Of a stretch of DNA of 35,832 nucleotides, positions 1 to 35,832 are shown piece after piece; within the stretch, counting starts at the first letter, position 1; each line of letters opens with the position of its first letter. The DNA comes from Lachnospiraceae bacterium (lineage in GTDB: Bacteria > Bacillota > Clostridia > Lachnospirales > Lachnospiraceae): assembly GCA_017635395.1 (NCBI GenBank), contig JAGBLN010000052.1, positions 1-35,832 on the forward strand. Direction: 5' to 3'. Made by a program: the position numbers and the translations under genes. Below the pieces are notes generated by a model. That model worked only from the letters and a program-made list of their open reading frames with translations, did not search any database and was not told the DNA's origin.

Positions 1-137
1 ACACGCTACATCCATGTAGCGTTGTTCACTCGTCCCGCCTTCCATGGCGGTCCGTTCCTGGTGTATTGTAGCATTTTCGAGAACTGCTAAGTCTCACTAA
101 AACACCGTCAGACAAGACTACACGGTGTGGGAAGTTT
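1..137. repeat. Family B structured repeat, copy B1 (cut by window edge)
   Basis: This is the right-hand part of a structured repeat that recurs at 27827-28053; the left arm lies outside the window. Seen directly: a perfect hairpin ACGCTACAT-CC-ATGTAGCGT at 3-22, a second hairpin CCGCC/GGCGG at 35-50, a conserved strip GCATTTTCGAGAACTGC at 71-87, and an end hairpin ACACCG/CGGTGT at about 102-128. The copy ends with GTGGGAAGTTT at 127-137, the same terminus used by the family A repeats. Identity to B2 is very high over this stretch, and the two differ partly in hairpin loops (ttccat versus atcctt). The last 30 bases are read as the C-terminal codons of the neighbouring gene, which suggests the element was inserted there. 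Confidence 0.85.
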
Positions 138-1580
138 TAGTATCTTACTAAAAGCCTTTTTTATATATGATCCGCAAAGCAGGTCAAACAGGCACGAATT
201 ACGCTTTATGGCAACATTATTCCTATATTCATTCATGTCAAATCTGTCAATATAGGTTTCCTTTAATCTTAGATCATTGTATTCTCTTACCGCGAAGTTA
301 TGATCCGTATGTCCGTTTTCAATAGCTTTCCCCAGTTGAGCCTCAAATTCTATTTCGGTTATCAGACTGTTTTCCAATACTTTTTCGCGTTTTCTCAGAT
401 ATTCATCATCTGTCAAAAGTTTATGTACATCTTCCGCCAGATCATCTTCCGAATAATATTCGATCTTTCTATCTTCCTGAGCGATCAGTATGCCTTCGCT
501 TTCATCATCGAATTTCAGTATCAGGGGAATTTTTCCCGCTGCAACAGCATATTGGGTCATTAGTCCGCCTATGATCGGATAAGTGTTGATATATATGGTT
601 ATGTTTTTCATAACCTGGTAAAGATCTTTTCTTTCGTCTATTTTATATGCCCTGCCCCTGTAATCCTTCAGCAGTTCATCCAATTCATCAGCCATTCCAC
701 ATCCGGCATACAAAAACAGAAGGTCATTGTTTTCATCAAGCAGTCTCTTTATCAGCCTATAGTATGTACTGTTCTCGTCTATTGTCTTGTATAAAGCCCC
801 TCCGCTAAAAAGTATCTTTTTACCTTCGGTATCAAAATCAAAACCTTTAAATTCTGTCTCTTTATCAATGTACGGATAAAAAGGCAGGCCGATCAGCTTC
901 TCCATATCAATGTTTCTATGATGTACGGAAATGCTTTTTCCATACCCCCTGAAATCAATATAATGATCGGCAGCACCTGTTCCAAGCCAAAAGGCGTGGT
1001 CTGTAAGATTGATAAAAAACCTCTTCACGATCCCCTCCAGCTGCATAAAGCACAGCAAACCTGCTGTGTCGTTGGGAAGTGAATAATAGAATGCAACGGA
1101 AGGCTCATGTTTTAGTATTATCTCCTGAAGTCCGGTTTGCTGTTTCACATACCGGTGCCTGAGATCCACATATTCTTTTATTGTATCCGTTCCGGCCAAT
1201 AAATTGTCTATTACAGGCTGGCCATCCTTTGAATGCAACGGGGATACATATATTATCTTATAATCCAGGCCAATCAGCGCCTTCAGATATACCAGTGCCA
1301 GTCCTCTTGTATCTGTTCCAAAGCCGTCGTAAAAAAGAATAGTCTTTTCTTTACCCTTGATCCCGGAAAACCTCTCATCAGCAGTTAATTCCGATAACAT
1401 TTCCATATACGACTCTAACCTGTCATCCTTATATGACTGATTGGATTCATATAACAATTCCCCACACGCAGATAATGCAGCTAACGCTCTTTCCAACTTG
1501 CCTGCCTTAATTGCCTGATCTATAACTTTACAATACCTGTCATATTCGGCATTTATAGTTTTAAGTTTATCCGTCTTCAT
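108..1580 (-). CDS. GT-B-like glycosyltransferase with element-derived C-terminus
   Basis: A 490-residue soluble protein with no signal peptide or membrane segment. The N-terminal 70 residues are helical; a Rossmann-like region follows (KTILFYDGFG near residue 80), and a second one starts at KKILFSGGALY near 255 with LLFLYAGCG near 290, as in GT-B glycosyltransferases. The strip TDHAFWLGTGAADHYIDFRG recalls the donor half of TPR-linked protein glycosyltransferases, but I cannot name the family. The start is ATG at 1580. The last nine residues, KLPTPCSLV, and the TGA are encoded by repeat B1, so the native C-terminus was probably replaced or extended. It is the last gene of the visible operon and looks more AT-rich than its neighbours. 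Confidence 0.7.
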   Translation of the reverse strand: MKTDKLKTINAEYDRYCKVIDQAIKAGKLERALAALSACGELLYESNQSYKDDRLESYMEMLSELTADERFSGIKGKEKTILFYDGFGTDTRGLALVYLKALIGLDYKIIYVSPLHSKDGQPVIDNLLAGTDTIKEYVDLRHRYVKQQTGLQEIILKHEPSVAFYYSLPNDTAGLLCFMQLEGIVKRFFINLTDHAFWLGTGAADHYIDFRGYGKSISVHHRNIDMEKLIGLPFYPYIDKETEFKGFDFDTEGKKILFSGGALYKTIDENSTYYRLIKRLLDENNDLLFLYAGCGMADELDELLKDYRGRAYKIDERKDLYQVMKNITIYINTYPIIGGLMTQYAVAAGKIPLILKFDDESEGILIAQEDRKIEYYSEDDLAEDVHKLLTDDEYLRKREKVLENSLITEIEFEAQLGKAIENGHTDHNFAVREYNDLRLKETYIDRFDMNEYRNNVAIKRNSCLFDLLCGSYIKKAFSKILKLPTPCSLV

Positions 1581-1596
1581 ATCGCACTTAAATACA

Positions 1597-2220
1597 TCAC
1601 AGGTTTTCCTGGCTGATAAGGGCTTGAATATCTTTTATATTATCTGCCTTTTGATACAGTTCATCTATGTGTTCCTTTATGAAAGCTTCATCAAGCCTTC
1701 CGAAATCCAGCTGCATCAGCTCTTTTATTGTTTCTTCATCAAATCTGTATCTTATCAGTTTCGCAGGAACACCTCCAACGATAGAGTAGGGTTCCACATC
1801 CTTTGTTACTACAGCACCTGCCGCCACCACAGCTCCCCGGCCGATATGTACCCCTGACATGACCGTTGCCCCATAACCGATCCACACATCATCATCTATG
1901 ACGATATCTCCTTTGGAAAAAGCCTCATCGCCGCCCTTTAAGATCTTTGCCTTAAACGGAAATGTTGAGATCGTATCCAGCCTGTGTTCCACATCCAGCA
2001 GGAATGTAACCCTTTGGGATATGGAAACATAATTGCCGATCTTTAATCTGCTCTTATTGTTAAAGCTTATAACATTAAGTTCACCGTAGGAAGCTTTTCC
2101 CACGATCACCAGTTCCGAATCAAATATGCTGACCGGAAAAGTTCCGTTATGCCGGTTGTTTTTTATCCACTTTCTCTTGCTGCTCTGTAAAGCAAAGAAT
2201 TCTCTTATCTCATGAAACAT
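1597..2220 (-). CDS. Hexapeptide-repeat O-acetyltransferase (CatB/XAT type)
   Basis: A 207-residue left-handed beta-helix acetyltransferase expected to use acetyl-CoA. Hexapeptide turns run through about residues 35-150 ([42 protein letters not shown]), followed by the family ending [14 protein letters not shown]79 in [14 protein letters not shown] matches the catalytic histidine context of xenobiotic/streptogramin acetyltransferases. In this setting a sugar hydroxyl or amine is a more likely acceptor than an antibiotic; that is inference from context. It sits 16 bp upstream of the terminal GT-like gene and 23 bp after the WbsX-like gene, so it is probably co-transcribed with both. Confidence 0.85.
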
Positions 2221-2243
2221 ATATCTTCTCTCTGAAACGATCT

Positions 2244-3362
2244 TTACCTGTCAAACTGTTCTTTAATTTTTTTTACAGCCTCAAGATAAGCATACGCGGT
2301 ATCTTCATCAGGCTCCAGATATGCACCTTCACCCCATTCATTCCACGCAGTAAGCAACAGGATCTCCCTGTCGTTCTTCATACAGTTCTCATATAAAATT
2401 TTTAAGTTATTGTAAAAACTGTCAGCAGTTTCCCCGCGTACTATAAGTGCCCTGTTCCCCCTGCGGGGAGTATCGTCATATCTTACAAACGCCCCCTGTA
2501 TAACCTCCGGTCTGCTTTCCGAAAAACTAATTATCTTCTTCCAGACTTCATCATAGTCATACAGATACTTTACAGGTGAATCCAATCGCGGTTTTATCTT
2601 AAGATATCTTTCCAAACGGTTTTCCCATCTGGAACGGACTGACCACGCACTGTAAGATGGCTGGTATACGAAATAACTGTCTCCGGGAAAACGTCCTTTC
2701 ATCCTGTCATAATTGGTCAGGATAAAGAGTCCCATCAATCCAGATTCCACCGCTCTCTCCCGCCAGTAAGTGATCATTTTTTTCATCACTTCCGCTTCAC
2801 AGTAAGTCATGAAAGCGAATACCGGTTTATCGTTGATCCTTAAATATCTTTCATCTCTGAAAAACTTAAGCAGGTACTGAAAATGTTTTTCCCATTCTGT
2901 TTCATTCCCATAATCCAGCTCACAGAGAACGGCCTTCCCCTGCTTTTTCTCATTATCCTTTAAGGGTGCCCAGTCATTTCCCTTTACGCTGCTCCATGTC
3001 CGCCTCCAGGAATTATTATCCCAGGTAAAAAAATAACTGATCTCAATCTCCCGGTGTTCCAGCAGTAATTCTGCCGGCAGCTGCAGTTCCTGTTTTCCAT
3101 CTTTAAACCAGTAATGATATATATTGAAACCGTCAATCCCATATGACGCGGCCAGTTCCGCCTGTCTTCTCAGAGTTTCCGGATCTGAAAGATCATAATA
3201 ATCCTTTCCCTTCGGAACACGGGGCTGCATATGGCCTTCATACTGGGGCTTTGCATTTCTGACACCATCCCAGTCGGTAAAACCCTTTCCCCAAAAAATA
3301 TCATTATCTTCTGTTTCATGAAATTGCGGCAGGTACGCAGCAAATATCTTTGTTTTTTTCAT
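2244..3362 (-). CDS. WbsX-like / GH99-like domain protein
   Basis: A 372-residue protein matching the WbsX group (GH99-like domain), found mostly in O-antigen and capsule loci and usually listed as a glycosyltransferase although its fold is glycosidase-like. Visible marks: the N-terminal LPQFH (11-15) and KGFTDW (26-31), the [13 protein letters not shown] strip near residue 95, and the C-terminal [15 protein letters not shown] near 335. It carries no signal peptide, so it acts in the cytoplasm. Its ATG directly follows the TGA of the upstream GT4 gene with no gap, which implies translational coupling. Whether members transfer or hydrolyse sugars is not settled to my knowledge. Confidence 0.85.
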
Positions 3363-4556
3363 TCAGGCACCACAGACTGTCTCTACTCTCTTCCTGATCC
3401 TTGCACCGATCCTTTTTGCAGAAAGCTGTTCCGAAACCGATCTTTTGGCTTCTTCACCAAGTTTCTTTCTTAAGTCCGGATCATCATAAAGCTTACGCAG
3501 TTTTCCTGCTGCATCATGTATATCAGGCTCAGCCCAGACCGTTCCCGCCCGGTATACGCTATAGTCCCTTTTGGTAACAATCTTTTTATACGCAACCGGA
3601 CAGCCGTTTCGTTCATTCACAAATTCTTTTGTAGCGGAATAGTCCGTGGAAATGACCACTCCTGCACAGCTCATCATCTCAGCCAGGGTCAGGCCGAATC
3701 CCTCTGCCCTATGCAGGGAAAGAAGCACGTCGCAGCTTGCCAGCAGGGACACGGTATCTTCATGGCTTAAGTAATCCTGTACGAAGACAAATCTTTTTTC
3801 CCCGCCTAAAACTCTTTTTAAATGTGACAGATCGGCATCGTTCAAGCACTTTGCCTTTATCATCAGGCAGGCATTTTCCCGTCCATCCGGAAAGGCCTCC
3901 CGAAAAGCCTTTATTGACGCGTCCGGATTCTTCCGTTCCGAACCGCTGCGCCTGTCATAAATTATCCCGGCAACAAAAGCATCAGCAGGAATGCCGTGTT
4001 TTTTTCTCACCCTGCTTCGACCTTCCGGAAGGAATGCTTCCTCTCCCACTACGGCACAAGGATATACTTTTATTATTTTTTTAGTCACCCTGCGCAATGC
4101 TTTCGCCACGAACACGGAGGGCGTCCATATCTCATCAAAGCAGTCGCAAAGGCCTATCCACTCCCGCGGAAAAGCCGGTGTTTCCCACAGCCAGTATGCA
4201 ATATTATAGTGACCATCCAGGTCAGAAGCTTTCAGCTTTTCAAAAAGTGCCGGTATTTTTGCAGGCTGCACATGAAAGACATTTATTGCATAGTCAGTCT
4301 TCTGTTTATCTTTCGCAGGAATACCGCTCCGTTCTCCTACCTGGTGCCTTGAACATGGGATGCCTGCGGCTTTCAGGCTTCCCATCAGAAGATTCACGCT
4401 CCTGGAAATCCCTGTTCCTGATACAAAATCACCATAAAGATTAATTCCGGCAGGCCTTGATCCCTTCTGGTAAGGCATAACAAGATTCCCTGCAGCTTTT
4501 TTTACTGCCAAAGCATCCCGGATCATGTTATAGCGATTGATCAAAAATCTCTTCAT
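3363..4556 (-). CDS. Glycosyltransferase family 4
   Basis: A 397-residue retaining GT-B enzyme. The N-terminal acceptor domain opens at INLYGDFVSGTGISRS (about residue 38), and the C-terminal donor domain carries the E-x7-E type strip RAEGFGLTLAE near residue 275, typical of GT4. No membrane segment is seen, though the basic N-terminus could associate with the membrane surface. The sugar donor cannot be read from sequence. A 76-bp gap upstream holds a possible -10 box, so this gene and those downstream may have an extra internal promoter. The ribosome site AAGGG lies very close to the ATG. Confidence 0.88.
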   Translation of the reverse strand: MKRFLINRYNMIRDALAVKKAAGNLVMPYQKGSRPAGINLYGDFVSGTGISRSVNLLMGSLKAAGIPCSRHQVGERSGIPAKDKQKTDYAINVFHVQPAKIPALFEKLKASDLDGHYNIAYWLWETPAFPREWIGLCDCFDEIWTPSVFVAKALRRVTKKIIKVYPCAVVGEEAFLPEGRSRVRKKHGIPADAFVAGIIYDRRSGSERKNPDASIKAFREAFPDGRENACLMIKAKCLNDADLSHLKRVLGGEKRFVFVQDYLSHEDTVSLLASCDVLLSLHRAEGFGLTLAEMMSCAGVVISTDYSATKEFVNERNGCPVAYKKIVTKRDYSVYRAGTVWAEPDIHDAAGKLRKLYDDPDLRKKLGEEAKRSVSEQLSAKRIGARIRKRVETVCGA

Positions 4557-4578
4557 TACCCTTTTTACCCAGATAATA

Positions 4579-4584
4579 ATTATA
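4579..4584 (-). promoter_or_regulatory. Possible -10 box upstream of the 4556 gene
   Basis: On the minus strand this reads TATAAT, 22 bases before the ATG at 4556, in one of the few intergenic gaps (76 bp) inside block 4. No convincing -35 box lies 16-18 bases upstream and there is no TG extension, so it may be chance in an AT-rich gap. Confidence 0.3.
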
Positions 4585-4632
4585 CCCTAATCAGTTGACG
4601 CCCACCACACTTGGAGCCCCGCCTGCTCTAGC

Positions 4633-5853
4633 CTATGAAAAGTTTTTATTATACGCCAGCATCTGCCTATATACATTTTCGGCGCTCTTCTTCCATGAAT
4701 ACTTCCTCAGGCACGCAGGTTCAGTTTGATGTTCTGTATTATCCCTATATAACCGTGCCATCTTCGTGGAGAGGCAGTCTACGTCATGTAATTTAAAATA
4801 AACCGCATCCTCACCCAGCACTTCCCTGTGAGCAGGTATGTCAGATACCAGAACATGCCTTACTCCATTAGCTAACGCCTCTACGGGGGGCATGCCAAAC
4901 CCCTCATACACAGATGCGTCCACAAAAAAATCCGCGTGGGAATATACTGACTTTAAATCATCATCATCAATAAATCCCGTAATGCAAATGCGGTCAGAAA
5001 AATTTTCCTTTATTGATGCGAGTTCCTCATCTACCAGCCAGCCCTTCCTTCCGGCAACAACTAGCTTCGGCGCATCAGTATTTTTTATTGCAAAGTCTGC
5101 ATATGCACTGAATACCTGGCCTATGTTTTTCCTGGGTTCCAGGGTTGATAATACCAGTATATATTTTTCAGGAAGGCCGTATTTTTTCTTTATGTCAGCC
5201 CATGTTTTTTCTGATGATCCCAGACTATCCTCACCTGCACATTTTGTTCCGGATGAATATGCTCCGGCACCTATTCTGTCGGCACTTCCATTCATATGAC
5301 CTGACGCAACACCGCAGGGAGCATAAATTATGTTTCTTACATTCTTAAAATGTTTCCGTATCCTCTTTTCTGAAAAATGTGATATGGTGATTATGGATTT
5401 GCATACCCTCACACTGTGCCAGTATCCCAGACCGAAGAGCAGCCTTGATTTAAGCTTCATGGTTTCCGGCACGTCCATCACGGCCGTATCTGCAATGAGA
5501 GAATATATTTTTCCGCTCTGTCTTCCATGGGCACATTGGCATCCAAAAGCGTTCCCAAATAAAAGCGGTACAGGAAATGCTGGAAACAGATAAGCATCAG
5601 CCTTAATGTTTGACATGACAAGCGGAAGCTTTACCTGGTTAACCATCAGCTTCCCGCCGCTTACATGAACAAGACAGACTCTGTCGGGATAAGTCCTTTT
5701 AAGCCGTTTTACCCGCTCCGGCACTTCATTCTTTACAACCAGGTACCACCTATCCCTGCCCAGGCCTATCATCTCGCTTACCAGACAGAAGGCATAACGC
5801 TCAAGTCCCGAAAGGTTATCTGATAATGATGTCATATCTGCCGCTATCCGCAT
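4633..5853 (-). CDS. Glycosyltransferase family 4 (mannosyltransferase-like)
   Basis: A 406-residue GT-B enzyme of family 4. It opens with MRIAADMTSLSDNLSGLERYA, the glycine-containing acceptor-side loop common in O-antigen mannosyl- and rhamnosyltransferases. The donor domain has LEPRKNIGQV near residue 240 and the signature VYEGFGMPPVEALANG near 315, followed by SDIPAHREVLGEDA. Residues 185-215 form a Gly/Ser-rich insert between the two domains, longer than usual. It is cytosolic. The preceding gene's stop lies 2 bp upstream of this start, so translation is probably coupled. Confidence 0.9.
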   Translation of the reverse strand: MRIAADMTSLSDNLSGLERYAFCLVSEMIGLGRDRWYLVVKNEVPERVKRLKRTYPDRVCLVHVSGGKLMVNQVKLPLVMSNIKADAYLFPAFPVPLLFGNAFGCQCAHGRQSGKIYSLIADTAVMDVPETMKLKSRLLFGLGYWHSVRVCKSIITISHFSEKRIRKHFKNVRNIIYAPCGVASGHMNGSADRIGAGAYSSGTKCAGEDSLGSSEKTWADIKKKYGLPEKYILVLSTLEPRKNIGQVFSAYADFAIKNTDAPKLVVAGRKGWLVDEELASIKENFSDRICITGFIDDDDLKSVYSHADFFVDASVYEGFGMPPVEALANGVRHVLVSDIPAHREVLGEDAVYFKLHDVDCLSTKMARLYRDNTEHQTEPACLRKYSWKKSAENVYRQMLAYNKNFS

Positions 5854-5855
5854 TA

Positions 5856-7115
5856 TCAGATCTCCTTCCTATACTTCCATGCAAGTAGAAAAATCTGCAT
5901 GTCTTCAATAAAGTATCTGTGGAAGAGTCTGCCGGGCTCCTGCAGAAATCTGTAAAACCACTCAAGTCCGCATTTGCGCATCCATACCGGCGCACGCAGG
6001 CTTTTCTCTGCCGCAAAGTCCACGGCCGCCCCAAAAGGCAGGGCCACGTGGAAATCCAGCTCATCCCTGTTCGAATAAATGAACTTCTCCTGTTTCGGCA
6101 TACCAAGACATACAAAGATAATATCCGGCTTTGACTTATTTACGGCTTTTATTGTCTTTTTAAGCTCTTTCTCATCCTTATCAAAATCCATAGGCGGTTC
6201 GTAATATCCGCAGATATTCAGGCCGTTGAACTTTTCTCTCATTTTTTGGGATGCGGATTCCGCACTGCCGCCTGTACCCCCAAGGATGAAAACAGACTTT
6301 TCATTTTCGGCAGCCCTTCTGCAGACTTCAGGAAACATGTCTGCTCCCGTCACCCTTTCCTTTATCGGATGTCCCAAGGACTCTGCAATCCACAAAAGCG
6401 GCGTTCCATCAGTGATCACCAAATCAGCATCCCTATAAATCTTCAGGAATTCTTCATCCTTTTGAAGACGCATCACGTGGTCTGCGTTAGGAGTAACCAC
6501 ATAGTGCTTGCCTTCTTTCGCGTATTCCATGATACGTTCCGCAGCCTCATCAAAGCTTACATCATCAATCTCAAAGTTCATGTATTTTCTGCGTCCATGC
6601 TCTGCATCTTCCTTTTTCTGCTTAGCTAAAAGCTTAGCCCTTATGTTGCCGCATATCTGCCAGACAAGAGCAGCGATCATAAGTCCTGCCAGGTCTATGG
6701 CAAAATCCTTTACCTCGCCGTACCTTCCCGGTACAAATATCTGCACAAACTCATCTGTCAGGGACACACAGGCGCCAATAACACAGATATAAAAAACACG
6801 CAGCTTTTCCCTGAATCCGTTTACCGTAACAGTTGCTCCAAGAAGAAGCCCCAGTACGATATACTCATTCATATGGGCAAAAGTGCGTGTTATTCCGTCA
6901 AAACTTTTTAGTCCTATATCGGTAGCCGGAATCTGTGCCACCGTCTCAGTTCCGAAAAAGAGTCCCCATATCCACCTGGTAACCTGAAGGCTTGCATTCT
7001 CTGAACCGGCCCCCGGCTGCAGTGAAAAGGTAAAGATCACAACAATCCAGAGAATTACAGGAATCCAGACAATATACTCTATGGCATAAGTTTTTTTAGA
7101 AGGAGCCTTTTTCAT
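5856..7115 (-). CDS. VanZ-WecG/TagA/CpsF (GT26) fusion glycosyltransferase
   Basis: A single 419-residue frame joining two families. Residues 1-160 form a VanZ-type membrane domain with about four helices and the family strip TDEFVQIFVPGR (120-131) then KDFAIDLAG (136-144). After a charged linker (162-177), residues 179-419 are a GT26 transferase: TPNADHVMRLQKD (208-220), DLVITDGTPLLW (231-242, with D236 at the expected catalytic-aspartate position), and LGMPKQEKF near 333. GT26 enzymes add the second sugar (such as ManNAc or glucose) to a polyprenyl-diphosphate sugar. The VanZ part would hold the enzyme at the membrane. M179 could be a separate GT26 start, but no good ribosome site was seen there. 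Confidence 0.92.
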   Translation of the reverse strand: MKKAPSKKTYAIEYIVWIPVILWIVVIFTFSLQPGAGSENASLQVTRWIWGLFFGTETVAQIPATDIGLKSFDGITRTFAHMNEYIVLGLLLGATVTVNGFREKLRVFYICVIGACVSLTDEFVQIFVPGRYGEVKDFAIDLAGLMIAALVWQICGNIRAKLLAKQKKEDAEHGRRKYMNFEIDDVSFDEAAERIMEYAKEGKHYVVTPNADHVMRLQKDEEFLKIYRDADLVITDGTPLLWIAESLGHPIKERVTGADMFPEVCRRAAENEKSVFILGGTGGSAESASQKMREKFNGLNICGYYEPPMDFDKDEKELKKTIKAVNKSKPDIIFVCLGMPKQEKFIYSNRDELDFHVALPFGAAVDFAAEKSLRAPVWMRKCGLEWFYRFLQEPGRLFHRYFIEDMQIFLLAWKYRKEI

Positions 7116-7135
7116 TGCAGTTCATTGACCACTCT

Positions 7136-8071
7136 TTATACAAACTGCTTAAAATATTCAATAGTCTTATCCAGTCCCTTATCAAGAGGGATGGTAGGCT
7201 CCCAGTCAAGTTCCTTCTTTGCCAGGTCTATAACCGGCCTGCGCTGTATGGGATCATCAGAAGGCAGAGGCTTATAGACGATCTTTGAGCTGGATCCCGT
7301 TTTTTCAAGGACCATCTCGGCCAATTCTTTGATAGTAAATTCACCAGGGTTACCGATATTGACAGGTCCCGTGAAACCATCTCTTGAATTCATCAGCCTT
7401 ACCATACCTTCAATAAGGTCATCAACATAGCAGAAGCTCCTGGTCTGCGAACCGTCGCCATACACAGTTATGTCTTCCCCCCTGAGGGCCTGCATTATAA
7501 AATTCGAGACTACCCTTCCGTCTGCAGGATGCATATTTGGACCGTACGTATTAAAAATCCTCATTACCTTAATATCCACATTGTTCATTCTGTGGTAATC
7601 AAAGAAAAGGGTCTCAGCCACACGTTTGCCTTCGTCATAGCAGGATCTGATGCCTATGGTATTTACGCATCCCCTGTAGCTTTCAGGCTGTGGATGCACT
7701 TCAGGATCACCGTATACTTCCGACGTGGATGCCTGCAGTATCCTTGCATGAACCCTCTTTGCCAGTCCCAGCATATTCATGGCACCGAGCACGGAGGTCT
7801 TGGTAGTCTTTATAGGATTATACTGGTAATGAACCGGGCTGGCAGGGCAGGCCAGGTTATATATCTGGTCCACTTCAATAACAATGGGCACGGTGACGTC
7901 GTGCCTTATGAATTCAAAATAGGGATTGCCGATGAGATGCCTGATATTGTCCTTGGTACCCGTAAAGAGATTATCAAGGCAGATAACATCGTTGCCTTCC
8001 TCTATCAGCCTGTTGCATAAATGCGATCCCAGAAAACCTGCACCGCCTGTCACCAGTATTCTCTTACCCAT
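7136..8071 (-). CDS. UDP-glucuronate decarboxylase (UDP-xylose synthase)
   Basis: A 311-residue extended SDR of the UXS group, which converts UDP-glucuronate to UDP-xylose with NAD+ retained. The Rossmann motif TGGAGFLG is at 8-15, the active-site [15 protein letters not shown] at about 116-130, and catalytic Y145-x3-K149 in RSCYDEGKR. The later strips [19 protein letters not shown] and [16 protein letters not shown] are those of UXS rather than of a 4-epimerase. It is the only nucleotide-sugar enzyme in the window and implies xylose, or a sugar made from UDP-xylose, in the glycan. It is the first gene after repeat A1, with AAGGAG as ribosome site 41 bp from the repeat. Confidence 0.95.
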
Positions 8072-8112
8072 AGTATTTCTCCTTATTATCTAATTAATTT
8101 AGTTGTAAACCC

Positions 8113-8374
8113 AAACTTCCCACCTATAGTCTGTGGAAAGCCGAACGACGACTCGCATATGCGCCGGAACCGATGCAACGCCTCGGGAAACTAACCGCTA
8201 ACAGCCCGTAGTTATCCGTCACATGCAAGCCGGCATAAAGCGTACCGTCTTGCAGCCCTGCACCGGATAACAACGGGCTGTAAGCGCTGGATTTCCCCTC
8301 GGCTAAGGACGCATCGTGATTGTTCCGGTGCAATTGCGAGTGTCGTTCTGGCTAGTTCAGTGAGCGGGAAGTTT
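8113..8374. repeat. Family A structured repeat, copy A1
   Basis: A 262-bp non-coding element with inverted ends AAACTTCCCAC (8113-8123) and GCGGGAAGTTT (8364-8374), one mismatch. It folds as one rod. The outer arms 8143-8170 and 8322-8348 pair over about 25 bp with one bulge and one 2x2 internal loop; then come GATGC/GCATC, AGCCCGTAGTTATCCG (8203-8218) with CGGATAACAACGGGCT, and an apical GCAAG/CTTGC stem. The core (8171-8318) is nearly identical to copy A2. Its last base coincides with the last base of the stop codon of the 9225 gene. A 69-codon frame inside is not supported as coding, because A2 does not preserve it. No transposase and no clear target duplication was seen. Confidence 0.88.
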
Positions 8375-9225
8375 TATATTCCAAAAACTATCCTCACATA
8401 CGGTGTCACTGAGTGGTATATCGCTGACAGTACACCGTAGTTCTTTTTCACGAAATAATACCAATCTTTTGCAGGCAGTCCCTTGGGAGTTTCCTTCTTC
8501 ATTACACGTTCGAAAATCGGGAGCTCGGGGTCCTGCCAGCTGTCCTCTATGGGATTGGCTTCGCAGGTGCCCACATAGCCGGCACTGCTTATTACCTTGA
8601 GGCCTTTGCGCTTCATACGGAGGCCGTAGTCGTAGTCTCCCATGCTGTGGGTATAGTTACCATCAAGGTTTCCGTTCTTCTTCATGCACTCCAAAGACAT
8701 CAGCAGGCAGTTGCAGTTGAAGGTATCGCAAGGCACCGGCTTGTTTGTGGGCGGTATTACCTCAAATTTTGCAAAAAATTTCGATAAGGTCCTTACGCCT
8801 CCGTAAGTCTGTTCCCCGTTTTCAGAACAAACTGCGCCTACCACAGCCGCCACCCTGTAGCGTTTCCTTCTCTTCATCAGGGTATCAATGGAGTCCTCGT
8901 AAAAAACCACATCGTCATTTACCAGCAGTATATCATCACCGGGCTTAGCATGCTTTGCGGCATAGGACATGGCATAACGCATGCCCTGGTTCCAGTATAC
9001 ATTTTTTTTGCAGTGCAGTATCCTGAGACTGATATCCCGACTGCCATAGCGTCTGCTTTTCTTTGCATTCTCCATGCACTTTCTCAAATAGATACCCGTG
9101 CCGTCAATGCTCCCAGCATCTACATCCACTATTGTCATGGAACCCTTATAAGCACCCAGCAGGGACTTAAAACATTCCACCGTCTGCTCGCGTCTGTTGT
9201 ATGTAGTCATTAAAACCCAAAGCAT
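8374..9225 (-). CDS. Glycosyltransferase family 2
   Basis: A 283-residue GT-A enzyme. It opens with LWVLMTTYNRREQTVECF, has the nucleotide-sugar strip TIVDVDAGSIDGT near residue 31, and the metal-binding VNDDVVF at 102-108. A later D/E-rich strip MGDYDYGLRMKRKG resembles the catalytic ED region of rhamnosyl-type GT2 enzymes, but the sugar cannot be assigned. Cytosolic. A strong ribosome site (GGGGGA) stands 7 bp before the ATG at 9225. The stop codon is completed at the edge of repeat A1, so the C-terminus (VRIVFGI) may be native or trimmed by the insertion. Confidence 0.87.
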   Translation of the reverse strand: MLWVLMTTYNRREQTVECFKSLLGAYKGSMTIVDVDAGSIDGTGIYLRKCMENAKKSRRYGSRDISLRILHCKKNVYWNQGMRYAMSYAAKHAKPGDDILLVNDDVVFYEDSIDTLMKRRKRYRVAAVVGAVCSENGEQTYGGVRTLSKFFAKFEVIPPTNKPVPCDTFNCNCLLMSLECMKKNGNLDGNYTHSMGDYDYGLRMKRKGLKVISSAGYVGTCEANPIEDSWQDPELPIFERVMKKETPKGLPAKDWYYFVKKNYGVLSAIYHSVTPYVRIVFGI

Positions 9226-9252
9226 ACATTTTCCCCCTGTTCTGCCTGCATT

Positions 9253-10071
9253 TTAAAATCCTGCTATCTTCTTGTCCGTCAGATGGAAAAGCACCTTGCT
9301 CTCAAAATCCACTATGTCCTTGAGCCATGGCCATCCGTTTTTTTCTGCGCTGGCATATGCATGATATACATGCCTGCACCAGGATATATTCAGCTTATCT
9401 TTCCCTATTTCCTTCTGAAGCCTGTATACTTCCTTACGTCTCGCCGCATTGTTTAAGCCGGTCTTATTATCCTCATACATCCGGTAGACAGCATAAGGCT
9501 CATGGGTATACACCTTCCTGCCGGATGCAAACAGGCCTATGAAAAACTTCCAGTCGAAAACATAATGGTATTTTTCATCCAGAAGCTTATGTTCATTTTT
9601 CCAGAAGCAGGCAGGCTGCACTATGTAGTACCAGCGCCTTATCACGTCATCGGACACATTCCTGTCCGATTTATTGTACTCTGTAAATTTCTTATTCTTA
9701 TCACAGTACCAGGCATCTCCTATGGCAAGCTTTAACCCCTTGTTTTCAGTAAATACCTTGTCTACATTTTCAAGCACATGCTCGTCAAAATAAAAATCAT
9801 CCGAATTAAGCCACGCCACTATCTCGCCCTTTGCAAGGCGCAGACCCTTGTTTATGCCGTCAGCCTGGCCGCGATCCTTTTCACGAATATAACGTATCCT
9901 GCTATCCTTTGCAGCATAAGACTCCACGATCTCCTGCGTACCATCTTCAGAACAGCTGTCGATTATTATATACTCAAAATCCCTAAAGCTCTGGTTCAAT
10001 ACCGACTCAATGGTATCAGCGATATATTCAGCCTGTTCAAATGTAGGTGTTATTATTGAAAATCTGCACAT
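9253..10071 (-). CDS. Glycosyltransferase family 2 (WcaA-like)
   Basis: A 272-residue GT-A enzyme with the classic start FSIITPTFEQAEYIADTI, the VLNQSF strip, IIIDSCSEDGT at 36-45, the linker DRGQADGINKGL, and LNSDDFY with D91-D92 as the metal-binding pair. This subtype is common in capsule and O-antigen loci. There is no membrane segment. It is part of a close-packed run, 17 bp downstream of the KdsC-like gene and 27 bp upstream of the next GT2 gene. The donor sugar is not predictable. Confidence 0.9.
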   Translation of the reverse strand: MCRFSIITPTFEQAEYIADTIESVLNQSFRDFEYIIIDSCSEDGTQEIVESYAAKDSRIRYIREKDRGQADGINKGLRLAKGEIVAWLNSDDFYFDEHVLENVDKVFTENKGLKLAIGDAWYCDKNKKFTEYNKSDRNVSDDVIRRWYYIVQPACFWKNEHKLLDEKYHYVFDWKFFIGLFASGRKVYTHEPYAVYRMYEDNKTGLNNAARRKEVYRLQKEIGKDKLNISWCRHVYHAYASAEKNGWPWLKDIVDFESKVLFHLTDKKIAGF

Positions 10072-10088
10072 ATCAAATACCGTTGTCC

Positions 10089-10562
10089 TTACGCATTCCT
10101 CTCGCCTGATATGAGCCTTGCCAGCTCCCTTACCACGCCATAGCCGCCATTCTTTCCGGATACCCAGTCGGCAATCTCGAGTATCTCAGGCTCCGCATCC
10201 TTCGGTGCACCCTTTAATCCCACGCAGCCCATGGCATCTATATCATTTAAGTCATTACCGATATACATGACTTTATCTAAGCCCACAGCCTTTTCGGAGC
10301 AGAATTTCACAAGTGTTTCCTTCTTGTCTGACACGCCGTGTATCACTTCCAGCTTTAGCTTTTCAGCGCGCATCTCAACCACAGGATTAACCTCTGTCGA
10401 CAGGATCACCTGCTCAATGCCCAGCTTCCTTATCATGCCCACGCCGTAGCCGTCACCCCGGTTGGCCATGACGCTTTCGCGTCCGTCCTGGTCCACCATG
10501 ACCCTATTGTCCGTCATGACGCCGTCAAAATCATATACTATCAGTTCTATATTTTCAAACAT
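10089..10562 (-). CDS. KdsC-like HAD phosphatase
   Basis: A 157-residue capless HAD phosphatase of the KdsC group. Motif I is YDFDGVMTDN with D11 and D13, motif II is ILSTE near residue 54, and motif III/IV is YIGNDLNDIDAM near 100. Known relatives dephosphorylate KDO-8-phosphate or nonulosonate-9-phosphates, often beside a CMP-sugar synthetase. Here no synthase or cytidylyltransferase is present, so the partner must lie elsewhere or the substrate differs. The ATG is at 10562, 20 bp after the stop of the upstream GT-A gene. The family call is firm; the substrate is unknown. Confidence 0.88.
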   Translation of the reverse strand: MFENIELIVYDFDGVMTDNRVMVDQDGRESVMANRGDGYGVGMIRKLGIEQVILSTEVNPVVEMRAEKLKLEVIHGVSDKKETLVKFCSEKAVGLDKVMYIGNDLNDIDAMGCVGLKGAPKDAEPEILEIADWVSGKNGGYGVVRELARLISGERNA

Positions 10563-10582
10563 ATGCGGATATCCCCTGACTA

Positions 10583-11497
10583 TTAGAATATATGAAGCTT
10601 TTTCTTCACAGCCTCCATAAATTTCTTAGTTCCATAATATTTTCTGATATACGCCTTATCGTATTCAGTGTCACGGCGTATAGTCTTTCTCTTTTTCATA
10701 GGAAAACGCATTTTTCCATATGAAAAGTCTTCCTCACTGTGCCAGTTAGTATGCGTGGCGTCTTCCCTGTCAAAGCCTATATTGCGTATCATATTCACAG
10801 CCGGAACAATGCCCAGGCCGCCATGGGTATGCCTGCAGTAGTCCCACTGTATATCCCATGTATCCTTTTTGTGTGTATAAACACTGTTTACATGCTTCTT
10901 GATAAACATATATGGCAGGCCGCTCTGGACTTTCTTAAGCTCGCCTTTTTTCTTTACTTCAGGCCAAGTCTTAACATCCGGGTCATAGTACTTCCAGGCC
11001 CTTGCCCAGGTAGCCCATCCCCATATGCTTGAAAAGCAGGAGAAAGTATATGCACCTTTTACTTTCTGCCCCTTAAGCAGATTAGTGCCGGATACCATCA
11101 TTACCTTTTTGTCATTCTTATATAATTCTAAAAGCTCATCACAATACCTGAAAAATTCCGGCGCAGGCACCACATCATCTTCCAATATAATGGTATGGGG
11201 TTCCTGAGAGAGCACCCAGCTGATTCCAGTGTGCATCCGCTCTTTGCAGCCCATGTTCTCCTCTGCGTAATTCTTTTTGAACTCACAAGGCCAGTCTATA
11301 TGGGACTCCACATACTCGCGGCACTCTTTAACCTTATCTATGTCATCAGGCCTTCCCTTACGGGGAGCATCCGATACCAGATAAAACCTTGAAGGCCTTG
11401 CCTTCCTGATCTCTTCAAAAACTTCCTTTGTTGTGTCCGGTCTGTTGAACACTATCATCATCACAGCCGTTTTTAACTTATAAACTTCTTCGCTCAT
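10583..11497 (-). CDS. GT-A glycosyltransferase-like protein
   Basis: A 304-residue protein of the nucleotide-diphospho-sugar transferase type often found in O-antigen loci. The nucleotide-binding strip AVMMIVFNRPDTT starts it, IILEDDVVP (about 105-113) carries the DD pair, and SSIWGWATWARAW with WDIQWDYCRHTHGG gives a tryptophan-rich acceptor side. I prefer the ATG at 11497, which overlaps the TGA of the upstream gene by one base; a GTG three bases earlier is also possible (305 residues). AAAGGG lies upstream as ribosome site. The overlap implies translational coupling to the initiating transferase gene. Confidence 0.8.
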   Translation of the reverse strand: MSEEVYKLKTAVMMIVFNRPDTTKEVFEEIRKARPSRFYLVSDAPRKGRPDDIDKVKECREYVESHIDWPCEFKKNYAEENMGCKERMHTGISWVLSQEPHTIILEDDVVPAPEFFRYCDELLELYKNDKKVMMVSGTNLLKGQKVKGAYTFSCFSSIWGWATWARAWKYYDPDVKTWPEVKKKGELKKVQSGLPYMFIKKHVNSVYTHKKDTWDIQWDYCRHTHGGLGIVPAVNMIRNIGFDREDATHTNWHSEEDFSYGKMRFPMKKRKTIRRDTEYDKAYIRKYYGTKKFMEAVKKKLHIF

Positions 11498-12921
11498 CAC
11501 TTTGAACCCTTTCCGAATAAAACCACTCCCACTGTCTGCAAGATTATCTTGCAGTCAAGCAGGAGGGACCACTGGTCTATATACTCAAGGTCAAGCCTTA
11601 CTACTTCATCAAAATCCGTTATGTCACTGCGTCCGCTGACCTGCCACATTCCCGTAAGTCCCGGTGTAATAGACAGACGCCTTCTGTAATGCGCATTGTA
11701 TTTCTCGTACTCATCTACTGTGGGAGGCCTTGTTCCCACCATGGACATATCCCCTTTCAGGATATTAAAAAACTGGGGCAGCTCATCTATGCTGGTCTTC
11801 CTAAGGAACCGGCCAACCTTAGTTATCCGGGGATCGTCCTTCATCTTGAACATCAGGCCGTCCATCTCATTTTTATCATAGAGATCTTTTTTTCTTTCTT
11901 CCGCATCCACATACATGGATCGGAACTTATACATCATGAATTTCCTGCCGCCTCTGCCTACTCTCTCCTGTCTAAAGATCACAGGCCCTTTGGACTCAAA
12001 CTTTATTGCCAGGGCCACAAAGGGAAAGAAAAACAAAAGGATCAGGATTCCGAAAAGGCTCCCGATGATATCAAAGAAACGCTTCACCATCAGCCGTCTG
12101 TAATCCAGGTTCTTTAAGGAAAAGGAAAGCACCGGGTATCCCGCTATGTCATCCGCTTCCTTGCCTTCCAGATTAAGTTCCTCAAGCCCAATGTCGTAGT
12201 GGCAGAGCACCCCCATGCTCTCAAAGTCGAATATCATATTTCTGATAGTATTTATGGGCACTTCCCTGGGCAGTGAGATAAACACACGGTCAACAACTTC
12301 CTTAGTGGCCACTTCAAGCATATTTGCCGAGTCACCAACCACCTTAACACCTTCAATCTCACGTCCCACCATATCCGCATCAGTAATTATAAGGCTCTTA
12401 ACCTCATAATTCCATTCATTGGAATTAATGAGCTTCCTTATTATCTCTGCAGCACGGTCCTTTGTAGTCACCACCATAAGCTTGTCACTGTCAGCACCGT
12501 TCCTGTAGCATTTCAGCATATACTCCTTGAATATAAGATGACAGGAAAAGGTTATCAGTACACTCAGCAATATAAAGAAAAAAAGTACGGTTCTTGAAAT
12601 GGGACGGTCCTTAAATACCGTATACATCACAAGCGCCGGCATAGCTATTGTAACAGCAAGACATTTTATTATGGCGACAGTTTCCTTGAAAATGCCCCGG
12701 ATAAAAAAGTCCCGATTCCAGTCTGTGAAAATGCTGTACAGCAGCAGGAACAGAACGTAGAGCCCGCCAAAACTTATATAAAGTTCATAGTGGCCGTCAC
12801 AGTACAGATTCCTGTAACGGATCAGGACAGCCAGCATAAGGGCAGCCACCCCTGACAGAACCTCTATCAGGATCAGCCCGTATGTTTTTATGACATTGCT
12901 CTTTTTATAAATCTTGTTCAT
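11497..12921 (-). CDS. Initiating phosphoglycosyltransferase (WcaJ/ExoY/CpsE type)
   Basis: A 474-residue polyprenyl-phosphate hexose-1-phosphate transferase, the enzyme that starts the repeat unit on undecaprenyl phosphate. Four N-terminal membrane helices (about residues 12-120), a CoA-binding-like Rossmann domain (about 145-250), one further hydrophobic helix near 280-305, then the catalytic domain: FRQERVGRGGRKFMMYKFRSM, LRKTSIDELPQFFNILKGDM, GTRPP, and ITPGLTGMWQVSGRS. All hallmark residues of the family appear to be present. The usual substrate is UDP-glucose or UDP-galactose; the exact sugar cannot be read. Its presence marks this as a lipid-linked repeat-unit pathway. Confidence 0.95.
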   Translation of the reverse strand: MNKIYKKSNVIKTYGLILIEVLSGVAALMLAVLIRYRNLYCDGHYELYISFGGLYVLFLLLYSIFTDWNRDFFIRGIFKETVAIIKCLAVTIAMPALVMYTVFKDRPISRTVLFFFILLSVLITFSCHLIFKEYMLKCYRNGADSDKLMVVTTKDRAAEIIRKLINSNEWNYEVKSLIITDADMVGREIEGVKVVGDSANMLEVATKEVVDRVFISLPREVPINTIRNMIFDFESMGVLCHYDIGLEELNLEGKEADDIAGYPVLSFSLKNLDYRRLMVKRFFDIIGSLFGILILLFFFPFVALAIKFESKGPVIFRQERVGRGGRKFMMYKFRSMYVDAEERKKDLYDKNEMDGLMFKMKDDPRITKVGRFLRKTSIDELPQFFNILKGDMSMVGTRPPTVDEYEKYNAHYRRRLSITPGLTGMWQVSGRSDITDFDEVVRLDLEYIDQWSLLLDCKIILQTVGVVLFGKGSK

Positions 12922-12929
12922 TAAACGTC

Positions 12930-13931
12930 TTACTTCCTGCCTGTAACAGTATTATACAGTCCCTCAAACTTGCTTATAGCCGAATACAGGCCGTAGTCGG
13001 TATGAAACGCTTTCATCCTGATCTTTTTTCCTAAAGGCCATTTTCCCTTAACGAAGTAATCCTTATAAAACCTGTCAAAGGCTTCCTTCATTTCCTTTTT
13101 GCCTTCTGCATCAGAGGACTTCTCATAGAAATTGATCACCGTATACATCAGACTGTTCAGTTCCAGGCGGTACAGCTCTTCCTCTTTGTATTTTGCAAAG
13201 AAGATAAGCTTTCCCTCTCCCGCCTCAAAAGCCGCATGGTAATTCTTATTTCCGTTCATCTGCATTATGCTGTCGCTTCGCTGCCTGTAGGCATACATGA
13301 CAGCATCCGTTACTACCACCCTTTCAGCCTTGTAAATAAGCCTGTATGTAGTATAGCCATCCTCAAAAATCTTTCCGTATGGGTACCTTACCTGGGGCAT
13401 ACCTTCAAAGAGACTTTTGAAATAAATCTTATTCCATGCCACCATGCACTCGCCCATCATTCCCATGTGGTAGAAGAGATACTCCGCATCCCTTCCGCTG
13501 TAGATCTCTTCCACGGATCCCCGGCTGTCAAAAGCAGCATCTTCTTCATCCGCAGCAGTTTCCTTATAACGGCACCAAGCAATGTCAGCAGAGTTCCCTT
13601 CTGCAACGCCTTTAAGGTAGCCTATCATATCCGTTGATATATAATCATCGGAATCAACAAAAACTATCCACTGTCCTGTGGCCACTTCTATTCCTGCATT
13701 CCTTGCATCAGAAAGTCCGCCGTTCTGTTTATGTATTACTTTTATCCTGTCGTCCTTTGCAGCATATTCATCGCACATGCGTCCGCAGGAATCCGGCGAA
13801 CCGTCATCAACAAGTATTATCTCAAGCTGCGTATATGACTGCTCACGTATGCTCTTTATGCACCGGTCTAAGTATTTTTCAACCTTATACACAGGTACTA
13901 TTACGCTTACAAGATCTTTATTGTCTTCCAT
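12930..13931 (-). CDS. Glycosyltransferase family 2 (EpsJ/CpsI-like)
   Basis: A 333-residue GT-A enzyme with textbook motifs: VSVIVPVYKVEKYLDRCI, EIILVDDGSPDSCG (37-50), NGGLSDARNAG (70-80) and FVDSDDYI with D93/D95/D96. The C-terminal 130 residues are helical and rich in Tyr/Lys, as in many Firmicute capsule transferases adding Glc, Gal or GlcNAc. It lies 8 bp upstream of the initiating transferase gene and probably shares its transcript. The ribosome site is AGAGGA, before the ATG at 13931. Confidence 0.92.
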   Translation of the reverse strand: MEDNKDLVSVIVPVYKVEKYLDRCIKSIREQSYTQLEIILVDDGSPDSCGRMCDEYAAKDDRIKVIHKQNGGLSDARNAGIEVATGQWIVFVDSDDYISTDMIGYLKGVAEGNSADIAWCRYKETAADEEDAAFDSRGSVEEIYSGRDAEYLFYHMGMMGECMVAWNKIYFKSLFEGMPQVRYPYGKIFEDGYTTYRLIYKAERVVVTDAVMYAYRQRSDSIMQMNGNKNYHAAFEAGEGKLIFFAKYKEEELYRLELNSLMYTVINFYEKSSDAEGKKEMKEAFDRFYKDYFVKGKWPLGKKIRMKAFHTDYGLYSAISKFEGLYNTVTGRK

Positions 13932-14006
13932 TCAAATCCTCTAAATCGAATCAACGCTTCTTTATGTCTTAACCGGTGAGTGCCTCTAACCAACACAAAC
14001 CGGTAA

Positions 14007-15032
14007 TCAGAACAGTCCCAGCAGTTTTTTTGCGGCCCTTTTTATCCTTGTGGCATTATAGCCGAACCACCCGCGCCTTAAGCTGGATGCTATCCAGTCA
14101 CCGCTCATTGAATAAGCATCAAGTGCTTCCTTCATATCATGGGTCTTTGCCGTAGTATAGAACGGCTCCAGATCCGCAGGCTTCAGCTCGCTTCTGTGGT
14201 CCGAAAGATACTTTAAATCCGGGTAATGCCTTATGTCGCTTAACTTTCTTAATCCCGGAGCCACTTCCCTTTCTACGCTGTAGCCCACCATGTTAGATGC
14301 GCTGCGCTTTAATAAATCTATGGCACTCCAGGAAGATCCTTCCACCTGCCTGTATGCCCCCATGAATTCCGGGATGTAATACATCTTTCCGTGTTGCATA
14401 AGCCAGAACACGATGTTATTATCATCAAATGTAGCTGACAACCGCTCTCCCGGAATGCTGTCCGCATATATATTCCTGAACATCATGGCATTGGCCTGAA
14501 TGAACATCATAGTCCAGTACTCTTTAATGCCTATCTTCCTTTCCTTTTTGGCAGACGACAACGGCTCCATCCTGCCGTCCTCATAAGAAAGATAAAGGTT
14601 ATGGGCACAGAGCACGCAGTCGGCATTGGCCGGATCATCCAGTATGTCAGCCTGTCTCTGCAGCTTCTTTTCATCTATGTAGTAGTCATCCCCGTCAAGG
14701 AAGCAGCAGTATTTTCCTTTTGCCTTAGCTAAAAGCCCCAGGCGGTTTGCTGCCGATCGTTCCACCCGGTTGTACGTCTTATCCTTCTCCCTGGGGTTCT
14801 CATACAGTTCTATCCGACCGGGATACCGTAAAATAAAATCCTTTACTATATCCACCGTCCCATCATCGGAACCGTCATCCCCAACCAGGATCTCAAACTT
14901 AAAATCCGCCTCCTGCTCAAGCACGCTTTCAAGGGTCTGGGCAACATATTTCTCCAGGTTATAAACCGTTACCAGGACACTTACACGGATATCATTATCA
15001 TCTATATGCGGATTTTCCATATGGTTGTCCAT
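14007..15032 (-). CDS. Glycosyltransferase family 2
   Basis: A 341-residue GT-A enzyme. VSVLVTVYNLEKYVAQTLES opens the fold after a short acidic leader, EILVGDDGSDDGTVDIV follows (about 47-63), and CCFLDGDDYY gives D113-x-D115-D116. The C-terminal half has SSWSAIDLLKRSASN and a basic tail (RIKRAAKKLL), possibly for membrane contact. ATG at 15032 is used here; Met5 is an alternative. The 75-bp gap downstream contains only a short ACCGGT stem without a U-run. Confidence 0.9.
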   Translation of the reverse strand: MDNHMENPHIDDNDIRVSVLVTVYNLEKYVAQTLESVLEQEADFKFEILVGDDGSDDGTVDIVKDFILRYPGRIELYENPREKDKTYNRVERSAANRLGLLAKAKGKYCCFLDGDDYYIDEKKLQRQADILDDPANADCVLCAHNLYLSYEDGRMEPLSSAKKERKIGIKEYWTMMFIQANAMMFRNIYADSIPGERLSATFDDNNIVFWLMQHGKMYYIPEFMGAYRQVEGSSWSAIDLLKRSASNMVGYSVEREVAPGLRKLSDIRHYPDLKYLSDHRSELKPADLEPFYTTAKTHDMKEALDAYSMSGDWIASSLRRGWFGYNATRIKRAAKKLLGLF

Positions 15033-15047
15033 CAGCCGTAACGCACC

Positions 15048-16304
15048 TTATTTTTTCTGCAAGTCATGGATAGAAGGCACCCACTTAAGAAAAGGCACGC
15101 TGTGTATCCCATGCATGATGCTTCTTATCCGCTTATTGTTGTTGTCCATATTTGCCACCGGCTTTCTGTAGGCTGCCTTCTTTCCTTCAGACACCTCGGA
15201 GATCAATCTCTTCCATTCAGGAATCAGGAGCCCTGGCCTGAAACCATTAAGGGCAAATTCCATGGCATTCCTTGAAAAAGTTTCACGCTTTGTATCATCC
15301 GTCAAAAGTTCAGCAAGCTTACCAGGAAACTCGCTTATGTCTTTATACAATGATCCCGTTTTTCCGTCCATAACGGAATCGCACAGGCCGTTCTTCCTGC
15401 GGCATACCACCGGAAGCCCGCAGGCCTCCATCTCTACTGCCGCCAATCCGAAAGTTTCAGTGGCCATAGGATTTATTACGCCTATGCTGCACTTCCTGAA
15501 CACGTCATATTTCTCTGCGCCAAGTATTCCATGAAAACGAACATTAGGAAGTATCTCTCCCTTTTCATCCGTAAGCCACCTCATGAACTCCTGTTCATAA
15601 GACTCTTCTGCCAGACCATACTTCCCGAGCTTTGCATTTTCATCATAAAGCCTGCCGGTACCTATCACGTCAAGACCTGCTTCAGGCACCTTTCCCCTGA
15701 CTTTGCTCCAGGCTTCAGCCAGCATGTGGAAATTTTTGTCCGGTATAAGGCTGCCCATATAGGCTATGGACTTTTCCCTGCTGACGTCATTTTTCTTTAT
15801 ATCCTGTACCAGATCCTCCGGCATGATGAAAGGATTATTTATATAATCCATTTTTTCAATCACTGCATCATCAATATACAGATCATACATCTCACGGCAG
15901 ACCGCTATCACGCGCTTAACTTTTTTCTCTGCCGAAAAGAGCCTTATTTCCGGATATGTCAGCCTGTTATGCATCCAGAAGACATAATTAAGCTCATAAT
16001 TCCCCAGGATAGCGTATACCTGATCATCCTGATGGTTACGGAGTATAACCGTCTTTCCGCCGTCAGCCTGCGCTTTTGATAATGCATCTTCGACAGATTC
16101 AGCCTTTATCACATTATCGCAGTGCAGCTTTACATTCTGCACGGAATATACGCTGACAGTATTCCCAGCATCCTCTGACAGATACTTAATTATTATGGCA
16201 AAGCAGTAAGCCGTGCCTCCTACGCCAGGATTTCCCAGCTCCGGCATGGACAGGTCCTTGCCCTCAGTCTCCGGTTCATGAAATATAAATCTAAAATCAG
16301 GCAT
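15048..16304 (-). CDS. Glycosyltransferase family 4-like
   Basis: A 418-residue GT-B protein. The N-terminal domain has the glycine-rich NPGVGGTAYCFA loop near residue 26 and an FWMHNRL strip near 128. The donor domain has YMGSLIPDKNFHMLAEAW near 190 and TETFGLAAVEMEACGLPVV near 285, with the family 4 acidic pair. The shape (leader FRFIFHEPETEG) is common in capsule loci. No membrane segments. It follows the SDR gene by 9 bp and therefore shares a transcript with the ACP/dehydratase/reductase genes. Confidence 0.85.
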   Translation of the reverse strand: MPDFRFIFHEPETEGKDLSMPELGNPGVGGTAYCFAIIIKYLSEDAGNTVSVYSVQNVKLHCDNVIKAESVEDALSKAQADGGKTVILRNHQDDQVYAILGNYELNYVFWMHNRLTYPEIRLFSAEKKVKRVIAVCREMYDLYIDDAVIEKMDYINNPFIMPEDLVQDIKKNDVSREKSIAYMGSLIPDKNFHMLAEAWSKVRGKVPEAGLDVIGTGRLYDENAKLGKYGLAEESYEQEFMRWLTDEKGEILPNVRFHGILGAEKYDVFRKCSIGVINPMATETFGLAAVEMEACGLPVVCRRKNGLCDSVMDGKTGSLYKDISEFPGKLAELLTDDTKRETFSRNAMEFALNGFRPGLLIPEWKRLISEVSEGKKAAYRKPVANMDNNNKRIRSIMHGIHSVPFLKWVPSIHDLQKK

Positions 16305-16313
16305 GATGATCCC

Positions 16314-17042
16314 TTATCCCAAAGTTGCGCATCTATTCTCGCCGTTCTCAGCATATCCTGACGACAGCATTTCATCGAATACTTCCACAAGATCCTCCGG
16401 CGTCATAAGACGGCCCTTCTGATACACAGCCATCTCCTTTATCCTTGGATCCATATTCTTCAAAAAAGAAGTATCCATCATATCCGGGGAGATTCCGTTT
16501 ATCATAAGCTTTCCCCCGCCATACTCGGCAGCAGCAGCCTTCATGGCGCCAAGCAAGGCATATTTTGCCACGATATAATCAGTCATGAATTTCGGAGGCA
16601 GGTCATCAGCCACATACTTAGTAAGCATGACCAAAGCCCTTGCACCTTCCGTCTTCTTCATATCAGGGAAGAATTCTGATGCAAGCATCAAAAAACTCTC
16701 TGCCTGTATCCTGAAAGACTCTTCCACCCTGCTATTATCCAGGTCTTTCAGCCTCATATAAGAAAAAGCAGGGGCCGGCAGGAACAAAAACTTTTCCGGC
16801 ACCCTGCCAGTATCCCGTATATCCTTTATGAGCTTCTCCGTCTCAGACAAATCCGAAAGGTCAGCCTTGAACACCCTTATATCTAATTCCGGAAACTCCG
16901 TCTTTATGGCATCAAACTTTTCCGGCCTTCCGAAACAATGGGCAAGAATGCACAAGCCTTCTTCCTTCTTCCCTGCCAGATGCCTTATGTATGTGCTCCC
17001 CACATCTGAAGATGCACCGATCACTAGATAAGTATTGCTCAA
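16314..17042 (-). CDS. SDR-family oxidoreductase (ketoreductase-like), TTG start
   Basis: A 242-residue classical short-chain dehydrogenase. The cofactor loop GASSDVG spans 9-15, DLSDL lies at 61-65, and the catalytic pair is Y156-x3-K160 in DYIVAKY; the expected active-site serine position is near VMLTKY (138-143), so threonine may stand in. Such enzymes reduce keto groups on carrier-bound acyl chains or sugars. It overlaps the MaoC-like gene by 4 bp (TTGA), and the start is TTG with AGGA just upstream; no in-frame ATG lies nearby. With ACP and dehydratase upstream, an acyl-ACP reductase role is the best inference. Confidence 0.82.
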   Translation of the reverse strand: MSNTYLVIGASSDVGSTYIRHLAGKKEEGLCILAHCFGRPEKFDAIKTEFPELDIRVFKADLSDLSETEKLIKDIRDTGRVPEKFLFLPAPAFSYMRLKDLDNSRVEESFRIQAESFLMLASEFFPDMKKTEGARALVMLTKYVADDLPPKFMTDYIVAKYALLGAMKAAAAEYGGGKLMINGISPDMMDTSFLKNMDPRIKEMAVYQKGRLMTPEDLVEVFDEMLSSGYAENGENRCATLG

Positions 17043-17458
17043 CTTTCCTGTACTCCCGCAGTTATCATTGCCTGCGACACTTTCTGTCCGTCCTGATTCA
17101 CTATCACGGCTTTTATCCTGATGGTCCTTACCGCTTCATGCACCTCTTCGACGGTTCCCATTACCGTCAGCACATCGCCGATATACACCGGATTATGGAA
17201 CCTCGACTTCACCTCATGCAGGATGCAGTGCTCACCCGGAAGGTACACGCCTGCAAGCCTTGAGTAAAATGACGAAGTAAGCATCCCGTAAACAAGCCTT
17301 CCTTTACAGCCATGCTTCTTTGCATAGTCCTCATCTATATGCATGGGATTTATATCTTCACTGATCTCAGTGAATTTATCCTGCATCGCCTCCGTAACCT
17401 CTACGGTGAAGGACTCCGTCATGCCAATGGTAAGCTCTGAAATAGTATAATGGTTCAT
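17039..17458 (-). CDS. MaoC-like hot-dog dehydratase
   Basis: A 139-residue single hot-dog domain of the MaoC / R-specific enoyl hydratase group. The catalytic D-x4-H is D35 to H40 in SEDINPMHIDEDYA, followed by GRLVYGMLTSSFYSRLAG, the conserved substrate-side helix. Relatives add or remove water between 3-hydroxyacyl and 2-enoyl thioesters on CoA or ACP. It sits 2 bp after the ACP gene and overlaps the SDR gene, which points to an ACP-bound substrate. No ketosynthase accompanies it, so chain elongation is not its context here. Confidence 0.92.
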   Translation of the reverse strand: MNHYTISELTIGMTESFTVEVTEAMQDKFTEISEDINPMHIDEDYAKKHGCKGRLVYGMLTSSFYSRLAGVYLPGEHCILHEVKSRFHNPVYIGDVLTVMGTVEEVHEAVRTIRIKAVIVNQDGQKVSQAMITAGVQES

Positions 17459-17460
17459 AT

Positions 17461-17703
17461 TCAGGATACCGCCTTTTCGATGATATCGAGCATTTCGCCG
17501 ACATTCTTCATTCCAACTACATCCTTCATCTGAAACTTCATACCGAAGGCGGACTCGATCTCTGATATGAGAGTGATATGCATAAGGGAATCCCAGTCCT
17601 CTACATCGTCAGCAGTGGTAGACTCCACTACTACTATGCTGTCATCATCAAAAACATCATGAAAAACATCATTCACCTTACCAAGGATTTCTTCTCTGCT
17701 CAT
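17461..17703 (-). CDS. Acyl carrier protein
   Basis: An 80-residue acidic carrier protein. The 4'-phosphopantetheine site is S39 in EDWDSLMHITLISEIE; WDSL rather than the DSLD of fatty-acid ACP is typical of dedicated carriers paired with FkbH-like or D-alanyl ligase-like enzymes. The start ATG (17701-17703) has a strong GGAGGG site (17709-17714) 5 bp upstream. It is the first gene of block 3 behind an apparent promoter at 17748. The likely partner, the FkbH-like enzyme, lies just across repeat A2. Confidence 0.95.
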   Translation of the reverse strand: MSREEILGKVNDVFHDVFDDDSIVVVESTTADDVEDWDSLMHITLISEIESAFGMKFQMKDVVGMKNVGEMLDIIEKAVS

Positions 17704-17747
17704 GCCGTCCCTCCGTACTATCTGCGTATAGTTTCCATAACTGAAAT

Positions 17748-17756
17748 ATTATAGCA
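17748..17756 (-). promoter_or_regulatory. Extended -10 promoter before the ACP gene
   Basis: On the minus strand this reads TGCTATAAT, a consensus -10 box with TG extension. It lies 45-53 bases upstream of the ACP start and downstream of repeat A2. The -35 region is poor, as allowed for extended -10 promoters. If it is active, the ACP-to-8374 block is a separate or additional transcript. Confidence 0.6.
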
Positions 17757-17819
17757 TATATTAACGTTATTGGCTATTATGCATTATTTGGATGGCCATA
17801 TGGTGTAAAACAGATTATT

Positions 17820-18085
17820 AAACTTCCCACATTCAGTTTCTTTAAGCAGGACGGTCACTCTCACCTGTTTGGGAACCGATGCAACGCTTCGGGAAACTAA
17901 CCGCTAACACCCCGTAGTTACCCGTCGCATGCAAGCCAACACAGAAAAGCGTGTGTTGTCTTGCAGCCCTGCACCGCGTAACAACGGGCTGTAAGCACTG
18001 GATTTCCCCTCGGCTAAAACCGCATCGTGACTGTTCCCAACAGGTTCGAGTGCCGTCCTGTCAAATTTTTGTGAGTGGGAAGTTT
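17820..18085. repeat. Family A structured repeat, copy A2
   Basis: A 266-bp element with perfect 11-bp inverted ends AAACTTCCCAC (17820-17830) and GTGGGAAGTTT (18075-18085). Its outer arms, 17847-17876 and 18033-18060, pair with nearly the same layout as in A1 (stem, one-base bulge, stem, 2x2 loop, stem) although the sequence differs: GGGAAC/GTTCCC here against CCGGAAC/GTTCCGG in A1. The apical stem is CAACAC/GTGTTG instead of CGG/CCG, inside the same GCAAG/CTTGC frame. The core from 17877 to about 18030 is nearly identical to A1. Together with a promoter, it occupies the 436-bp gap between the FkbH-like and ACP genes. Confidence 0.9.
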
Positions 18086-18139
18086 ATTTTAAGTGACTGA
18101 AAATACCCAATGTAGCCCCATCTGACGCTGTAACGTGAT

Positions 18140-19867
18140 CTAACGGTGTAGGTCGGCTATATACGTATCCCTTACCTGATACTCCTCCACCTTGCAGACA
18201 TACTTGCCGGGTTCGGTCTCGGTAAAGCCTTTTTCTTTATAGATGTCCTTGACCATAGAGTTCTTGGCTGTAGGAAGGTATTCGGCGCGGATTTCATTGA
18301 AGCCACTGGATTTGGCCGTGGAGACGATGGTGTTTACGATATAGTCTTCCATGGTACGCTTGAGGACACGGCAGCTCATAAGCCATGTATCCACGAAGGC
18401 ATAGCCCTCTTCCTTCTTCATTATGACCACGCTTACCAGACCGTGGTCGCCGAAGCGGTCCTTAAGGGTGAAATATAGAGTGATATAGGAGTCGTCATTG
18501 GCTAGAGCCTCTATCTCCTCCTGGGTATAGCGGACGGTCCTAAGATTGAACTGGTTGGAGCGCTGGGTAAGCTGCGCGATCCTGGGATAGTGGAATTTGT
18601 CAAAAGGACCGGCATATGCCTCCATCTGAAGGTCCTTCAGATAGTCCTCGTAGCTTCCGAAACTTTCCCTGACCTTGGTGCGCTGGGCCTCTGCCCTGTA
18701 CTGGTCTGTCCTTCCTGCATCCTCTGCACTGAAAGCAACTGTTTCAAAGAGATTCAAGCCCTTTAGGTAATTCAGGTACTCCGCAGGATCCTCAGGCAGC
18801 TCAGGAACTGTAATATCTGGTATAAGCTCACGCACCAGGTTCCTTTCAAAAGGATTGTCGTCAATAAATACAAAACTGTCCATTCCAAGATTCAGAGTTT
18901 CACGGATATTTTTTATGTTAGAGGCCTTGTCTTCCCAGTTTGCGACAAAACATGCTATGTCTTCCAAGCGAAGCACCATCTCGGGATGCTTTTCAAAAGG
19001 CTCCTTTGCCTTGTCCTCATCATTCTTGCTGCAAACCGCAAGCAGTATGCCGCGCTTCTTCAGTTCCTTAAGCCAGACCTGGAATTCCTGAAATGCCCTT
19101 CCTATGCCCAATTCACCTACCTGTATTCCTTCCAGTCCGTCATCACCTACTACACCACCCCAGAGGGTATTGTCCAGGTCAAGGATTACGCATTTCTTTA
19201 TGCTTCCACGCATTGCCCCGATCACTTTCATGATCTCTTCTGCAATATCAGGAATGATCTCCGTAGAATAAGGCATTCTGGCAGCGAAATAGAGCTTGCT
19301 GTCGCAGAACTTTTCCACACCCACACGGCTCTGTAATGAATTAAGGTCTATAATGTAAACTCCGGGGTGCTTTGAAGCCTCCTCCATCAGCATCAGGTTA
19401 AGTTTTCTCTGTTGGAAAATAAATGAAGCCTCTATGGAATTTGCATAATTTCCGAATACCCGGTCATCCCTTTCGGGGAAATTGAACTGAAGGACTTTGC
19501 ATTTTGCACTGCTTAAAAGCATCTCCCAGTATCCGGCTATCTGATCAGCTTTGTCACCTGCAAAGCTCTTCCTGTCCTCCATAGACAGGCTGCAAAAATC
19601 CGCATAGAGCCTTTCCGTACACATGTCTATGAGCACAGCTTCAGGCCTGCTTTCATAAAGTTCAGATGAAGGATCGGTTATCTGTGCCCTTATCTCATCA
19701 TAATCCGCATCAAATACGAACATATGAAGGCCATGCTCATATGCCGCTCCTGCCACAGCCGCCGCAAGATGCTGGGTGGCACAGTCCCCGGTTATAGCCA
19801 GCTTTATCTCCGGCAATCCGCTCATGTCTTTTTTCAGATTTTTTTTCAGCTCGATAAAAGTGCTCAT
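18140..19867 (-). CDS. FkbH-like HAD / glyceryl-ACP synthase
   Basis: A 575-residue FkbH-type protein. An N-terminal domain of about 200 residues begins at IKLAITGDCATQ; a HAD domain follows with KKCVILDLDNTLWGGVVGDDG near residue 220, LLAVCSKNDEDKA and FVFIDDNPFER; the C-terminal part is GNAT-like (DRFGDHGLVSVV, SCRVLKRTMED, LPTAKNSMVKDIYKEKGF). Characterised FkbH enzymes take 1,3-bisphosphoglycerate, dephosphorylate it and load glyceryl on an ACP. I choose the ATG at 19867: GAGG stands 8 bp upstream, and the longer frame to 19930 would overlap the MBOAT gene by 53 bp. The acyl acceptor ACP is the gene at 17703. Confidence 0.92.
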   Translation of the reverse strand: MSTFIELKKNLKKDMSGLPEIKLAITGDCATQHLAAAVAGAAYEHGLHMFVFDADYDEIRAQITDPSSELYESRPEAVLIDMCTERLYADFCSLSMEDRKSFAGDKADQIAGYWEMLLSSAKCKVLQFNFPERDDRVFGNYANSIEASFIFQQRKLNLMLMEEASKHPGVYIIDLNSLQSRVGVEKFCDSKLYFAARMPYSTEIIPDIAEEIMKVIGAMRGSIKKCVILDLDNTLWGGVVGDDGLEGIQVGELGIGRAFQEFQVWLKELKKRGILLAVCSKNDEDKAKEPFEKHPEMVLRLEDIACFVANWEDKASNIKNIRETLNLGMDSFVFIDDNPFERNLVRELIPDITVPELPEDPAEYLNYLKGLNLFETVAFSAEDAGRTDQYRAEAQRTKVRESFGSYEDYLKDLQMEAYAGPFDKFHYPRIAQLTQRSNQFNLRTVRYTQEEIEALANDDSYITLYFTLKDRFGDHGLVSVVIMKKEEGYAFVDTWLMSCRVLKRTMEDYIVNTIVSTAKSSGFNEIRAEYLPTAKNSMVKDIYKEKGFTETEPGKYVCKVEEYQVRDTYIADLHR

Positions 19868-19875
19868 GATCATTA

Positions 19876-19879
19876 CCTC
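19876..19879 (-). promoter_or_regulatory. Ribosome-binding site that fixes the FkbH start
   Basis: The minus strand reads GAGG, 8 bases before the ATG at 19867 and overlapping the TGA of the MBOAT gene (TGAGG). An ATG two codons earlier is too close to this site. This supports translational coupling of MBOAT and FkbH. Confidence 0.65.
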
Positions 19880-21311
19880 AGAAAATGTAATATGCGAAGC
19901 CTGCCGCGCTGCGGTCTCCCTTGCACACATATATCAGCACTGCCACAGCTATGTATATGGCCCACCTGAATACAGGATTCAGGGAATGGATCATCGTCAG
20001 GACATCCTTTTCCCTGTACTTGAATATATCAACAACCAGGAGTATCACAAAGGGTACCAGGATCAAGAACAAGTCATAGATATTATGATATATGAAATTA
20101 GCACATCCACTAATATCTGCCTTAATGAATATCTCTTTCATCATAAGGAACGATGTGGAGAGCTCAGCCGGCCTGAACATCATAAAACTAAACATAACTA
20201 TAACGAAGGTGCGCACCACCCTGAGGGCATCCATAAACTTAGACTTAAAAAGCTTCGGCGACTTGTCATTTACTGACGCATACACGGGACGCAGGAATTC
20301 TGAAAAAATTATCACGGCTCCGCAGAACCAGTCATAGCATAAGTAATTGGCATCAAAACCATGCCATAATCCTATCAGAGTCCAGTTCACCGTCAGGGCT
20401 ATAGCCGTAGGAAGGGTCTTCATCAGGTACTTATTCTTCTTCTTTTTGAAATGAGAACTTACCCCTGAACAGAGCTTAGTCCTTAACATCGGATAAAAAA
20501 CATAGACCTTAAACCACAGGCCAAGCGACATATGCCACCTGCGCCAGAACTCTGCCATGGACTTTGATGCATAGGGGACATTAAAGTTTTCCCTTATCTC
20601 TATTCCCAGCATTTTCGACATGCCAACGGCCATATCCATGTATCCGGAAAAATCAGCATAAAGCTGTATCGTATAAAGAGCCATTACGAAGACAATTGTA
20701 AAACCGTAATACCCCGAAGCATCATCGAAAACAGGATCCACGACATAGCCTATGCGGTCTGCCAGCACAAGTTTTTTCAAGAGTCCAAGCGCAAACCTTC
20801 CGGCACCGTTACAGACATTCGCATAATCAAAATCGTGTCCCTCCTCAAGCCTTGACTTGAGCTCATTGTAATCTTCGAAAGGCCCCTGAAGGATATGAGG
20901 AAAAAAAGATACATACAGAAGCACCCGCAGGGGGTTCTTCTGGGCATCAGTAGAACCGCGGTAAACTTCCGTCACATAGCCTATGCACTGCAGGGTGTAA
21001 AACGAAAGCCCCAGCGGCATCACAAGGGAACCGAATGGTGTACGCATAAGCACAAGAACAACAATGAATATCAGTACAGACACAGCAAAAATAAGGGATG
21101 CCTTACTCCTTGCCTTTTCGATAAAAAGCGCAGAGCCCCAGCTGACCATAACACTTAGGATCATCATAATGAATCCCGGTATACCTGCTTCAAAATAAAA
21201 AACCAGAGATGCTAAGAGCGTAACAATCCACTGCCATTTTTTCGGCACTATATAGTACAGCAGGAAAACGGCAATAAAGAAATATGCAAATGTAAGAGTC
21301 GTAAAAGTCAT
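19878..21311 (-). CDS. MBOAT-family O-acyltransferase (DltB/AlgI-like)
   Basis: A 477-residue polytopic membrane protein with about 11 helices. MBOAT marks: YTLQCIGYVTEVYRG near residue 105, the conserved EFWRRWHMSLGLWFKVYVFYP-type strip near 255-275, and NWTLIGLWHGFDANYL near 308-323, containing the presumed catalytic histidine. Relatives move acyl groups from a carrier (DltC, CoA) across the membrane onto teichoic acid, alginate or other glycans. Directly followed by the FkbH gene with its ribosome site on the MBOAT stop codon, it is the natural acceptor-side enzyme for the ACP-bound acyl group made by this cluster. Confidence 0.95.
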   Translation of the reverse strand: MTFTTLTFAYFFIAVFLLYYIVPKKWQWIVTLLASLVFYFEAGIPGFIMMILSVMVSWGSALFIEKARSKASLIFAVSVLIFIVVLVLMRTPFGSLVMPLGLSFYTLQCIGYVTEVYRGSTDAQKNPLRVLLYVSFFPHILQGPFEDYNELKSRLEEGHDFDYANVCNGAGRFALGLLKKLVLADRIGYVVDPVFDDASGYYGFTIVFVMALYTIQLYADFSGYMDMAVGMSKMLGIEIRENFNVPYASKSMAEFWRRWHMSLGLWFKVYVFYPMLRTKLCSGVSSHFKKKKNKYLMKTLPTAIALTVNWTLIGLWHGFDANYLCYDWFCGAVIIFSEFLRPVYASVNDKSPKLFKSKFMDALRVVRTFVIVMFSFMMFRPAELSTSFLMMKEIFIKADISGCANFIYHNIYDLFLILVPFVILLVVDIFKYREKDVLTMIHSLNPVFRWAIYIAVAVLIYVCKGDRSAAGFAYYIF

Positions 21312-21312
21312 T

Positions 21313-22674
21313 TCACATTCCGGCCTTTCTTATCTGCAGGCCCACCGTCAGTATCAGGTTTGCAATGATACCCACCACAATAACTGCATATGCCAAGTAT
21401 TTCTGCCATTTCTTATCCAGCTTTTTATAGAGCAAATAACTGTCAGCCAGAAAAGCAAAATACATAAAGATAAGGACACGGTGCCAGGAAGCAAACATCG
21501 TAGGGGAAAGCATGAGCGCCATCCTTACGGCAAAGCCAACTCCCACGCACCATATACTTATAAGTTTTTCATTAAAGTCAGCCCCCACATTCCAGAGCAC
21601 GATAACAGCAGCGGCTATATATACCGCTAGTCCTGCCACTTCAGACAGCTGGACAAATGCTGTCTTTGCATCCGTCATATATACAGACGGAAATGAGAAA
21701 TCATAATTCCTCTTATGACCGATGATGAAATCAATTACAAAATATACTGACGTGAAAATAACATCAACAACAAGCGGAACAAATGACACTATCCTTACCC
21801 ACAGCTTGTTTTCCTTTTTTACCTCCGCAAATAAAAGCAGCAGGGAAAACAGGAAGAATATGACATCAGGGATGGCCACGAAATGCTCAAATACAAACAC
21901 GCTGCACAGTCTTGCCTTTTCAAAAATGGAGAGGTCGAAGAATTCCGGCATCCAGTTTGCCGCTTCCATTGCAGTACGTTCTTCATTGCCCGGTGCAGAC
22001 AGCGCAAATATGAGTCCGAAGACCCCGATGCAAAGGGCAGTTATCTCAAACCATTTGCTTTTCTTCTCCTTTATCATGAACCACAGAACAAGGGCAAAGG
22101 ACATGATGACCACTGTAGCAGACTGTTCACAATTAGCCGCAAACACAAGGGCTATAAGCCCGCACCTGATAGCACCTCCGCTCACTTTCTCGCCACGATA
22201 CCTTCGCATGCTGCAGCTTAACGCATAAAGGAAGGCTGCAAGGGGCCAAATGTAATTTAGCGATGTGCATATCCAGCCTGCAGAACCCATATGCATATAG
22301 GGATAGCAGGCAAAGAGCCCGAATATCAGATAATTCTTTTTGTCATACTTATCATTTACAAGAATAACAGAAGCACTGTGTGCAATAAGAATGCAGATAA
22401 GGGTATCAAGTATCTGCCACATGATAAACGGCATCCTGATCAGCGTAAACAGTATTGCCTCCGACAGTACCCTGGATGAATCCGTCTTATACCTAAAGAG
22501 CAGCAGTTCCGTCAGAGAAGGCCAGTCCTGTCTTAACTGTACAAAATATGAATCGTCATTGGTAAAGCCCACAAAGGTAAGATGCATTGCAAAGAAAAAA
22601 ACAGCCGTAATGACCATCATACGGAGATAATGATTCTTGTTCTGTATTTTATCCACAGCTTTAATCCCTGTCAT
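21313..22674 (-). CDS. Multi-pass membrane protein, GT-C-like (possibly DUF6056)
   Basis: A 453-residue protein with about ten to eleven hydrophobic helices. FTNDDSYF at 37-44, right after the first helix, places two aspartates in the first outer loop, where GT-C glycosyltransferases hold their catalytic acid. SSRVLSEAI follows near residue 65 and NCEQSATV near 190. From memory the pattern fits DUF6056-like glucosyltransferase-type proteins, but I cannot confirm this. It lies 1 bp before the MBOAT gene. The likely role is transfer of a sugar from a polyprenyl-phosphate donor on the outer face. Confidence 0.65.
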   Translation of the reverse strand: MTGIKAVDKIQNKNHYLRMMVITAVFFFAMHLTFVGFTNDDSYFVQLRQDWPSLTELLLFRYKTDSSRVLSEAILFTLIRMPFIMWQILDTLICILIAHSASVILVNDKYDKKNYLIFGLFACYPYMHMGSAGWICTSLNYIWPLAAFLYALSCSMRRYRGEKVSGGAIRCGLIALVFAANCEQSATVVIMSFALVLWFMIKEKKSKWFEITALCIGVFGLIFALSAPGNEERTAMEAANWMPEFFDLSIFEKARLCSVFVFEHFVAIPDVIFFLFSLLLLFAEVKKENKLWVRIVSFVPLVVDVIFTSVYFVIDFIIGHKRNYDFSFPSVYMTDAKTAFVQLSEVAGLAVYIAAAVIVLWNVGADFNEKLISIWCVGVGFAVRMALMLSPTMFASWHRVLIFMYFAFLADSYLLYKKLDKKWQKYLAYAVIVVGIIANLILTVGLQIRKAGM

Positions 22675-22680
22675 TTACAC

Positions 22681-23688
22681 CTACACCAGTTTTTCCTTAG
22701 TCTTCATCTGAGCCTTAACCTTGTTCATCATATGCATAGGCTTCTTAACCACATCAAGGGCACGCTGAACCTTCTTGGCATCCTTAAGCTTTTTCTGATA
22801 GTCCCTGCCGATGTAGACCATATTCCTGCGCTTTGCATCCTTGATGTCCTGATCAAATATGTTCCGCAGAAATGCATCCGCAAAATCATCGCTCAATATC
22901 TTCTTAGCGCTTGTATCATCAGTAAGGATCGGAGCCTTCACCATCTTAAGGAAAAGCTCGTCATCAGCATCTATCCTCTTTACTTCCTCAATGGCTGCTT
23001 CTACACTTCCAAAGGACGAAGCGTCTATAAAGGACTCTGGATTAAACTCTTCCTTTATTCTGGGGTTTCCCCAATAGATAGGAATGGTATCTCCCGCAAA
23101 TGCCTCCAGTATCTTTTCCGTGGTATATCCGCTCATGCCGGAATTTTCAAAAGCAAGGGTAAACCTGTAGTCCTTCTCAAAAGCAATCTTATCATCAACG
23201 GGACCGCCCACATTATTCCTGTATCTTCCGCCGGAATCAACCTGCTTGTATTCAGAAAGCTTCAGGTACATATCATCCCGCTCCCCCATGGCATAGGGGT
23301 TGGATACAACACGGTTGCAGAATTTCTTTTTGGCAAGATAATACTCATCGCTATAGGTATGTTTCTTAAGCGCCGGCCCTATTACCTTGTCCTTTGAATA
23401 AAGGGCATACAGAGGAAGCCTTAAATAACGGTCCTCAAAATCAATATAATGAAATCCCATGGCATAGTCGTAGAGATTGAAATCCGGGATAATGTTTTCC
23501 CCGGTGAAATAAATCTTCACACAGTCCTGATAATTAAAATGCTTATCAGAAAAACAGCTGCAGAAAACGTAGTCCGGCGTATCGCTCAGCTCCACATCAT
23601 AATACCTGCAGAGGGTGTTATAAAACAGGTTGTCGGTCTTATCAAGATCAGACCAGAAGTCTATGAAATCAATCTTTATCTTCTTCAT
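22681..23688 (-). CDS. GT10 fucosyltransferase-like protein
   Basis: A 335-residue GT10 enzyme, the family of alpha-1,3/1,4-fucosyltransferases using GDP-fucose. The signature lies in YRFTLAFENSGMSGYTTEKI followed by LEAFAGDTIPIYWGNP, at about residues 175-207. The C-terminal 60 residues are basic and helical (KKLKDAKKVQRALDVVKKP), as in bacterial members that contact the membrane. I start it at the ATG at 23688: the longer frame would need a TTG at 23730 and overlap the polymerase gene by 62 bp, whereas this overlap is 20 bp and GAGGG lies 11 bp upstream. No GDP-fucose synthesis gene is in the window. Confidence 0.88.
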   Translation of the reverse strand: MKKIKIDFIDFWSDLDKTDNLFYNTLCRYYDVELSDTPDYVFCSCFSDKHFNYQDCVKIYFTGENIIPDFNLYDYAMGFHYIDFEDRYLRLPLYALYSKDKVIGPALKKHTYSDEYYLAKKKFCNRVVSNPYAMGERDDMYLKLSEYKQVDSGGRYRNNVGGPVDDKIAFEKDYRFTLAFENSGMSGYTTEKILEAFAGDTIPIYWGNPRIKEEFNPESFIDASSFGSVEAAIEEVKRIDADDELFLKMVKAPILTDDTSAKKILSDDFADAFLRNIFDQDIKDAKRRNMVYIGRDYQKKLKDAKKVQRALDVVKKPMHMMNKVKAQMKTKEKLV

Positions 23689-24835
23689 CTTTTTTATTTC
23701 CCTCAATCTTTTCTCCGTTTTTTTCTTCAATAAGATTCTCGTAACCTATAAGCATCAGCCACAAAGGGTTCTTATTGAAATACGCCAGATAACTCTCACC
23801 CATGGAATATGCTGCACTTCCCGAGAAAACTATCTGTGCAGACTTATCCCTATATTTATATGCCTTTATGCAAAGGATGATAAACAACGCCGAATACAAA
23901 ATAAAGAATACAAATCCCTGTTGTATACTGGCATTTGCAAAACCCATCTCCGTCAGAGTCTCAACAATCTTAATTCCAAACAGATTAAGCCTGTTCTGCT
24001 GTAAAACACTAGCGGCCCCCCACAGTCTGCCAGTAGTCAAATTATCCAACAAATCCCATAGATTCTTTTGTTCGCCAAAGTTTGGCTGCGGAATTGGTAC
24101 CAGCATGAATACAATGACAACAATCATCTGTACTGCTGCTGTGGCTATACTAATAATGAATAATACCATTCCCGAGATTTTATCCGGAAAGAATCTTTTT
24201 ACCGCATACATAAACAACGTCATCAGAAGGGCAGCTATCCCCATTTTAGAAGCAGACATAATAATAAATACTCCACAGAATACAGTCAGCATCCAAAAAC
24301 ATACCGTCTTCCATTTAAAATCCCTGTCCAGCAGAAAGCATCCCAGTATAAAAACACGGTATACAAAAAATGAAAGACTGTTTGGATGATAGAAACCCAG
24401 ACACAGCCTGGTCTCTTCCACGCTCCTAAAGTGGTCCGTCATTGACACGGTATTATGGAGCCCAAGCAGGGAAAGTACAGCAGCATAAACTACTATCAGC
24501 AAAGTACCATAAAAGAAGAACCTTACCACCTGTTCCCTTTTCTGATGCCTGCCCGCAAGCAAAGCAAGGGCTATCCTAAGTATCAATGCTGAATGCTGGA
24601 AATAGTAGCATATCAGGCCATATCCCCCGCACAGAACATAAAGCTTCCAGTTCTTCTTGAATTCAGGAACACAGAGTATGGACAATGCAAGACAGACCAT
24701 ACCAACAACTATGTATACTTTCTCATGATACCATCCGAAAGCATAGCCAGAAGGGGTAACGATCAGCTCGCATACCATTCCTATCCAGAAAAGGACAGCC
24801 GATATTCTTTTTCTTATCTCGAGACTCTTACTCAT
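23669..24835 (-). CDS. Wzy-like polysaccharide polymerase
   Basis: A 388-residue membrane protein with about ten helices, low sequence conservation and the Wzy/O-antigen-ligase look: a large outer loop with LCLGFYHPNSLSFFVYR (about residues 145-160), a second loop with NLTTGRLWGA near 265, and no nucleotide-binding motif. It would join lipid-linked repeat units outside the membrane. A charged tail (EEKNGEKIEGNKKDEEDKD) ends it. It is the only such protein in the window, and an ABC-type flippase gene lies just upstream of the intervening GT4. An alternative is an O-antigen-ligase-like enzyme. Confidence 0.75.
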   Translation of the reverse strand: MSKSLEIRKRISAVLFWIGMVCELIVTPSGYAFGWYHEKVYIVVGMVCLALSILCVPEFKKNWKLYVLCGGYGLICYYFQHSALILRIALALLAGRHQKREQVVRFFFYGTLLIVVYAAVLSLLGLHNTVSMTDHFRSVEETRLCLGFYHPNSLSFFVYRVFILGCFLLDRDFKWKTVCFWMLTVFCGVFIIMSASKMGIAALLMTLFMYAVKRFFPDKISGMVLFIISIATAAVQMIVVIVFMLVPIPQPNFGEQKNLWDLLDNLTTGRLWGAASVLQQNRLNLFGIKIVETLTEMGFANASIQQGFVFFILYSALFIILCIKAYKYRDKSAQIVFSGSAAYSMGESYLAYFNKNPLWLMLIGYENLIEEKNGEKIEGNKKDEEDKD

Positions 24836-24839
24836 CCGT

Positions 24840-25991
24840 CTATTTCATTACTTCGTCATAAACAGCCATTACGCCGTCGGCATTCTTTTCAGCAGTAAAG
24901 CATTCCTTTACCCGCTCCCTGCCCTTTTCACCCATGCCCCAACCAAGACTGGGATCATCAATGAATCTCCGCATAAGCTCTGCCAGACCCTTTACATCAT
25001 CAAACAAAAAACCGGTGACACCGTCAAGGATTATCTCCGGTGTCGCGCCGGACCTTCTTCCCAACACAGGCAGTCCGCCAAGCATATATTCTGCCGTCAC
25101 CAGGCCAAAGCCTTCATATTCTGAAGCAATAACTCCCACATTGCTCTTCTTTATCAGCTCAGGGACATTATCAGTAAAGCCTGTCATTGTCACATAACTT
25201 TCCAGCTTGTTTTTCTTTATATAATTCTCCAAAGTCCTGCAGTACCGTTCATCGCCATTGCCTGCAAGTGTTATATGGAATGTAGAACATCCACTTTCAA
25301 TTAATACAGTGGCAGCCTTCAGCAGGTCAAGCTGATGCTTGGCAGGAAAAATATACCCGGTATAAAGAAACTCTGTTACACGGTCTTCCGAAAATGAACC
25401 GCTTTTGTCATCACCATAATCCAAGGCGTCTATCTCTATCCCGTCATACACAACTTTCGTGCAAGCTTTGGGATAATTCTTTTCCACTGACTTGCTGACA
25501 GCATCAGATATTGCGATTACCCTGTCTGCTTCTTCGTAGTATTCCTTCACCATGTTTTCGGGATAGAAATATCTCATTCCATAGTGTTCCCTGGTAAATT
25601 CCCTTACATGCCATATATGCTTACATCCAAGACGCCTTGCAAGCATTGCTCCTGTCCCTATCACACTGGAATTCGAATGTATGATGTCAGGGGCATTATC
25701 CTTAAAATGCTCGTACAGAATTTCAAGTTCACTTGATATGGCTTTTTTTCTCTTATTCTTTTTTAACTCAAAGCTTATGGCTTCAGCATATACAGCCTGC
25801 CACTGCGTTATTGGACACACAAAATAAGATATTCCCTCTTTATCAAGAATATCCGTAAAGCTGCCTTCGGCCGGTATTACCACTGCAGGCTCATATCTTC
25901 CGCTTTCATGCATCTTCAGCACCAGCTTAAGAAGCGCCTTATTTGCCCCATACATATTGTCATAATGGGTAAGCAGAAGAACCCTTACCAT
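24840..25991 (-). CDS. Glycosyltransferase family 4
   Basis: A 383-residue GT-B enzyme with both halves recognisable. MVRVLLLTHYDNMYGANKAL opens the acceptor domain, and HSNSSVIGTGAMLARRLG and HIWHVREF follow. The donor domain contains YTGYIFPAKHQLDLLKAA, SEYEGFGLVTAEYMLGGLPVLG (E-x7-E type) and GATPEIILDGVTGFLF. The start codon overlaps the stop of the ABC exporter gene (ATGA), so the two are translationally coupled. Sugar donor unknown; cytosolic. Confidence 0.9.
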   Translation of the reverse strand: MVRVLLLTHYDNMYGANKALLKLVLKMHESGRYEPAVVIPAEGSFTDILDKEGISYFVCPITQWQAVYAEAISFELKKNKRKKAISSELEILYEHFKDNAPDIIHSNSSVIGTGAMLARRLGCKHIWHVREFTREHYGMRYFYPENMVKEYYEEADRVIAISDAVSKSVEKNYPKACTKVVYDGIEIDALDYGDDKSGSFSEDRVTEFLYTGYIFPAKHQLDLLKAATVLIESGCSTFHITLAGNGDERYCRTLENYIKKNKLESYVTMTGFTDNVPELIKKSNVGVIASEYEGFGLVTAEYMLGGLPVLGRRSGATPEIILDGVTGFLFDDVKGLAELMRRFIDDPSLGWGMGEKGRERVKECFTAEKNADGVMAVYDEVMK

Positions 25992-27805
25992 CAGTTACCG
26001 TCCTCCGCAACCGCATTCTCTATCTCTTCATAAGCGGAACGGATCACTTCTTCCTTATCCCGCTTAACAGCATGTCCGTCCTTTATCTCGAATATCTCAT
26101 CACAGTTCCTGATGGTAGTCAGTCTATGGGCAACGATTATCATGGTCTTAACCCCGTGCAGGGAATCGATTGCTTCCATAACGGCGGTCTCAGTCTCCGT
26201 ATCTAGAGCACTGGTAGCTTCATCCAGCACGAGTATGGAAGGATTCTGGTAAAGCGCTCTGGCTATGGCTATCCTCTGGCGCTGACCTCCGGAAAGCCTT
26301 ACGCCTCTCTCACCTACCATTGTATCCAGTCCGTCATGCAGGTGCTTTACGAAATCTGCTAACTGTGCCTCTTCAAGCGCACGCCATACTTCCGCCTCAT
26401 CAATCTGGTCCTCATATATGCCGAATGCCACATTATTCCTTATGGTGTCATCAGTAAGATACACCGTCTGGGGAACATAGCCGATTATCCTTGCCCACTT
26501 TGGAAGGTTTTCATATATGTCAGTTCCATCGGACATAACATGTCCTTCCTGGGGCTTTAACAGACCAAGTATTACATCCGCAAGAGTTGTCTTTCCCGCA
26601 CCGGACGGACCGATGAACGCAACCGAACTTCCCTTCTTTATGGTCATGGACAAATGCTCAAGGACATTTTCATCCCCGGCAGGATATTTCATATTGATGT
26701 TATCTACTACAAGCTCTTTTTCGAATTCCAGGGGAACAAAGTTTGACTCATCGATATGCTTTACCCTGTACATCTCAGTTTCTTCAAGGAGCTTCAGCAT
26801 ATCGTAAGTGGAATCAAGCCTTGGCTTATTGTAAAGAACGGAGTTCATGGCATTAGTAAGACGGCCCACAGCAGGGAAAAGCCTGAAAGCCGCAACAGCA
26901 ACGATTGCAACCTTTGTCAGCATCTCCGAAACATCCTCTGAGCTGTTGATCCTGAGTACTACTATGCCTATGAGTCCACCTACACAGGCTATCTCGTAAA
27001 TATACGAAGGGATGCTGTTCAGGAAACCGTTACGCCTCATGGTTCTTGAGCTTATGGTGCAGGCTTCTTCAAAACTTTGTGAAAAGTACTCCTGTCTGTT
27101 CATTACCATTATCTCTTTTATGCCATTGAAGGCCTGGTTAAGGTACTGGTACATCTTTGTGTCATACTCTGCACCGATCCTTCCGAATTTCTTTATCAGG
27201 CCTTTCAGTCCGAAGAAGATCAGAAGCATGCAGGAGCCCAGTATGGCTGCCAGGGAAAATGCAAGCACAGGATCCAAGGTTACCAGGTAGATGGTTATCG
27301 CCAGCACTGTAAAGGATTCTGCGAATATGCGGAAAAGATGGAGAAACAGTGCAAAAACACCGTCCACGTCCTGACGGATGCTCCTTATCAGAAGGGATGA
27401 GTTAACGCCCAGGTGAAAAAGATATGAGCTGTTCATATATGCCTTTTCCATCTTTATGGAAAGGTCCCGCTGCACAGTGGTGGAGTACCAGGACTGCACA
27501 TAGGATGAAAACATGAGATACAGGTTCTTTACGATGAAAACGATGATTATCAGCACACCAAAAACAGTAACGGTTTTGGTCTGGCTATCGAAATAGATAT
27601 AACGGGCTACGATCTGATAATACCATGTATTTACCAGATCATCCGGCATCATAACTGACTGGATGAAGGGCAGGACCGCTGAGACACTTATCAGCTCACA
27701 AAATGAGCCGACCAAGGCTACCAGCATTACAAAGATGTATTGGAGCTTCTGCTTTGATGTCATCACATAATGTATTTTTGTCAGTATGTCTGAGATGCTC
27801 TTCAT
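25991..27805 (-). CDS. ABC exporter / lipid-linked glycan flippase (PglK/MsbA type)
   Basis: A 604-residue half-transporter with a six-helix N-terminal exporter domain (about 20-320) and a nucleotide-binding domain: Walker A GPSGAGKTT near 400, Q-loop GYVPQTVYLTDDTI, signature LSGGQRQR near 505, Walker B ILVLDEATSALD near 525, and the switch histidine in IIVAHRLTTI. Single-chain exporters of this kind flip lipid-linked oligosaccharides (PglK, WlaB) in loci without Wzx, and no Wzx is seen here. It is the first gene after repeat B2, with AAGAGG before the ATG. It is clearly paralogous to the gene ending at 34192. Confidence 0.93.
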   Translation of the reverse strand: MKSISDILTKIHYVMTSKQKLQYIFVMLVALVGSFCELISVSAVLPFIQSVMMPDDLVNTWYYQIVARYIYFDSQTKTVTVFGVLIIIVFIVKNLYLMFSSYVQSWYSTTVQRDLSIKMEKAYMNSSYLFHLGVNSSLLIRSIRQDVDGVFALFLHLFRIFAESFTVLAITIYLVTLDPVLAFSLAAILGSCMLLIFFGLKGLIKKFGRIGAEYDTKMYQYLNQAFNGIKEIMVMNRQEYFSQSFEEACTISSRTMRRNGFLNSIPSYIYEIACVGGLIGIVVLRINSSEDVSEMLTKVAIVAVAAFRLFPAVGRLTNAMNSVLYNKPRLDSTYDMLKLLEETEMYRVKHIDESNFVPLEFEKELVVDNINMKYPAGDENVLEHLSMTIKKGSSVAFIGPSGAGKTTLADVILGLLKPQEGHVMSDGTDIYENLPKWARIIGYVPQTVYLTDDTIRNNVAFGIYEDQIDEAEVWRALEEAQLADFVKHLHDGLDTMVGERGVRLSGGQRQRIAIARALYQNPSILVLDEATSALDTETETAVMEAIDSLHGVKTMIIVAHRLTTIRNCDEIFEIKDGHAVKRDKEEVIRSAYEEIENAVAEDGN

Positions 27806-27826
27806 TTGAAAATCCTCTTGTTTTTA

Positions 27827-28053
27827 TTCTCAGCACCGGTAGCTTGCCTGACGGTGGTGCCGTTCGCCAAGCAGTTCTTACGGAAATGCCATCATCAGTG
27901 CAATCCGTCCGGAACCGTTCACACGCTACATCCATGTAGCGTTGTTCACTCGGCCCGCCATCCTTGGCGGTCCGTTCCTGGTAAGTCTATGCATTTCCGA
28001 AAACTGCTAAGGCTCACTTAAACACCGTCAGACAAGTCTACACGGTGTGGGAA
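27827..28053. repeat. Family B structured repeat, copy B2
   Basis: A 227-bp imperfect palindrome filling most of the 309-bp gap between the ABC exporter and GT2 genes. Long-range pairing is visible: CGGAAATGC (27881-27889) with GCATTTCCG (27991-27999), then GCAGTT with AACTGC, and the outer ends 27827-27842 with about 28040-28053. The head carries the perfect hairpin ACGCTACAT-CC-ATGTAGCGT (27923-27942) and CCGCC/GGCGG (27955-27970). Each end also forms its own small hairpin (CACCG/CGGTG type). The right end is GTGGGAA followed by AACA, so the shared AGTTT terminus is degraded here. It ends 21 bp before the ABC start codon. Confidence 0.88.
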
Positions 28054-28114
28054 AACATGTACTACCGATTTGCTCAACATACAGCAGTCACAGAACTCAC
28101 ACTTTGCATAATCT

Positions 28115-29068
28115 CTACTCTTCTCTATCAAGCAGATCTTTTTTCCGATCATGTATATGATTCAGTTCAATCTCAAAGTTCCGTCTGTTCTTAGTGACCA
28201 TGTCTGACAGGATCAGACCGGAGAAGAAGGACTGGATCGCCGCAAGGGCAATGAAGCCGCTGACTATCAGGGTGGGCATATTTTCAACCAGGTGGGTATT
28301 CAGGAATTTGGCGAATACCCAGAGGAACATCACTGCCGACACTATCAGCATTACAACAGCAAGGCTTGTGAAAAATTTCAGGGGCTTATAGTTCTTGTAA
28401 AGGCTTACTATGGTTCCAAGGACCTTTGCGCCGTCGGAGTAGGTGTTCAGCTTGCTTTCACTGCCTTCCGGCCTGTCACGGTAATCTACAACCACATTTT
28501 CAATTACCATCTCGTTAAATACAGCATGTATGGTCATCTCTGTCTCTATTTCAAATCCTCTGGATAAGACCGGATAGCTCTTGACGAATTCATAGGACAT
28601 GGCGCGAAATCCTGTCATGATATCCTTTACATCACAGTGGAAAAATCTGTTGATCGTAGACCTGACCATGGAATTACCGAAATTATGGAAAGGGCGCTTA
28701 TTCTCCTTGAAATAGGTGGAAGACAAACGGTCACCCACTACCATGTCCACATTGTGCTCAAGCACCTTATCAGCCATCTCCCTGGCTGATTCCATAGAAT
28801 AGGTATCGTCTCCGTCCACACAGATATAGCACTGGGCATCTATCTCACGGAACATCCTTCTTAACACAAAGCCCTTGCCTTGCCTGGGTTCCTTCCTGAC
28901 TATGGCCCCGGCATTCAAAGCGATTTCTGCCGTTTTGTCAGTGGAATTATTGTCATATACATAGACCGCTGCCTCTGGGAGCACCCGCTTGGCATCGGTC
29001 ACTACTTTTTCAATTGTCTTTTCCTCGTTATAGCAAGGAATCAGCACCGCTATGCGATCCATATCCAT
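28115..29068 (-). CDS. Membrane-anchored GT2, polyprenyl-phosphate glycosyltransferase type
   Basis: A 317-residue protein with a GT-A domain (IAVLIPCYNEEKTIEKVV; VYDNNSTDKT near 38; VDGDDTY with D85/D87/D88) and the DPM-type strip DIMTGFRAMS near 150. Two hydrophobic segments follow at about 230-255 and 265-290. This is the layout of enzymes that make polyprenyl-phosphate hexoses for GT-C partners, close to the GtrB/DPMS group. It could feed the GT-C-like proteins at 21313 or 30957. ATG at 29068 is chosen; Met3 is an alternative. Its stop lies 62 bp from repeat B2. Confidence 0.88.
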   Translation of the reverse strand: MDMDRIAVLIPCYNEEKTIEKVVTDAKRVLPEAAVYVYDNNSTDKTAEIALNAGAIVRKEPRQGKGFVLRRMFREIDAQCYICVDGDDTYSMESAREMADKVLEHNVDMVVGDRLSSTYFKENKRPFHNFGNSMVRSTINRFFHCDVKDIMTGFRAMSYEFVKSYPVLSRGFEIETEMTIHAVFNEMVIENVVVDYRDRPEGSESKLNTYSDGAKVLGTIVSLYKNYKPLKFFTSLAVVMLIVSAVMFLWVFAKFLNTHLVENMPTLIVSGFIALAAIQSFFSGLILSDMVTKNRRNFEIELNHIHDRKKDLLDREE

Positions 29069-29080
29069 CTCCGTTACTTA

Positions 29081-29881
29081 TCAGTTATCCTTACCAGCCA
29101 CGCTGTTAAGATATTTAACCGTAGCTTTCGGCAGTCCATGGGGGTCCTTTTGCAGCACTTCCCTCATGTGTTCTATATCCTTTATAACAGCCGGATGCAC
29201 CTTTCCTGTTGAGACACCGCCTATGGAGTGTTCCACAGTGATATCGTTCATAAAATCGATCCTCGCACCATTCCGCAGAAGCTCCACAGCATAGGGGTAA
29301 TCTTCTACCAGCCTGTATGATGTATCATATTTGCCATACTTTTCAAACAGCTCCCTGTTTTCAAAGGTACAGCACCCACTAATAAGATTCCTTTTCCTGA
29401 CCATATATCCAGCCAGCGCCCTGGGACATAGGCTGAGCGCTATCCCTAACAGTGGCGACGGCCTTTTTTTCACCCTGTCAGGATAGACATCAAGGCGCCT
29501 GCTGGTCATAATTAACGACTTCTTTTTCTCCATTGCTTTCACAATGGATGACACCGTACTAGTCTTATGAAACCGCTCTCCAGGACAGCAGCTTACAAAA
29601 TACTTACCGTCTGACCGGTCTATAACTGAATTGATATGGGCCACTGTCCCGACATTTTCCTTGTTGAAAAATATCTTTGTGGCATACCCACGGTTCCTGA
29701 CCTTTTCAGCCATTGTATCCACCTTGTCAGGGTCAGTTACTTTTGAACCGTCATCACTAAATATAACCTCAGCATTAGGATAGTCCTGGGATATAACTGA
29801 ATCCACAGTTTCCTCCAGCTCAGACGCATTATTATACATCAGTATCCATATGCTGACTAAAGGTGCATTCTGCTTATCCAT
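29081..29881 (-). CDS. Glycosyltransferase family 2
   Basis: A 266-residue GT-A enzyme. VSIWILMYNNASELEETVDS opens it, VIFSDDGSK lies near 39-47, and FVSCCPGERFHKTSTVSS near 95-110 stands where most relatives have the D-x-D strip, so the metal site is atypical (no DD or DSD there). LVEDYPYAVELLRNG later resembles the catalytic ED pair. Cytosolic. Its ATG overlaps the TAA of the upstream membrane-anchored GT2 gene (TAATG), indicating coupling. Function beyond glycosyl transfer is unknown. Confidence 0.82.
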   Translation of the reverse strand: MDKQNAPLVSIWILMYNNASELEETVDSVISQDYPNAEVIFSDDGSKVTDPDKVDTMAEKVRNRGYATKIFFNKENVGTVAHINSVIDRSDGKYFVSCCPGERFHKTSTVSSIVKAMEKKKSLIMTSRRLDVYPDRVKKRPSPLLGIALSLCPRALAGYMVRKRNLISGCCTFENRELFEKYGKYDTSYRLVEDYPYAVELLRNGARIDFMNDITVEHSIGGVSTGKVHPAVIKDIEHMREVLQKDPHGLPKATVKYLNSVAGKDN

Positions 29882-30915
29882 TATGACGATTCACCGACGC
29901 TGCCGTTCTTGGCCACCTCATCAAGCATGCTCTCGGCCTGGGCGCTTGCAGCCTCCTGCCAAACTTTTGCAGAACTCTCATCGTATGTGAGTTTCCTCAC
30001 ATTGTACTGGACATCCTCCAGGATCTTTCTGTTAGCTGAAATTATATCCGCCAGCATACCGATTATGAAGGTCATGAAACCTATGATCATAAGCGTACAT
30101 GCAAGGATAAGCGACTGCACATGTCCTCCGGCCTGATGCTGGAAAAAGAGTATCAGGAACTTTACGCCTATGCCAAAACCTACAGCAAATGGCATGGCAC
30201 CAAGTATAGTCAGCACCATCAACGGCCTATACATAAGCAGGGCCCTCAGAATAGTCAGCATGGACTTCTTGATATAACCCCACATGCTGTTGAAGAGCCT
30301 TGATTTTCTAAGCTCCGGATTAGTCCTTACCGGAACAGATGTAATAGCCATCTTGTTCCTTCCGGCCTGCACTATGGTTTCAAGAGTGTAAGTATATTCA
30401 TTTACCACATTGATATGCATGGCCGCCTCACGGGAAAAAGCCCTGAATCCTGAAGGCGCATCAGGTATGTCCGTCTTGGAAGCCTTCCTTACCACCCAGC
30501 TTCCAAAATGCTGAAGTTTTTTCTTTACCCATGAGAAATGCGGCGTCTCGTCTATAGGACGCTCGCCTATAACAACATCCGCCTTTCCCTCAAGTATGGG
30601 AGCAATAAGCTTTTCTATATCAGCGCCACAGTACTGGTTATCTGCATCCGTATTGACTATGATATCAGCACCATAGGACAGGGACGCTTCTATTCCGGCC
30701 ATAAAGCCCTTAGCCAGGCCCTTGTTCCTGGTAAAGCTCACGATATGATGAACACCCCATTCAGCCGCAACCTTGACAGTATCATCGGTACTTCCGTCAT
30801 TAATGATCAGGTACTCAATCTGATCTATGCCGTCAATATGCTTCGGCAGGTCATTCAATGCTATTTCTAATGTGTCTGCTTCGTTATAGCAGGGAATCTG
30901 AATTATTAGTTTCAT
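29881..30915 (-). CDS. Membrane-anchored GT2, polyprenyl-phosphate glycosyltransferase type
   Basis: A 344-residue protein similar in plan to the one at 28115. The GT-A domain has IIQIPCYNEADTLEIAL, YLIINDGSTDDT (36-46), GLAKGFMAGIEASL and VNTDADNQY with D90/D92, then DAPSGFRAFS near 155. Two membrane segments follow at about 230-260 and 270-300, and a charged tail ends the protein. Such enzymes make undecaprenyl-phosphate sugars or transfer directly at the inner face. It comes directly after the GT-C-like gene at 30957, a natural partner. Confidence 0.9.
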   Translation of the reverse strand: MKLIIQIPCYNEADTLEIALNDLPKHIDGIDQIEYLIINDGSTDDTVKVAAEWGVHHIVSFTRNKGLAKGFMAGIEASLSYGADIIVNTDADNQYCGADIEKLIAPILEGKADVVIGERPIDETPHFSWVKKKLQHFGSWVVRKASKTDIPDAPSGFRAFSREAAMHINVVNEYTYTLETIVQAGRNKMAITSVPVRTNPELRKSRLFNSMWGYIKKSMLTILRALLMYRPLMVLTILGAMPFAVGFGIGVKFLILFFQHQAGGHVQSLILACTLMIIGFMTFIIGMLADIISANRKILEDVQYNVRKLTYDESSAKVWQEAASAQAESMLDEVAKNGSVGESS

Positions 30916-30956
30916 AGTTTTATGCCTCCAGCATAAGCACTTCTGGCTACATACTT

Positions 30957-33008
30957 TTATTTCGACTTCACGTACAGTGCCACGGGCGAATCAAATACTT
31001 CAGCCTTCAGCGGATACGGTGTGGAATACTCATAAAATGTTTCATACATTGAGCTGTGCATCATGTCACGGTAAACAAGGTTCCATGACTTATCTTCCGC
31101 ATACTGCCCAACGTCATATGTCAGCAGGAATACATCATCATAAAGCTGATCATATATCTGCATCTGTATCTCCAGATTGTCCCTGTCAACAAAGTACACA
31201 TCAGCTCCGCTGAGCATCTTTACCGGAAGCAGAAACACGGAATGGCACTGGTATCCTTCTTCATTAAGAAGCACCACATCCTTTGAAGATATGCATGACA
31301 CCACTTTCTGTATCATATCGTACTGGCAGTAGGTCAGGTCCTGATCCTTATACAAAAGCCTGCTCTGCCATATCATCACCAGCGTCCCAAAGCCTATAAC
31401 CGGTGCAAGGATCTTTGCATTAAGCCTATTCAGGATATATCCCGCCGGTATGACTGCCATAAAGATAAATACCGCAATATATCTGGCAAAATAGTAGTAA
31501 AAGTATATCTGCGGTATGACTATTATACAATATAGTATCATTACAGACAAAAGTGCCACCACAGACGTAGCATAGAGCCTGTTAGTAAACCATTCATTCC
31601 CCTTTTTTATAACAGCAACAAGGCTCAACGGGAAAACCACAAACCCGGTCATCTGCAGCAGGCCCATGAAGGACATCCTGCTTATCTTAAGCTCATAATT
31701 GTACACACGGGCTATTCCGTAATATACAAAATACACGAGCAAAAGAGCCACCGCCAGGGATATCAGAAGCTTCATAACCTTCCCGAGTCTTTCCTCATGC
31801 CTTGCCGCGTGTATGGCCTTTACTATGATTCCCTTCGCTGCAAGTACCCGGAGCGCTGCAGTCATAATGATGCAGGTAATAACGATAAGCCATATTATCA
31901 GCCTGAAATTACCCATGTAAAACAGGTAGCCAGTCTTATAAAACAGATGGCCGAAATTCTTTTCTACATAGTCATATGCCACGCTATGCATCATTGAAAA
32001 GCCAAGACCAAAGGATATCATCACCATTGTCAGGGCATTCAGGTATCCCTTATGGGATGTGCGTACATAGTTTATGATATAAATAACTATGACAGCAGGC
32101 ATGAGCATTGCCATCTGCACATGCAGGAAACATGCTCCCATGATAGGAATCGCAGATATAAAAGTCACGCGCTTCCTTGCATTCTCTGTGACCAGGGCAA
32201 AAAACAGGGCCATGAACATCGCAAGCACTATCTCGCTCAGAGAATTCTGCGAGCACCACAGCACTATTGGGCTAAACATCATGACGGTGGTAAGCGTAAT
32301 CTTTACCCAGGGCTTAAACTTATAGTTTTCACATATGAGCCACACGCAGCAAAGGAACAGAAGGTAACATACCGTAAGTATGCCGGTCACTTCCTTTATC
32401 CCGAACATACCGCCCCAGAGGGCCATCATAGCCGGAAAGGTGTTTATTCCGTGGGTCACCCCAGATGCTACCAGCTGGCCGCTGGTTTCATCCGTTATAT
32501 CCCAGTTATAATAGGCGGTCAGTTCGCCGAGCTTCTCGAAATAGAAATTCCTTTCCCACTCGTTCAGGACATTATTCATTTCATAGAATGTGATCCTGTT
32601 GGCATTATATCCGCCCATATAGGCAAAAGCCCTAACCACGTAGCCGCCTTCGTCCTGGGTCATGTTATAAAGCCCTGCACGGTTTCCACAGGATATCAAT
32701 GTGGCAATAGCAAGTATTATTGCAAGTGGGATATATTCTTTCCACTTAAAGCTGACCTTGGGAAAACCGCCTGTCCAGGCCAAAAGCAGCACAATATCAA
32801 GCAGGACAGCAACCGCCAGGACGCAGGCGGCTCCACGCTTGATTGAAAACGCATTCCACCATATGAGCATTCCCGACAGAACAGCGTAACCGGCAAGATA
32901 AAGACCGGTACCCACTGCCACTACACGCAGGACATCACTTTTTCTGAATGCCAGGGCTGTGAGGAACCAGGTTCCTAAGAGCCCCAGAAGAAAGATTACT
33001 AATAACAT
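30957..33008 (-). CDS. Large multi-pass membrane protein, GT-C-like
   Basis: A 683-residue protein with about 13 hydrophobic helices and a C-terminal outer domain of about 110 residues (about 570-683) containing the strip VVLLNEEGYQCHSVFLLP. NMTQDEGGYV at 115-124, in the first long outer loop, holds a D-E pair where GT-C enzymes such as ArnT and PMT carry catalytic acids. No nucleotide-binding motif. It probably uses a polyprenyl-phosphate sugar made by one of the two membrane-anchored GT2 proteins downstream. The exact family is not recognised; the GT-C call rests on topology and the acidic loop. Confidence 0.7.
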   Translation of the reverse strand: MLLVIFLLGLLGTWFLTALAFRKSDVLRVVAVGTGLYLAGYAVLSGMLIWWNAFSIKRGAACVLAVAVLLDIVLLLAWTGGFPKVSFKWKEYIPLAIILAIATLISCGNRAGLYNMTQDEGGYVVRAFAYMGGYNANRITFYEMNNVLNEWERNFYFEKLGELTAYYNWDITDETSGQLVASGVTHGINTFPAMMALWGGMFGIKEVTGILTVCYLLFLCCVWLICENYKFKPWVKITLTTVMMFSPIVLWCSQNSLSEIVLAMFMALFFALVTENARKRVTFISAIPIMGACFLHVQMAMLMPAVIVIYIINYVRTSHKGYLNALTMVMISFGLGFSMMHSVAYDYVEKNFGHLFYKTGYLFYMGNFRLIIWLIVITCIIMTAALRVLAAKGIIVKAIHAARHEERLGKVMKLLISLAVALLLVYFVYYGIARVYNYELKISRMSFMGLLQMTGFVVFPLSLVAVIKKGNEWFTNRLYATSVVALLSVMILYCIIVIPQIYFYYYFARYIAVFIFMAVIPAGYILNRLNAKILAPVIGFGTLVMIWQSRLLYKDQDLTYCQYDMIQKVVSCISSKDVVLLNEEGYQCHSVFLLPVKMLSGADVYFVDRDNLEIQMQIYDQLYDDVFLLTYDVGQYAEDKSWNLVYRDMMHSSMYETFYEYSTPYPLKAEVFDSPVALYVKSK

Positions 33009-33011
33009 TTT

Positions 33012-34199
33012 TCACCTAACTCTCAACAAATCATCATAAATTTCATTCAATCCTTCATACATAGCTTCGTGGGTAAATACTTTCTCAGGAATCACATCAA
33101 AGGCTCTTTCACCATCACGAATCACATTCTCAATCTTGTCCGCAAGGTCTTCGGCATCGCGATTCTTAAATATAAGGCACTTGCCACTTACGACTTCAGG
33201 TAATGCTCCGGCATCGCTACATATAAGTGGCGTTCCTGTCATGCAGGCCTCTGCGGCGCTGAAGCCGAAGCCTTCGGTAAGGGAAGGTACCACCACGCAG
33301 TCGGCCTGCTTTATGCACATCCCAAGCTCATCGCGGCCTACAGATTCCTTTATGCGCACTATGTCCTTAAGGCCGTTCTTTTTTATGAAGCTTATGAATT
33401 CACGCCTGGGAGCTGCCGGCTCCTTTCCAAGTATGAAACAGAACTTAACACCGGAGGTATCAATGCCGCGTTCTTTTAAAAGCTTAAGGGCATCAGCATA
33501 GACAAATATGCCCTTGGTACGTCCCGGCCTGCCGTAATAAAGGAAGATGAAGTCCTTCTTTACCTTGAAGTACTTACGCAGGGAAAAGGCCTTATCATCC
33601 GATGTGATATCACGCCATTCATCGTCGGTGGCATTATATACGCGCCTAATATTTCCATTGCCGATAAATTTTATGAAATCGCGCTTGGTAGCGTCCGATA
33701 CCACATGGTAAACATCAAATTTCTGCCTGCAGCTAAACTGCTCCACTATCCAGTAGATGCAGGCCTTATACCAGGCATCCGACCAGAACCATTTATCGCC
33801 CCTGATCTCATGGACAGTAAGCACTGAGGGCTTATGGTACTTCTTAGCCAGTGCGCTTACAACAGGGGATGTGGTGAAAGTGGATGTGTGCACGATGTCA
33901 CACCACTTTATGTGTCTCTCGATATCCTTCTTCCTGGGAAAAGGATGGCCGAACATGGACTTCCAAGGGCAATACCACACTGTCATGCCGTCCAGTTTAT
34001 ACTTCCCGTTATGCTCCTCATCAACCTTCTCCGCTACTACCCTGACCTCGTAACCGGCCTTTACCATCTGGACAGCCATTTCATAAAACAGCTTTTCGGC
34101 CCCGCCAACATAAGGATAGAAATGGGGCAGTATGAAAGCTATCCTGCGCTTTCTGGTTTTAGCTACGGATTTATTTTTAACTTTTTTTTCTTCAGGCAT
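33012..34199 (-). CDS. Glycosyltransferase family 4
   Basis: A 395-residue GT-B enzyme. After a lysine-rich leader (residues 1-19), RIAFILPHFYPYVGGAEKLF starts the acceptor domain with the GG loop. HTSTFTTSPVVSALAKKY and LTVHEIRG follow, then the donor domain with FLYYGRPGRTKGIFVYADAL, PSLTEGFGFSAAEACMTGTP and ICSDAGALPEVV. All family 4 hallmarks are present. The start overlaps the stop of the ABC exporter gene by 8 bp, as with the second exporter/GT4 pair at 25991, which is a repeated gene order. Confidence 0.92.
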   Translation of the reverse strand: MPEEKKVKNKSVAKTRKRRIAFILPHFYPYVGGAEKLFYEMAVQMVKAGYEVRVVAEKVDEEHNGKYKLDGMTVWYCPWKSMFGHPFPRKKDIERHIKWCDIVHTSTFTTSPVVSALAKKYHKPSVLTVHEIRGDKWFWSDAWYKACIYWIVEQFSCRQKFDVYHVVSDATKRDFIKFIGNGNIRRVYNATDDEWRDITSDDKAFSLRKYFKVKKDFIFLYYGRPGRTKGIFVYADALKLLKERGIDTSGVKFCFILGKEPAAPRREFISFIKKNGLKDIVRIKESVGRDELGMCIKQADCVVVPSLTEGFGFSAAEACMTGTPLICSDAGALPEVVSGKCLIFKNRDAEDLADKIENVIRDGERAFDVIPEKVFTHEAMYEGLNEIYDDLLRVR

Positions 34200-35832
34200 T
34201 TTGAAGCTCCGTTATATTTATCTTGCCGTTCTCTACTTTGTACAGTATGTCGCAGTTTTCTACAGTCTTAAGCCTATGGGCTATGATCACGAGGGTCTTG
34301 CGCCCCTTCAGGGAATTGATGGCATCCATGATTGCCGATTCCGTATCGTTATCTAAGGCGCTGGTAGCCTCATCGAATACAAGCAGCTCCGGATCATGGT
34401 AAAGCGCCCTGGCAATGCCCAGGCGCTGCCTCTGGCCGCCGGATATACGTACACCTCTGTCACCTATAACGGTATCAAGGCCATCAGGAAGGGATTTAAC
34501 AAAGGTATCCATCTGCGCTTCCTTAAGGACTTCCCATATGCGGGCCTCATCCACATCACCATCCTTTACTCCAAAGGCCACATTGGCGCGGATGGTAGTA
34601 TCAAGCATGTAGATATTCTGAGCTATGTACCCAGTATTATGAAGCCAGCCGGGCATGTCATCCTCTATGTCAACTGAATCAGAAAGTACCTGTCCTTTTT
34701 CCGGCTTAAGCAAGCCTAAAAGTATGTCAATTATAGTGGTCTTGCCGGCACCGCTGGGACCTATGACACCCACGCTCTTTCCCACAGGGATCTCCATATC
34801 TGCGTCATCAAATATGGCCTTTTCCGTATTGGGATATCTGTATGTAATATGTTCAAGAGAAATCTTATTTTCGGAACTTATCCTGTTTTTGCTCTCGACT
34901 ATCTCGGTATCCTTAAGCTCTGTTATGTTCAGGTTGTCACAAACATAATTAAGGGATGTCTCATAGTAAGCGATAGTAGAAAGGTGGGTGGATATACGGT
35001 TAACACCCGGCATAAGCCTGACAGCCGCAAAAGCAAAAGCCGACAGCTGTGGAAACATCGCCATCATGTCCTTTCCGCTTACAACACAGATGTACATATA
35101 TGCGAGGGCTCCCACCATGCATACCAGCTCGATGGCCAGCCTGGGGGAGTTATTATATACAGTGTATTTTCTATTGGCATTTGCCAGTTTGTCATATGCT
35201 CCGGAAAAAGCACTTAAGAAATGCCCTTCCTTTGCAGCAACCTTCACATCCTTTATGCCGAATACAGCCTGCTGCATCCACTTCATGGTAGCGACCTGTT
35301 GCTGCACCCTTTCCTGCCCCAGCCTGCCAAGAAGCGGCTTTATTACCAGCACTATCACCAGTACCATGGCAAACATTAGTCCTGCAAAGAACAGGGTCAT
35401 TGCAGGGTCAACGATCAACAAAAGCACACACAGGCATATGGACACAGCCACTTCAGTAAGCAGGAGCATTACTTCCTGCAGAAGCAGGAATACATGAGGT
35501 ATGTCCTTATTTATGGTCTGGAAGATGGCATTGACATCAGCATTCAGGTAATACTCATAGGGGCGGTTAAGATACTCCCCCAGGAGCCTGGATGATGTAC
35601 GGCTTTCCAGCCTGTTGACATATTTTGACTGCACATAGTAAAGGAAAAGCAGGTAAAGATTCTTGATAAGGTAAATAGCCATTGCCACTATAAGCACGAT
35701 CTTTACAAAGGACAGGTTGTCGGCAGGTTCCAGCCCGGCCCGGAGCATCACATCCTGTACAATTTCGTTTGAAAGTATCTCATCAGGAGTCACAACGGCT
35801 GAAATAATAGGGACGATAACAGAAACCCCCAG
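34192..35832 (-). CDS. ABC exporter / glycan flippase, 5' end beyond window
   Basis: The reading frame stays open to the window edge, so the N-terminus is missing. The codons before 35793 encode VSVIVPIISAVVTPDEI, which aligns with the first membrane helix of the second exporter (VSAVLPFIQSVMMPDDL); the GTG at 35793 is therefore not a real start. Exporter helices are followed by Walker A GPSGAGKTT, GYIAQNIYMLDTTI, signature ISGGQRQR, Walker B LLVFDEATSALD and the IIAHRLKTV switch histidine. The ATPase appears intact. It is a close paralogue of the gene at 25991-27805, probably for a different glycan or as a heterodimer partner. Confidence 0.93.
   Translation of the reverse strand: MGVSVIVPIISAVVTPDEILSNEIVQDVMLRAGLEPADNLSFVKIVLIVAMAIYLIKNLYLLFLYYVQSKYVNRLESRTSSRLLGEYLNRPYEYYLNADVNAIFQTINKDIPHVFLLLQEVMLLLTEVAVSICLCVLLLIVDPAMTLFFAGLMFAMVLVIVLVIKPLLGRLGQERVQQQVATMKWMQQAVFGIKDVKVAAKEGHFLSAFSGAYDKLANANRKYTVYNNSPRLAIELVCMVGALAYMYICVVSGKDMMAMFPQLSAFAFAAVRLMPGVNRISTHLSTIAYYETSLNYVCDNLNITELKDTEIVESKNRISSENKISLEHITYRYPNTEKAIFDDADMEIPVGKSVGVIGPSGAGKTTIIDILLGLLKPEKGQVLSDSVDIEDDMPGWLHNTGYIAQNIYMLDTTIRANVAFGVKDGDVDEARIWEVLKEAQMDTFVKSLPDGLDTVIGDRGVRISGGQRQRLGIARALYHDPELLVFDEATSALDNDTESAIMDAINSLKGRKTLVIIAHRLKTVENCDILYKVENGKINITELQNA

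What the first reader, a model, noticed from the sequence alone, without database searches (positions are those of the whole stretch)
1..28053. Two families of structured repeats divide a polysaccharide operon into 8-10 kb blocks
Non-coding repeats lie at 1-137 (B1), 8113-8374 (A1), 17820-18085 (A2) and 27827-28053 (B2), giving gene blocks of about 8.0, 9.4 and 9.7 kb in the order B-A-A-B. All surrounding genes run on the minus strand, and the two copies of each family have the same orientation relative to transcription. Every complete copy sits at a gene junction, 21-116 bp before a start codon. This could be an RNA that acts within very long glycan transcripts, by analogy with the EAR antitermination RNA of Bacillus eps operons, or RNA processing or stability sites, or insertion elements tolerated only at junctions, or recombination points for exchanging gene blocks. 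I do not recognise either family as a named RNA or element.
Basis: partly seen in the sequence, partly recalled or inferred. Interest (0 to 1): 0.88.

Follow-up and report, generated by a model that had tools for sequence, protein, structure and literature searches.

The report
Mobile hairpin repeats between operon genes
The repeats in this sugar-polymer operon are small hairpin-forming mobile elements scattered through the genome rather than dividers of the operon; one kind contains an RNA family of unknown function, and copies at sites shared by related species change unusually slowly for jumping DNA.

Summary
The repeats are real. B is Rfam RF01731 (TwoAYGGAY); A matches no Rfam family. They do not divide the operon. 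Both families are scattered through the genome in both orientations. Intact copies of both end in the 12-bp inverted repeat CTAAAACTTCCC of a 1.6-kb insertion sequence with an IS4-family transposase. Young copies carry exact 7-bp target duplications, and both insertions tested have uninterrupted sites in sister species. The same operon in three sister species carries other elements at the same junctions: the A1 site holds A in sense, mini-A or A in antisense, or mini-B, and strain AB2028 has nothing at the A2 and B2 sites. The elements are therefore MITE-like (compare ERIC, RUP, Correia repeats), not an EAR-type operon RNA. Two results stay notable. TwoAYGGAY also sits in a second MITE-like family with different ends. 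And at sites shared by two species TwoAYGGAY changed less than its mainly coding flanks (12 of 12 sites, 6.0% against 15.4%; 10 of 10, 6.2% against 12.8%, without two doubtful ones), in either orientation. That suggests a host role after insertion, although the window's own B2 shows it only weakly.

The parts
8113..8374 (-). A1: full-length A element, 262 nt, long imperfect hairpin
   Evidence: 293.5 bits with model R1, which was built from copies including this one
17820..18085 (-). A2: full-length A element, 266 nt
   Evidence: 248.5 bits with R1, also one of its source rows
27827..28053 (-). B2: TwoAYGGAY element with decayed ends; Rfam match 27857-28022
   Evidence: 88 bits, cut-off 43; no intact terminal repeat found
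1..137 (-). B1: 5' part of a TwoAYGGAY element, cut by the contig end; its 5' end AAACTTCCC is at 129-137
   Evidence: 53.2 bits, 3' end cut off
8113..8121 (.). A1 terminal inverted repeat, one arm (partner 8366-8374)
8366..8374 (.). A1 terminal inverted repeat, other arm
17819..17830 (.). A2 terminal inverted repeat, one arm (partner 18075-18086)
18075..18086 (.). A2 terminal inverted repeat, other arm

Best explanation
A and B are non-autonomous, palindromic, MITE-like transposable elements of a Lachnospiraceae genus. Shown here: intact copies of both families end in the inverted repeat of an IS4-family insertion sequence present in this genome and in sister genomes; young copies carry 7-bp target duplications; two insertions tested have uninterrupted sites in relatives; copies lie between genes in either orientation; the same operon in sister species carries different elements, or none, at the same junctions. 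Inferred: the IS4-family transposase moves them in trans into AT-rich gaps, selection removes insertions inside genes, and transcripts that run through carry long hairpins. The window's A1, A2 and B2 are old copies without target duplications, and their 8-10 kb spacing is accidental. Also inferred, less surely: many settled copies have an orientation-independent role as hairpins, in RNA (processing, stability) or in DNA, because they change more slowly than the DNA beside them.
For: Shared ends of A and B; AAACTTCCC 51 times against 6 for the control word; insertion sequences with the same ends, transposase NF049925 IS4 family, 560 and 577 bits, cut-off 250. Target duplications: A, 6 exact of 30 copies with both ends, cross-pairs 3 of 870; B, 2 exact and 1 with one mismatch of 30 looked at; second set of ends, 3 exact of 8, cross-pairs 0 of 56. 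Uninterrupted sites. Scatter and orientation. Different occupancy in sister species. Slow change at shared sites.
Against: The window's own A1 and A2 have no target duplication, and B2 has neither ends nor duplication. Most B copies looked at have decayed ends. Movement in trans was not observed. No transposase was found for the second set of ends. Strong covariation in A and slow change at shared sites are more than a dead MITE should show. In the species with IS-type B, B follows a co-directed gene at 15 sites against 4 (p=0.019, uncorrected, one of seven groups), and the six B-type pieces of the G026 operon are all in sense.
Confidence: 0.92

Rival explanations
1. The elements are dead, neutral MITE copies with no host role; slow change at shared sites comes from biased sampling, conversion between copies, or an odd mutation rate in palindromes.
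For: Both members of a pair had to be recognised by a model. The window's B2 pair (16.9% against 19.1%, p=0.29) and one other B pair (p=0.09) show little; three A pairs in G013/G033 are near equal; the A1-site pair is reversed because it compares a full with a deleted form. AB2028 does without elements at A2 and B2.
Against: Several pairs differ by 1-3 bases in about 165 while flanks differ by 6-11%, and such pairs keep features that other copies lack. Matches lie well above the cut-off, so moderately changed copies would still be found.
Confidence: 0.4
2. The elements are cis-acting RNAs of long operons that modify RNA polymerase, as EAR or the LoaP-dependent dfn hairpin do.
For: A loaP gene exists in the genome (129.1 bits, cut-off 125). 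Elements are frequent in this operon, all four in sense in the window, and the six B-type pieces of the G026 operon are in sense. A has covarying structure.
Against: Mixed orientation and many kinds of neighbours; A in antisense at the A1 site in G026 and G003, and no element at A2 and B2 in AB2028; no EAR match; elements lie between genes, not in leaders.
Confidence: 0.04
3. TwoAYGGAY is an RNA that binds and titrates CsrA (proposed in PMC4333381, passages read).
For: CsrA is encoded in 29 of 35 genus genomes; such a trans role would not depend on orientation.
Against: No association: 5 of 6 genomes without a CsrA match have TwoAYGGAY (G019, 11 copies, and G031, 9 copies, both 99-100% complete), against 21 of 29 with CsrA. 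My loop census was too crude to use.
Confidence: 0.05
4. The elements are recombination points for exchanging gene blocks of the operon.
For: Copies are long and alike, and contigs often end in them, the window included.
Against: The operon is collinear in G026, and the stretches examined in AB2028 and G003 keep the same order, with no block exchanged at an element. Not tested beyond these.
Confidence: 0.03

Closest known systems
TwoAYGGAY RNA, Rfam RF01731 (Weinberg 2010, PMC2864571, table passage read)
   Same: B1 and B2 match it over the curated cut-off; many copies in Lachnospiraceae.
   Different: Described as a probable RNA, not cis-regulatory, host range human gut and Clostridiales; the passages I read do not call it mobile. 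Here its copies are cores of elements with terminal repeats and target duplications. Family A does not match it.
RUP and BOX repeats of Streptococcus pneumoniae (PMC3049150, passages read)
   Same: Small structured intergenic repeats with terminal inverted repeats, target duplications and proposed movement by an insertion sequence; terminal repeats pair with each other in the folded form.
   Different: Other sequences, sizes and host; RUP is linked to IS630-Spn1, these to an IS4-family element. Conservation at shared sites was not compared.
Correia and ERIC elements (PMC10969869, passages read)
   Same: MITEs that are carried in transcripts and fold; Correia transcripts are cut by RNase III.
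   Different: Other sequences and hosts; no RNA processing was tested here.
EAR/epsC RNA and the LoaP-dfn hairpin (PMC2864571, PMC12691694, passages read)
   Same: Structured RNA in long biosynthetic operons; loaP occurs in this genome.
   Different: Those are leader elements. These lie between genes, in both orientations and in many gene contexts. A UNCG hairpin was not looked for.

Membership tests
MITE of an IS4-family insertion sequence | terminal inverted repeat identical to that of an insertion sequence in the same genome | tested here: met
   A1, A2 and B1 (5' end) carry AAACTTCCC; IS ends; B2 does not keep it
MITE of an IS4-family insertion sequence | target-site duplication, for the families | tested here: met
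   A 6 exact of 30, cross-pairs 3 of 870; B 2 exact of 30
MITE of an IS4-family insertion sequence | target-site duplication, for the window copies themselves | tested here: not met
   A1 and A2 have 4 and 5 mismatches of 7; B2 has no ends; B1 is cut
MITE of an IS4-family insertion sequence | uninterrupted site in a relative | tested here: met
   two insertions tested, both found; A2 and B2 sites lack elements in AB2028
MITE of an IS4-family insertion sequence | movement by the transposase in trans | not testable with these tools
   needs an experiment
TwoAYGGAY RF01731 | score over the curated cut-off | tested here: met
   B2 88 bits, B1 53.2 bits, cut-off 43
TwoAYGGAY RF01731, for family A | score over the curated cut-off | tested here: not met
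   no match of A1 or A2; no match in five loci with A copies
EAR-type operon RNA | match to a known family, sense orientation, biosynthetic operons | tested here: not met
LoaP target hairpin | UNCG hairpin in the leader of the operon | not tested
   the start of the operon lies beyond the window; loaP itself is present
CsrA-titrating RNA | co-occurrence with CsrA | tested here: not met
   21 of 29 genomes with CsrA and 5 of 6 without it have TwoAYGGAY

The most novel reading that the evidence does not exclude
TwoAYGGAY and A are structural modules carried by mobile palindromes. TwoAYGGAY rides in at least two element families with different ends (CTAAAACTTCCC and GATTCGGGTGTCAAAAGG), both with 7-bp target duplications. 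Once settled, the modules come under strong purifying selection in either orientation, so transposition spreads ready-made, orientation-independent hairpin functions (RNA processing or stability, or DNA hairpin sites) through Lachnospiraceae genomes.
Probability: 0.35. Interest if true: 0.78.

Novelty: new variant of a known kind. Interest (0 to 1): 0.52.

Why it matters
It offers a physical explanation of an orphan Rfam family: in this genus TwoAYGGAY copies are cores of transposable elements, so their covariation and scatter need not mean a regulator of the genes next door. It also warns that covariation searches can pick up palindromic mobile DNA. And it gives a clean system for asking how mobile hairpins become useful: the same junction in four species carries A in either orientation, B, deleted forms or nothing, while many settled copies change more slowly than nearby coding DNA.

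Tried and rejected
Rejected: EAR-like operon RNA (orientation, context, junctions without elements in AB2028); glycan-operon specificity; CsrA titration (no association); block exchange (collinear operons). Intrinsic terminator: no terminator-like site inside A1, A2, B1 or B2, but that scan takes only loops of 3-8 and so tests long bulged hairpins poorly.

Led nowhere: an autonomous insertion sequence with the second set of ends (ends found; no partner element with a transposase recognised by eye among the ORFs, no family search made); the census of ANGGA loops (too crude); the BLAST filter (all 57 places passed, so it removed nothing); A in phage records (no match); the insertion sequence in plasmid records (one short match in a Selenomonas transposase); paper searches for MITE with Lachnospiraceae (nothing on the subject) and for structured RNA with MITE and Rfam (none).
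Full report
OBSERVATION. Neither A1 nor A2 is hit at E up to 10 in 7900-18300, and five loci holding A copies match only a nearby tRNA at E up to 1. The operon runs on the minus strand and encodes glycosyltransferases, a sugar transferase, an epimerase, ABC exporters, FkbH, MBOAT and an acyl-carrier module.

A IS A LONG IMPERFECT HAIRPIN. A1 and A2 fold to -142.7 and -135.2 kcal/mol (no shuffled control). In nine long copies of the own genome 29 of 89 pairs have a change on both sides (shuffles: mean 11.8, 0 of 500 as high; slid versions 3-4) and 96.0% of cells are paired. The structure was derived from that same alignment, which favours it over slid versions. Helix 1, the terminal repeats, shows no compensation; most lies in helices 2, 6 and 7.

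SCATTER AND ENDS. The assembly (2.10 Mb, 58 contigs, 72.6% complete) has 13 BLAST places of A on 11 contigs and 7 TwoAYGGAY, plus deleted forms. Intact A and B elements end alike, (C)TAAAACTTCCCAC ... GTGGGAAGTTTTA(G). AAACTTCCC occurs 51 times in the genome, the control word 6 times.

THE INSERTION SEQUENCE. Three such ends near contig ends (L048, L050, L056) lead into a longer element; in L056 it interrupts an ORF that I read, by eye, as an ABC transporter. The transposase fragment from L056 matches 7 of 60 genomes, the own one included; the matches in G034, G036 and G046 are weak and contain stops. A complete 1.58-kb element lies in G026 (L067) and a relative in G032 (L068), with the same ends except one mismatch at one end of L068. 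Their proteins have DDE_5 and DDE_Tnp_1 domains and score 560 and 577 bits with NF049925, IS4 family transposase, cut-off 250. The three genomes richest in A (G026, G000, G003) carry this element or, in G003, a fragment of a related transposase; G032 has it, and B, but no A.

TARGET DUPLICATIONS. I took 57 A places, leaving out three partial ones (L128-L130). Of these, 30 have both ends with at most 2 mismatches; 6 have exact 7-bp duplications outside CTA/TAG, one more has one mismatch; cross-pairs are exact in 3 of 870. The window's A1 and A2 have none. Of 30 B copies, most with decayed ends, two (L034, L179) are exact and one (L183, an orthologue of L034) has one mismatch.

UNINTERRUPTED SITES. 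Joined host flanks of two insertions (L089 of G026 and L136 of G003, two of five prepared) were searched in six genomes. L089: G003 matches across the junction (1-441, 98%), and G034 does so over 138-441. L136: G026, G000 and G034 match across the junction. In the alignments, G003 has one target copy with one mismatch for L089, and G026 has one exact copy for L136, followed by a 20-base gap; my junction alignment found nothing for G000 and is gapped for G034.

THE OPERON IN SISTER SPECIES. Window 5.3-35.8 kb is collinear with G026:C22 at 82-86% identity in the long pieces. By equal contig length G026 is UBA4364, G034 is AB2028 and G003 is MAG CAMOJK. Occupancy, window / G026 / AB2028 / G003: near 33.0 kb none / B / mini-B / none; B2 site B / B / none / a B fragment and another hairpin; near 22.7 kb none / B piece / none / B piece; A2 site A / B / none / B; near 10.1 kb none / B piece / none / none; A1 site A in sense / mini-A in antisense / mini-B / A in antisense, split by about 100 bases. 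In a tree of 28 B copies the window's B2 falls with the subfamily that has intact ends (forks 87/86 and 84/88, moderate) and not with its positional counterpart in G026. Spacing, family and orientation at these junctions are therefore not conserved. Against this reading, the six B-type pieces in the G026 operon are all in sense.

ORIENTATION AND NEIGHBOURS. Gene calls here are plain ORFs. A, 57 copies: aa 19, sa 13, ss 9, as 9, 7 one-sided, none inside a gene. TwoAYGGAY: 135 copies, taken by score and by hand from the 200 genus matches, merge to 106 sites: ss 36, aa 23 (p=0.12), 2 inside ORFs; upstream gene sense 53 to 43 (p=0.36). In the group with the IS-type ends it is 15 to 4 (p=0.019, uncorrected, one of seven groups). 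Neighbours: 91 of 112 B neighbours hit 200 Pfam families, at most 6 members in one (glycosyltransferase 2; window genes included); 86 of 174 A neighbours hit 175, at most 4 in one. I left out 20 weaker A loci and dropped other orthologous or short pieces by hand.

DISTRIBUTION. A: 10 of 35 genus genomes, the weaker ones with other ends; 2 of 295 drawn from the order, the own genome included. TwoAYGGAY: 26 of 35 and 22 of 295, 18 over the cut-off, 18 of the 22 with more than one match. The order scans used stricter filters and few scored candidates, so they are lower bounds. In G018, G011, G008 and G015 the TwoAYGGAY hairpin sits between other ends, GATTCGGGTGTCAAAAGG. Of 8 elements with both of these ends 3 have exact 7-bp duplications and one a single mismatch, against 0 of 56 exact cross-pairs; 6 of the 8, and 2 of the 3 exact ones, carry the TwoAYGGAY loop.

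SLOW CHANGE AT SHARED SITES. Sites with both flanks alike in two species were compared, the most diverged pair of each cluster. B: the element changed less than 400+400 nt of flank in 12 of 12 clusters (sign p=0.0005; pooled 6.0% against 15.4%), 9 of them with p<0.02 singly, one at 0.09, one at 0.29 (the window's B2: 16.9% against 19.1%) and one at 0.011 included in the nine. Two clusters (G017/G032) come from paired copies at one kind of locus with poorly alignable flanks; without them it is 10 of 10, 6.2% against a mean of 12.8%. ORFs cover 57-94% of the flanks in the 10 clusters, 40-76% in the other two. Clusters in sense (ss), antisense (aa) and convergent (sa) settings all show it, but numbers are small. 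A: 7 of 8 (p=0.07; 6.0% against 8.9%). The exception is the A1 site, where G003 has a full and G026 a deleted form; three G013/G033 pairs are near equal. A mini-A without the core is also steady (2 of 106 against 11%). Both members had to be found by a model, a bias. I read the result as probable selection after insertion; conversion between copies is not excluded.

OTHER HYPOTHESES. CsrA is found in 29 of 35 genomes; TwoAYGGAY is in 21 of those and in 5 of the 6 others, among them G019 (11 copies) and G031 (9). The CsrA idea is from PMC4333381 (passages). A LoaP gene is present (129.1 bits, cut-off 125), but the elements do not behave like leader RNAs (PMC12691694, passages).

PRIOR WORK. TwoAYGGAY occurs in 7 papers of the library, 5 listed. 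I read passages of PMC2864571, PMC4333381 and PMC11701678; none of these passages calls it mobile. The closest kinds are RUP/BOX (PMC3049150, passages) and Correia/ERIC (PMC10969869, passages). The searches showed no earlier report of the link in their listings; most subscription papers are not in the library.

VERDICT. As a kind, the elements are MITE-like, which makes the finding largely ordinary. New here are family A, the mobile setting of TwoAYGGAY with two sets of ends, and the unexpected constancy of many settled copies.

Noticed in passing
L040:4993-5081 (G000:C38), beside the loaP ORF that begins at L040:5060 as called: An 89-bp stretch with the same kind of inverted ends (one mismatch) lies at the start of the loaP gene.
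   Followed up: partly
L056 from 613 (G000:C58:39712): A copy of the IS4-family insertion sequence interrupts an ORF that looks, by eye, like an ABC transporter.
   Followed up: no
L315 about 9700-9970 (G003) and window about 28054-28105: A further long hairpin sits at the B2 site in G003; the window's sequence just before B2 resembles its 5' arm, perhaps a third hairpin family (by eye).
   Followed up: no
G017:C11, G017:C123, G032:C213, G032:C326, G031:C23, G031:C62, G019:C65: TwoAYGGAY copies occur as divergent pairs (minus then plus) about 115-130 nt apart.
   Followed up: no
window 17748-17776, minus strand: A promoter-like site with an extended -10 (10 of 12 matches) lies between A2 and the acyl-carrier gene, and TGCTATAAT is also present in G026 and AB2028; such sites are not commoner than chance in this region.
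   Followed up: partly
window 108-137: The last bases of ORF 108-1580 are made of B1 sequence, so the insertion supplies the end of that reading frame.
   Followed up: no
G000 contigs C2, C6, C7, C45, C53, C57: Several contigs end in or near TwoAYGGAY elements, so the assembly, the window included, is broken by them and copy numbers are too low.
   Followed up: partly
G026:C22 about 61-93 kb: Elements are crowded in this operon (seven places in about 33 kb). Perhaps operons under antitermination tolerate hairpin insertions better; this is a guess.
   Followed up: no
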